This document shows positions 1-45,905 of a stretch of 45,905 nucleotides of DNA, piece by piece (positions within the stretch are counted from its first letter, which is position 1; each line of letters begins with the position of its first letter). Location: NCBI GenBank assembly GCA_026991575.1, contig JALXBF010000136.1:1-45905 (forward strand). Reading direction: 5' to 3'. Below the pieces are notes generated by a model. That model was given only the letters and a program-made list of their open reading frames with translations. It had not been told where the DNA came from and searched no databases. The DNA is from Planctomycetota bacterium. Lineage in GTDB: Bacteria > Planctomycetota > Planctomycetia > JALXBF01. The position numbers and the translations under genes are program-made.

Positions 1-1
1 C

Positions 2-313
2 GGGGCGGTCGGGGGGGGGGGTGGGGGAGGGGGCATGGGCGCGGGACGGGGCGTGGGCGCACGGCCGGAGCAAGCGGACCAAGTGGCCACGTACGACACG
101 CGCGTCCGGGGCCAATTGCATCGTGGCGGACGGGCGGAAGTGAGTCCCACGCCGTTCGGACCGGTGGTTCCCGGCGATAGCGTCGCGATCCCGACCTTGC
201 CCGGCGAGCAGACCAAGACGGTGGTCGATCCGGGAGCCATCGACCGCGAGGTGATCCCGCGGCTCTACAAGCAGCACGCACGACAGTACATCGACGCGCT
301 GAACCGTCCGTAG
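2..313 (+). CDS. Hypothetical protein, 3' end only (5' truncated by window edge)
   Basis: The reading frame is open from the left edge to a TAG stop just before 314. The first in-frame ATG is at 35, but the frame continues upstream as an almost pure glycine stretch encoded by G runs, so the true start is probably outside the window. The C-terminal half reads like a real protein, with segments such as PFGPVVPGD, REVIPRLYKQ and YIDALNRP. I recognise no domain. It converges on the exported protein gene at 324-2132, with about 10 bases between the two stops. The glycine-rich stretch could be a natural linker or an assembly artefact at a contig end. Confidence 0.45.
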   Translation, partial: GAVGGGGGGGGMGAGRGVGARPEQADQVATYDTRVRGQLHRGGRAEVSPTPFGPVVPGDSVAIPTLPGEQTKTVVDPGAIDREVIPRLYKQHARQYIDALNRP

Positions 314-323
314 CCGACCGGGC

Positions 324-2132
324 CTAAGGCGTGCGCGGTTCTGCGATGGGCCACTCTAGACTAACCCACCAGATACCGCAGTCGTCGTACGAGCCGGGCT
401 CGTCTCGCTGAGGCCGCTGCTTGAGAGCCAGCGTGTTGTCGCCTACTTTGAGCAGTTCGCGAGGCAAGGTGATCCGGACACGGGCAGGTCGCCCGCGCTG
501 CCGTGGGAGATATCGGTTGACGAAGTCCACTTCCTTGCCGTTGACGTAGACGCTTGTCCGCAGGAAGCCGTCGCGGAGTTCGGCGTAGTAGGTCGCGCCT
601 GGATACATCGGCTCCATATCCACAACATCCATGACCAGCCAGATCGTCTTGGGAACCTCTTCCAGTTGGAAGTGCCAGGTGACTTGGTTTCCCTCTGGGT
701 ACGGCCGCTGCATGTGCAGCTCGACTGCATCACCCAGGTGATGGAACCCGGAATCGACGAGCAGCCAGTTCCCGTAGCGGCCGGGCATGATCGCACGGAC
801 CTGATCGATCGGCACACGCAGGCGCCCGAGCGTGGGGTGTTCCAGCAGGAACGTGTCTGCCTCGACGCCCTGTAGGACTCCCTCCAGGTTCGCTCCCCGT
901 CGCACGCTGGTGCTTTCGGAAGGGGCCAGAAGGTTCGGCGTCTTCAGCAGCAGGCGGGCCCGCTGGCCGACCAGCCGAACCGGCTGCGTCTGGGATGGCC
1001 TCAAGAACACGCGGTGCACGACGCGCCAGGGGAACCGAAGCACACCGTACTCGGTGCGTAGCGACACATGGCGTGCGTCGAGGTTGGTGAGCTCCCCATA
1101 AAACTGTGTTCCGCCATACAGCAGCACCTCGTCCTGGTCCGCCGCCGGTTGACGGGGCAGCTGGGTGCGCCGCCTCGTACGCACTTCGATGTCGTCCACC
1201 ACAAGCGGCTCGTCGCGGTTGGCTGCTGCTGCAGGTGGCCCGTCGGGTCGAGCGGCCGCGAGAGCCTCGGGCACGGCCACCGTGCATTCCACCAGCTCCC
1301 CCAGCGGTTGGTGGAACGCCGCCAGCAGTGCATCGTCAACCGTGACGACCACACCGTCCTCGTCCTGGGCCACGACCAGCCGGTGCCAGCCGATGGAGCG
1401 CTCGATCGGCTCGACCGCCACGGGGGGGCCTTCGGGCATAGCCAGCGCGACCATGGCCGATCGTGGCAGCAGCAGTACCTGCAGTGGCACCCGGCGTGCC
1501 CCGCGACGGAACGTGAACTCCATCAGGTACCCGCGGCGGTGGCGTGCTGGCCCGGGATCGAAGTAGGCCAGCTGAGCAACCCCCTCGGCCACCGCCGGGT
1601 CAACCGTCACGGTGGCCTGGTCGCCGACGTTCTGCAGCACCAGGCCCGCGGTGCCGGCCACTCCTTTGCCGGGCCGGACGGCTGCGTCACCAGCCAGACG
1701 GGGCAGGTCTTCGTCCCGGTCAAAGTCGGAGTTGAACACCGGCGCAAGCTCGCGGAAGTGTGTGACCTGAGCGATGCTGGTCAGCGGCACGTGGAACCGA
1801 TCACCGAGAGCGTGCACGAGGAGTTTCCCATCGACGAGGCGTTCGATCTGCACCGGCACGCGCTCCACCCCCCACAGCCTCAGCTCATGGTCAGGGCTCT
1901 GATGGCGGAGCGATCCCTGTGGGTGCTCCAGGATCACGAGCGGGTAGGCGGCCAGCGGTGAGCGGTGGCCGTCGGCCGGTTCGATCCACCAGCGTTGCTC
2001 GGCGGCATCCCACGTCAGGCGGCCGCTGATGCTGGCTCCGCGCGCGTCGGTCGCTTTGACGGGCAGCTGGCCAAACGCCGGCCCCTTGAGCAACCACGGC
2101 ATCAAGGCAAGAATAAGATAGGTTCGGTTCAT
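324..2132 (-). CDS. Exported protein with LamG-like core and repeated Sm-like segments
   Basis: The protein has 602 residues from an ATG at 2132, chosen because AGGA lies just upstream and because this start gives a clean signal peptide (MNRTYLILALMPWLLKGPAFGQ). The frame stays open further upstream to 2270 but that part is not signal-like. The middle (about residues 160-310) resembles a LamG/jelly-roll beta-sandwich. Three short beta segments of the pattern L-x-V/F-P-x-x-x-I/V-x-x-V occur (VPLTSIAQV, FPWRVVHRVF, VPIDQVRAI), each after a strand-rich stretch. They recall the small Sm-like or SH3-like modules of planctomycete exported proteins. The C-terminal 150 residues look like a carbohydrate-binding-type beta-sandwich (ATYYAELRDGFLRTSVYVNG). 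It probably acts in the periplasm or at the surface. The function is unknown and the domain assignments come from motif reading only. Confidence 0.75.
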   Translation of the reverse strand: MNRTYLILALMPWLLKGPAFGQLPVKATDARGASISGRLTWDAAEQRWWIEPADGHRSPLAAYPLVILEHPQGSLRHQSPDHELRLWGVERVPVQIERLVDGKLLVHALGDRFHVPLTSIAQVTHFRELAPVFNSDFDRDEDLPRLAGDAAVRPGKGVAGTAGLVLQNVGDQATVTVDPAVAEGVAQLAYFDPGPARHRRGYLMEFTFRRGARRVPLQVLLLPRSAMVALAMPEGPPVAVEPIERSIGWHRLVVAQDEDGVVVTVDDALLAAFHQPLGELVECTVAVPEALAAARPDGPPAAAANRDEPLVVDDIEVRTRRRTQLPRQPAADQDEVLLYGGTQFYGELTNLDARHVSLRTEYGVLRFPWRVVHRVFLRPSQTQPVRLVGQRARLLLKTPNLLAPSESTSVRRGANLEGVLQGVEADTFLLEHPTLGRLRVPIDQVRAIMPGRYGNWLLVDSGFHHLGDAVELHMQRPYPEGNQVTWHFQLEEVPKTIWLVMDVVDMEPMYPGATYYAELRDGFLRTSVYVNGKEVDFVNRYLPRQRGRPARVRITLPRELLKVGDNTLALKQRPQRDEPGSYDDCGIWWVSLEWPIAEPRTP

Positions 2133-2322
2133 GTTCCTGACATGTCGGCGGTTCGTTTGCAGAGGCGTACCCGTCACGGTCACGATCCTGAGCGGGGGCA
2201 AGCTGAGTCGGCATTCGGTCTGCTGGAGCAGGTGGCAGCTCGCGCCGTTGGTTAATCTTAGTCCCGGCATTGTGCCGAGTCAGGAACAGGAGCTAGACTA
2301 GTGTGTAGGGCACCGTGACGCG

Positions 2323-4071
2323 ATGGTCCGGAGAGTGGGCTTGACTGAGGCGGACGTCGAGATCCTGGTTGTGGGAGACCTGGAAACGGTTCGGCGGCTC
2401 GTTGATGCGGGCATCCATCGCGGGGAAGCCTGCCGATGCGTCCCGAGCCTAGCGGAGGCGTTGCAACTACTGTGTCGCAGATCGGCCTCGTTTGAGGCCG
2501 TTGTTTTTGCGCCCCAGGACCAACAACAGCGTCAACAGCTGCACATCGTTCTGGAAGCCCTGCCAATCCTGGACGCTGTGCCGGACGGCGTTGCACTGGT
2601 CGACGAGCATGCACGCATCCGGTGGGCAAACGCTGCCTTCGCAGAGCAATCGGTGCTGGAGGATCCAACAGGTGCAGATTTCTATGGGGCGCTTGGCAGA
2701 CCGGAGTTCGAAGGGCCGTTTGCCTGTCCGATTACCCGTGCCCGCGAGACGATGCAGCGTTCCCACAGCGTGCTTGCGCGCGACGACGGCCGCTATTACC
2801 AGGTGACAGCCGTTCCGCTCTGTGGCGGCGACGGCACGCTGGCCGCCATCATCGCGATCACGCGGGACATCACCAACGAGGTGCTCCAGCGGCAGAAGCT
2901 GCATGCGGTACACCAGGCGGGCGCCGAGCTGGCCGATCTCACGCCCGATACGCTGGCAGAGATGGACGTCAAGCAGCGGATCGAGCTGTTGAAGAGCCAG
3001 ATTCTGCGACACACGAAAGACATCCTGCAGCTCGACTCGATCGAGATTCGCTTGCTGGACAAGGCAACCGGCCGGCTCGACCCGCTGCTTTGCGTCGGCA
3101 TGAACCCCGAGGCAAGCCAGCGGCCGCTGTACGCGCGCACCGAAGGCAATGGCGTCACGGGCTACGTGGCGGCTACCGGTCGTAGCTACCTGTGCCAGGA
3201 CACGGCACACGATCCGCTCTATCTGCCCGGAGCGCCGGGCGCGAAGAGCTCCATCACAGTACCGCTGATCCTGCACGACGAGGTGATCGGCACGTTTAAC
3301 GTGGAAACCCCCCAGCCCGGCCGGTTCACCGAGGACGACGTGCTGTTCCTGGAACTATACGCCCGCGATGTCGCCAAAGCCCTGCGGACGCTAGAGCTCC
3401 TGCATGCCGAGAAGCTCACGGCAGCAAGCGAGTCGGTGGAATTGATCAGCCGCGAAGTGTCGATGCCGGTTGATGCAATCCTGCGCGAGGCGACCTGGGT
3501 ACTGGACCGCTACATCGGACACGACCAGGAGCTCTCTGAGCGGCTCCGCCGGATCCTGGCTGCCGCGCGGGAGATCAAGCATCTGATTCAGCGGGTAGGC
3601 GAACAGGTGGCACCCTCGGATGCGATCCCGGTCCAGCGGATCCGTCCCCCGCGCCATCCGTTGCTGATTGGCAAACGGATCCTGCTGGCCGACGCGGACG
3701 AGGCGGTGCGCCAGGCAGCTCACGCGCTGCTGGAGCGATACGGCTGCACGGTCGAGGCGGTTGCGAGCGGTGCCGAGGCAATAGCAATGGCGCGAGTTTC
3801 ACCGTACGACGTGTTCATCTGCGACATCCGCCTGCCCGACATGTGCGGCTACGACATCTTCCGAGCGTTGCGCGAGATTCAGCCCGAGACACCGGTGATC
3901 CTGATGAGCGGCTTTGGTTATGACCCGTCGCATTCCATCGTCCGGGCACGTCGTCTGGGACTGACCAGCGTCCTGTACAAACCCTTCCGTGTCGATCGTC
4001 TCATTGCGGCAATCGAGTCTGTGCTGACGAAGCCCCCCTGCTCGGAAGCGCCCCCGTCCAGGCGTGGCTGA
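2323..4071 (+). CDS. PAS-GAF sensor with degenerate HisKA helix and C-terminal receiver domain
   Basis: The 582-residue protein starts with a receiver-like fold without a clear phosphorylation site (about 10-75). A PAS domain follows (about 78-190, with DGVALVDEHARIRWANAAF), then a GAF domain (about 215-364). A helix at about 367-393 aligns with the HisKA dimerisation helix, but ISREVSMPVDAIL stands where S-H-E-L-R-T-P-L is expected, so the phospho-accepting histidine is missing. There is no HATPase domain. The C-terminal receiver (about 450-568) has the acidic pair in LLADADE, the acceptor D501 in FICDIRLPD and K553 in LYKPF. It looks like a hybrid kinase that has lost its catalytic core, probably a phosphorylation-controlled sensor or scaffold. 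It is transcribed away from the exported protein on its left. No membrane segment is visible, so it is cytoplasmic. Confidence 0.85.
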   Translation: MVRRVGLTEADVEILVVGDLETVRRLVDAGIHRGEACRCVPSLAEALQLLCRRSASFEAVVFAPQDQQQRQQLHIVLEALPILDAVPDGVALVDEHARIRWANAAFAEQSVLEDPTGADFYGALGRPEFEGPFACPITRARETMQRSHSVLARDDGRYYQVTAVPLCGGDGTLAAIIAITRDITNEVLQRQKLHAVHQAGAELADLTPDTLAEMDVKQRIELLKSQILRHTKDILQLDSIEIRLLDKATGRLDPLLCVGMNPEASQRPLYARTEGNGVTGYVAATGRSYLCQDTAHDPLYLPGAPGAKSSITVPLILHDEVIGTFNVETPQPGRFTEDDVLFLELYARDVAKALRTLELLHAEKLTAASESVELISREVSMPVDAILREATWVLDRYIGHDQELSERLRRILAAAREIKHLIQRVGEQVAPSDAIPVQRIRPPRHPLLIGKRILLADADEAVRQAAHALLERYGCTVEAVASGAEAIAMARVSPYDVFICDIRLPDMCGYDIFRALREIQPETPVILMSGFGYDPSHSIVRARRLGLTSVLYKPFRVDRLIAAIESVLTKPPCSEAPPSRRG

Positions 4072-4623
4072 CGCGTTCACCGCAGGGCCGGCCGACGCGC
4101 AGGACGGCACGCGTACGCGCCCTTTGCGTGAGGACACGGCGGTCGAAGTCAGATGGCTGATCCGTTCGTGCGCGCTGTTCGCTTGGGGGTGGCGGGCCGC
4201 CACGTGTGGTTCTCGCCGGTGGTCCCGCCGGTGGTGTTCCCCGGAAGGCAGCTGCAGAGTAACACGAGCCTGCGCCCCGCGTTGCGCGACCGTCTGACCA
4301 CAGCATCATGGCGCGCAATCCGTTGCGCCAAATCACCGCTGACCACCCCGTTTCCGTCCGCCGCCCCACCTGTAACGAGCACTACTGCCCGCTGAGGCAA
4401 CCTGCGGGGGCCGCCGTGCGCGGCTCGTCGGTCCGTGTACCGCGCCGGCTCGATTCGCTATTGACAGGGCCATCCGGGTAAGCCTAAAGTAAACAATGCC
4501 TTACGCAGCAGGGACGAGTGCGTCAGGCAAGACTCGCATCGAACGCACTTCGTCTCGCTTTCTCGACCGACACGTTAGCGCGCAATCGATCAACGAGAGT
4601 GGCAGCAGAAAAGCGGTGGCGTC
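4072..4623. other. Gene-free stretch between the PAS-GAF-receiver gene and ispE
   Basis: About 550 bases with open frames on both strands, none of which has a credible ribosome site or protein-like composition. It contains a short inverted repeat (GTGGCGG/CCGCCAC, 4189-4203) without a following T run, a short direct repeat CCGGTGGT near 4217-4236, and a promoter-like pair near the right end (4461-4490). I see nothing else in it. Confidence 0.5.
4461..4490 (+). promoter_or_regulatory. Sigma-70-like promoter candidate for ispE-spoVG
   Basis: TTGACA at 4461-4466 is followed after 18 bases by TAAAGT (4485-4490) in an unusually AT-rich patch for this window. The -35 box is a perfect match. The -10 box has 4 of 6 consensus bases. 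It lies about 130 bases before the ispE start on the same strand. Confidence 0.45.
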
Positions 4624-5517
4624 TTGGGACGGCGTGCAACGGGGCAGCGTGGCGATCGGTGGCTCGTGCGAGCACCCGCAAAGCTGAACTTGTACCTGGC
4701 CGTGCTCGGCGAGCGAGCCGATGGTTACCACGAGCTGTTGACCCTGCTTGTGGCCGTTGACCTGAGCGATACGTTACTGTTTCGATCCGCGCCCGGACAG
4801 CAGAAGCCAGTGGAGCTTCGCTGTAACGTTGCGGCGCTGGAGGCGGCGGACAATCTGGTGCTCCGGGCTATCGAGTTGATGCGTGCTCGGTGTGGGGTGC
4901 CGGATGAGCCGTTATCGATCTGGTTGCACAAACGCATCCCGTCGGGTGCTGGGCTGGGTGGCGGCTCAAGCGATGCAGCGGCGACGTTGCGTACAGTGGC
5001 GGACCGCTATGGCGTGGCGTTGTCTCGGGAGCAGCTCGTTGCCTGGAGCGCCACACTCGGCAGCGACTGCCCGTTTTTTGCCGCCGGGGAGCCGGCGGCG
5101 GTCGCGCGGGGCCGTGGCGAGCGGCTAACAGCAGTACGGCTGCGTCGCAAGATGGACATCGTCGTCCACTGGCCCGGCGTGCACGTTGCCACGGGTGACG
5201 TGTTCGCACGCGCAACGCCGCGGCCCGCCGAGGAGTCCGAGGTTCGAAGGCTAGTGGAAGCAATCGAAGCCGAAGAGCCTGCCGAGGTGCTGGTGCCGCT
5301 CTTGCGAAACGATCTGCTGGAGCCGGCTTGCTCTCTGGCCCCGGTCATCGGCCGCTCGGTAAGGATGATGCGCGACGCCGGGCTGGCCGCTACCATGACC
5401 GGCAGTGGCTCGGCGGTCTTTGGCATCGCACGGAATCGCCAGGAGGCAATACGCGTTGGCAAACAACTCCGCAAACATCTTCCGGGCTTGGTCACCATCG
5501 TTCGCAACTTGGGGTAG
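4624..5517 (+). CDS. ispE: 4-diphosphocytidyl-2-C-methyl-D-erythritol kinase
   Basis: IspE phosphorylates the 2-hydroxyl of CDP-methylerythritol with ATP in the cytoplasmic MEP pathway to isoprenoid precursors. The 297-residue length fits the family. All GHMP kinase motifs are present: APAKLNLYL with the conserved lysine near the N-terminus, DGYHEL, the ATP loop PSGAGLGGGSSDAA, and the C-terminal GSGSAVFG. No ATG is available. The frame is open back to 4579, and TTG 4624 or GTG 4666 (directly before RAPAKLNL) are the candidate starts. Both have GGTGG-like sequence upstream, so the start is uncertain by 14 codons. spoVG follows 23 bases downstream. The ispE-spoVG order is also known from Bacillus, where spoVG lies a few genes from ispE. 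Confidence 0.95.
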   Translation: MGRRATGQRGDRWLVRAPAKLNLYLAVLGERADGYHELLTLLVAVDLSDTLLFRSAPGQQKPVELRCNVAALEAADNLVLRAIELMRARCGVPDEPLSIWLHKRIPSGAGLGGGSSDAAATLRTVADRYGVALSREQLVAWSATLGSDCPFFAAGEPAAVARGRGERLTAVRLRRKMDIVVHWPGVHVATGDVFARATPRPAEESEVRRLVEAIEAEEPAEVLVPLLRNDLLEPACSLAPVIGRSVRMMRDAGLAATMTGSGSAVFGIARNRQEAIRVGKQLRKHLPGLVTIVRNLG

Positions 5518-5540
5518 AGCCGCTGGAAAGGAGCAGCGTC

Positions 5541-6083
5541 GTGCGAGTCACAGAAGTGCGCATCAAGCTCACGGACGAGGCAACGCAGCAGGGCAACGAC
5601 CGGCTGCGTGCCTTTTGCTCGGTCACCTTCGATAATGCGTTCGTCGTACGAGACATCCGACTCATAGAGGGAGGGCGTGGGCTGTTTGTTGCCATGCCCA
5701 GCCGGAAACTCACCGATCGTTGTCCTGCCTGCCGGCAGAAAAACCCGCTGACCGCTCGCTACTGCAACAACTGCGGTAAACGTTTGCCCGAGGGTCGTGT
5801 GCCCCGCGATGCCGATGGCCGCCCCCGGCTTCACCAGGACGTGGCTCACCCGATCAACCAACGCTGTCGGGACATGATCCAGGAGGCGGTCATTCAGGCG
5901 TTCTACGAAGAGCTGGAGCGGGCCAAGCAGCCCGGATACGTCTCACGCTACGACGACCCGTTCGACGTGACCCGGTCGCCGCATCTGAGCAGTTGCCCGC
6001 CACCGGATCCTTCGTTCGGCCCTCAGCATCCGACCGGTGGCAACAACGCCGCCGCGGACCAGAGGCACCCTGAGTCGGCTTAA
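5541..6083 (+). CDS. spoVG: SpoVG-family RNA/DNA-binding regulator with inserted zinc ribbon
   Basis: SpoVG proteins are small nucleic-acid-binding regulators, known in Bacillus, Listeria and Borrelia. The GTG start at 5541 follows AAAGGAG (5527-5533) at a good distance and gives the family N-terminus (VRVTEVRIKL). The SpoVG core is clear: FCSVTFDNAFVVRDIRLIEG, then GLFVAMPSRK, and after an interruption DVAHPIN and IQEAVIQAF. Between strand and helix, residues 61-99 carry an insertion with a four-cysteine knuckle pair (C61, C64, C75, C78; spacing C-x2-C-x10-C-x2-C), absent from the roughly 95-residue Bacillus protein. A proline-rich, probably disordered tail of about 50 residues ends the 180-residue protein. 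It is cotranscribed with ispE. Its TAA stop overlaps the purQ stop on the other strand. Confidence 0.92.
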   Translation: MRVTEVRIKLTDEATQQGNDRLRAFCSVTFDNAFVVRDIRLIEGGRGLFVAMPSRKLTDRCPACRQKNPLTARYCNNCGKRLPEGRVPRDADGRPRLHQDVAHPINQRCRDMIQEAVIQAFYEELERAKQPGYVSRYDDPFDVTRSPHLSSCPPPDPSFGPQHPTGGNNAAADQRHPESA

Positions 6084-6874
6084 CCAGCCCGCAGCCACCG
6101 CACGGCGTTCTCAAAGATCCGGCGTCCGCTGCCCAGCGGGCCGCGATCGGGGTCGGATCGGGTCCACCGGGGGTGATGGTGGTCGAGGACGTGCCGCTCC
6201 GGGTGCGGCATCAGCCCGAGGATCCGACCGGTGCGGTCAGCCAGGCCCGCGACGTCGCCCTCGGAACCGTTCGGATTCCATGGATACGGTACGCCGTCGG
6301 CCGAAACGCCCGGCGGCGCGCTGTAACGCAACAGCCCGCGAGAGCCATCCTGGAGAATCTGCGTCAGGTCCTCAGCGGTCCGTACCGTGAATCTCCCTTC
6401 GGCATGAGCCACCGGCAGATGCAGCCGGTCCAGCCCGGCAAGGAACGGACTGTTGCCCGCGCGCACCTGCAACCACACCCATCGGTCTTCAAAGCGGCCC
6501 GAATCGTTGAAGCTCAACGTCACGCGACCTGCGCCCGTGTCTGGGTCGGGCAGCAGACCGGCCTTGACCAACACTTGAAACCCGTTGCAGATGCCCAGGA
6601 TCAGGCCGCCGCGGGCATGGAGCCGCAACACCGCATCCTTCAAGTAGCGGCTCAACTCCAGCGCGAAGACCTTGCCGGCCGCAATGTCGTCACCGTAGCT
6701 GAAGCCACCCGGGATGACCAACAGCTGAAACCGGTCCAACTGCTCCGGTTGCTCCCGCAGCGCAAAGACATGTCGACGCTCCACATCCGCCCCGGCCTGC
6801 TCCAGCGCGTAGGCCGTTTCAACGTCGCAGTTCGTGCCGGGCGCTCTCAGCACCAACGCTCGCACCGTCGCCAT
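6080..6874 (-). CDS. purQ: Phosphoribosylformylglycinamidine synthase, glutaminase subunit
   Basis: PurQ hydrolyses glutamine and passes ammonia to PurL for step four of de novo purine synthesis. The class I glutaminase features are visible: RAPGTNCD at the N-terminus, the FSYGDDI loop, and the nucleophile C96 in GICNGFQVL. The His-Glu pair probably lies in PHPERHV near the C-terminus. I took ATG 6874, two bases after the purL stop. GTG 6880, overlapping the purL stop, is the alternative. The length (264 residues) is slightly above that of Bacillus PurQ (227). It is the last gene of the tyrA-purL-purQ operon and converges on spoVG with a four-base overlap. Confidence 0.95.
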   Translation of the reverse strand: MATVRALVLRAPGTNCDVETAYALEQAGADVERRHVFALREQPEQLDRFQLLVIPGGFSYGDDIAAGKVFALELSRYLKDAVLRLHARGGLILGICNGFQVLVKAGLLPDPDTGAGRVTLSFNDSGRFEDRWVWLQVRAGNSPFLAGLDRLHLPVAHAEGRFTVRTAEDLTQILQDGSRGLLRYSAPPGVSADGVPYPWNPNGSEGDVAGLADRTGRILGLMPHPERHVLDHHHPRWTRSDPDRGPLGSGRRIFENAVRWLRAG

Positions 6875-6876
6875 GG

Positions 6877-9852
6877 TCACCAATCCAGGGGAGCTTGCCA
6901 GGCCGCCTTGATCCGCTCAATGCCTACATCCAGCACGATCTTTCCGGCCGCGTCCTCTACGACGACCCGTGGCCGGTCCGTTACTTGACCGAGCAGTCGG
7001 TAACTGATCCCGCCAGCAGCGGCCGCTTCCTCGACGGTCGCAAGCGACCGCTCGGGGACTTCGAGCAGGTAACGACTGGGGGTCTCGGAGCAGAGCCATC
7101 CGAGCCGGAGCTGTTCGGCTGTGGCGTTGTCGGCTTCCAGCTCGCGTACCAGCTCCTCATCGCCAGGCAGCCGGACCGTTACGCCCAGTCGCCCGGCCAG
7201 CGCCATTTCGGCAAGTGCCACCAGGATACCCCCCTCGCTGATGTCATGACAGGCGCGCACTGCGCCGGAGCCGATCAACCGACTCACCACACGCGCCGCG
7301 GCCGGGCCTTCGGTCAAATCCACCGTGGGCACATCACCGCCGTCCCAGCCCAGCAGCCGTGCCAGTGCGCTCTGCCCCAGCTCGGCCCGTGTCCGGCCGA
7401 TCAGCACCAGCAAGTTTCCCGGTTCCTTCAAGTCCATGGTCACACACCGCGCCACGTCGGGCACGATGCCCACAGCGCTGATGAGGATCGTTGGAGGGAT
7501 CACCAACTGCACGGGCTGGCCATCCAGCTCGCCGCGGAATTCGTTATTGAGGCTGTCCTTGCCCGAGATAAACGGCGTGCCGTAAGCCAGCGCACCGTCG
7601 TAACAGGCCAACGCCGCCCGTACCAACGAACCGAGCTGCTCGGGACGGTTCGTGTTCCCCCAGCAGAAGTTGTCTAGCAGGGCAATCCGCTCAGGATCGG
7701 CTCCGACGGCAACGCAGTTGCGCACCGCCTCGTCGATCGCGCAAAGCGTCATCCGATACGGGTCAACTCGGCCGTACCTGGGGTTGATGCCACACGCCAG
7801 CGCCACACCGGCAGGCGACTCAGGCACCGGGCGCAGCACAGCCGCATCCGAGGGGCCATCCTGCACGCGCCCCACCAGCGGCTTCACAACACTCCCCCCC
7901 TGCACCTCGTGGTCGTACTGCCGGATCACCCACTCTTTCGAACAGATGCTCCAATCCGCCAACAGCTCCAGCAGCACCTCCGACAGCGACCGGGCCGACG
8001 TCGCTCCCGGCGGCGGCAGCCGCCGGTCCGCTGCACCGGCAGGCAGCCGAAACTCCGCGCGCCGCAACTTCCTGGGACAGCCCTTATGCAAAAACTCCAA
8101 GTCCAACTCGCCGACCACCTGATCGCCATACTTCAACACCAACTTACCACTGGCCAGAAACCGACCGATCACCGTCGCCTCGACGCCTTCTGCACGACAT
8201 AACCGCTCCAGCTCCGGCCAGCTTTCCTCGGGCACGGCCAACACCATCCGCTCCTGCGACTCGCTGATCCAGATCTCCGTGTAGCTCAGCCCGGCGTACT
8301 TCAGCGGTGCCCGCTCCAGCCACACCTCAGCCCCCAGTCCTTCCGCCATCTCGCCCACGGCCGAGCTGAACCCGCCTGCGCCACAATCAGTGATCGCGTG
8401 GAACAGCCCGCGGTCCCGTGCCGCCAACAGAACGTCCAACATCTTCTTCTCAGTAATCGGATTACCGATCTGAACAGCCCCCCCGGAAAACTCAGCCGAT
8501 TCGCTGTGCAGCTCCACCGACGAGAACGTTGCGCCATGGATGCCGTCACGGCCGGTGCGACCACCGACCGTGACGATCAGATCGCCTGCCTGAGGCGCTT
8601 TGTGCTCCTTGCCCGCCGGAATCAGGCCCAGGCAACCACAGTACACCAACGGATTGCCCAGGTACTCCGGCTCGCTGAGAATGGCGCCGTTAACCGTGGG
8701 GATACCCATGCGGTTGCCGTAGTCACGGACACCGGCAACGACGCCCTTCAGCACCCTTCGGGGATGCAGCACGCCGGCGGGTAGCCGTTCGGGCGCAAGC
8801 GTCAGATCACCCACGCAGAAGACGTCCGTGTTGGCGATCGGCTTTGCACCCAGGCCACAGCCGAGAATATCGCGAATGACACCGCCAACCCCGGTACTTG
8901 CCCCGCCGTACGGTTCGATCGCCGAAGGATGGTTATGCGTTTCCACCTTAAAGCAGAGGTTCCAGTCGCCATCGAAGCGAACGATGCCAGCATTGTCGGC
9001 AAAGACCTTGACACACCAGTCGTGTTGCTGGCCCCAGCGGCGGCGCAACTCCTGGGTTGCGCGAAAGACAGTCTCGCCCAGCAGGGTGTCGAACCGGCGT
9101 GTGCGGTGCGGTCGGCCGTCCGGCCCGTACTCCACGTAGTCGACCGGTCCCTTGAGCGTCTTATGGGAGCAGTGTTCTGACCAGGTCTGTGCGAGCGTCT
9201 CCAGTTCGATGTCCGTGGGCTCGCGACCAAGCTGCCGGTAATAGGCCTGGATAGCCTTCATTTCATCCAGGTCCAGCGCCAGCATTCCGTCGCGGCTAAC
9301 GCGCAACAGCTGCTGTTCGTCCGCATCGCGTAGTGGGACCGTAACTAGCCGAAACTCGTAAGGGGCTGCTTCCTGGAAAACCTCGGCCGGCAACCGGCCC
9401 CAGTGGACCTGCTCGATCGCGTCGTTGGCCAGCACGCGATACGCGACTGTTCGGCGCAACCGGTCGGCAACGGGCTGTTCGAACCGATACGCGCGACCCG
9501 TCCGAACCGCTTCGACCGCCAGTCCCATCTCCTGGAGCGCATCCAGGCAGGTCAGGGCGACCGGGTCCATGACACCGGGGTGGTAAAGCACGTACGCGCA
9601 CGTCGGATCCGGCTCGGTGTGCCGATCCAGCGGCCTAAGCTTGTATACGTCGGCTACGGGATCAGCCAGCAACTCTTCCGCAGCTCGGCGTGCGTCGCGT
9701 TCTGAAAGATTGCCCGCGATGACGTAGAGGCGGCAAAAGCGGACCGGCTCGGGCATGGCCAGGTGCAGCTCGGCAGCCGTTTCCCGGACGCGAGCCCGCT
9801 CAGCATCGTGCAGCCTCGGCTGCAGAGAAACCTCAATGACCCACGTCGTCAT
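6877..9852 (-). CDS. purL: Phosphoribosylformylglycinamidine synthase, synthetase subunit with fused PurS-like N-terminus
   Basis: PurL converts FGAR to FGAM with ATP and ammonia from PurQ. The chosen start (ATG 9852, MTTWVIEVSLQ) gives 991 residues. The first 195 residues look like two PurS-like halves. The small-type PurL core then begins at MKAIQAYYRQLGREPTD and includes SEHCSHKT (S225 onward), the metal and ATP motif KVETHNHPSAIEPYGG, GRTGRDGIHG and the second-half signature GKDSLNNE. The protein is therefore intermediate between small PurL (about 740, with separate PurS) and large PurL (about 1,295, with fused glutaminase). PurS is built in and PurQ is separate. Its start lies inside the 3' end of tyrA (20-base overlap), which points to translational coupling. 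Confidence 0.96.
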   Translation of the reverse strand: MTTWVIEVSLQPRLHDAERARVRETAAELHLAMPEPVRFCRLYVIAGNLSERDARRAAEELLADPVADVYKLRPLDRHTEPDPTCAYVLYHPGVMDPVALTCLDALQEMGLAVEAVRTGRAYRFEQPVADRLRRTVAYRVLANDAIEQVHWGRLPAEVFQEAAPYEFRLVTVPLRDADEQQLLRVSRDGMLALDLDEMKAIQAYYRQLGREPTDIELETLAQTWSEHCSHKTLKGPVDYVEYGPDGRPHRTRRFDTLLGETVFRATQELRRRWGQQHDWCVKVFADNAGIVRFDGDWNLCFKVETHNHPSAIEPYGGASTGVGGVIRDILGCGLGAKPIANTDVFCVGDLTLAPERLPAGVLHPRRVLKGVVAGVRDYGNRMGIPTVNGAILSEPEYLGNPLVYCGCLGLIPAGKEHKAPQAGDLIVTVGGRTGRDGIHGATFSSVELHSESAEFSGGAVQIGNPITEKKMLDVLLAARDRGLFHAITDCGAGGFSSAVGEMAEGLGAEVWLERAPLKYAGLSYTEIWISESQERMVLAVPEESWPELERLCRAEGVEATVIGRFLASGKLVLKYGDQVVGELDLEFLHKGCPRKLRRAEFRLPAGAADRRLPPPGATSARSLSEVLLELLADWSICSKEWVIRQYDHEVQGGSVVKPLVGRVQDGPSDAAVLRPVPESPAGVALACGINPRYGRVDPYRMTLCAIDEAVRNCVAVGADPERIALLDNFCWGNTNRPEQLGSLVRAALACYDGALAYGTPFISGKDSLNNEFRGELDGQPVQLVIPPTILISAVGIVPDVARCVTMDLKEPGNLLVLIGRTRAELGQSALARLLGWDGGDVPTVDLTEGPAAARVVSRLIGSGAVRACHDISEGGILVALAEMALAGRLGVTVRLPGDEELVRELEADNATAEQLRLGWLCSETPSRYLLEVPERSLATVEEAAAAGGISYRLLGQVTDRPRVVVEDAAGKIVLDVGIERIKAAWQAPLDW

Positions 9853-10807
9853 GTTGCCCGGCCCGTGGATGGTCCGTGTCGTTGTCCTGTGCTGGCGTGT
9901 CAAGCTGTTGCCTGCGGACGCGTGCAGCCCGCCACCACTCAATCAACGCTTGCATGTCGTCGCCGCCTTGCTCCAGCGCGCGGCGGGCCCCGTCAAGCTT
10001 CTCCAGGAACGCGCTCAGTGCATCGATCAGTTGGTGCCGGTTCAGCTTCAGGATCGGCATCCAGACCTCCTCGCTGCCCCCGGCCACACGGGTCGTGTCC
10101 AGGAATCCACTGGCCACGAACGCCTCTGCCTCCTCTGGCAGAGCGTGCACCAGAGCGGCAGCCACCAGGTGTGGCAGGTGGCTGGTGTGGGCCAGGAACC
10201 GATCGTGCGTTTCCGGATCCAGTTGCACGCAGCGCGCTCCAATGGCTTGCCAGAGTTGTTCCACGGCGGTCAGCGCCTTCGGACTGGTGAGCTCGGTGGG
10301 CGTAAGCACACACAGTCGGGAGCGGAACAGGTCAGCACGGGCGTGTTCGACGCCGCTCCGCTCCGAGCCGGCCAGCGGATGCCCAGGCACGAACCAGGCT
10401 GCTCGCTCTGGGGGAACCGCCGCCTGGACGGCCTCCACGATCGCCTGCTTAACACTCCCGCAATCAGTTACGATCAAGGGCCTTGGCCCGCAACGCTCAC
10501 CCAGTAACGCGATCGCCTGTGACGCGATAAGGTCCACGGGCGTGCACAGGACAACCAGATCAGCCGTGTTGGCCGCCTCCTGCAAGTCACGCGTCCAGCA
10601 ATCGATCGCACCGAGTTGCCGGGCCCGCTCCAGACGCTCCTGGCTCCGGTCCATGCCGAGAACCCGGCGTGCAAGCCCCTCTTGGCGCAGGGCCTGGCCA
10701 AGGGAACCGCCGATCAGGCCGACACCCACAACGGCGATTGTGTCCCAGGGGCTCTGGCTCACGCTTCCGACCGGGCCAGGAAGGTGGACGTTACGGTGCT
10801 CTGTCAC
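9833..10807 (-). CDS. tyrA: Prephenate/arogenate dehydrogenase
   Basis: TyrA oxidatively decarboxylates prephenate (or arogenate) in tyrosine synthesis. The Rossmann NAD(P) loop is VVGVGLIGGSLG (about residues 26-37). The substrate region has GHPLAGSERSGVEHA, with the family histidine, and HTSHLPHLVAAAL in the helical dimerisation domain. The 324-residue length fits the prokaryotic single-domain enzyme without ACT or chorismate mutase domains. The GTG at 10807 is the outermost start, and a GTG 15 codons later (before SQSPWDTIAVVG) is possible. A TATAAT hexamer on the minus strand (10818-10823) is close enough to favour the shorter form if it is a -10 box, but no good -35 accompanies it. First gene of the operon with purL and purQ. 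Confidence 0.93.
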   Translation of the reverse strand: MTEHRNVHLPGPVGSVSQSPWDTIAVVGVGLIGGSLGQALRQEGLARRVLGMDRSQERLERARQLGAIDCWTRDLQEAANTADLVVLCTPVDLIASQAIALLGERCGPRPLIVTDCGSVKQAIVEAVQAAVPPERAAWFVPGHPLAGSERSGVEHARADLFRSRLCVLTPTELTSPKALTAVEQLWQAIGARCVQLDPETHDRFLAHTSHLPHLVAAALVHALPEEAEAFVASGFLDTTRVAGGSEEVWMPILKLNRHQLIDALSAFLEKLDGARRALEQGGDDMQALIEWWRAARVRRQQLDTPAQDNDTDHPRAGQHDDVGH

Positions 10808-10991
10808 GCGGACCGCAATTATAGCGACGTGCCCCGTGGGCGCCGCTTTAGACCCACTCAGCGCAGCAGTTCGCTACTGACGGGAGCCAGCCACCAATTC
10901 GTCCGGCACCGTTGCCGGCGGTCGCACGGAAACGTGCAAGCGACCAATAATGCTTGGGGAGCCTACCCGCCCTAAGCTAAGGAGGTGACCG

Positions 10992-11705
10992 ATGTTCAGA
11001 CACGCGCTGATCTTCGCCACCGCGATCGGGTGCCTGGTCGCAGCTTCGGTGCTGGTTTGCGTTCAGTCGGCTGCGCGCGGCCAGATTGGCTCCCGCGGTA
11101 CGGACCTTTCCCGGCAGGAGCGTCAGCTTATTGAGGAATTCGTCAACCGGGCACTGCGGCTGGCGGCTCAGTACGAGGCCTCGGGCAACTACGACCGCGC
11201 CAAGAGGCTGCTGAAGACCGTGCTGGACGTAAGCCCGGAGGAGAAGCGGGCACGTGACCGGCTGAAGGAACTGGAGCAGCGGGAATTGAGCCAGAACCGC
11301 GTCGTGTTCCGGGTGCAGGCAAACAGGGGCTGGCAGGATACCGGGGTTATCGTCTTTGCCGGTCGCCCGGTGGCCATCGAAGCGCGGGGTGAGTGGGTAT
11401 TCCGTATGACGCACACCGTTGGCCCCGACGGGATGCAGATCCCGAAAGAATGGCGTGAATTTCCGCTTGGCGCGCTCATCGGAGCCATCCAGCCGATCAC
11501 TATGGAACGGCCGGGGCCGCGCCGCGGCGCGAAGAAGGCCAAGCGTGACATGCCCCAGGTGAAGCCGTTCCTGGTCGGCAGCAAGAAGGTGATCACGCCC
11601 GAGTACACCGGGAGACTGTTCCTGAAGATCCACGACTCGGACGAATCAGACAACGCGGGTAATCTGGTCGTTCAAGTGTCGGGCTACCTGCAAAGCCAAC
11701 GCTAG
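10992..11705 (+). CDS. Exported protein: TPR-like helix pair plus LecA (PA-IL)-like beta domain
   Basis: The ATG follows a perfect ribosome site (TAAGGAGGTGA, 10978-10988), so strong translation is expected. Residues 1-31 form a signal peptide (positive MFRH, hydrophobic core, ARG cleavage region). Residues 40-100 form one helix-turn-helix pair of TPR type (RALRLAAQYEASGNYDRAKR, then LLKTVLDVSPEEKRA). The rest resembles the LecA/PA-IL lectin sandwich: GWQDTGVIVFAGRPVAIEA, then LGALIGAI, then TGRLFLKIHD followed by NAGNLVVQVSG. In PA-IL the corresponding D/N residues near the end bind calcium and galactose. Here sugar binding is inference only. It is divergent from tyrA, with about 185 bases between them. 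Probable location: periplasm or surface. Confidence 0.8.
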   Translation: MFRHALIFATAIGCLVAASVLVCVQSAARGQIGSRGTDLSRQERQLIEEFVNRALRLAAQYEASGNYDRAKRLLKTVLDVSPEEKRARDRLKELEQRELSQNRVVFRVQANRGWQDTGVIVFAGRPVAIEARGEWVFRMTHTVGPDGMQIPKEWREFPLGALIGAIQPITMERPGPRRGAKKAKRDMPQVKPFLVGSKKVITPEYTGRLFLKIHDSDESDNAGNLVVQVSGYLQSQR

Positions 11706-11781
11706 GATCCGGGGCGGCGCTGCCTGTGGCAAAGCTCCCTGACGCAGACGCCCGCCGCGCGGTCACCCCCAGACTGATCCC

Positions 11782-12588
11782 ATGACGGCAATCGTGACAC
11801 TGACCACCGATTTCGGTACCACCGGCAGCTATGTCGCCGAGATGAAGGGGGCCGGTCTGAGCATCTGCCCAGAGATCTGCTTCGTGGATGTTAGCCATCA
11901 GGTCCCCCCTCAGGACGTGCGCTACGCGGCCTTCTTGCTCCGCCAGATCTTGCCCCACTTCCCGCCCCAAACGATCCACGTGGCAGTGGTAGATCCGGGC
12001 GTGGGCACGCAGCGCCGGATCCTGTGCTTTCGAGTGGCCGACCAGTTCTTGATCGGTCCGGACAACGGGGTCCTCACCTGGGCCGTGCGTCTGTTTCCTG
12101 CGGCCGAGGTAGCATGTCGCGTCGTGACGAACCGCAGTTGGTTTCGCGACGAGGTGACCAGCACGTTCCACGGCAGGGACATCATGATGCCGGTAGCGGC
12201 CCGTCTGGCAGCGGGCGAAGCGTTCGAGGAGGTCGGGCCCGAGTGCAACGACTGGCTGGAGCTGCTCTGGCCCGAACCGACACGGTCCGGCACCACCATT
12301 CGCGGGGAGATCGTCTTCCGCGATCCGTTCGGCAATCTGATCTCGAACATCGATTCGTCACGGCTTGACGAGCTGGGCACTTCCGGCCCGTACGAGGTCA
12401 TCGTGGGCAATGGCCACCGAGCCCGTTGGGTGCGCACGTATGGTGAGGGCACCGTCGGCGAGCTGGTTGCGCTGGTCGGCAGCAGCCATCTAGTCGAGGT
12501 TGCTGTCGTTCAGGGCAGTGCAGCCGCCCTGCTGAAGGTCGGGCCGGGAACGCCCATCACGATCGCTCCTGCACAGCGAGGTACCTGA
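11782..12588 (+). CDS. SAM hydroxide adenosyltransferase (DUF62 family)
   Basis: Family members hydrolyse S-adenosylmethionine to adenosine and methionine; relatives are chlorinases and fluorinases. Signature motifs are all present: LTTDFGTTGSYVAEMKG at the N-terminus, VDPGVGTQRR, GPDNGVLTW, TFHGRDIMMPVAA and the C-terminal DPFGNLISNID. The water-activating triad Asp-Arg-His maps to D71, R78 and H130, with the same spacing as in the characterised archaeal enzyme PH0463 (D68, R75, H127). No halogenase-type loop insertion is seen, so hydrolysis is the likely reaction. The 268-residue length is normal. The next gene starts one base after the stop. Confidence 0.93.
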   Translation: MTAIVTLTTDFGTTGSYVAEMKGAGLSICPEICFVDVSHQVPPQDVRYAAFLLRQILPHFPPQTIHVAVVDPGVGTQRRILCFRVADQFLIGPDNGVLTWAVRLFPAAEVACRVVTNRSWFRDEVTSTFHGRDIMMPVAARLAAGEAFEEVGPECNDWLELLWPEPTRSGTTIRGEIVFRDPFGNLISNIDSSRLDELGTSGPYEVIVGNGHRARWVRTYGEGTVGELVALVGSSHLVEVAVVQGSAAALLKVGPGTPITIAPAQRGT

Positions 12589-12589
12589 C

Positions 12590-14056
12590 ATGCCAGCCAT
12601 CTGTCCACATTGCGGCAAGGAGATCGGCCAGGACGCACCGCAGCATTGCCCGCACTGTGGTACTGCGGTGCCGGCGGCCGTCGAGGCGAACAACGCCACG
12701 TCGTCAGGCGAGTATGAGATCGAACCAGCGTCGACGTCACACAGCAGCGATTCCCTCATGCATTTCTTCCAGTCCATGCAAGGCGTTGATCACGGCGACA
12801 GCATCGTCGTCGAGGCGGACTCATCCGACGACGACGTTGGAGAACCATCGTCCAGCGAAATGAGCGTTCCGCCGGGGGAAGACGCAGCACAGCAGGATAC
12901 CGATCAACAGGAGCCGCCATCGGCCATTCAGGTACTCCAAGCACTTCGTGCCGATTCGGCGCCGAGCGAGGCAGAGCTGCCCGAGACCGACCGTCCGTCG
13001 GCACCAGGCCAGGACGGGGCCTCGCCAGACGTAGGCGAAGCGGTCCAGCACACGGCGGATGGTGGTGAGTACGCTGGCCCAGGCTCGATCGCTTCCGCTC
13101 ACCAGGAGGAGCTCCCCGCTCAGCATGGCGACCATGACCGCGGCGGCGAGCCGCAGGAGGTCACGGCCGAATCGCCAGGCGGTGCTGAAGCGGACAACCA
13201 GGAGAACGCGGAGGCTGTCGCCGAGCAAGAAACGGACGTCAGCGAGCCAGGCGAACCGCAGGAAGTGGGCGCGATCTGGCAGCCGCCGGCTGTAGCGGCC
13301 GATGCCATAAGCAGCGAAAGCTTCTCGCGGCGACCGCAACGACAGCAGTCTTCCACGTCCTTGATCGCTATCATTGCCACCTACATCTGCGGCGCGATGA
13401 CCGGCTTTGTCATTGGCAAGCTGGTGTATGGTCCGGCGGCCACCAGCCCGCTGCGGAAGATACCCGACTATGGCGTGCACCAGGGGGGCCGAGAATGGCG
13501 GCTGCCCAGCCCCGATGCGGCCGTGCCACGTGGTCAGTGGCTGGAACCGGGCAAGAAGCTCCGCGTGGGCGACCTGGAAGTCGAGGCTGTGGCACTGACC
13601 GTGCGACCGATCCGTCTGACTCGGATCGATCCGATCACTGGCCGGCTGGAACGGCGTGACACGGGCGAACAGTCACTGGTTCTGGTGCTTCGTATCCGGA
13701 ATCTGTCCGAGAATCTCGCGTTCGTCCCGATCGACGAGCTGTTCCTGCGCGAGAGTGAGTTTCCGGAGTACAGCTACATCGAGCTGCCCGATGGCCGACA
13801 CATTGGGATGTACCCGTTGCCGAAGTTCAGCGAGTTCAACCTGGAACAGCAGACGTTCGAGGAACTACCGCCGGGCCAGACGCGCACCTACTGGATCGTG
13901 GCGGATCCTGAGGTACTTGCCCACTTAGAGGATACGATGACATGGCGGGTTCAGTTGCGCGTCGGTGGCAGCATCGACCGAACCTACTCGACCGTGATCG
14001 CCGTACGCTTTCACGTCGATGACATTCAGCGGTCTGACGGTGACTCGACGACATGA
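12590..14056 (+). CDS. Zinc-ribbon membrane protein with long acidic linker
   Basis: The 488-residue protein opens with a two-knuckle zinc ribbon (C5, C8, C20, C23 in CPHC...CPHC). About 225 residues rich in Glu, Asp, Gln, Ala and Ser follow and are probably disordered. One membrane helix (about 256-279, IAIIATYICGAMTGFVIGKL) leads to a beta-rich domain of about 200 residues (LRVGDLEVEAVALTVRPIRL, then SLVLVLRIRNLSENLAFVPI). This C-terminal part looks like an immunoglobulin-type or DUF4352-like sandwich. The likely topology puts the ribbon in the cytoplasm and the sandwich outside. I do not recognise a named family for the whole. It is sandwiched between the SAM hydrolase (1-base gap) and DUF523 (ATGA overlap), so it is almost certainly cotranscribed with them. 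Confidence 0.8.
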   Translation: MPAICPHCGKEIGQDAPQHCPHCGTAVPAAVEANNATSSGEYEIEPASTSHSSDSLMHFFQSMQGVDHGDSIVVEADSSDDDVGEPSSSEMSVPPGEDAAQQDTDQQEPPSAIQVLQALRADSAPSEAELPETDRPSAPGQDGASPDVGEAVQHTADGGEYAGPGSIASAHQEELPAQHGDHDRGGEPQEVTAESPGGAEADNQENAEAVAEQETDVSEPGEPQEVGAIWQPPAVAADAISSESFSRRPQRQQSSTSLIAIIATYICGAMTGFVIGKLVYGPAATSPLRKIPDYGVHQGGREWRLPSPDAAVPRGQWLEPGKKLRVGDLEVEAVALTVRPIRLTRIDPITGRLERRDTGEQSLVLVLRIRNLSENLAFVPIDELFLRESEFPEYSYIELPDGRHIGMYPLPKFSEFNLEQQTFEELPPGQTRTYWIVADPEVLAHLEDTMTWRVQLRVGGSIDRTYSTVIAVRFHVDDIQRSDGDSTT

Positions 14057-14637
14057 GCGGCACGTCGTGCTCGGCTAAGCGGGCGCGTGCGGAGGCGGAG
14101 ACCCTCCGCGAACGGATCGAGCAGAGGCTGGCCCCCGGGGAGGCGGTCCTCGTCAGTGCGTGTCTGCTGGGCGTTCATTGCCGCTACGACGGGAGCACGA
14201 ATCCGGCAACCGGCCTGCAGCAGCTTGCTCGCCGGTACCGGATCGTACCGGTCTGTCCCGAGCAACTCGGCGGCCTGCCGACGCCACGGCCACCGGCGGA
14301 ATTCTCAGGCGGTGACGGGCGCGCGGTACTGGAGGGCCGAGCCTGCCTGCAGACAGCTTCCGGAGAAGACGTCACGGAAGCTTTTCTTCGTGGCGCTCGC
14401 GAGGCTGTGCGTCTTGGTAAACTAGCCGGGGCGCGCGTGGCAATCCTGAAGGAACGCAGCCCATCGTGCGGCGTCTGCCATGTGTACTGCCGAGGACGCC
14501 TGATCGAAGGACAAGGCGTCACCACAGCCCTGCTGGTCGAGCATGGGTTTGAAGTGATCCCGCTGGACCCGCCGAAGCAGCGTGAACGAGCGGATGGCAC
14601 GGGAGATGACGAGCCCACTGGAACTGAGGCCGGATGA
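14053..14637 (+). CDS. DUF523 / TudS-like thiouracil desulfurase family protein
   Basis: DUF523 proteins bind an oxygen-sensitive [4Fe-4S] cluster through three cysteines; the characterised member TudS turns thiouracil into uracil. The three motifs are intact: SACLLGVHCRYDG (C37), CPEQLGGLPTPRPPAEF (C68) and KERSPSCG (C139). Further cysteines (C43, C142, C146) are not family-wide. The first 30 residues form an extra charged helix relative to short family members. ATGA overlap with the preceding gene shows coupling. The physiological substrate here is unknown; rescue of thiolated nucleobases is the reasonable guess. Confidence 0.9.
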   Translation: MSGTSCSAKRARAEAETLRERIEQRLAPGEAVLVSACLLGVHCRYDGSTNPATGLQQLARRYRIVPVCPEQLGGLPTPRPPAEFSGGDGRAVLEGRACLQTASGEDVTEAFLRGAREAVRLGKLAGARVAILKERSPSCGVCHVYCRGRLIEGQGVTTALLVEHGFEVIPLDPPKQRERADGTGDDEPTGTEAG

Positions 14638-15241
14638 AATCACGGCGCTGCTGTCGATCGCCCGTCGCACGCTAGAGAGCGTTGTCTCGGGCGGACCGGC
14701 ACCGCTGTTCATGCCGCCGCCGGAGATGCAGAATCTGTACCAGCCTTGCGGTGCGTTCGTCACGCTGCGCGGGCCCGGCACTCGGCTGCGCGGTTGCATC
14801 GGACGGCTCTCCGGCGACATCGAGCTACACCGCATTGTCCGAGAGATGACCGTGGCAGCCGCGACGCAGGATCCACGGTTCGCTCATGAACGGATCACCC
14901 CCGCGGAGTTACCACTGGTGTTCGTGGAGATCTCGGTGCTCTCACCCCTGGAGCGGGTCAACGACCCGCTGAATGACATCCGCCCGGGAGTGCACGGCGT
15001 TTACGTCCGTAGGGGCAATCGTACCGGCTGCTTCCTGCCACAGGTCGCTACCGAGATGCGCTGGGACACGCGCCAGCTGCTCGAACACTGCTGCGCGCGC
15101 AAGGCCGGGCTGCCGCCGGACGCCTGGCAGGCGGCCGACGTGGAAGTGTTCCGGTTTACGAGCCAGGTCTACGAGGAGCCACGGCTTGGCATCACGCTAC
15201 CTCAGGAACCGCCGGGGCCGGTCTACGTGCAGCCGTGTTGA
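14594..15241 (+). CDS. AMMECR1 domain protein
   Basis: The single AMMECR1 domain is recognised from GAFVTLRGPGTRLRGCIG (with the hallmark LRGCIG), the helix EMTVAAATQDPRF and ISVLSPLERV. The reaction is unknown. In bacteria and archaea AMMECR1 is often linked to Memo-like dioxygenases and radical SAM proteins, neither of which is in the window. GTG 14582, ATG 14594 and ATG 14606 are possible starts, all inside the end of the DUF523 gene. I chose 14594, but 14606 (MTSPLELRPDE) cannot be excluded. The domain is about 190 residues, as expected. Overlap with DUF523 indicates translational coupling. Confidence 0.9.
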   Translation: MAREMTSPLELRPDEITALLSIARRTLESVVSGGPAPLFMPPPEMQNLYQPCGAFVTLRGPGTRLRGCIGRLSGDIELHRIVREMTVAAATQDPRFAHERITPAELPLVFVEISVLSPLERVNDPLNDIRPGVHGVYVRRGNRTGCFLPQVATEMRWDTRQLLEHCCARKAGLPPDAWQAADVEVFRFTSQVYEEPRLGITLPQEPPGPVYVQPC

Positions 15242-15291
15242 TTTGCTGGAGGTTGCTCTGGCCGTCCACCACCGACTCCGGATCGACCACC

Positions 15292-16221
15292 ATGGACCGA
15301 CGACGATCTCGACGAGACTTCCTGAAACTGACGACGACGACCGTGGCGGCGGCCGCCGCCGCTGCCGGTGCGCTTCGGCAACGGACCTGGGCCATGCCGG
15401 ACGGCGCTTCCGGCTCGAGCAGACGGTTTCTCAAAGCGGTGAAGTACGGCATGGTCGGCCCGGGCAAGACGCCGCTTGAGAAGCTAGCGCTGCTGAAAGA
15501 GCTGGGCTACGACGGCGTGGAGATTCCCAGTCCCACGACCCTGGATCTGGAGGCGCTGCGTGCGGCGAGCGAGAAGACGGGCATCCGGGTCCATGGTGTG
15601 GTAAACAGCTACCACTGGCGGTATCCGCTAAGCCATCCAGATCCGGCTGTGCGTAGCCGGTGCCGCAAGGCGTTGGAGCAATCGCTGCGTGACGCCCACT
15701 TCCTGGGTGCCAGCTCAGTACTGCTGGTGCCCGCGGTTGTGCGCAAGGACATCCCGTACGACGAAGCCTACCGGCGGTCGCAGGCAGAGATCCGCAAGGT
15801 GCTGCCGTTGGCCGAAGAGCTCAAGGTGAGGATCCTCTTGGAGAACGTCTGGAACAACTTCCTGCTGAGCCCGCTGGAGTTCGCGCGCTACGTGGACGAG
15901 TTCGAAAGTGACTGGGTTGGTGTCTACTTCGACGTGGGCAATGTCGTCGTTTACGGCTGGCCACAGCACTGGATCCGCATCCTGGGCAAGCGGATCGGCA
16001 AGCTGGACATCAAAGCCTTTAGCAGGCGTATTGCGCGCAGTGAAGGCTTGAGCAAAGGCTTCCGCGTGCCGATTGGGGAAGACGACTGCGACTGGCCCGA
16101 AGTGCGCAAGGAACTCATCGCGCTGGACTACCGTGGCTGGTGCACCGCTGAAGTGCGCGGCGGCGGCCGTGAACGGCTAGCCGAGCTCCTGGCCCGGATG
16201 AATCGCGTGTTGCCGGATTGA
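15292..16221 (+). CDS. Tat-exported TIM-barrel sugar isomerase/epimerase-like protein
   Basis: The start at ATG 15292 is chosen because it places a textbook twin-arginine signal at the N-terminus (RRRSRRDFLKL, then an alanine-rich core). The frame is open to 15235, but that adds an unrelated sequence in front. The mature part is an AP endonuclease 2-type TIM barrel: LLKELGYDGVEIPSP, then LLENVWNNFL (glutamate, metal site), YFDVGNVVVYG (aspartate) and TAEVRGGG (glutamate). These are the usual metal and acid residues of xylose-isomerase-like barrels. Planctomycetes have many such Tat-exported paralogs of unknown substrate. The 309-residue length is typical. It lies about 50 bases after AMMECR1. 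Confidence 0.88.
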   Translation: MDRRRSRRDFLKLTTTTVAAAAAAAGALRQRTWAMPDGASGSSRRFLKAVKYGMVGPGKTPLEKLALLKELGYDGVEIPSPTTLDLEALRAASEKTGIRVHGVVNSYHWRYPLSHPDPAVRSRCRKALEQSLRDAHFLGASSVLLVPAVVRKDIPYDEAYRRSQAEIRKVLPLAEELKVRILLENVWNNFLLSPLEFARYVDEFESDWVGVYFDVGNVVVYGWPQHWIRILGKRIGKLDIKAFSRRIARSEGLSKGFRVPIGEDDCDWPEVRKELIALDYRGWCTAEVRGGGRERLAELLARMNRVLPD

Positions 16222-16284
16222 TCCGTGCGATGGGTCTGAAGGCCGAACGGTTCTTGGCGGCTTTATCCGTGGGGGGCTTTGTCA

Positions 16285-17295
16285 ATGCCGACACGCTACC
16301 GCGTCGTGGTGACGGACTATCTGAACGACGAGCTCGGGCCCGAACGGGTGGTGCTGGCCGGGCTGGCAGAAGTCGAAGCCCTGTGCGCTCGATCTGAAGA
16401 CGAGCTGCGTGGGCGTGTCGAGGATGCCGATGCGTTGCTCGTATACCACTACATCACCATTGGTCCGGCGACCATCGCCCGGCTCCGCCGCTGTAAGGTC
16501 ATCGTGCGTTGCGGCGTGGGTTATGACAACGTGGACCATGTCGCCGCCGCCCGTCGCGGCATCCCCGTAGCGCACATTCCGGACTACGGCAGCGAGGAGG
16601 TGGCTGATACGGCCATCGGCATGATGCTGGCCCTGACCCGTGGCATCACGCTGGCCAACACCCTGCTGCGCACGGGCAGGGCTCCGTGGAACCACCAAGC
16701 CGTCGTCCCGCTCCGACGACTTCGCGGTCGGGTGTTTGCCATCGTTGGGCTTGGCCGGATCGGGACCGCAGTAGCCCTGCGGGCCCGGGCAATCGGCATG
16801 GAGGTCATCTTTTATGACCCGTACAAGCCCAGTGGCTACGAGAAAGCGCTGGGCATCCGGCGCAGCAACACGCTGCGCGAATTGCTCGACCAGGCGTTCG
16901 TGCTGTCGTTGCACTGTCCGCTCACGGAGGAAACCTACCACATGATCGACGCCGGCGCGCTGGCACAGATGCCGCCAGAAAGCTATCTGATTAACACCGC
17001 GAGAGGGGCCATCGTGGACAGTCGTGCCCTGTTGGCCGCGCTGGAGAGCGAACGGCTGGCCGGGGCAGCACTCGACGTGCTTGAGCAAGAGCCACCTGCA
17101 GCGAACGACCCACTGATTGCCGCCTGGCGTGACCCGACGCACCCGGCACACACCCGGCTGATCATCACCCCTCACTCGGCCTTCTACAGCGACGAGAGCA
17201 TCCTTGAGATGCGAGTCAAGAGCGCTACTGCCGTCAGGCTTGCCCTATCCGGCGAACCGATCCCGAACGTCGTCAATCAGCCGGTGACAGGCTGA
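16285..17295 (+). CDS. C-terminal-binding-protein-like D-2-hydroxyacid dehydrogenase
   Basis: NAD-dependent D-2-hydroxyacid dehydrogenase fold. The N-terminal substrate domain contains RCGVGYDNVDH, then the nucleotide domain IVGLGRIGTAVALRARAIG and the catalytic residues Arg (NTARGAIVD), Glu (VLEQEPP) and His (TPHSAFYSD). The pattern HSAFYSDES and the overall layout resemble the CtBP-like branch rather than phosphoglycerate dehydrogenase. There is no ACT domain. The frame allows TTG 16279, but ATG 16285, preceded by a G run, is preferred. The substrate is unknown. It converges on the GroES-like gene. Confidence 0.9.
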   Translation: MPTRYRVVVTDYLNDELGPERVVLAGLAEVEALCARSEDELRGRVEDADALLVYHYITIGPATIARLRRCKVIVRCGVGYDNVDHVAAARRGIPVAHIPDYGSEEVADTAIGMMLALTRGITLANTLLRTGRAPWNHQAVVPLRRLRGRVFAIVGLGRIGTAVALRARAIGMEVIFYDPYKPSGYEKALGIRRSNTLRELLDQAFVLSLHCPLTEETYHMIDAGALAQMPPESYLINTARGAIVDSRALLAALESERLAGAALDVLEQEPPAANDPLIAAWRDPTHPAHTRLIITPHSAFYSDESILEMRVKSATAVRLALSGEPIPNVVNQPVTG

Positions 17296-17381
17296 CCGTC
17301 GTCAGGCAGGCCGGCGTGACAGAGCGCCGCCTCGCTGTCGGTGCGCCCCGCGCTGATGGCGCTCGGCACAGCGGGTGCCGG

Positions 17382-17768
17382 TCAGGAAAGGTCGGGAAGC
17401 TCTCGAATCAGCACCAGAATCGCGGCTTGAGGCACGACGATGAATTCGCGGCCGTCGATCCGGACGTCGACGGCCGGTTCGCGCAGGAAGAGCGCAAGGT
17501 CGCCGACCTGGGCCTGCATTGGAATGTAGTGCTCCCTGCGCACGTGCTCCTTCCAGGGCTCGTCCTCGAACGCCTCAGGACTGGGGATCGGGATCCCCGG
17601 CCCGGTAGCAACGACTCGGCCCGAACCAACCGGATGTTTGCCCACGGCGCTCTGGGGCAGGTATAGGCCAGAGTGCGTGCGCTCCTCGGGCGTCTCGGGT
17701 CGCATGAGGACGCGATCCCCCACGAGGATCACTTCTTTCGATCCGAGACGCAGTGGTTGTTCGCTCAT
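17382..17768 (-). CDS. GroES-like co-chaperonin family protein (orphan, with roof insertion)
   Basis: The start at ATG 17768 (MSEQPLRLGSKEVILVGDRV) gives 128 residues, about 30 more than GroES (about 97). The GroES fold signature is visible: VGDRVLMRPETPEERTHSGLYLP (mobile loop and start of the barrel), GRVVATGPG, VGDLALF, and VRIDGREFIVV near the end. The extra length is an acidic segment (about residues 70-95, PSPEAFEDEPWKEHVRREHY) where GroES has the short roof region. No groEL lies nearby and no CIRCE heat-shock operator is seen upstream. It may be a divergent co-chaperonin paralog. Whether it caps a GroEL ring is unknown. Confidence 0.85.
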   Translation of the reverse strand: MSEQPLRLGSKEVILVGDRVLMRPETPEERTHSGLYLPQSAVGKHPVGSGRVVATGPGIPIPSPEAFEDEPWKEHVRREHYIPMQAQVGDLALFLREPAVDVRIDGREFIVVPQAAILVLIRELPDLS

Positions 17769-17860
17769 CGTCTCGTGCTGTCTCCCCCGGCGCAAGCTAG
17801 CCCTTCTGTCCACCCGACTGATCCGTTAAGTGTACGCCGCTTGGTGCCCGCCGCGCCACC

Positions 17861-18463
17861 TCATCGGCCGTACGTCCCCATCAGTTCTCCCCCGGCCAGC
17901 ACGTGCCCCTTCATGGCGTCTTCCAGTTCCGCACGCCGCGCCCCGGCCGGAAGCTCAAGAACCGTGTCCAGCGCGTACAGCCGGAAGAAGTAGCGGTGCG
18001 GTCGGCCAGGGGGCGGCGCGGGACCGCCGTAGCCAATGCGACCAAAGTCATTCGTGCCCTGCCGCGCGCCGTTGGCGAGCTCCTCGCGCGGCGGTACCGC
18101 TTCCGGTAACTCCCGCACATCAGCCGGGATGTTCCAGATCAGCCAGTGCACCCACGTACCACGTGGGGCGTCCGGATCGTCGCAGATCAGGGCGAAGGAC
18201 TTCGTCCCTTCCGGCGGCTCGCTCCAGCGCAGCGGTGGCGACACATCCTGGCCGTCCGCCGTGTACTTGGCCGGGATCCGTTCGCCCGCCCCAAAAGCGG
18301 TGCTTTCCAGCGTCAGGCTCATAGGAAACTCCTCCACCCCCGATGCTGCCCCGCGGCCGGGCCCTTGGCGCTCAGTCCCGCTGCACGCCAGCAACATCAG
18401 GCACAGGATGCCGATCGTTAGCCGCACATGCAGACGGCCTGTTTCAGATAGGCAAGCATTCAC
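17861..18463 (-). CDS. YbhB/YbcL-type PEBP-family lipoprotein
   Basis: Residues 1-27 form a lipoprotein signal with the lipobox LLAC. GTG 18427 would give a shorter n-region and is an alternative start. The mature protein carries the phosphatidylethanolamine-binding-protein fold: LESTAFGAGERIPAKYT, the ligand-site motif CDDPDAP, HWLIWNIP, YGGPAPPPGRPHRYFFRLYALD and MKGHVL. Bacterial members have no firmly established role; proposals include inhibition of proteases or kinases by analogy with Raf kinase inhibitor protein. Predicted location is a lipid-anchored periplasmic protein. It lies upstream of the GroES-like gene on the same strand, with about 90 bases between. Confidence 0.9.
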   Translation of the reverse strand: MNACLSETGRLHVRLTIGILCLMLLACSGTERQGPGRGAASGVEEFPMSLTLESTAFGAGERIPAKYTADGQDVSPPLRWSEPPEGTKSFALICDDPDAPRGTWVHWLIWNIPADVRELPEAVPPREELANGARQGTNDFGRIGYGGPAPPPGRPHRYFFRLYALDTVLELPAGARRAELEDAMKGHVLAGGELMGTYGR

Positions 18464-18537
18464 GCCTGGTACCTCGGAGAAGCCTCACCCCGCGATCAGG
18501 TCGCGGCAAACAGCGCAGTCCTAGGTGTACTGCCCGG

Positions 18538-18939
18538 TCATAGCTGCGGCCCTGAGCGGCGTCGAGCCGGCACGAACACCGACCCCTCCGGCGCTCCCCA
18601 TGGCCGATTGCCCTCTTGGCCCTTGCGCCGCTTCCACACCCTCGGCCGGCTTGACTCGGCCTCACCGGCCCGCTTTCGTTTGCGCCGCCGCCACCAGCGC
18701 TGCCACCAACGCCGTTGTGTCCTGGGCTTCGTTTGCAATGGCACGTCAACCGAACTGGGCTGTCGTAGCAGCGACAGGGGCAACAGGCTAAGTGTGCCGA
18801 AGAACAAGCTCGCCAGCAACAAGTCACGGCCAGGGCGTTCGGATGCGACGACGATCGCCATCGCCGTGAACGCATAGCCGGCGGTGATCACGAAGCCAAC
18901 CGCCAAGATGCTGGCAAGCGAAACCGTTCGTCGTGCCAT
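18538..18939 (-). CDS. Small membrane protein with two helices and a strongly basic tail
   Basis: About 133 residues. Two hydrophobic helices lie at the N-terminus (VSLASILAVGFVITAGYAF and LLLASLFFGTLSLLPLSLL). The C-terminal half is rich in Arg, Lys and Trp (RRWWQRWWRRRKRKR). The topology suggests both termini in the cytoplasm, with the tail able to bind nucleic acid or acidic lipids. I recognise no family. ATG 18939 is preferred over GTG 18954. The composition is rather extreme, but the two clear helices support a real gene. Confidence 0.55.
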   Translation of the reverse strand: MARRTVSLASILAVGFVITAGYAFTAMAIVVASERPGRDLLLASLFFGTLSLLPLSLLRQPSSVDVPLQTKPRTQRRWWQRWWRRRKRKRAGEAESSRPRVWKRRKGQEGNRPWGAPEGSVFVPARRRSGPQL

Positions 18940-19236
18940 ACGTCTCTCGGTCACACGCAGCGCCCTACAATCCCTACCGGTTCGGACCCGGCGGGACGCG
19001 CCATCAGGATAAGGACTCCAGGGCAGCTATGCAACGGGCGTGCCCGTCGGCCGCTCAGCCGGCCGGCCACCGGCTTACTGGGCACCGGCCCGGTCCGTGC
19101 AAGCTAAGAGGACCACCGTGGTATTCTGTCGGCTTGGGCCCTCTGGGTGACGTGTTGCGTGCCGCCGACTACGGTCAAGAAGTTGCCCCATTTGCACTGC
19201 GGCACAGGCGACGGACACCACACAAAGCGCAGACCA

Positions 19237-19776
19237 ATGAACCGCTCCGTGCTCGCTCACCGCATAGCCCGCGCTTCGCGCCTGAGCGGCCAGTTCCGCC
19301 TGCGCTCGGGCAAGACAAGCAACGTGTACTGGGACAAGTACCGGTTCGAGAGCGATCCGGTGCTGCTGGCTGCCATCACCGACCAGCTCCTTCAGCTTGC
19401 CGCCCACTGCACCTTCGACCGCTATGCCGGGCTGGAGCTGGGCGGTGTGCCGCTGGCCACAGCTCTGTCGCTGCGTAGCGGCGTCCCGTGCGCGTTCGTG
19501 CGCAAGAAGCCGAAAGAGTACGGCACGTGCAACCTGGTCGAGGGTGGCGCCCAGCCGGGAGAACGCCTCCTGGTGGTCGAAGACGTCATCACCACGGCGG
19601 GTCAGGTCGTAGCTTCGGTCAGAGCGCTGCGCGAGCTGGGCTTTGAAATCACCGACGTGCTGTGCGTGATCGACCGCGAAGCCGGTGGTCGGGAGAAGTT
19701 GGCCGAGATCGGCTGCAAGCTTCATCCACTGTTCACCATGCGCGAACTGGAGGCCGCCTGGAACCAGACCACATGA
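19237..19776 (+). CDS. pyrE: Orotate phosphoribosyltransferase
   Basis: PyrE joins orotate and PRPP to make OMP in pyrimidine synthesis. The start at ATG 19237 gives 179 residues and the family-like N-terminus (MNRSVLAHRIARASRLSGQF). The frame is open 30 codons upstream but without family similarity. Motifs: LRSGKTSNVYWDKYR, YAGLELGGVPLATALS, FVRKKPKEYG (catalytic lysines) and the PRPP loop LLVVEDVITTAG. It stands alone, divergent from the small membrane protein, and other pyrimidine genes are not in the window. The upstream region contains no clear attenuator. Confidence 0.95.
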   Translation: MNRSVLAHRIARASRLSGQFRLRSGKTSNVYWDKYRFESDPVLLAAITDQLLQLAAHCTFDRYAGLELGGVPLATALSLRSGVPCAFVRKKPKEYGTCNLVEGGAQPGERLLVVEDVITTAGQVVASVRALRELGFEITDVLCVIDREAGGREKLAEIGCKLHPLFTMRELEAAWNQTT

Positions 19777-20041
19777 CCGGCCCGTACAAGGTTTGGGCAT
19801 CGCCAGGGATGCCCGCGTTGAGCAAGAGCGCAGCGTGGCGTTCGCGGCCGGCCGCAGCGAGGGTCATGAGCCGGTCATAGGAGTTGGCTCCCTTGCATCC
19901 CCCTAGATCACCGCCGCGCGCTGTCGGTGCCACTTCGTGCGTTGCTGTCAGGCACGGGCGAGCTAGGTTTCAGTAGGCGGGCGTTCCGGCCGCCTTCGAT
20001 GGCAAGTCCGGTTATGCGGAAGATGGGGGCTGAACTGGGGG

Positions 20042-20611
20042 ATGAGTAACGTGTCTGCGAAGCGTTCCCTACAGCGGCGCACGGCCTTCAGCCTGATCGA
20101 AGTCGTGGCCGCCACGGTCGTGGCCACCTTGCTGCTGGCCGGAGCAGCCGGATTCTTGTCCTTCTTTGCGCGCTGGTCTGCTCGGGCAAACGACCGCATC
20201 GAGCAAGCACTGGGAACGACCATTGCGCTGGAGCGACTGCATCTGGAGCTGCAGCAAGCAACGGCGTTCTACACCATCGAGCAAGCGGTTGTCGAGTTCC
20301 GCCACCCCGATCTAGACGGCGACGGCCAGGACGAGGTGATCCGCTGGTCCTGGAGCGGCACTGCGGGCGATCCCCTGGTCCGAACGGTTCTGCGGAACGG
20401 GGTGGTCCGACAGCAAGCCGACGCGTCGCCCCCTCTTAGCAACTTTTCCCTGGAATACTGGATCCGCCAGGAACAGGATCAGACCACGGGCAGCACGAAG
20501 CAGTACCTGGTACTCGTGCTGGCGACGGCTTCGGATACGCTCATCCCTGAGCCTCGTGAGTTTCGCAAGGCCACGGTGTTGCTGAACCGCGTGGACGTAA
20601 CGGGGCTATAG
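20042..20611 (+). CDS. Minor pseudopilin, GspJ/PilW-like
   Basis: The 189-residue protein has a class III signal: a basic leader ending RRTA, then FSLIEVVAATVVATLLLAGA. Phe1 and Glu5 are conserved but the residue before the cut is Ala and not Gly. The helix is followed by a C-terminal globular domain (about 130 residues) with the EYWIRQ and VLLNRVDV strands seen in GspJ/PilW-like minor pilins. Start ATG 20042 sits directly after GGGGG; the GTG at 20051 has better spacing. It begins the minor pseudopilin block (J, I, K/X, H-like), likely the tip complex that initiates assembly. Confidence 0.85.
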   Translation: MSNVSAKRSLQRRTAFSLIEVVAATVVATLLLAGAAGFLSFFARWSARANDRIEQALGTTIALERLHLELQQATAFYTIEQAVVEFRHPDLDGDGQDEVIRWSWSGTAGDPLVRTVLRNGVVRQQADASPPLSNFSLEYWIRQEQDQTTGSTKQYLVLVLATASDTLIPEPREFRKATVLLNRVDVTGL

Positions 20612-20613
20612 CG

Positions 20614-21156
20614 ATGCGCTTGCCTCAGCGTGCCGAGTCGCTGCGCCATTGCCGACCGGCTGGGCGGCGTGCAGCGCTGAGCTACTTGGAAACCATGGTC
20701 TCCGCGGCGCTGATCAGCATGGTGGTGATCGCTGCATGCCGCGTGCTTGCCGGGAGTGCGCACGGTTTGCTGGTCTCGGAAGCCCTGCTGCACGGCGCGC
20801 AGCTTGCGGACGAGCTGATGGCCGAGGTGCTCACGCAACCATACGAGGATCGGGACGAACCAGGTGGGTTCGGGTTGGAAGCGGGGGAGTCGGGCACGAG
20901 TCGCAGCGAGTTCGACGACGTCGATGACTACAACGGCTGGGACGCATCGCCACCGCAGGCAAAGAACGGCAAGCAGCTCGCTGGCTACGGGGGGTACCGC
21001 CGCACTGTCGTGGTCGAGCAGGTGTCGGACTCGGATCTGCAAACGGTGGTCCCTGTGGGGTCTAGCTCATTCAAGCGGGTCACGGTCTGCGTGTACTACG
21101 GCAGTCGGCTCGTGGCAAAACGGCAAGTGGTGATGAGTCGTAATGCGGAGAACTGA
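20614..21156 (+). CDS. Minor pseudopilin, GspI/PilV-like
   Basis: Begins two bases after the J-like gene. The leader ends RRAA, followed by LSYLETMVSAALISMVVIAA: Glu5 is present, Leu replaces Phe1 and Ala stands at -1. The helix is short and the globular part (about 140 residues) contains ELMAEVLTQPYEDRDEPGG, the usual I/V-type region after the helix, and a long acidic loop (EFDDVDDYNGWD) that could bind calcium. The C-terminal strand pair (VTVCVYYGSRLVAKRQVVM) fits. It overlaps the next gene by 14 bases. Confidence 0.85.
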   Translation: MRLPQRAESLRHCRPAGRRAALSYLETMVSAALISMVVIAACRVLAGSAHGLLVSEALLHGAQLADELMAEVLTQPYEDRDEPGGFGLEAGESGTSRSEFDDVDDYNGWDASPPQAKNGKQLAGYGGYRRTVVVEQVSDSDLQTVVPVGSSSFKRVTVCVYYGSRLVAKRQVVMSRNAEN

Positions 21157-22438
21157 TCCAGCCAATCAGGGGCATGCTTCCCGTGACGGGATAGGGCCAG
21201 TCTGTTCGATGGTTCCGCGCGCCGGGGCCGTTACGTTCTTCCTGGTCATGGTGCTGGCGGCCCTCACCCTGGCCACCTCGATTGCCCTGGTTACCGGGAC
21301 TATGGCTGGGCGTGAGGCGTGCGCGGCATTGCAGGAGGGTGGTCAGTTTGATTGGACGCTGCGGTCGGGAATCCAGTGGGCGTTATGGCGTGTTTACGGT
21401 GATGCCAACTGGAGAACAACCTTGCCGGTCGGCCCTGACGACGCCTGGCTGACAGCCCCGATGAGCGTGGGTGGAACGACGTTTATGGTCTATGGCTTCG
21501 ATCCCGTGGACGGTGACTTCGCCGACGATCCTACGGATCCGGTAGCGCTGAGGGTGCAAGCGGCGCTGGGAGAGACAACGGCCGAGTGTACAGCAACGCT
21601 CGAACCGTATCCTCACCCGGCACTTGCTTATGCCGTGTTCTCATCGGAGAACCACATCCTGTTCAAGAACGGGCCGGTGCTTCAGGCTCCGGTGCGGGGC
21701 AACGCAGCGTTGGATGATGACGGTAAGACGGTCGTGGACGTCTCAGCCGGGGGCAGGCTTGAGACCGTTCAGGGCGCCTCGGTCAAGGGCAACCTCTTGC
21801 CGTACACTACGTTTGTGCCGCAGGCCATGCCGGAGGTGAAGCCGGATTTTGGCTGGTATGCTGCTCGCGCGACCGTGTTACCGGACACCTCAATCAGCCG
21901 CGCCTCGCTGACCGAGACGGCATTGATCATCGATGGCAACCGGTTCGCACCGAACCCGAACGGCATCTACTTGATCGACGGAGGATACGACTCCGTCAGC
22001 TTGAAGGACGTCTACCTCAGGGGCACGCTCCTGATCCGGCACGCCGAAGGCGTCTCTATCACCGGCGGCTTTCGCTGTGACATTGGACCACTCGGCGGTC
22101 CCACGCTCCTGGCCAGAACGATGGCGCGCACGATGGTGAAGATCGACATCAGTGTCGGGCAGCTGGACGAGGCGGCCGACCAGGTGGACTACAACGGGGA
22201 CGGCGATAGGCGGGACGTGATCCCGTGCCAGCTCACCGGCATGCTGTGGACCAATCGGAAGCTACAGCTTCAGCCCAGCGTTCCGATCGTCAGCGAGGGG
22301 CTGCTGGTGGGGAAGCACATTCACATTTACGGGCCCGTAGAGCTGCGGAAGTTCCCGGGTCAGGAAAGCTGGCGTCAGCCGGGCATGCTCGGGCCCGGAC
22401 TCCGTCTGCGTCCCGGCAGCGTGAGGCGAATCCGATGA
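21143..22438 (+). CDS. PilX/GspK-like pilus assembly protein with beta-helix-like domain
   Basis: 431 residues from ATG 21143. ATG 21209 (MVPRAGAVTFFLVMVLA) is an alternative that leaves just the leader and helix. The N-terminal segment RAGAVTFFLVMVLAALTLATSIAL has a Gly-Ala cut-like site and no Glu5, as in PilX and GspK. The large remainder contains LEPYPHPALAYAVFSSENHILFKNG followed by repeated short strands (GNAALDDDG, VKGNLLPYTTF, LKDVYLRGTLLIRH), which resemble a right-handed beta-helix and differ from the alpha-domain of GspK. It may crown the pseudopilus tip. Homology is inferred from the N-terminus and position only. Confidence 0.75.
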   Translation: MRRTDPANQGHASRDGIGPVCSMVPRAGAVTFFLVMVLAALTLATSIALVTGTMAGREACAALQEGGQFDWTLRSGIQWALWRVYGDANWRTTLPVGPDDAWLTAPMSVGGTTFMVYGFDPVDGDFADDPTDPVALRVQAALGETTAECTATLEPYPHPALAYAVFSSENHILFKNGPVLQAPVRGNAALDDDGKTVVDVSAGGRLETVQGASVKGNLLPYTTFVPQAMPEVKPDFGWYAARATVLPDTSISRASLTETALIIDGNRFAPNPNGIYLIDGGYDSVSLKDVYLRGTLLIRHAEGVSITGGFRCDIGPLGGPTLLARTMARTMVKIDISVGQLDEAADQVDYNGDGDRRDVIPCQLTGMLWTNRKLQLQPSVPIVSEGLLVGKHIHIYGPVELRKFPGQESWRQPGMLGPGLRLRPGSVRRIR

Positions 22439-22965
22439 ACCGAGCACGGTCGCGACCGCTTCGCTCCGGTTTCACCTATGCCGACGTCATGGTCGCGCTC
22501 TTGATGGTGGCGATCCTGGCCGCCGTCGCCTGGCCTTCGCTTCATAGCTATGCGTCTCGCCAAAAGCTGGTCCAGGCGGGCCGGCGGCTGGCAGCCGATC
22601 TGCGCTGGTCGCGGTTGCGTGCGGTGCGCAAGCGGCAAACGATCACGGTGAGGTTCTCGATCCGCGAAAACAGCTACACCTTCCCAGGACAGGCCGACCC
22701 GCTCCGCAAGCAGACTCCGTACCGCGTGGTGCTAGGGACTTTCAGTCCCGGCGTCCGGATCGCCGCCGTCTCCTTTGCCAACCTCCGTCTAAGCTGGTCT
22801 CCGCAGGGGCTGCCGTCACAGGCTGGCGAGATCCTGCTGCGTTACGGCAGCTGGCGGATACGCGTCACCGTAAACCCAGCCGGCACGGTGAAACTTAGCG
22901 AGGTGTGGACCGAACAGAGCACGGCGTCTGACTCGACGCCGATGCCCATGCGCATTGGCCCATGA
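22435..22965 (+). CDS. Minor pseudopilin, GspH/FimT-like
   Basis: ATG 22435 overlaps the preceding stop (ATGA). 176 residues. The class III signal is LRSG followed by FTYADVMVALLMVAILAAVAWPSL. Gly is at -1 but position 5 is Asp in place of the near-invariant Glu. The C-terminal domain has the GspH/FimT features: helix RRLAADLRWSRLRAVRKRQTI, strand ITVRFSIRENSYTFPG, and a final strand with YGSWRIRVTVNPAGTVKLS. It closes the minor pseudopilin block and converges on the HD-GYP gene with about 125 bases between stops. Confidence 0.87.
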   Translation: MNRARSRPLRSGFTYADVMVALLMVAILAAVAWPSLHSYASRQKLVQAGRRLAADLRWSRLRAVRKRQTITVRFSIRENSYTFPGQADPLRKQTPYRVVLGTFSPGVRIAAVSFANLRLSWSPQGLPSQAGEILLRYGSWRIRVTVNPAGTVKLSEVWTEQSTASDSTPMPMRIGP

Positions 22966-23092
22966 CGCTCGGCCGCGACGTGTCGGACAGCGGTTAGCTT
23001 CAGCGCTGGTCTCTGGTGAACGCGGCAGGCGGTGGCGGTACGACACTCTCGAAAGCCGTTCTGAAACGGGCAGACAGTGCTGTCGACGGCGA

Positions 23093-24601
23093 TTACTGTG
23101 TCTGGCCAGGAGCATGGACCGATACGACCGCTGCCGGTGTCTGCTGCTCAGCCGGCTCCTGACCTGGCGGCCGAACCGTTACCGGGACAGAGGCGTCCTG
23201 TTCCCACGTTTGGATTTCTTCGAACGAGACGTGGCCCTTTAGGTTCTCCGCCCAAACGACGAGCACATCATCCAGAGCACGGAAGAACGCATCCACAACG
23301 GTGCTGTCCCACTGCGTGCCGGCGCCTTCGCGCAGGATCGCGTAGATCTTCTCAAGCGGCATCCCCTGGCGGTACGGGCGGCTGCTGGCCATGGCGTCGA
23401 AGGAATCGGCCACGGCGATAATGCGGGCAATCAGAGGGATTTCGTTTCCTTTCAGCCCTTCCGGATAACCGCGTCCGTCGACGCGTTCGTGGTGGTACAG
23501 CACGCCGGGCAAGGCAAAGGAAAGCTTCTTCAGGTGGCGCAGGATGCGGTAACCCACGGCGGGGTGCTTCTTGATCTGATCGAATTCCTCCTCGGTCAGT
23601 CGTCCGGGCTTCAGCAATATGCTGTCCCGTACTCCGATCTTGCCCACATCGTGCAACAGGCCCGCCATGTAGACCTGGTCGCATTCCTCCTCGCTGAGCC
23701 CCATCTCCTCGGCGATGATGCGGGCGATCAACGCAACGCGTGCGCTGTGACCGCAGGTGTACGGATCTTTGGCGTCGATGGCCGACACCAGCGCCTGCAC
23801 CATCTTGAACATGAATTCCCGCTGTTCCCGCAGCAGGGCCATGTTGCTGGCGTGCACGCCGAGAATCTGGGCCGTCGTACGCAACAGCGACGCTTCCACT
23901 GTGCCGAACCCCTCCGGACACGTGCTGTTGACGGCGAGGATCCAGCCGTAGGTGGTCGTCCCGTAGACGATCGGGACAGCAATGGCAGACCGTACGCGGC
24001 CGCTGCCCAGTGCCAGCTGGTTGTTGAGCACGAGGCTACCGGCGCGGTGGCTGTCCGGATGTTCCCGAAGGGCCGCCAGGACTTCGTCTAAAAAGTTCTC
24101 CTCCTGCTTCGTGCCCTCACAATGCCAGCAGACGCGTTTAGCATCTTCGGTATGCTTCAGTGCAAGCGTCTCAGCCTGCAGCAATCTGTGCAACGACGGG
24201 GCAAGCTCACAGGCAATGTCCCATGTCGAGCGCTGCTCCTTAGACAGCTCCATGAGCACGGCCAGCTTGCGGAGGTAGTCGAGTTCCTCCAGCTGAAACG
24301 TCATCTGCTCGGCAAGGGCCCGGACCTGGTAGTCCTTCCGCTGGCTGGAGGAGGCTACTCGACTGACGAAGGTGAGCAGCTGCTCGATGATCGCTTGGAC
24401 CTGTTTCGGATCCGCTTCGAAGCTGACTTTCAGCGACACCCCTTCGCCGACTGGTACCGAGCAAGATAACGTTTCGCTCGTCCGAGTCGCTGCTGCCTGG
24501 TGCGGTCGTGCCAGCGACAGCGTTGAGTCTCCCTCTTCCAGCTCAAGGCACACGGTGCCGCAGCCGCGGAGCGTGTTCACCAACTGCTTCACGAAGTCCA
24601 T
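23093..24601 (-). CDS. HD-GYP domain protein with GAF-like sensor, predicted c-di-GMP phosphodiesterase
   Basis: 502 residues, cytoplasmic. An N-terminal region of about 110 residues of unknown type is followed by a GAF-like domain (about 120-262, SLHRLLQAETLALKH, then AIAVPIVYGTTTYGWILAVNS). The HD-GYP domain follows (about 270-440): H285 in GHSARVA, the metal pair H317-D318 in LLHDVGKIGV, and HHERVDGRGYPEGLKG, with the GYP triplet intact. These are the residues needed to hydrolyse c-di-GMP to pGpG or GMP. The C-terminal 60 residues are unstructured. It points the opposite way to the secretion genes, divergent from gspG, and shares a 330-base regulatory region with it. Confidence 0.92.
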   Translation of the reverse strand: MDFVKQLVNTLRGCGTVCLELEEGDSTLSLARPHQAAATRTSETLSCSVPVGEGVSLKVSFEADPKQVQAIIEQLLTFVSRVASSSQRKDYQVRALAEQMTFQLEELDYLRKLAVLMELSKEQRSTWDIACELAPSLHRLLQAETLALKHTEDAKRVCWHCEGTKQEENFLDEVLAALREHPDSHRAGSLVLNNQLALGSGRVRSAIAVPIVYGTTTYGWILAVNSTCPEGFGTVEASLLRTTAQILGVHASNMALLREQREFMFKMVQALVSAIDAKDPYTCGHSARVALIARIIAEEMGLSEEECDQVYMAGLLHDVGKIGVRDSILLKPGRLTEEEFDQIKKHPAVGYRILRHLKKLSFALPGVLYHHERVDGRGYPEGLKGNEIPLIARIIAVADSFDAMASSRPYRQGMPLEKIYAILREGAGTQWDSTVVDAFFRALDDVLVVWAENLKGHVSFEEIQTWEQDASVPVTVRPPGQEPAEQQTPAAVVSVHAPGQTQ

Positions 24602-24931
24602 ACTACAGATCCGAGGCCAACTCAGGTTACCCTCAGTCGTCTGGTACCGCGAGCTGTTTGCTCAACTATAGCTTCCCGATGCGGTTGCGCCGCTGGTGTT
24701 TTTTTGACCGCTGTGGTTTGTCACGCCCAAGAGGGAAGCTATGGTTTGATGACCGGCTCGAAGCCGGTTCATTCCCGGACCGGGTAGTCCAGCGGGAGAC
24801 AGCCGCTGGCCATTTCGCCGGGGGGCACGCATCGACCGGAAAGCGGTCGACCAGGGCTCTCGCGATCGGACAACAACGTGAGGTCGGGACAAGAGCAAGC
24901 GGCCAGGTCTTGAGCGTTTCGGAGGTGAGCA
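24602..24931. other. Divergent regulatory region between the HD-GYP gene and gspG
   Basis: No gene is supported in these 330 bases. It holds a perfect 10-base inverted repeat (24668-24677 and 24733-24742), a hairpin ACCGGCT-CGA-AGCCGGT (24752-24768), a run of seven T (24699-24705), and on the minus strand a TATAGT hexamer (24665-24670) that could be a -10 box for the HD-GYP gene, although no good -35 precedes it. Confidence 0.5.
24668..24742. repeat. Inverted repeat pair ATAGCTTCCC ... GGGAAGCTAT
   Basis: Both arms are perfect 10-mers, with centres 65 bases apart. The left arm partly overlaps a TATAGT hexamer on the minus strand. The arrangement fits a two-site operator for a dimeric regulator or an RNA stem, but this is inference. 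Confidence 0.45.
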
Positions 24932-25447
24932 ATGCGGAGTCGTAAAGCGTTCACGCTCATCGAACTCGTGGCGGTGGTGCTGATTTTGGGCATCCTGGCA
25001 GCGATCGCCGCGCCGAAGGTGTTCCGCGGATCGGATGACGCCGGTGAAGCCGCGTTGCGACAAAACCTTGCGGTCATCCGCGACGCGATCGAGCTGTACG
25101 CTCTGGAGCACGGTGGCCGATTCCCGGGTTCCACTTCCGACGGCACCAACCCGGCCGGTACGGAAGCAGCATTCAAGAACCAGTTGCTCATGTACACGGA
25201 CGCCAACGGCAACGTCTCACCCACTCGCGACGCCGCCCATCCGTACGGTCCTTATCTGCGGAAGACGTTCCCTCCGGCCCCGGTCGGGCCCAAGAAGGGT
25301 TCCAACGATGTGGCGGTGGTGGGTGACGGACAGCCGCTGTCGGGTGACAACACGACCGCCTGGAAGTACGACTACACGACCGGCGAGTTCATCCTCAACA
25401 GCAACGCGGTCTCCAGTGACGGTACCACCACGTATGACGACTTCTAG
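24932..25447 (+). CDS. gspG: Major pseudopilin
   Basis: The ATG follows GGAGGT (24921-24926) at a good spacing, consistent with high expression. 171 residues. Class III signal: MRSRKA followed by FTLIELVAVVLILGILAAIAAPKVF. Phe1 and Glu5 are present and Ala stands at -1. The helix is followed by ALRQNLAVIRDAIELYALEHGGRFPG, typical of GspG, then a globular part ending with TAWKYDYTTGEFILNSN, which matches the GspG C-terminal beta region. The calcium loop of classical GspG is hard to place, so identity as GspG and not a type IVa pilin rests on the C-terminal motif. It is the first gene of the assembly operon that continues to the secretin. Confidence 0.88.
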   Translation: MRSRKAFTLIELVAVVLILGILAAIAAPKVFRGSDDAGEAALRQNLAVIRDAIELYALEHGGRFPGSTSDGTNPAGTEAAFKNQLLMYTDANGNVSPTRDAAHPYGPYLRKTFPPAPVGPKKGSNDVAVVGDGQPLSGDNTTAWKYDYTTGEFILNSNAVSSDGTTTYDDF

Positions 25448-25538
25448 CTCGGTTCGCTCGTGACGATCGTAGGGATTTTGTCGACCGTACGGCGGTGGCT
25501 GCCGATAGTTGCCAATGGGGGTGCCCCGGAGGACCGGG

Positions 25539-25925
25539 ATGAAGGTGTTGATTGCCGAGGACAATCCGGCCCTGGCGGCGGTGCTAGAGTTTAATCTGGC
25601 GAAGGTCGGTGCGGAGGTAACCTGGGCGGCCGACGGCCAGACGGCGATCGAAGAGTTGCAGCGGACAGCGTTCGACCTGGTCATTACCGATTACCAGATG
25701 CCCGGTGCAACCGGTGTGGAAGTCCTGGAGGCGGCACGAGCGGACGGTCCCAACACGACAACCCCGGCAATCCTGCTGACCGCTCGCGAATTGGAGCTGG
25801 ACGTGGCCGCGTTGCGCGAACGGCTTGGGCTGGCCGCCGCGTTGCCCAAGCCGTTTAGCCCGCGTGAGGTGGTCGAGCTGTCACAGCGGCTGGCGACCCA
25901 GCGGACGCCTCAGCCACACGCGTAA
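25539..25925 (+). CDS. Single-domain response regulator (receiver only)
   Basis: ATG 25539 follows GGAGG (25528-25532), giving 128 residues that are one receiver domain. The frame is open ten codons upstream, but the ribosome site settles the start. Key residues: acidic pair in LIAEDN, phospho-acceptor Asp in LVITDYQMPG, Thr in LLTAR and Lys in LPKPF. There is no output domain, as in CheY or Spo0F, so it probably acts by protein contact. It lies 15 bases before the histidine kinase, which is its probable partner. Confidence 0.9.
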   Translation: MKVLIAEDNPALAAVLEFNLAKVGAEVTWAADGQTAIEELQRTAFDLVITDYQMPGATGVEVLEAARADGPNTTTPAILLTARELELDVAALRERLGLAAALPKPFSPREVVELSQRLATQRTPQPHA

Positions 25926-25940
25926 CATCGGCGGAGAACG

Positions 25941-27749
25941 ATGGCGGCACGGAGCGCCACGATACGACGACGCATCATCGCTTGCTTTGTCCTTAGCGGC
26001 GCGATCATTGCCATCGGTTCTGCTCTGGGCACTGTCCAGTTGGCCCGCTCGGTCTTGGCCGACCATCGCGTGGAAACGGCGCTGAACCGACTCGGTTGGG
26101 CGGCCCGTCAACTGGAGCAGGCGTACGCTCAGGGTGGCATCGAAGCGGTGCGCAATAAGCTGCCCGAGATCCGCCGCACCACGCTCGCGCTCTACTGCGG
26201 GGTCGCCAATCCCGACGGCACCTACGTCGCCCACACCATCCCCAGTCGTATCGGCGAGCCGATGGAAAGCCACGACGGAAGGCTTCAGCGGTGGGGCAAC
26301 ATTCAGCGTGTGCGCTTCAGCAGTGAACAGGGGCCGGTCGAAGAGTACCGACTGCCGCTGCGCCATCGAGGCCGCTTCATCGGCACGTTCTGCATGGCCG
26401 TCCGCCTGCCATCGTTTCGAGCACTTTCCTGGCAGCTGCTCCGCAAGCCCGCTCTGCTGCTGGCCGTGCCCCTGCTGGTCACCTTGCTGGGTGGTCTCTG
26501 GCTGACCCGATCCCTGGGGAGCACCGCCGCGGTTATTGCCCAGTTGGAAACGCTGGCCGACAGCGACGCGCCCCAGGCGAACCGGCTGGTAACGGTCCGA
26601 CCACAGGACCGCGCCACCATCGGCTGGAACCGGCTGGTCCGCCAGCTCGGGCGGGGGTCAGCCGCTGAGGGGACCAGCAGCGTCGCCGACGCACTGAAAC
26701 GCTACCAGGAATACCGCAGCAACGAAGTGCTCAACAGTCTCCCGGACGGCATCGCGGTCACGGACGCAGCAGGACGGGTACGTACCGCAAATACGGCATT
26801 CGCTTCGTTGGTGGGCCGCAGTGAGGATCAGGTGCGTGGGGAGGATATCCACGTGCTGCTGAATCTGCGAGCCCATCCGGACGTGCTCGCCCGGTTTCGC
26901 GATGAACACACGCTGGGTCGTCAGGTCACGGCCGAGCTGGAAGAGGACCGGGGCGGCAACGTGATCACGCTGAGGATCCAGCGGCTGCCGCTGCGGACCG
27001 GCTCGGACGAGGGCTACCTGTGGATCGTTCGGGACGTGACCCAGCAGGTACTCGCCCAGAAGATGAAGACGCAATTCGTCTACGCCGCCACTCACGAACT
27101 GCGTACCCCGCTGTCCAACATTCGCGCCTATGCCGAGACGCTGGCGCTGGCCGAAACGCTGGACACGGCCAAACAGCGTGAGTTCTGCAACATCATCAAC
27201 AGCGAAGCTATGCGGCTAGAGAAGCTGATTGAGGACTTGCTGAACCTCAGTCGGCTTGAAGCGGCCGCGTTGAGCCTGAACGTCGGACCGGTCGACCTGC
27301 AGCGGCTCGTTGAGGAGGTTATTACGAACATCCGGCCTACGGTGGAGAAGAAGCGGCAGAAGTTGCGGGTGCGGCTGCCGGAGAAGTACTTCCCGGCCAC
27401 GCTCGACAAGGACAAGATCATTGTCACGCTGGTCAACTTGCTGGGCAACGCCGTGAAGTACACTCCAGAGGAAGGCGAAATCCGCTTCGAGGTGTATCAG
27501 ACCGAGAGCCACATCCGCTTTGTGGTGGAAGACACCGGAATCGGGATCGCGCCGGAGGATCTTCCTCACGTGTTTGAGAAGTTCTATCGCAGTCGCGACC
27601 CACGCGTGGCCAAGATCTCCGGTTCAGGTATTGGCCTGGCACTGGCAAAAGAGATTGTCGAGCTACACGGTGGTCGAATCACCGTCGAAAGCGAGCTCAA
27701 TCGGGGCACGCGGTTCACGGTGGTACTGCCAGCGGTGGCGGCTTCGTGA
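25941..27749 (+). CDS. Membrane sensor histidine kinase (PAS, HisKA, HATPase)
   Basis: 602 residues. Helix 1 at about 12-35 and helix 2 at about 170-192 enclose a periplasmic sensor of about 130 residues. A HAMP-like linker follows, then a PAS domain (about 258-365, LPDGIAVTDAAGRVRTANTAF). The HisKA motif TQFVYAATHELRTPLSNIRA has the phospho-acceptor H385. HATPase boxes are complete: N box (NLLGNAVKYTPEEGE), G1 (DTGIGIAPED), F box (FEKFYRSRDP) and G2 (GSGIGLALAKEI). It resembles the PhoR/WalK group. Start ATG 25941 follows GGAGAA. It sits between the receiver protein and a STAS protein inside a pilus/secretion operon, so it probably senses envelope or surface state. Confidence 0.93.
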   Translation: MAARSATIRRRIIACFVLSGAIIAIGSALGTVQLARSVLADHRVETALNRLGWAARQLEQAYAQGGIEAVRNKLPEIRRTTLALYCGVANPDGTYVAHTIPSRIGEPMESHDGRLQRWGNIQRVRFSSEQGPVEEYRLPLRHRGRFIGTFCMAVRLPSFRALSWQLLRKPALLLAVPLLVTLLGGLWLTRSLGSTAAVIAQLETLADSDAPQANRLVTVRPQDRATIGWNRLVRQLGRGSAAEGTSSVADALKRYQEYRSNEVLNSLPDGIAVTDAAGRVRTANTAFASLVGRSEDQVRGEDIHVLLNLRAHPDVLARFRDEHTLGRQVTAELEEDRGGNVITLRIQRLPLRTGSDEGYLWIVRDVTQQVLAQKMKTQFVYAATHELRTPLSNIRAYAETLALAETLDTAKQREFCNIINSEAMRLEKLIEDLLNLSRLEAAALSLNVGPVDLQRLVEEVITNIRPTVEKKRQKLRVRLPEKYFPATLDKDKIIVTLVNLLGNAVKYTPEEGEIRFEVYQTESHIRFVVEDTGIGIAPEDLPHVFEKFYRSRDPRVAKISGSGIGLALAKEIVELHGGRITVESELNRGTRFTVVLPAVAAS

Positions 27750-27770
27750 GCGTAGTGGGGCGGAAGGGCG

Positions 27771-28106
27771 ATGGTACGAAGCAGTCGGCAAGGTGCCGTG
27801 TGGGTCATTGCGCCGAGCGGCGCGGTGGCTGACGAGTTGCTGGATGAGCTTCGTGCGCGGTTGGCCGAGGCGGCTGGCAGCAGCAGCCCGCGCGTCGTGC
27901 TCGACTTCAGCGCTGCAACTCTGATCAACAGCGCCGCGCTGGAGGCACTGCTGGATGCTCAGGAGGAGTGTCGTGCCCGAGGGGGGGACGTTAAGGTCGC
28001 CTGCCTCTCGGAATTGCTCACGGACGTGTTCCGAGTTACCGGACTGGACAGCCAGTTCGACGTGTATGCCAACGTGCCGGCTGCGATCGGGAGTTTTGCC
28101 GCTTAG
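27771..28106 (+). CDS. STAS-domain protein (anti-sigma-factor-antagonist type)
   Basis: 111 residues, one STAS domain of SpoIIAA/RsbV/MlaB type. The phosphorylation loop reads VVLDFSAATLINSAALEALL, where RsbV has D-S-x-G after I/M. Here N53-S54-A55-A56 keeps the serine that is phosphorylated in RsbV but replaces the Asp by Asn and the Gly by Ala. It follows the kinase by 21 bases and precedes gspE by 2 bases, so it is clearly in the operon. No RsbW-like kinase or PP2C phosphatase is in the window. Its role may be partner switching or a structural STAS function in the secretion machine. Confidence 0.85.
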   Translation: MVRSSRQGAVWVIAPSGAVADELLDELRARLAEAAGSSSPRVVLDFSAATLINSAALEALLDAQEECRARGGDVKVACLSELLTDVFRVTGLDSQFDVYANVPAAIGSFAA

Positions 28107-28108
28107 CG

Positions 28109-29848
28109 ATGCCAACGCACCCCGCTAGCCAAATCGCACCGGACCGTTCCGCCGGCGGCAGCGAGCGGCTGCCGCTGGGTGAGCGACTGCTACGCGCCGG
28201 GCTCATCAACGACGAACAACTCCGCACCGCGCTCCGCAAGCAAGCCTCCCTGGGCGGCCGACTCGGCGAAGTGCTCGTGCAGCTCGGCTTCGTGCCCGAG
28301 GACGCGCTGCTGCCGTACATCGAGGAGCAACTCCGGGTGCCGGTGGTCAAGCTGCGCGAAGGCCTGATCGACCCGGCCGTCGTGCGGTTGATCCCCCGGG
28401 TCAAGGCGGAACAGATCCATGCTCTGGCGTTGTTCAAGGTTCGCGGCGTGCTCAGCGTGGCCATGGCTGAGCCGCAGAACCTGCAGCAGATCGACGACCT
28501 GGAGCGACTCACCGGCCTCCGTGTCCGCCCCGTGTTCGCCTTCCGATGGGCAATCGACCGGATGCTGCAGCGGGTCTACGAGGAGGACTTCGCCGTCGAG
28601 GCGGTCACGGCCGACTTTGACGAGTCAGCCATCGAAGTCCAGAGCGAATCGCTCGATTTCGACCTGAGCAGCATCATCAGCCAGGCAGACGAAAGCCCGA
28701 TCGTCAACCTCGTCAACTTCCTGATCATCAGTGCCGTGCGCCAAAAGGCCAGCGACATCCATATCGAGCCGTCACGCAATCACTCAACGGTCCGCTTCCG
28801 CGTCGACGGTCTGCTCAGAGAAGTGCTTCGGCCCCGCCGCGACGTCCACCCGGCACTGGTCTCGCGCATCAAGGTCATGGCCAAAATGGACATCGCCGAA
28901 CACCGCGTGCCGCAAGACGGCCGCGTCCATGTTGTGGTTGACGGCCGCCCGATCGACCTGCGCGTTTCGACCCTGCCCACGGTCATGGGTGAGAAGGTGG
29001 TCATCCGGATCCTGGACCGCCAGCGGCTCACCTTCGACCTGGAACAACTCGGCTTCTCCGAAGAACAGCTCGAAACTGTCAAAGAGATGCTAGCTGCCCC
29101 CTACGGGCTGATCCTCGTCACCGGGCCAACCGGCAGCGGCAAGACCACGACGCTCTACAGCGCGGTCGAGCTGATCAAGTCCGTGCACCGCAACATCGTC
29201 ACCGTAGAGGACCCGGTGGAATACCAGCTGGAGCTGGTCAATCAGGTGCAGGTCAACGAGGTAGCCGGCTTGACGTTCGTCAGCGCCCTACGTGCCATCT
29301 TGCGCCAGGACCCGGACGTGATCATGGTCGGTGAGATCCGGGACGCGGCGACCGCCCAGGTGGCCGTGCAGGCTGCGTTGACCGGTCACCTGGTGCTGAG
29401 CACGCTTCACACGAACGACAGCGCCTCGGCCGTGACCCGTCTGGTGGACATGGGAGTCGAGCCGTTCAAGCTAGCTGCGTCGCTGGTGGGCGTCATCGCT
29501 CAACGACTCATCCGCACGATCTGTCCGTCCTGCAAGGCGCTTTACTACCCGCCCCAGCGGATGCTGGCTCGGATTGCGTATCAGGGCGACGAGCAACGGC
29601 CTTTCTGGCGTGGCCTGGGCTGTGAGGCCTGTCACGACACCGGCTTCCAGGGCCGCACAGCAATCTATGAGATCCTGCGCGTGGATGAGCAGTTGAGACG
29701 GGTGATTGCCCAGGGGGCAGACGTAGCCGAGTTGCGCCGGTTGCACCGCCAGCGCGGAGGCCGGCCGCTGTTTGACCAGGCGTTGCAGATGGCAGAGGCA
29801 GGCAGGACAAGTCTGGAGGAGGCGGTTCGCGTGGCGTACGTGGAGTAA
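28109..29848 (+). CDS. gspE: GspE/PilB-family assembly ATPase with N-terminal MshEN c-di-GMP motif
   Basis: 579 residues. Residues 22-45 and 51-74 form two MshEN motifs (PLGERLLRAG...LxxxLxxQ and RLGEVLVQLG...LxxxIxxQ), separated by the canonical five residues (ASLGG). MshEN tandem motifs bind c-di-GMP in MshE-type ATPases. The ATPase core has Walker A GPTGSGKT (339-346), Walker B DPDVIMVGEIRD (E409 catalytic), an Asp box and the His box (LVLSTLHTNDS). A zinc site C472-x2-C475 ... C505-x2-C508 is present, as in GspE and PilB. It polymerises pseudopilin by driving GspF. Start ATG 28109 lies two bases after the STAS stop. Confidence 0.95.
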   Translation: MPTHPASQIAPDRSAGGSERLPLGERLLRAGLINDEQLRTALRKQASLGGRLGEVLVQLGFVPEDALLPYIEEQLRVPVVKLREGLIDPAVVRLIPRVKAEQIHALALFKVRGVLSVAMAEPQNLQQIDDLERLTGLRVRPVFAFRWAIDRMLQRVYEEDFAVEAVTADFDESAIEVQSESLDFDLSSIISQADESPIVNLVNFLIISAVRQKASDIHIEPSRNHSTVRFRVDGLLREVLRPRRDVHPALVSRIKVMAKMDIAEHRVPQDGRVHVVVDGRPIDLRVSTLPTVMGEKVVIRILDRQRLTFDLEQLGFSEEQLETVKEMLAAPYGLILVTGPTGSGKTTTLYSAVELIKSVHRNIVTVEDPVEYQLELVNQVQVNEVAGLTFVSALRAILRQDPDVIMVGEIRDAATAQVAVQAALTGHLVLSTLHTNDSASAVTRLVDMGVEPFKLAASLVGVIAQRLIRTICPSCKALYYPPQRMLARIAYQGDEQRPFWRGLGCEACHDTGFQGRTAIYEILRVDEQLRRVIAQGADVAELRRLHRQRGGRPLFDQALQMAEAGRTSLEEAVRVAYVE

Positions 29849-29863
29849 GGTGCAATCACGACG

Positions 29864-30982
29864 ATGAGCACCGCAATTGCCGGGGAACAAGCCGGCCGTT
29901 GCACGGCACAAGCTGCACCAGGGGCCGGCGCGGGCTTGGCTGCCTGGCGCTGCCGCAGCGCGCTGCCGGCAATCGTGCGTCAGCTCGCGATCATGATCCG
30001 CGCCGGGCTGGACCTCAGCACCGCCCTGGAGACACTGAGCCGCGGGGCAAGCCGGCCCGAAGTTCGGCAGCTCGTGCAGAGCTTGCATGAGCAGGTCGAA
30101 CGGGGCGTTTCGTTTGCCCGCGCCCTGGAAGAGCGGCGGGACATCTTCCCGCCTGTGCTCATCGCCAGCGTCGCCGCCGCAGAAGCTTCCGGCACCCTGG
30201 CACCCGCACTGGAGCGGGCCGCAACGGCACTGGAAGAAGAACGCCGCCTGCGTCGATCCGTTCTCGGTATGCTTGCCTACCCGATCGCACTGGTGGTCCT
30301 CTCGATCCTCGTGCTCACCGCGCTGTTGATCTTCGTGCTGCCGCGGTTCGAAGACATCTTCGACAGCGCCGGCGTACCGCTGCCATGGACCACCGCTTTC
30401 CTGCTGGCCTGCTCCAACGCCTTGACCGCCCACCCGCTCATGGTCCTCGGTGCCGCGGCCATCGCCGGCCTGGCCGGCTACTTTCTGGTCAGCTCGCCCG
30501 GGGGGCGCCGGTGGCTAAGGCAGCGGCTGCTCTACAGCCCCGCTCTGGGTGAAGTGCTCCGCAACATCGAGCTTGGGCGACTGCTGCATGGCATCGGCAC
30601 CATGCTCGATTGCGGCGTCCCGCTCCTGGAGGCACTGGACCTGGCTGGCCGGACAACGAGTTACGAAGATTTCCGCGAGCTAACCGGTCGCCTCCGTGAG
30701 TCGGCACTGAAAGGTCAAGGACTGGCGCAGCCGCTGCGCACCAGCCCGCTTGTGCCGCTGGAAGTGGCCGAGATGGCGGCTACGGCCGAACGCACTGGAT
30801 CCCTTGCCTGGGTCTTGCAATTCGTCGGCAAGCAATACCAGGAAGCGGCCGAGGCGCGACTAAAAGTGCTCGTGCGCCTGGCCGAGCCGGTGCTGATCCT
30901 CTGTCTGGGGGGACTGGTGGCAATCATCGTCGCCAGCGTCATGCTGCCCCTGTTCGATCTGTCGCAGGTCGCAGCTGGCTGA
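29864..30982 (+). CDS. gspF: Inner-membrane platform protein
   Basis: 372 residues, GspF/PilC family. Two GspF domains are visible: one N-terminal (about 35-160, LPAIVRQLAIMIRAGLDLSTALETL, then FPPVLIASVAAAEASGTLAPAL) and one C-terminal (about 235-360, RLLHGIGTMLDCGVPLLEALDLA, then VPLEVAEMAATAERTGSLAWVL). Three membrane helices lie near 150-172, 195-215 and 340-362. The platform couples GspE to pseudopilin extraction from the membrane. The first 34 residues are a low-complexity extension. It follows gspE by 15 bases. Confidence 0.94.
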   Translation: MSTAIAGEQAGRCTAQAAPGAGAGLAAWRCRSALPAIVRQLAIMIRAGLDLSTALETLSRGASRPEVRQLVQSLHEQVERGVSFARALEERRDIFPPVLIASVAAAEASGTLAPALERAATALEEERRLRRSVLGMLAYPIALVVLSILVLTALLIFVLPRFEDIFDSAGVPLPWTTAFLLACSNALTAHPLMVLGAAAIAGLAGYFLVSSPGGRRWLRQRLLYSPALGEVLRNIELGRLLHGIGTMLDCGVPLLEALDLAGRTTSYEDFRELTGRLRESALKGQGLAQPLRTSPLVPLEVAEMAATAERTGSLAWVLQFVGKQYQEAAEARLKVLVRLAEPVLILCLGGLVAIIVASVMLPLFDLSQVAAG

Positions 30983-31006
30983 ACCGCATTGGAGGCACTT
31001 GTAGCG

Positions 31007-31273
31007 ATGGAGCGCAGTCGATCAAACAGCTGGCTTGTGCCGCTGGGCATCGGCCTCCTGTTGGGCTACGCCCTGGCCTGCGGTAGGGCTGGCGGATGGC
31101 AACCTGAGCAAACCGCGCAGGCCCAGAGCCGCAAGCCTCTGTTCCGCGGCCAGAGCGCCGTACTCCTGGAGCGAATCGCTCAATCCGTCGATCAGATCGC
31201 ACGCAGCGTGCAGCACATCGAACGCCAGCTCCGCGGCAAGGACGCACGACAGCAACACGGCAGCAAACGATGA
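31007..31273 (+). CDS. Small bitopic membrane protein with amphipathic helix
   Basis: 88 residues from ATG 31007, preceded by GGAGG (30991-30995). Residues 10-25 are a membrane helix (LVPLGIGLLLGYALAC). The second half is an amphipathic helix (LLERIAQSVDQIARSVQHIERQLRG) that could form a coiled coil, with a basic tail. I recognise no family. It lies between gspF and pilM and shares an ATGA overlap with pilM, so it is a likely accessory part of the machine, perhaps in the GspL/PilM-PilN-PilO platform. Confidence 0.65.
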   Translation: MERSRSNSWLVPLGIGLLLGYALACGRAGGWQPEQTAQAQSRKPLFRGQSAVLLERIAQSVDQIARSVQHIERQLRGKDARQQHGSKR

Positions 31274-32307
31274 TCTCCTGGCGCAAGCCCAACATGGTCG
31301 GCATTGATCTGGGCTCATCCCGCGTCAAGCTCGCCCGGCTGGACCGGCACCGTGCCGATATCGGGGCGCGGGTCGGCATGGCCCCGGTAGACCTTCAGCC
31401 GGAACCGTCGCCGGAGGTCTGGCTGGACCTGGTCCAAGGCGCCGTGCAACTTGCCGCCGAGCGTGCCGGCACGGAGCTACATGGGCAGCGGGTGGCGTTC
31501 CTGCTGCCGCCCCAGTGGACCGAAGTCCGATCACTGCCCGCAGTAAACCTGACCAAAGAGACGGCACCCGCCGAGGTGGCGGCGTACGTCGAACGGGAGC
31601 TGGGCAGCGACCTGGCCGGGTGTGTCTGGGATTACTGGTTCGCCGAAAAGGATGGCGAGCCCATCGAGCTGTTGGTGGTGTTTGCCCGCATGGCCTACGC
31701 CGATCGGATTGCTCGCCTGGCGCTGCGGCTCCGCTGTGAGCTGGCCACCGTGGATGCCCTGCCCTGGGCACACTACCGCCTGTTCCGGCTCGCCATGCCG
31801 CAGTGTCCGGAAGGGGGTGTCGTGCTGGAATGGGGATTGACCCAGGCGTGGTTCACGCTGGTCGGCCGCCACGCACCGTTGTACTGCCGCCGGCTGCCCC
31901 GCGTCCGTTTCGTTGATGTCGTGGATCGCCTGAGCGAAGCGCTTGGCATAAGCCCGGACGTCGTGCTCGCTGCGCTCCGCGAAGAGGAGCAGGGCGGACC
32001 GCAGGCAAAGCTGTGGCACGAACTGTTGGATGAGACAAGCCACGCGGTCGTGCACCGCTTCAGCGAAGAAGTCCAGCGGACGCTTGAGTTCGCGCGGAGT
32101 CGTTACGGGTCCGGATCGACCGACATCATCCTTGCGACCGGAGGAGTGTTCGCACTGGCACCGGTGCGTGAGCGTGTGACTGCACTGCTTGGTCAAGCCG
32201 TGCACGGCCCCCGCTGCAGTAGCTGGCAGCGCTGGCCGTTGTTTCCACTGTACGGTACGGCTTGTGCGCTGGCCGCACTGGACGTAGCCGATGCGACAGT
32301 ACTGTAA
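31270..32307 (+). CDS. pilM: PilM-like actin-fold ATPase
   Basis: 345 residues. The actin-like fold is indicated by the N-terminal phosphate loop VGIDLGSSRVKLARLD, the PilM-type middle region (VAFLLPPQWTEVRSLPAVNLTKET) and the C-terminal IILATGGVFALAPVRERV. PilM is cytoplasmic and binds the N-terminus of PilN. The start overlaps the preceding gene by four bases. Compared with classical PilM (about 354 residues) the length fits. T2SS would have GspL here, so a separate PilM points to a type IV pilus-type platform. Confidence 0.87.
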   Translation: MISWRKPNMVGIDLGSSRVKLARLDRHRADIGARVGMAPVDLQPEPSPEVWLDLVQGAVQLAAERAGTELHGQRVAFLLPPQWTEVRSLPAVNLTKETAPAEVAAYVERELGSDLAGCVWDYWFAEKDGEPIELLVVFARMAYADRIARLALRLRCELATVDALPWAHYRLFRLAMPQCPEGGVVLEWGLTQAWFTLVGRHAPLYCRRLPRVRFVDVVDRLSEALGISPDVVLAALREEEQGGPQAKLWHELLDETSHAVVHRFSEEVQRTLEFARSRYGSGSTDIILATGGVFALAPVRERVTALLGQAVHGPRCSSWQRWPLFPLYGTACALAALDVADATVL

Positions 32308-32869
32308 CTTGACCACAAGCCGGGGCTACTGGATCGCGCGCGGCAGCCGTCTGCTCTGGCGCGGCCTGCCACCGGCAGCGGTCGTGCTGGCTACCACGCT
32401 GCTGATCCTCGGCCTGCAGGCCTGGGAACTACGCCGGCTGGCAACCCAACGCGACAGTTGGCAACAACAGGCTGACCAGGTCGCCCGGCTCAGAGAGAAA
32501 GTCAGCCGGTTGCACAGGGAGCGCGAAGAACTCCAGCAAAAGGTACAGGCGGTTGGCAGCGTCAGTCGGGGACTACCGCCCGCCTGGCTCCTGGCCCTGC
32601 TCGGCGAGGCGGTCGATGCTGCCCACCGGAACGTGCTCGTTCGTGAAGTGCAGTTCACCGAGGGGCCCGACGGGCCGAGCTTCTACGCCATCAACGTACG
32701 GGGATGGGCTCGGGGCCATGCCGACGTGGCCAGCTTCGTGGCACGGCTGCGGCTGGACCCGGCAACTCGGCACATCGAGATCGAAAGAGTCGCCGCCCGT
32801 CCGGATGAACAGCTCGTTGAGTTCACGGTCTCGTTTGCTGTGGGCAAGCAGAGGCGGGAGGAGAGGTGA
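32291..32869 (+). CDS. pilN: PilN-like bitopic platform protein
   Basis: 192 residues. One membrane helix at about 28-46 (AAVVLATTLLILGLQAW) follows a cytoplasmic tail with RGYWIARGSRLLW. A coiled coil (about 48-88, LATQRDSWQQQADQVARLRE) leads to a ferredoxin-like domain (VREVQFTEGPDGPSFYAINVRG). PilN uses its tail to bind PilM and its coil to pair with PilO. The tail lacks the exact INLLP motif of classical PilN. It overlaps pilM by 17 bases and its TGA stop overlaps the next ATG. Confidence 0.82.
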   Translation: MRQYCNLTTSRGYWIARGSRLLWRGLPPAAVVLATTLLILGLQAWELRRLATQRDSWQQQADQVARLREKVSRLHREREELQQKVQAVGSVSRGLPPAWLLALLGEAVDAAHRNVLVREVQFTEGPDGPSFYAINVRGWARGHADVASFVARLRLDPATRHIEIERVAARPDEQLVEFTVSFAVGKQRREER

Positions 32870-33465
32870 TGAGCGAGTGCGGCACGATCAACGAGGCGCG
32901 GTGGCAAGCGGTGCAGAAATGGCTGCGCACCGCCCTGGTGGGATCTGTCGTGCTCACGGCCGTGGCCGGATACGTGGCCAGCCGCTGGCTGGAGGGGATC
33001 GCCAGGAGCTGGCAACGCGAGCTGCGCGAAGCACAGCGGAAAGCCCTGGCCAAGCAACAGGTGCTGGCCGCCTTGGAGCGGGCTCAGCAACAACTCCGCC
33101 GCGCTCACGAGCGATGGCGCGCGATACGGCGGCAGGTGCCCGAACGAGCCGACAGGCCTGGTTTCTTCCAACAACTGGTCTCGCTGGCCGACCGCTGCGG
33201 CCTTGCACTGGCAAACCTGGCTCCGGCCGGCGAAAGGAAGCGCGATCGCTATGCCGAGTTCTACCTGAAGGGAGACGCGACCGGCGACTACCGGGCCGTA
33301 GCACAGTTCCTGTGGCACTTCAGCCGGCTGGAGCGTGCGGCCCGCATGACACAACTGACCTTGCGCCGCGAAGGTGAGCTCTATCACATCACCTTCACGG
33401 TCGCCGTGCCCTACGGACTGGCACGCGCCGAGCAGACGCAGCAACACTTGAAACCGGGCACGTGA
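32869..33465 (+). CDS. pilO: PilO-like bitopic platform protein
   Basis: 198 residues from ATG 32869, with GGAGG just upstream. Helix at about 20-40 (LRTALVGSVVLTAVAGYVAS), long coiled coil (about 45-85, WQRELREAQRKALAKQQVLA) and a ferredoxin-like periplasmic domain with the PilO-type segment GFFQQLVSLADRCGLALANLAP, then FYLKGDATGDYRAVAQFLWHF. PilN and PilO pair in the inner membrane and connect the cytoplasmic ring to the secretin through PilP. GTG 32866 is a weaker start. Confidence 0.84.
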   Translation: MSECGTINEARWQAVQKWLRTALVGSVVLTAVAGYVASRWLEGIARSWQRELREAQRKALAKQQVLAALERAQQQLRRAHERWRAIRRQVPERADRPGFFQQLVSLADRCGLALANLAPAGERKRDRYAEFYLKGDATGDYRAVAQFLWHFSRLERAARMTQLTLRREGELYHITFTVAVPYGLARAEQTQQHLKPGT

Positions 33466-33474
33466 GGAGAAGCC

Positions 33475-34020
33475 ATGGCCATTTCGGAACGCACGAAGTG
33501 GCTGATTGTCGGTGTGCTTGCGGTCATCTTAATCGGAGTGGTCTGGTACCAGGTCAACCGGGCCGATGAGCCACCGGCGGCGCTGTTGACCCCGCGGCAG
33601 GCGGTGGTCCGCAAGGCTCGCGTGCGGTCGGCCGAGCCTATACCAGCGGTGTCGATCGAACCGCCTGAATCGCTCGCTCCCCTCCTTGCGCGCAACCCGT
33701 TCGACAACCCGAAACTCGTGGCCAGCACCGCGCAGGATGAGCCGCAGGCGGAGCCAGAGCCAGTCGACCCGATCAACCTGGTTCCCGAATGGCTAAGGAC
33801 CGGAAGAATCGAAGCTGTGATCAACCGCAACGACGAGCGGATCGCCATCATCGCGGGTCGCACCGTGCGTGAAGGCCAACAGATCGGCGGCGTCGAAGTA
33901 GTACGGATTACCGAACGGGAGATTGTGCTGCGGCCGATCGAAACCCCCGCAGCATCGCCGGCCCAGTCCGGCAACGAGCCGGGCAAAGCTAGCGGACGGG
34001 ACAACGCCCATGAGAACTAG
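33475..34020 (+). CDS. GspC/PilP-like periplasmic linker protein
   Basis: 181 residues, ATG after GAGGAG. It has one N-terminal membrane helix (about 8-25, WLIVGVLAVILIGVVWYQV), a proline/alanine/glutamate-rich linker and a small beta-sandwich near the C-terminus (PEWLRTGRIEAVINRNDERIAIIAGRTVREG, then VEVVRITEREIVLRP) that matches the homology-region fold shared by GspC and PilP. The N-terminal helix without a lipobox favours GspC; the position after PilO favours PilP. Its role is to connect the inner-membrane platform to the secretin. The next gene starts inside its 3' end (11-base overlap). Confidence 0.8.
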   Translation: MAISERTKWLIVGVLAVILIGVVWYQVNRADEPPAALLTPRQAVVRKARVRSAEPIPAVSIEPPESLAPLLARNPFDNPKLVASTAQDEPQAEPEPVDPINLVPEWLRTGRIEAVINRNDERIAIIAGRTVREGQQIGGVEVVRITEREIVLRPIETPAASPAQSGNEPGKASGRDNAHEN

Positions 34021-35518
34021 CGTCTTTGCCAGTTCACGACCGCATATCGTCCTGATCGTCCTGATCGGCGCGTTCGCGGTAACGTCTGCGTGCTGCTGTG
34101 GCGTGCGCGCCGCACGGGCGCAGGCCCCCGATGCTGACGGTCGTCTGGCGCTCGAGCTCAACGAAGACGGTACCTTCACGCTCCCGCTGCGGACTCAGCA
34201 GCAGGACGTCCAGGTGGACACCGCTTCAGGCACCGTGTCGGTGCGGGCTGAGGGAGTGGCAGCGGGGCGGGTCGTACAGCTGATCGCGGAAGCCGCGGAC
34301 CTGAATGTGGTCGTGGTTGGCGACCTGAGCGAACCGGTGACCCTGCACCTGAAGGACGCACCGGTCGATCGCGCCCTGAACGCAGTCCTTGAGCTCACCG
34401 GCCACGTCGCCCTGCGTGAAGGCAATCTCATCAAGATCGTGCCCGTGACAGCAGCCAACAACCAAGCGCTGCCTGGCACGGTGGTCCGCGTTTTCCGTCT
34501 GCGCTACGTGCGCGCCAGCAGCATTCGCGCCGGACTGGACGCCCTAAAATCGCCCCGCGGGATCATCCAGGTTCTCGAAACCCCCGCCGTGCCAAGCGTT
34601 GATCAACCGGTCTCCGACGTACTGCTGCCGCGCGACACCATCGTCGTCTCGGACCTGCCCGAATACGTGGCACGTATTGCCGCCTACATCCGCCAGGTGG
34701 ACGTGCCGCCGGAGCAGGTGATGCTGGAAACCCGCATCCTGGAGGTCAAACTCGCCCGTGGCATCCGTACCGGCTTTCAGTTCCTAGGTGAGTTCGAACC
34801 AGGCAGCAAGGTGGTCACATTCCGCTTGAACGGGTTTGCTTCGTCGAATCCAACGGAAGGTTTCGCGTTCACGATAGAAGGTAGTGAGCTGAACACGATT
34901 CTGGACATGCTCGAGACCACTGCGGATGCGAAGACGCTGGCCGCGCCGCGACTGATGGTGACCCACGGCCAACAGGCGCGCATTCAGATCGGCCGCAGCA
35001 TCAGCTACCGGGTTACAACGGTCACGGAAGTCGCACAGCTCGAGGACGTTCGCTTTCTGGACACGGGCATCGTGCTGCGGCTGATCCCATACATCGACCG
35101 TGACGGCCGCATCCTGATGCGTCTGCGTCCGGAAGTGTCCCAAGCCGAAATCAACGAGGACACGAAGCTGCCAGACAAGACGACGACTGAAGTAGAGACG
35201 ACCGTGCTGGTGCACGACGGCGAAGGCCTGGTGATCGGCGGACTGATCCAGGAAAAGGACGTGGACAATCGGAGCAAGTTGCGGAAACTGGCAGATCTAC
35301 GATGGATCGGACATCTATTCCGGCGAACGGAAGTCGACCGCGAACGGCGGGAGATTATCATCGCGCTGGTGCCATACCTGTACCCGGGTGACGAGTCCCG
35401 TCAGGCGGAGAACCAGGCCCAGGTCGAGCGTGTAAGCTATCCTCTGTTAGAAGAGGACCTCAGGCCAACGCCACGTCCCTGGGAGCCACGGCTCCATCAG
35501 CCTGAGGCGCCGAAGTAG
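34010..35518 (+). CDS. gspD: Secretin (outer-membrane pore), GspD/PilQ-like, short form
   Basis: 502 residues from ATG 34010; the upstream open frame is not signal-like. A signal peptide ends near ARAQ (about residue 37). N-terminal domain (about 60-150): DVQVDTASGTVSVRAEGV, then VAAGRVVQLIAEAADLNVVV and VTLHLKDAPVDRALNAVLE (STN/N0-type), then a single N1-like segment (VFRLRYVRASSIRAGLDAL) and IVVSDLPEYVARIAAYIRQVD. The secretin core follows, with VMLETRILEVKLARG, LAAPRLMVTHGQQARIQIG, RLRPEVSQAEI and VHDGEGLVIGGLIQE. No AMIN domain is seen and fewer N domains than in GspD or PilQ (about 650-770). Terminal gene of the assembly operon proper. Confidence 0.9.
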   Translation: MRTSVFASSRPHIVLIVLIGAFAVTSACCCGVRAARAQAPDADGRLALELNEDGTFTLPLRTQQQDVQVDTASGTVSVRAEGVAAGRVVQLIAEAADLNVVVVGDLSEPVTLHLKDAPVDRALNAVLELTGHVALREGNLIKIVPVTAANNQALPGTVVRVFRLRYVRASSIRAGLDALKSPRGIIQVLETPAVPSVDQPVSDVLLPRDTIVVSDLPEYVARIAAYIRQVDVPPEQVMLETRILEVKLARGIRTGFQFLGEFEPGSKVVTFRLNGFASSNPTEGFAFTIEGSELNTILDMLETTADAKTLAAPRLMVTHGQQARIQIGRSISYRVTTVTEVAQLEDVRFLDTGIVLRLIPYIDRDGRILMRLRPEVSQAEINEDTKLPDKTTTEVETTVLVHDGEGLVIGGLIQEKDVDNRSKLRKLADLRWIGHLFRRTEVDRERREIIIALVPYLYPGDESRQAENQAQVERVSYPLLEEDLRPTPRPWEPRLHQPEAPK

Positions 35519-35555
35519 GCAGGTCTGTCAAGTCAGGCTTTCGCGGGGCAGAGCT

Positions 35556-35774
35556 ATGACACAGTCGGGCAATCCCCTTCAAGTGCCGCCTGAACTGCTG
35601 CCGCTTATCGAGAAACGCTCCGGTAAGGACCGTCGCTCCGGCCGCGACCGCCGTAGACTAAGTCGAGTGGACCGGATCGAGTCGGCCATCAAGGCGCTGA
35701 ACGGAGTGCTGCACGACCGTCGTTCCGGCGTCGATCGCCGCTCAGGTAAGGACCGACGCAAGCAGAACAGCTAG
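35556..35774 (+). CDS. Small basic protein with repeated KDRRSG/RDRR motifs
   Basis: 72 residues. Two repeat blocks flank a helix: EKRSGKDRRSGRDRRR near the N-terminus and DRRSGVDRRSGKDRRK near the C-terminus, with VDRIESAIKALNGVL between. It follows the secretin by 37 bases on the same strand. Basic RRSGxDRR repeats are known as tails in many bacterial proteins, often linked to signalling or surface proteins, but no function is established. The repeat and the conserved-looking central helix support it as a real gene. Confidence 0.6.
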   Translation: MTQSGNPLQVPPELLPLIEKRSGKDRRSGRDRRRLSRVDRIESAIKALNGVLHDRRSGVDRRSGKDRRKQNS

Positions 35775-35809
35775 GTGGTCGCGCAGCGTGCAGGAGCTTC
35801 CCAGCAACG

Positions 35810-36598
35810 ATGAACCAACCTCTGTGGGACACGCACGCCCACCTTGTGGACGATACGTACGAGTCGGACCTGGAGGAGGTGCTCGAACGGGCACGCGACC
35901 AGGGCGTCCGCAACATTGTCGTCATCGGCTATACGGCCACCACGAGCCGCCGGGCGGTTGACCTGGCCCATCGCTACAGCCTCTGGGCCGCTGTCGGTCT
36001 GCACCCGAACTACTTGGGCAACGTCACCGGAGCCGATTGGGATGAGATCGTGCGGTTGCTGGAGGACCAGCCCAAGGTTGTGGCGATCGGCGAGACCGGG
36101 CTGGACGGTTATCGTGACCTGGTACCGCTGGAGGTACAGAAGGAGTGGTTCGCGCGGCACCTGCAGCTGGCAGCGTTGCTGCACAAGCCGGTCGTGATCC
36201 ACTGCCGTAATGCCGGCTCGGCACTGCTGGATGTTCTGCATTCGGTCCATCCGTTGCCCCAGCTCATCATGCACGCCTTTGGTGAGGACGCCCGGGTGCT
36301 GCGTGAGGTGCTGGAGCTTGGTGCGTACGTCTCGTTTGCCGGGAACATCACCTACCGGAACCGGAAATTCGACGCGTTGCGTGCGCTGGTGCCGCTAGTT
36401 CCCGATCAGCGACTACTCATCGAAACCGACGCGCCGTACCTGGCACCGGAGCCGATGCGAGGCAAGCGTAACGAGCCAGCCTACCTGGTGCACACGCTGC
36501 GGCGCATGGCGGAGCTGCGTGGCACAGACGAGCAGTCGCTGCGTGCGGCGATCGCTCGAAACGCCAGCCGCGTCTTTGGGTTAGATTCCCTCCGCTAG
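35810..36598 (+). CDS. tatD: TatD-family DNase
   Basis: 262 residues, TIM-barrel metal-dependent hydrolase. Family motifs: WDTHAHLVDD (H9, H11), VVIGYTAT, AAVGLHPNYL, AIGETGLDGY (Glu), VVIHCRNAG (His), IMHAFGED (His) and IETDAPYLAPEP (Asp), the metal-binding set of TatD/YcfH. Known members are Mg-dependent 3'-5' exonucleases or D-aminoacyl-tRNA-related deacylases. It is not part of the Tat system. ATG 35810 follows a weak ribosome site. It is read in the same direction as the secretin, so it may share the transcript. Confidence 0.93.
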   Translation: MNQPLWDTHAHLVDDTYESDLEEVLERARDQGVRNIVVIGYTATTSRRAVDLAHRYSLWAAVGLHPNYLGNVTGADWDEIVRLLEDQPKVVAIGETGLDGYRDLVPLEVQKEWFARHLQLAALLHKPVVIHCRNAGSALLDVLHSVHPLPQLIMHAFGEDARVLREVLELGAYVSFAGNITYRNRKFDALRALVPLVPDQRLLIETDAPYLAPEPMRGKRNEPAYLVHTLRRMAELRGTDEQSLRAAIARNASRVFGLDSLR

Positions 36599-36973
36599 CT
36601 GCATCCGGCCCTCTTCGGGTCTGGACTACCGACCGTGGTCGGACAACCCAATGAACCGGCGACGGGCGGGCGGCGGGTGGAGGCGAAGAATCTGCAAAAG
36701 CGAGCAAATCCTTGTAAAGCGTACAACGGGTGCGGGCTCCTGGGTGGAGGGCGACGTCCAAGCGGCAAGCGATTGTCGCCAAAGGGGTTAACGGAACAAG
36801 CGCTAGGCTCCGGGCGCCGGCAGCAGATCTGGCACGCCGTTTGCAGGCAGAAACCGGTACGCGGCCGGCTGGACAACCTCACCGGGCGGCCCTAAAAAGA
36901 GAATGGATACCGCAGAGACGAGCGAGGATCGAGCAAGACCCTCCTCCTGCCTCTGTCCCCTTCCCTCCGTCGC

Positions 36974-37014
36974 GCCGGAAGCGCGTCCTGGCCCGCGCTT
37001 CCGGCAGTTTTTTT
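36974..37014 (+). terminator. Strong intrinsic terminator after tatD
   Basis: A perfect 12-bp stem, GCCGGAAGCGCG (36974-36985) and CGCGCTTCCGGC (36994-37005), with an 8-base loop, is followed two bases later by seven T (37008-37014). This is one of the clearest terminators in the window. It works only for plus-strand transcription, because no T run follows on the other strand. Confidence 0.9.
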
Positions 37015-37037
37015 GCGCGCTAGCCCACACCGCATCA

Positions 37038-37063
37038 GGTGCCGTCGCCGTACGGCGGGCACC
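37038..37063 (-). terminator. Hairpin after gatB, possible terminator
   Basis: GGTGCC (37038-37043) pairs with GGCACC (37058-37063), and inside it CGCC pairs with GGCG around a GTAC loop, with a two-base bulge. It begins five bases after the gatB stop on the minus strand. No U run follows, so it may mark a Rho-type or imperfect terminator, or protect the 3' end. Confidence 0.4.
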
Positions 37064-37067
37064 ACAG

Positions 37068-38576
37068 CTATTCCAACGGAACGCCCGTCCGGGCAACCAG
37101 TGCTTCGTTGACCAGTCGCTCCACAAGCGCCGCGTCGGCGCGCCCTTTGGTCTGGCGCATGATCAGCCCACGGACAAAGCCGGCCACCTGCTTTCGTTTC
37201 TTGCCTTTCTTCTTCTTGAAGTCTTCCAGCACCTTTGGATTCTCATCGAGCACCTGGTCCACAATGGCCTTCAACTGCTGCTCGTCGCTGACCATCGTCA
37301 GGCCGCGTTCCGCGATGATCGCTCCCGGATCACGGCCGCTTTCGATCATCTCGGCAAACACTTCGCGGGCCGCATGGGTGTTGATCTCGCGCCGCTCGAT
37401 CCTGCTGACCAAATCGGCCAGCTTCTCGGGTCTGACCGGGAACTGTTCAATCGTCCACCCTTTGGCGTTCAGCGTGCGTTGCACGTCTTGGAGCATCCAA
37501 TTGCTGGCGTTCTTGGGGTTCTCTAGACCGCGTGCGAACTGTTCGAAGTAGTCCGCGAACGCCTTGCCCAGTTCGACGATGACCCGCGCGTCGTACTCGG
37601 GAATGCCGTACTCGGCGGCCAGCCGCAGGCGGCGCTGCGCCGGGAACTCACCGATCTGGCTGCGCACCTCTTGGAGCATCTGCTCCGACACCACGACGGG
37701 CACCAGATCCGGCTCCGGGAAGTACCGGTAATCGGAGGCTTCTTCCTTACGCCGCTGTGAAACGGTCACCGCTCGATTCTCGTCCCAGCCCCTGGTCTCC
37801 TTGGGCACCTCGCCGAGTTTGGCCCCTGTTCGGAGCCATTCCTCGTACTGCCGCCTGGCTTCGTAGGCCATGGCTGCTTCAACAGCCTTGAAGCTGTTCA
37901 TGTTTTTGACTTCTACAATGGGCGTGGCCACCGTTTGGCCGTTGTGCTGGACGTGCAGGTTGATGTTCGCATCGCAACGGAGACTGCCCTCCTGCATGTT
38001 GCAGTCGGAGACTTCCAGGTAGCGGAGCAACAACCGCAGCTCTTCCAGGAAGGTGCGCGCTTCCGCCGGGCTGTTCATGTCCGGCTTGGTCACAATCTCC
38101 AGCAGCGGCGTACCCGCTCGGTTCAGGTCCACCTGGCTCTTGCCCCCTCGTTCGGCGTGGAGCAGTTTCCCTGCGTCCTCTTCCAGGTGGACCCGGATGA
38201 TGCCCACCCGCTTGGTGCCGCCGTCGGCAGTGGGGATCTCCAGATAGCCGTCGTGGCTGAAGGGCAAGTCGTACTGGGAGATCTGGTAGTTTTTGGGGAG
38301 ATCCGGGTAGTAGTAGTTCTTGCGGTCCCACTTGGTGAAGCGGGCGATCTGGCAGTTCAGGGCCACCGCAGCGCGGAGGGCCAGCTGAAACGCCTTCTGA
38401 TTCATCACGGGCAGTACACCGGGCATGCCCAGGCAGATCGGGCAGACGTTCGTGTTGGGCGGGTCACCGAAGCGGTTCCGGCAGCCGCAGAAGAGTTTCG
38501 TTTCGGTGAGTAGCTGCACGTGGACTTCGAGTCCGATGACGATGGTATAAGGGGTTGCTTCCGTTGACGTCGCCAT
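37068..38576 (-). CDS. gatB: Aspartyl/glutamyl-tRNA(Asn/Gln) amidotransferase subunit B
   Basis: GatB phosphorylates the glutamyl or aspartyl group of misacylated tRNA and passes it to ammonia from GatA. 502 residues. Motifs: VIGLEVHVQLLTETKLFCGC (zinc/Mg region), CPICLGMPG, KNYYYPDLPKNYQISQYD, VDLNRAGTPLLEIVT, VEVKNMNSF and the basic tail (DFKKKKGKKRKQVAGFVRG) of the YqeY-type helical domain that binds the tRNA D-loop. ATG at 38576. It is the last gene of the rpmB-gatC-gatA-gatB operon, five bases after gatA. Confidence 0.97.
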   Translation of the reverse strand: MATSTEATPYTIVIGLEVHVQLLTETKLFCGCRNRFGDPPNTNVCPICLGMPGVLPVMNQKAFQLALRAAVALNCQIARFTKWDRKNYYYPDLPKNYQISQYDLPFSHDGYLEIPTADGGTKRVGIIRVHLEEDAGKLLHAERGGKSQVDLNRAGTPLLEIVTKPDMNSPAEARTFLEELRLLLRYLEVSDCNMQEGSLRCDANINLHVQHNGQTVATPIVEVKNMNSFKAVEAAMAYEARRQYEEWLRTGAKLGEVPKETRGWDENRAVTVSQRRKEEASDYRYFPEPDLVPVVVSEQMLQEVRSQIGEFPAQRRLRLAAEYGIPEYDARVIVELGKAFADYFEQFARGLENPKNASNWMLQDVQRTLNAKGWTIEQFPVRPEKLADLVSRIERREINTHAAREVFAEMIESGRDPGAIIAERGLTMVSDEQQLKAIVDQVLDENPKVLEDFKKKKGKKRKQVAGFVRGLIMRQTKGRADAALVERLVNEALVARTGVPLE

Positions 38577-38581
38577 GGACG

Positions 38582-40084
38582 TTACCCCGCCTTGCTCACC
38601 GCCGCCACAGCCTGTTGCAGGTCAGCGCGCCGGCGATGCCACTCGGTCTCGCGCTCATACATGCGCGCCGCACGCAGCAGCCGCTCTTCTTCGAAGGGCG
38701 GCGCCAGGATTTGCAGGCCGATCGGCAAACCGTCCTGCGTGAAACCACAGGGCAAGGAGATGCCGGCAATGCCGGCCAGGTTCGCGGTCACCGTGTAGAT
38801 GTCCGACAAGTACATGCTCAGCGGGTCCGCCAATCGCTCACCGAGCCGGAATGCCGGCGTGGGGGATGTCGGTCCGATGATCACGTCCACTTGTTCGAAT
38901 GCCCGATCGAAGTCCTCCCGGATGACCCGGCGCACCTTCAGGGCCTTCAGGTAGTACGCATCGTAGTACCCAGCCGACAAGGCGTAGGTGCCGAGCATGA
39001 TCCGGCGCTTCACCTCGGCACCAAACCCCTCGGCTCGCGTGCGGCAGTACATGTCGATCATGTCTTCGTATCGGGCGGCCCGGTAACCGTAATGCACGCC
39101 GTCGTACCGTGCCAGGTTACTGGACGCTTCCGCAGGTGCGACGATGTAGTAGGCGGGGATCCCATATTTGGAGTGAGGTAGGGAGATATCGCAGACGTCT
39201 GCACCAAGCTTCTCGTAAACCGCCACCGCATCGCGCACCGCAGTCGCCACCTCCGGATCCACCCCCTCGCTCAGCCACTCACGCACCACGCCAACCTTCA
39301 GCCCCTCGAGCGGCTCCTCAACGCAGGCCAGGTAGTCTGGCACGGATCGGGCAACGGAGGTGGAATCGAGCGGATCGTGTCCGGCGATAACCTTCAACAG
39401 CAGCGCCGTGTCCCGCACGTCGAACGCAAAAGGACCGATCTGGTCAAGTGAGCTAGCAAAGGCAACCAGCCCGTATCGGGAAACTCGGCCGTAGGTCGGC
39501 TTCAGCCCCACAACGCCGCAGAGCGCTGCAGGCTGCCGGATCGAACCGCCCGTGTCGCTGCCGATGGCCAGCGGGGCAAAGCAGGCAGCTACGGCCGCGG
39601 CTGACCCGCCGCTGGACCCGCCAGGCGCACGGGTTAGGTCCCACGGATTACGGGTTACCTGGAAGGCGGAGTTTTCCGTGGACGAGCCCATGGCGAACTC
39701 GTCCATGTTCGTCTTGCCGATCAGGACGGCATCCGCCTCCTTAAGCTTGCGCACGACGGTGGCGTCGTAAGGGGGGATGAAGTTTTCCAGGATCCTGCTC
39801 GCGCACGTCGTCCGCTGCCCTTCGGTGCAGAGCACGTCCTTCACCGCAACAGGTACGCCGGCCAGCGGTCCAAGTGGCTCGCCCCGGGCACGCCGCTCAT
39901 CCACCTCGGCAGCCTTCTTCACCGCCCCGTCAGCATCGACCAGCAGAAAAGCCTGAACGTGGCCGTCGAACCGTTCGATCCGCTCCAGGTAAGCCTGCAC
40001 CAGTTCGCGTGCCGACAATTCCCCCTTGGCCAGCGCGTCCAGATGCTCCAGGGCGGTGCGACCAACCAACGACTCGCCACTCAT
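38582..40084 (-). CDS. gatA: Aspartyl/glutamyl-tRNA amidotransferase subunit A
   Basis: GatA is the glutaminase of the complex. ATG 40084 is preferred (GAGGG about nine bases upstream); a TTG at 40090 would add two residues. 500 residues, amidase-signature family. The Ser-cisSer-Lys triad is intact: K82 (VPVAVKD), S157 (PGGSSGGS) and S181 (DTGGSIR), shifted three positions from the Staphylococcus enzyme (79, 154, 178). The C-terminal region ([14 protein letters not shown]) is typical. It is cotranscribed with gatB and gatC. Confidence 0.97.
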
Positions 40085-40124
40085 CGGCAACAGCCCTCGT
40101 TGCTCCTCAGACAGGCAAGAAGCG

Positions 40125-40418
40125 CTAGTCTAACACGGGCGGAACGAGGAAGAACTCCCCATCAGTGTCCGGTGCGTTCCGCAGCGCAACGTCACGCGGT
40201 AGCGAGGGCCGGAGGCGGTCTTCGCGGAAGACGTTGGAAATCGGCAGCGGATGGGCCAGCGGCTCAACGTCCTTCGTGTCCACCTCGTGCAGCTGCTCGA
40301 CGTACTCGACGATCTTGTTCAACTGGCCCGTCATCACGGCCAGTTCTTCGTCCGTGAGCCGCAGGCGAGCCAAGAGAGCGACCGCTTGAACTTGCTCAGC
40401 ACTCAGCGCCATCGTCAT
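40125..40418 (-). CDS. gatC: Aspartyl/glutamyl-tRNA amidotransferase subunit C
   Basis: 97 residues; starts possible at ATG 40418, ATG 40412 or GTG 40430. GatC is a belt that wraps around GatA and GatB and stabilises them. The helical motif [21 protein letters not shown], the middle [25 protein letters not shown] and the end FFLVPPVLD are all standard. It lies between rpmB and gatA, with about 40 bases to gatA. Confidence 0.95.
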
Positions 40419-40438
40419 CCCCCGCCGCACCGATGAGG

Positions 40439-40699
40439 CTAGACCTTGGGGATCTCAAAAGCGGATCGCTTCACAGGCCGCTGCACCCGGCCAGAACGCA
40501 AACACTGAGCACAAACACGCACGCGACGCACCGTGCCGTTGATCACCGCCTTCACCCGATGTAGGTTCGGCTTGAACTTGCGGCGGGTCACACCCGTAAC
40601 CTTGCGGCCCACGCCACCCAGATACTTGGCCTTACCGCGGCGAGAAATGCTATTACCCACCGACGGCTTCTTGCCACAAATCTGACACTGCATCGCCAT
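40439..40699 (-). CDS. rpmB: Ribosomal protein L28
   Basis: 86 residues from ATG 40699 (ATG 40693 is two codons inside), with GGAG upstream. Sequence is typical of bL28: MQCQICGKKPSVGNSISRRGKAK at the start and TGVTRRKFKPNLHRVKAVING in the middle. Two CxxC pairs (CQIC and CAQC) make a zinc-binding version. It is placed first in the gat operon, 20 bases before gatC. bL28 lies near the E site on the large subunit. Confidence 0.96.
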   Translation of the reverse strand: MAMQCQICGKKPSVGNSISRRGKAKYLGGVGRKVTGVTRRKFKPNLHRVKAVINGTVRRVRVCAQCLRSGRVQRPVKRSAFEIPKV

Positions 40700-40744
40700 G
40701 GGAACCGTCTCCGGAGAACGTACGCCCAGAGTGCTAACACTGGA

Positions 40745-40774
40745 AGGATACGGCCAGAGCACTACCTGAGACAA
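40745..40774 (-). promoter_or_regulatory. Promoter candidate for rpmB-gatCAB
   Basis: On the minus strand TTGTCT (40769-40774) and TATCCT (40745-40750) are 18 bases apart and lie about 45 bases before the rpmB start. Each has four of six consensus bases. Confidence 0.3.
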
Positions 40775-40987
40775 CCTCGACCACCCGCCCGAACCGTCCC
40801 TGGCCCAGAGCAATCGGTATCGGGCCTCGCTTGACCCGCCCCTGTTGCTGCTGCGCGCTACCTGATCCCTACCGGCCCTGTCGCGCCGGCGCACAGGGTT
40901 ATCCTCAACACAGCCGTTGACCGGACCGATCTGCCCGGATAGCGATTCATAACCCGGCACCGAATCATCAGATGTGCATCACAGCCC

Positions 40988-41580
40988 GTGGCAGACGATG
41001 TGCCCGCCAGCTGGTGTTACGGTCACCTAAGTCCGAGACCGCACCTCACGCACGGACACGCCTGGTGGTTTGAGACCGCCACGGTCTCTCGAGGCCCGCG
41101 CCGCACTCACCCGTCGCTGTGCGATTGGCGCGGTTTCCCCCGAACGGCGGCTGCGGACGGGCAGCGCGACGTTGCCTACGAGAGGCTCCTTTCGCACCGG
41201 GGACTGGCGGCGAAAGTGTTGCGGAATCACCTCAACGAGGCATGCGGGCAAACGCTGCCCCTGGAGCTACCGCCGCAGCCGTGGGACCTGAACGCGGCGA
41301 CCGAGCAGGTGCGCCCCCACAGCTAGCGGACACGCTGTGGTCGCTCGACGTGGCGGGACAGTTCGTGGTGGCGGTTGAGCTCACCAGGCCGTCGAAGCAA
41401 AGGATGTCCAGAGCAGATGCGGAAGAGCTGGAGCGCTGGGTCCGGATAGCGGCAACGGCGGAGTCGCTCAAGGAGCGTTTGAGAAGGCCTGAGGCGGGTC
41501 CTGGGGGCCAGGCCGAGAAGTGTCTGGGCCGCCGCAGCTGGGACGTAAATCACCGAAGTGCTTGTAAGGGAATCGGCTAG
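40988..41580 (+). pseudogene. Probable frameshifted gene remnant
   Basis: Two plus-strand frames carry complementary protein-like pieces. The first, 40988-41326, ends in HRGLAAKVLRNHLNEACGQ, then PLELPPQPWDLNAATEQV. The second, to 41580, holds LWSLDVAGQFVVAVELTRP and RADAEELERWVRIAATAES. They meet at a run of five C (41314-41318). Adding one C joins them as a single frame through RPPQLADTLWSL. I recognise no family. It could also be non-coding sequence with accidental open frames, or a sequencing error in an intact gene. Confidence 0.3.
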
Positions 41581-41694
41581 CAAACCCACGTTGCGGTCCC
41601 GACACGATTTCCCAGCAAGGAAAGCTCGGCCAACGGGAGTAGCGTACCTCCGCGGCTCACCGATAGCGACACCGTCGATCCCGTTTGGTCGGCC

Positions 41695-44490
41695 TCATTC
41701 GCGGCCACCGGTTCCTGCAGCCGCCGGTGGCGTCAGGGTCGTAAGCCAGGCCACCAGATCACGGAGCTCCTGGTCCGTTAACCGATCCACCAGGTCCTGC
41801 GGCATGATGGAAACCGGCACCGACCGGCGTGCCTCCAGCTCACCGGTACGGATCACAAATGGTTCGCCGAAGGCATCGACATACGTATAGCTGTCCAGGT
41901 GGGTACGGACGAGGAGCCCCGTCTGCACTCGGCCGTCTTTGCGGAGCAAGAGCCAGCTCTGGTAAGCGGGCGCCACCGTCGCCGATGGGTTGATCAATGA
42001 CTCCACGATGTGCGCCCGTCCTGATGCACCAATGAACGACAGGTCCGGTCCATAGCTGGCCCCGCGGCCATGAACCCGGTGACAGCGGAAGCAGCCGCCG
42101 AGACGCCGGTGGTAGAAGACCCGTTCGCCTCGCGCAGGCGAACTGCTCGAGCGGCTCAGCCAGTTCAACCACAGTTCCGTGCGGTCCCGCGGCGGCCGTT
42201 TGACCGGTCGCCACCGGCCAAGAACGCGGTCCCGAAGCGGCAACAGGTCGGGCCGGTCGACGACCTGCATGAGTTGCTGTTGCTCGGTCGGGTTCAGCGA
42301 CACCCCCACGAGTGCCCTCAGCGCCTCGGCCGCAAGCTGCGGCGGACCTGAGCCGGCAAGCTCGACGAGCAATCGTCGGTACTGCTCAGGCGCGGCGGCC
42401 AGCCCCACCAGCGCCCAGGACCGCAGTTCGCTCGGGGCATGCCGATCAGCCGCAACGCTGGCCAGAAACGCCACGCCCTCCGGCTCGCCTCGCACCGCCA
42501 GCGTCCGCAGCACCTCGCGCCGCAGCCGCTGCCCACCGCTGCGGTACAGCCGGCTCAACTCAGCGAACCTCAGCACGGGCGAGTCGTCCGGTATCGCTAA
42601 CAGCGCCTGGATCCGCTGAGTCTCCGCCAGGCCCGGATCGGCAGCTCGCCGAAACAACTCGCGATTGATCCGCCGGCGGTCCGCCGGCTTGCCGTCGATG
42701 CGAGCCAGAGCAGTGACACAGCCGATGACCATGTCCACGTCCGCAGCAGGGTCCTCCAGAAGCTGCTTCACGTGCTCGCGGTATCGCTTAAGCCTTCGGT
42801 CCGCGATCCATTTCACAGCAAGGAAACGGACCGTACGGTCCGAGTCCGCCAGGAACTGCGCGACTTTCCCCCGCCGGTCTTCCGGATCCAGCCGGCGCAG
42901 CACCAGCAGCTGCGTGCAGCGATCGCGTGCCACCACTGGCCGGAACGCGCCCAACAGAGTTGGATGCTTGACGAACTGCCACCGGGCTGCGTGTGCCAGG
43001 AACGGGTCGGCAGACCTGGCAAGCTCCTGAAGCACGGGCACATCCCGCAGGTCGCTGAGCGCTGAGACGGCAGCACGCCGTACAAGCCCGGGCTGTTCTG
43101 GATCCAGCCAGCGGCGCACGTTCACGCCTCGACGTGCCAGCAGCCGCACCGCCAGCGCGCGCAGCGACACATCTGGATCGCGGTCTGCAACTTCCTGAAG
43201 AACCCGGTCCGTGATCAGCTCGCTGCGTGCGCACAGCAGAGCACTGCCGCGCACCAGAGGGTCCGGATGCTTCAGCGCCGGCTGTACGTTCGAGGCTTCC
43301 TTCAGCGCCCGTTCCCGCAGGACCCGGTCTGCGGACGTAATGCCCGTTGGCTTCGGGTCAGACCCTGGGGGCCGGTCCCGCCAGCGGACTTGCCAGATCG
43401 CCCCCCTGCCATGAAGCTCGTAGTTGCTCAGCACCCAGTCGCTCACAAAGAGCGATCCGTCCGGGGCCACTGCCAGGCCCACGGGCCGAAAGTCCACCGG
43501 CCCCCGCACCAAAGGTTTCGCCTCCGCACGATAGCTCGCACCGTGCGGAATCAGCTCGAACTGTTGGATTTGGTGGTCCGCCCAAGCGGTCACGAACACC
43601 CGACCGCGGTACTCGGCAGGCAGGCCGTCGGAGTCGTAGACCAGCACCTCGCACGGTCCCTCGCCGGTCCCCCCAATACCAGGCAAGGTACCGGGCAACT
43701 CCCCATGCCATGCTTGAAACGGATGCCGACCCGCGCGGCCATAGCGAAACTGAAAACCGTAGTCACCACCTTCCAGAACCTCAACCAGGCGGCAGGGCGG
43801 TGAAGCGTCCGGATCGTTATCGACTGCAAGCAACCGCCCGAGTGCATCGCGATGGATGCCGAACGGATTCCAGAACCCAGTCGCTACGCGGTGCAGTTTC
43901 TTCCCGTCGGCCGTACAACGAAAGATGCTGCCACCTTCGCCCCCGCCCGAGAGCGTGACGCCATCGGAGCCCACCAGCTTGTATGGCTCGCCAAGGTTCT
44001 CGCCAAGGCCAAAAACCAAGCTGCCATCTGGCTCGAAGCACAGGCCGCTGAGGCCGTTGTGCGGATAGGTACCCGGCGTTCGTAGCTCGATGATCCGCTC
44101 CACTTGGTCCGCCTTCCCGTCGCCATCTATGTCTTTCAGGCGCAGGATCTCGGCGCGGGTAGCCAGGTAAACCCAACCATCCGGGGATGTGGCCAGGTCC
44201 ATCGAGTGGCGGGTCCCCTCATAGAACGTCTCGAACCGGTCAGCCCGACCGTCACCGTCGGTGTCGGCCAAGAGGCGAATCCGGTCCGCCTTGGGACCAG
44301 CATAGTCCTCAGGCGGAAAGTGGGTGTGCGACTCGATGACAAGCAGCCGCCCTCTGGAATCGAAAGTCAGCCCGATGGGGTGGACAATGTTCGGATCGCG
44401 TGCAAACAGGACCACTTCCAGCCGCGGATCAACCGCTTCAGGCCGAGCTTGTGCAACCAGCAGAAAGGCACAGAGTACCGGGCCGGTCAT
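41695..44490 (-). CDS. Membrane-bound dehydrogenase (Pirellula/Verrucomicrobium type) with HEAT repeats and C-terminal cytochrome c
   Basis: 931 residues. Signal peptide (MTGPVLCAFLLVAQARP). The N-terminal half (about 20-370) is a glucose/sorbosone-dehydrogenase-like beta-propeller with the family signature region IGLTFDSRGRLLVIESHTHF and IRLLADTDGDGRADRFETFY. The middle (about 390-760) is HEAT-like repeats (helical pairs with PLVRGSALLCAR, DVSLRALAVRLLARR). The C-terminal domain is a cytochrome c, with heme site C800-F-R-C803-H804 and a probable distal Met (M895, SIMPQDL). Such proteins are abundant in planctomycetes and probably oxidise sugar-related compounds in the periplasm, but the substrates are mostly unknown. 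Start ATG at 44490. Confidence 0.92.
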   Translation of the reverse strand: MTGPVLCAFLLVAQARPEAVDPRLEVVLFARDPNIVHPIGLTFDSRGRLLVIESHTHFPPEDYAGPKADRIRLLADTDGDGRADRFETFYEGTRHSMDLATSPDGWVYLATRAEILRLKDIDGDGKADQVERIIELRTPGTYPHNGLSGLCFEPDGSLVFGLGENLGEPYKLVGSDGVTLSGGGEGGSIFRCTADGKKLHRVATGFWNPFGIHRDALGRLLAVDNDPDASPPCRLVEVLEGGDYGFQFRYGRAGRHPFQAWHGELPGTLPGIGGTGEGPCEVLVYDSDGLPAEYRGRVFVTAWADHQIQQFELIPHGASYRAEAKPLVRGPVDFRPVGLAVAPDGSLFVSDWVLSNYELHGRGAIWQVRWRDRPPGSDPKPTGITSADRVLRERALKEASNVQPALKHPDPLVRGSALLCARSELITDRVLQEVADRDPDVSLRALAVRLLARRGVNVRRWLDPEQPGLVRRAAVSALSDLRDVPVLQELARSADPFLAHAARWQFVKHPTLLGAFRPVVARDRCTQLLVLRRLDPEDRRGKVAQFLADSDRTVRFLAVKWIADRRLKRYREHVKQLLEDPAADVDMVIGCVTALARIDGKPADRRRINRELFRRAADPGLAETQRIQALLAIPDDSPVLRFAELSRLYRSGGQRLRREVLRTLAVRGEPEGVAFLASVAADRHAPSELRSWALVGLAAAPEQYRRLLVELAGSGPPQLAAEALRALVGVSLNPTEQQQLMQVVDRPDLLPLRDRVLGRWRPVKRPPRDRTELWLNWLSRSSSSPARGERVFYHRRLGGCFRCHRVHGRGASYGPDLSFIGASGRAHIVESLINPSATVAPAYQSWLLLRKDGRVQTGLLVRTHLDSYTYVDAFGEPFVIRTGELEARRSVPVSIMPQDLVDRLTDQELRDLVAWLTTLTPPAAAGTGGRE

Positions 44491-44860
44491 GGTGATTCAC
44501 GCCGTCGTTGCCGTTGGTTGGGGTGTCTGTTGCAGTTTACCACCACCGTCGGATCGGGGATGGTCGAGACGCGGCTGCGCTAGTGCGGTGAAACCGCTCA
44601 CGGACAACCCTGCTACGCTTCTAGCCGAACCAGCAATCTCAGCCCCGCTGTGGACGATAGGCCTGACGAGCCACCGGGCGGAAAAGCTGCATCGCCTCCG
44701 AGCACGCGGGGGCGAACTGGCCTGAGGAGCAGCGGTGATGGTCGCGCGCACGGCCCCCGCTTACCGAGGAACGCGTTTCGCCCCGTGCGATGCCGGCCAA
44801 CTCCCCAGACCCGATCGAGTTTGCGGTCGGATTCGCCAGTGGTGGTTGGGCGCACCGAGC
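44491..44860. other. Gene-free stretch before the membrane-bound dehydrogenase
   Basis: About 370 bases between the porin stop and the start of the membrane-bound dehydrogenase, both on the minus strand. It must contain the promoter of the latter, but no clear -35/-10 pair is visible. A small inverted repeat, GCGGTGAAACCGC, lies near 44584-44596. I see no credible gene. Confidence 0.45.
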
Positions 44861-45905
44861 TTAGAAGTGGTACCGCATGGTCCCTTCGACGCGGAACGCC
44901 TCACCCGGTGCAAGCCCTTTGTACCGCGTCTCCCACCAGCTCAGTTCGATGCCAACTTCTAGCTCCGGGCTGACGTTCCAGATCAGGTTCGCGAAGTAGA
45001 AATGATTCTGGGTCCGCCGGCCGGGCGAAAGGTCGTCGTCGTTTGGGTCGTCGATGCCAAAGCCCACATGGGTGTGTAGATCGGAAGTCCAGTAGAGCCA
45101 CAGCTCCACCCAGCCTCCCATCGCCCGGATCGCCTCACGTTCCACCGGGTCGATCCCCTGATTGATCCCGCCCAGAAAAGTGCCCAGCGCCTGGCCCATG
45201 AAGAACTCCCCCTGAAAACCACACCGCTCGCTAAACGGGTACCGCACATCGATGTTGAATGACCAGCTCAAGAAGCGGCGATCGTCCTCTGCCGGCGGCG
45301 TCCTGAAGTCGGTACCGTGCTGGGCGATATGCCCCGAGACACCGAACTGAGCCGGCTTGCCCGTGCCGTACCGATCCGGTCCAACATAGCCAATACGCCC
45401 CATGAGTGTAGGCCAGCCAGCGTCCTCCCCCTGGATATCTGGAGCGCCGACAAAGTCGCTGACGATCGTCTGGTTGATCGATGCCTGGGCAAGCCACTTC
45501 GAACCGTCCTCGGCTCTGAATGTGCGTTCGAGTCGAACCTGGGCACGGCGGTAGCCGATGTTGCCCGCCGCCCAAGCGACGGTGTAGTTGAGCACGTTGG
45601 GCCAGAGCGGCGAGATGAGATCCCAGGTCTGGCCCCCGAGGATGCGCCACCCGTCGCGGTAAAACTCACCGTAGGCATGCCTGAGAAGAACACCAGTGCG
45701 GTTCGCCGTCAGCGCGAAGCCGTGAAAGTCGAACTCGATCCTGCCACCGCTTTGCCCGCCTTGAATCTCCGGCCCGTAGATCTGAAAGCCCAGGCGAGTC
45801 GCGCGTGCGCTAACGCTGAAGGAGGGCTCCCCCTGAGTATCGTCCGAGTGCACGAACAGGACGAACGGTCCGGACACGGTGCGGGACGTGTCATAGGAGG
45901 CGTGC
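44861..45905 (-). CDS. Porin (beta-barrel outer-membrane protein), 5' truncated by window edge
   Basis: About 348 residues are visible. The frame is open to the right edge (the residues before the first GTG still read as protein: ASYDTSRTVSGPFVLFV), so the signal peptide and N-terminus are outside. Alternating-residue strands are clear: ARATRLGFQIYGPEI, GGRIEFDFHGFA, LLRHAYGEFYRDGWRILGGQTWDLISPLWP, ANLIWNVSPELEVGIELSWWETRY. The last residue is Phe (GTMRYHF), the usual C-terminal signal for outer-membrane insertion. It resembles DcaP-type and planctomycete porins. The substrate is unknown. Confidence 0.9.
   Translation of the reverse strand, partial: HASYDTSRTVSGPFVLFVHSDDTQGEPSFSVSARATRLGFQIYGPEIQGGQSGGRIEFDFHGFALTANRTGVLLRHAYGEFYRDGWRILGGQTWDLISPLWPNVLNYTVAWAAGNIGYRRAQVRLERTFRAEDGSKWLAQASINQTIVSDFVGAPDIQGEDAGWPTLMGRIGYVGPDRYGTGKPAQFGVSGHIAQHGTDFRTPPAEDDRRFLSWSFNIDVRYPFSERCGFQGEFFMGQALGTFLGGINQGIDPVEREAIRAMGGWVELWLYWTSDLHTHVGFGIDDPNDDDLSPGRRTQNHFYFANLIWNVSPELEVGIELSWWETRYKGLAPGEAFRVEGTMRYHF

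What the first reader, a model, noticed from the sequence alone, without database searches (positions are those of the whole stretch)
20042..35774. Hybrid type II secretion/type IV pilus machine with embedded signalling genes
Pseudopilins, GspE, GspF and secretin are of the T2SS/T4P type, but the platform is PilM-PilN-PilO as in pili, with a GspC/PilP-like linker. A receiver, a histidine kinase and a STAS protein sit between gspG and gspE, and an HD-GYP gene lies between the minor and major pseudopilin genes. No retraction ATPase is nearby. I know of no described machine with this full set, though similar clusters may exist in planctomycetes.
Basis: partly seen in the sequence, partly recalled or inferred. 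Interest (0 to 1): 0.7.

Follow-up and report, generated by a model that had tools for sequence, protein, structure and literature searches.

The report
Planctomycete pilus machine with built-in signalling
This is a type IV pilus/type II secretion-like machine of planctomycete bacteria whose genes always travel with a sensor kinase and a STAS switch protein, and in most lineages also with a receiver and a cyclic-di-GMP-degrading enzyme, which suggests that the machine carries its own control circuit.

Summary
Window 20042-35518 encodes four minor pseudopilins, a GspG-like major pilin, GspE, GspF, PilM, PilN, PilO, a GspC-like linker and a secretin. A receiver (REC), a Cache-PAS histidine kinase (HK) and a STAS protein lie between gspG and gspE. 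An HD-GYP gene lies between the minor and major pilin genes, on the opposite strand.

The refutation test, lack of conservation, failed. STAS directly precedes gspE in all 70 assessable related loci across Planctomycetota and in none of 67 outgroup loci. HK is present in nearly all. REC and HD-GYP are linked in most lineages, some with a single HK-REC-HDGYP-STAS-gspE-gspF block. These GspEs form one clade (97%) and the HK tree mirrors it.

It is a distinct, apparently undescribed lineage of the type IV filament superfamily, missing curated cut-offs for both T2SS and T4aP. Most likely it builds an adhesive pilus or pseudopilus whose motor is gated by HK, REC, HD-GYP/c-di-GMP and STAS. The signalling order is inferred. 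'No retraction ATPase' is only local: three PilT-family genes lie elsewhere in the genome. Rated a new variant of a known kind.

The parts
20042..20611 (+). GspJ-like minor prepilin, 189 aa
   Evidence: prepilin N-terminus by sight; homologs, often larger, in the same gene set of relatives
20614..21156 (+). GspI-like minor prepilin, 180 aa
   Evidence: homologs in the relatives
21143..22438 (+). large GspK/PilX-like minor pilin, 431 aa, likely tip subunit; no Glu5 by sight
   Evidence: model: long N-terminal helix 28-86 then beta domains, mean pLDDT 69; best but weak fold match ComZ pilin of T. thermophilus, E 4e-3; CBM_4_9 in several orthologs
22435..22965 (+). GspH-like minor pseudopilin, 176 aa
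   Evidence: PF12019 1.8e-6
23093..24601 (-). HD-GYP phosphodiesterase, 502 aa, HDxGK and HHExxDGxGYP motifs intact
   Evidence: PF13487 2.3e-38; motifs conserved
24932..25447 (+). GspG-like major (pseudo)pilin, 171 aa
   Evidence: PF07963 7.5e-7; TIGR01710 44.5 bits, below cut-off 88.85
25539..25925 (+). single-domain receiver (REC), no output domain; acceptor Asp and KPFSP motif
   Evidence: PF00072 1.2e-19; alignment of 47
25941..27749 (+). membrane histidine kinase: Cache, PAS, HisKA, HATPase_c; 602 aa
   Evidence: H- and N-box conserved; HK tree
27771..28106 (+). STAS-domain protein, 111 aa, regulatory-type serine kept
   Evidence: PF01740 8.1e-13; alignment of 50; precedes gspE in 70/70 loci
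28109..29848 (+). assembly ATPase GspE/PilB with N-terminal MshEN domain
   Evidence: PF00437 1.6e-145, PF05157 9.4e-19; NF053729 over cut-off; tree
29864..30982 (+). platform protein GspF/PilC
   Evidence: PF00482 1.3e-50
31007..31273 (+). 88-aa ORF with one hydrophobic segment, possibly a platform accessory
   Evidence: reading frame; ORFs of 84-95 aa at the same place in L032, L033, L039, L040, no detectable homology to the window ORF
31270..32307 (+). PilM (actin-like, not fused to PilN)
   Evidence: profile vs PDB 2ych 3.3e-35; PF11104 in 25/29 aligned members
32291..32869 (+). PilN
   Evidence: PF05137 2.8e-4, just under cut-off; conserved position
32866..33465 (+). PilO
   Evidence: PF04350 6.7e-14
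33475..34020 (+). GspC/PilP-like periplasmic linker
   Evidence: NF041515 GspC 2.3e-8, below cut-off; weak GspC structure match E 0.012
34010..35518 (+). secretin
   Evidence: PF00263 1.8e-35; PilQ 166.5 and GspD 148 bits, both below cut-off; start codon read

Best explanation
This is a planctomycete-specific machine of the type IV filament superfamily with its own built-in control circuit. Shown here: complete machine parts; intact catalytic motifs in HK, REC, HD-GYP and GspE; conserved physical linkage; a single GspE clade; co-inheritance with HK. Inferred: GspE, GspF, PilMNO, the linker and the secretin extend a GspG-like pilus or pseudopilus tipped by the large minor pilin, mainly for attachment to polysaccharide surfaces. 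The kinase senses a periplasmic cue through its Cache domain and phosphorylates REC. REC acts on the HD-GYP enzyme, changing local c-di-GMP, which is read by the MshEN domain of GspE. The STAS protein, made directly before GspE, acts as the adaptor or switch on the motor.
For: STAS is directly upstream of gspE in 70/70 assessable clade loci and in 0/67 outgroup loci. HK is near gspE in 68 of 71 clade loci, with several of the short contigs ending before its position. Some lineages carry HK-REC-HDGYP-STAS-gspE-gspF as one block (L167, L168, L170-L172) and others an adjacent REC-HDGYP pair (L155, L163). All STAS-linked GspEs form one clade (97%) within Planctomycetota; the neighbouring Omnitrophota/Margulisbacteria clade has REC just upstream of gspE without STAS. 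The 68 cluster HKs form one side of a branch (84) and mirror the GspE tree; distance correlations with GspE are r 0.71-0.81, 0/2000 permutations. Catalytic motifs are conserved. MshEN scores above the c-di-GMP motif cut-off, and MshEN is known to bind c-di-GMP (PMC5013675). Tip pilins of several orthologs carry CBM_4_9.
Against: No biochemical or expression data. The first Arg of MshEN motif I, which contacts c-di-GMP in MshE, is Pro in the window and many orthologs, and the related group-B system has degraded motif II, so c-di-GMP binding may be weak or lost. HD-GYP was not found near group B, and REC/HD-GYP were not found near gspE in most group-C loci within the DNA held. The window's own tip pilin has no CBM. 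HK and STAS do not look like an RsbW-type Ser-kinase pair, so the STAS mechanism is unknown.
Confidence: 0.55

Rival explanations
1. A divergent type II secretion system: the short pseudopilus exports folded enzymes such as polysaccharidases, and the signalling genes turn secretion on when substrate is sensed.
For: GspG-, GspH-, GspJ- and GspK-like pilins, GspC-like linker (NF041515 2.3e-8) and no local PilT.
Against: PilM and PilN are separate, unlike fused GspL; the same genome has a more canonical T2SS on C100 whose GspE passes the TIGR02533 cut-off and which has a 500-aa PilN-matching protein of GspL size; no T2SS equivalog cut-off is met here; CBM-bearing tip pilins suggest a surface-exposed tip.
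Confidence: 0.3
2. A DNA-uptake (competence) pilus with a ComZ-like tip receptor, regulated by the kinase module.
For: Best fold match of the 431-aa tip pilin is ComZ, described as a likely pilus-tip DNA receptor (PMC6561018); T. thermophilus PilF also has MshEN-type domains (PMC12002112).
Against: The match is weak (E 4e-3, TM about 0.2, model pLDDT 69); relatives carry carbohydrate-binding inserts instead; no competence genes seen in the cluster.
Confidence: 0.1
3. The signalling genes are a separate regulatory unit that merely shares an operon with the machine, for example controlling a sigma-factor partner switch through the STAS protein.
For: STAS proteins classically act as anti-anti-sigma factors and the Ser-bearing motif is conserved in 46 of 50.
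Against: No anti-sigma (RsbW-type) or sigma gene is seen in the set; STAS adjacency to gspE persists through gene-order shuffling across the phylum while REC and HD-GYP move.
Confidence: 0.15

Closest known systems
MSHA pilus of Vibrio cholerae (MshE with MshEN, c-di-GMP controlled)
   Same: Assembly ATPase with an MshEN domain and a secretin; MshE is controlled by c-di-GMP (PMC5013675, PMC7096442).
   Different: MSHA is not described with a linked HK-REC-STAS set (from general knowledge); MshL model 115.5 bits against a cut-off of 250.2; MshEN motif I Arg replaced here.
Type IVa pilus (PilB-PilC-PilMNOPQ)
   Same: Separate PilM, PilN, PilO; GspF/PilC; secretin closest to PilQ.
   Different: PilB 584 against a cut-off of 676 bits, PilQ 166.5 against 284; no local PilT; GspC-like linker; GspG-like pilin.
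Type II secretion system
   Same: GspE, GspF, GspG/H/I/J/K-like pilins, GspC-like linker, secretin.
   Different: No fused GspL; GspE 602 against 630, GspD 148 against 351, GspG 44.5 against 88.9.
PilS-PilR or Pil-Chp control of pili; RpfC-RpfG (HK, REC-HD-GYP) control (from general knowledge)
   Same: Two-component input to pili; REC coupled to HD-GYP.
   Different: Here REC is free-standing without an output domain, HD-GYP is a separate protein, and a STAS gene is fixed to the ATPase gene.
Omnitrophota/Margulisbacteria REC-gspE-gspF-gspG loci (L042-L044, L068)
   Same: REC directly upstream of gspE; neighbouring GspE clade.
   Different: No STAS or HD-GYP detected nearby.

Membership tests
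Type II secretion system | GspE over TIGR02533 cut-off | tested here: not met
   602.2 against 630.25 bits
Type II secretion system | fused GspL and GspM | tested here: not met
   separate PilM, PilN, PilO
Type II secretion system | GspD over TIGR02517 cut-off | tested here: not met
   148.1 against 351.35
Type II secretion system | GspC HR-type linker | tested here: inconclusive
   NF041515 34.1 bits against cut-off 150; weak match to a GspC structure, E 0.012
Type II secretion system | secretes folded proteins | not testable with these tools
   needs secretome
Type IVa pilus | PilM, PilN, PilO as separate genes | tested here: met
Type IVa pilus | PilB over TIGR02538 and PilQ over TIGR02515 cut-offs | tested here: not met
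   584.4 against 675.65; 166.5 against 284.35
Type IVa pilus | PilT retraction ATPase | tested here: inconclusive
   absent locally; three PilT-family genes elsewhere in the genome
MshEN c-di-GMP-receptor ATPases | NF053729 / PF05157 domain over cut-off | tested here: met
   64.9 against 38; PF05157 67.6 against 23.1
MshEN c-di-GMP-receptor ATPases | all key motif residues, Arg of both motifs included | tested here: not met
   motif II Arg, Gly and Gln kept; motif I Arg is Pro in the window
HD-GYP phosphodiesterase | HD and HHExxDGxGYP motifs | tested here: met
Two-component system | HisKA His, N-box, receiver Asp and Lys | tested here: met
Partner-switching (SpoIIAA/RsbV-type) STAS | conserved Ser plus partner RsbW-type kinase | tested here: inconclusive
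   Ser kept in the window (INSAALE) and 46 of 50 homologs; no RsbW-type kinase seen in the cluster

The most novel reading that the evidence does not exclude
A phylum-wide regulatory architecture in which a STAS switch docked on the type IV filament assembly ATPase, fed by a dedicated kinase-receiver pair and an HD-GYP phosphodiesterase, gates the motor post-translationally. To my knowledge this control mode is not described for any pilus or T2SS.
Probability: 0.4. Interest if true: 0.78.

Novelty: new variant of a known kind. Interest (0 to 1): 0.62.

Why it matters
It shows that a whole phylum carries a type IV filament machine with a built-in, co-inherited signalling set, directly testable in cultured planctomycetes (relatives were found in Rhodopirellula, Roseimaritima, Neorhodopirellula). 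It points to how surface-attached planctomycetes may decide to extend pili or export enzymes, and to STAS proteins as possible partners of assembly ATPases.

Tried and rejected
c-di-GMP or other riboswitch upstream of gspG: no Rfam match in the window, in the leader at E<=1, or in seven relatives. Chance co-location: rejected by conserved synteny with rearrangement. Recent independent recruitment of the kinase: disfavoured by the HK tree (support only 84). GspG fold comparison to separate T2SS from T4P: uninformative, no match better than E 0.54. GspC against PilP by PDB profile: too weak. Family- and order-level searches returned only the window's own genome. Functional exclusion between group A (28 of 298 class genomes) and group B (56): only one genome has both, 5.3 expected, uncorrected P 0.018; suggestive only, because relatedness is not corrected for.

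Full report
OBSERVATION. Gene calls from ORFs and family searches confirm the cluster. Order on the + strand: three minor prepilins (20042-22438), GspH (22435-22965), then HD-GYP on the minus strand (23093-24601), then GspG-like pilin (24932-25447), receiver (25539-25925), Cache-PAS histidine kinase (25941-27749), STAS (27771-28106), GspE (28109-29848), GspF, a small membrane ORF, PilM, PilN, PilO, GspC-like linker and secretin (34010-35518). PilM is secure only by family profile (PDB 2ych 3.3e-35). The downstream flank (TatD, GatB, GatA) is housekeeping.

GENOME CONTEXT. The host is a planctomycete: the nearest named GspEs are from Thermoguttaceae, Blastopirellula and other Pirellulales. The same genome has a more canonical T2SS (C100, GspE over TIGR02533), a PilB/PilT locus (C14), a Tad locus (C105) and two further PilT genes (C41, C73). 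Retraction in trans is therefore possible.

CONSERVATION. Group A, the window's type, is in 28 of 298 genomes of the class by a clear score gap (665 bits and more against at most 549), and in 13 loci from named records. In 39 loci (three duplicates removed), REC is near gspE in 35, HK in 37, STAS in 38 and HD-GYP in 29; some misses lie at contig ends. Minor pilins sit either on the minus strand beyond HD-GYP (most relatives) or on the + strand upstream of it (the window, L122, L123, L130), so the linkage has survived rearrangement. Group B (56 of 298) is a sister system with HK-REC-STAS-gspE-gspF in all 13 sampled loci. Other classes (L155-L173) have HK-STAS-gspE-gspF, and several have HK-REC-HDGYP-STAS-gspE-gspF as one block. 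STAS precedes gspE in 70 of 70 assessable clade loci and in none of 67 outgroup loci.

PHYLOGENY. A 140-tip GspE tree puts all STAS-linked GspEs in one clade of 70 (SH-aLRT 97), all planctomycete. Of the two unlabelled tips, one is a contig that starts inside gspE (L039); the other (L132) has STAS directly upstream within a longer ORF. Next to it (87) are Omnitrophota/Margulisbacteria GspEs with REC, or HK-REC, just upstream and no STAS. The 68 cluster kinases form one side of a branch against paralogs and outsiders (support 84) with much the same internal groups. Distances of REC, STAS, HK and HD-GYP correlate with those of GspE within group A (r 0.71-0.81, 0 of 2000 permutations). I infer one ancient assembly, first REC then STAS, followed by mostly vertical inheritance.

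MECHANISM. Shown: catalytic and acceptor motifs of HK, REC, HD-GYP and GspE are intact across the clade. Inferred: HK to REC to HD-GYP, supported by adjacent REC-HDGYP genes in L155, L163, L165, L167, L168 and L170-L172 and by known REC-HD-GYP fusions such as RpfG (general knowledge). c-di-GMP then acts on MshEN, whose two 24-residue motifs are described in PMC5013675. Caution: motif I Arg is Pro in the window and many orthologs, and group B has lost key motif II residues; in T. thermophilus GSPII-A, lacking the motif II Arg abolished binding even in a repaired construct (PMC12002112), so c-di-GMP binding must be measured. The genome has three GGDEF and four HD-GYP loci, so c-di-GMP is probably made. 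STAS is the most constant partner and the least explained; an adaptor or switch on GspE is my best guess.

FUNCTION OF THE FILAMENT. The tip-like 431-aa pilin lacks Glu5 by sight and models as a pilin helix plus beta domains; its best but weak fold match is ComZ. Several orthologous tip pilins carry a CBM_4_9 insert (3 of 8; three more), which favours attachment to polysaccharides. Secretion and DNA uptake remain possible.

CLASSIFICATION. No T2SS, T4aP or MSHA equivalog cut-off is met by GspE, GspF, secretin or GspG, so I do not file it as a member of any. It works like the PilMNO-type machines of the superfamily. Denise et al. 2019 (PMC6668835) does not mention planctomycetes in its main text. 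Literature searches found no description, with the limit that much of the literature is not held.

Noticed in passing
L137-L148, L174: Sister machine (group B) in 56 of 298 class genomes with HK-REC-STAS-gspE-gspF; only one genome has both A and B, suggesting that they may replace each other.
   Followed up: partly
L111:1954-3711, L116:16152-17885, L120:16253-18076 and 3 of 8 members of alignment A6 (pilX orthologs): CBM_4_9 carbohydrate-binding domain inserted in the large tip-like minor pilin.
   Followed up: partly
L042, L043, L044, L068: Omnitrophota/Margulisbacteria/Saganbacteria GspEs with a receiver gene immediately upstream: possible ancestral state of the signalling link.
   Followed up: partly
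window 31007-31273: 88-aa ORF with one hydrophobic segment between gspF and pilM; ORFs of similar size at the same place in several relatives without detectable homology to it.
   Followed up: partly
L031, L033, L040, L116, L132 (pilJ orthologs): GspJ-like minor pilins of 530-700 aa with large unannotated C-terminal modules, against 189 aa in the window.
   Followed up: partly
window 24681-24932: Terminator-like sites and one promoter-like site, then a roughly 190-nt leader before gspG with no Rfam match.
   Followed up: partly
window 2323-4071: PAS-GAF protein with C-terminal receiver domain, not linked to the machine.
   Followed up: no
L041 gspE and HD-GYP: Reading-frame breaks in the L041 contig, probably assembly errors; L029 has intact, closely similar genes.
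   Followed up: no
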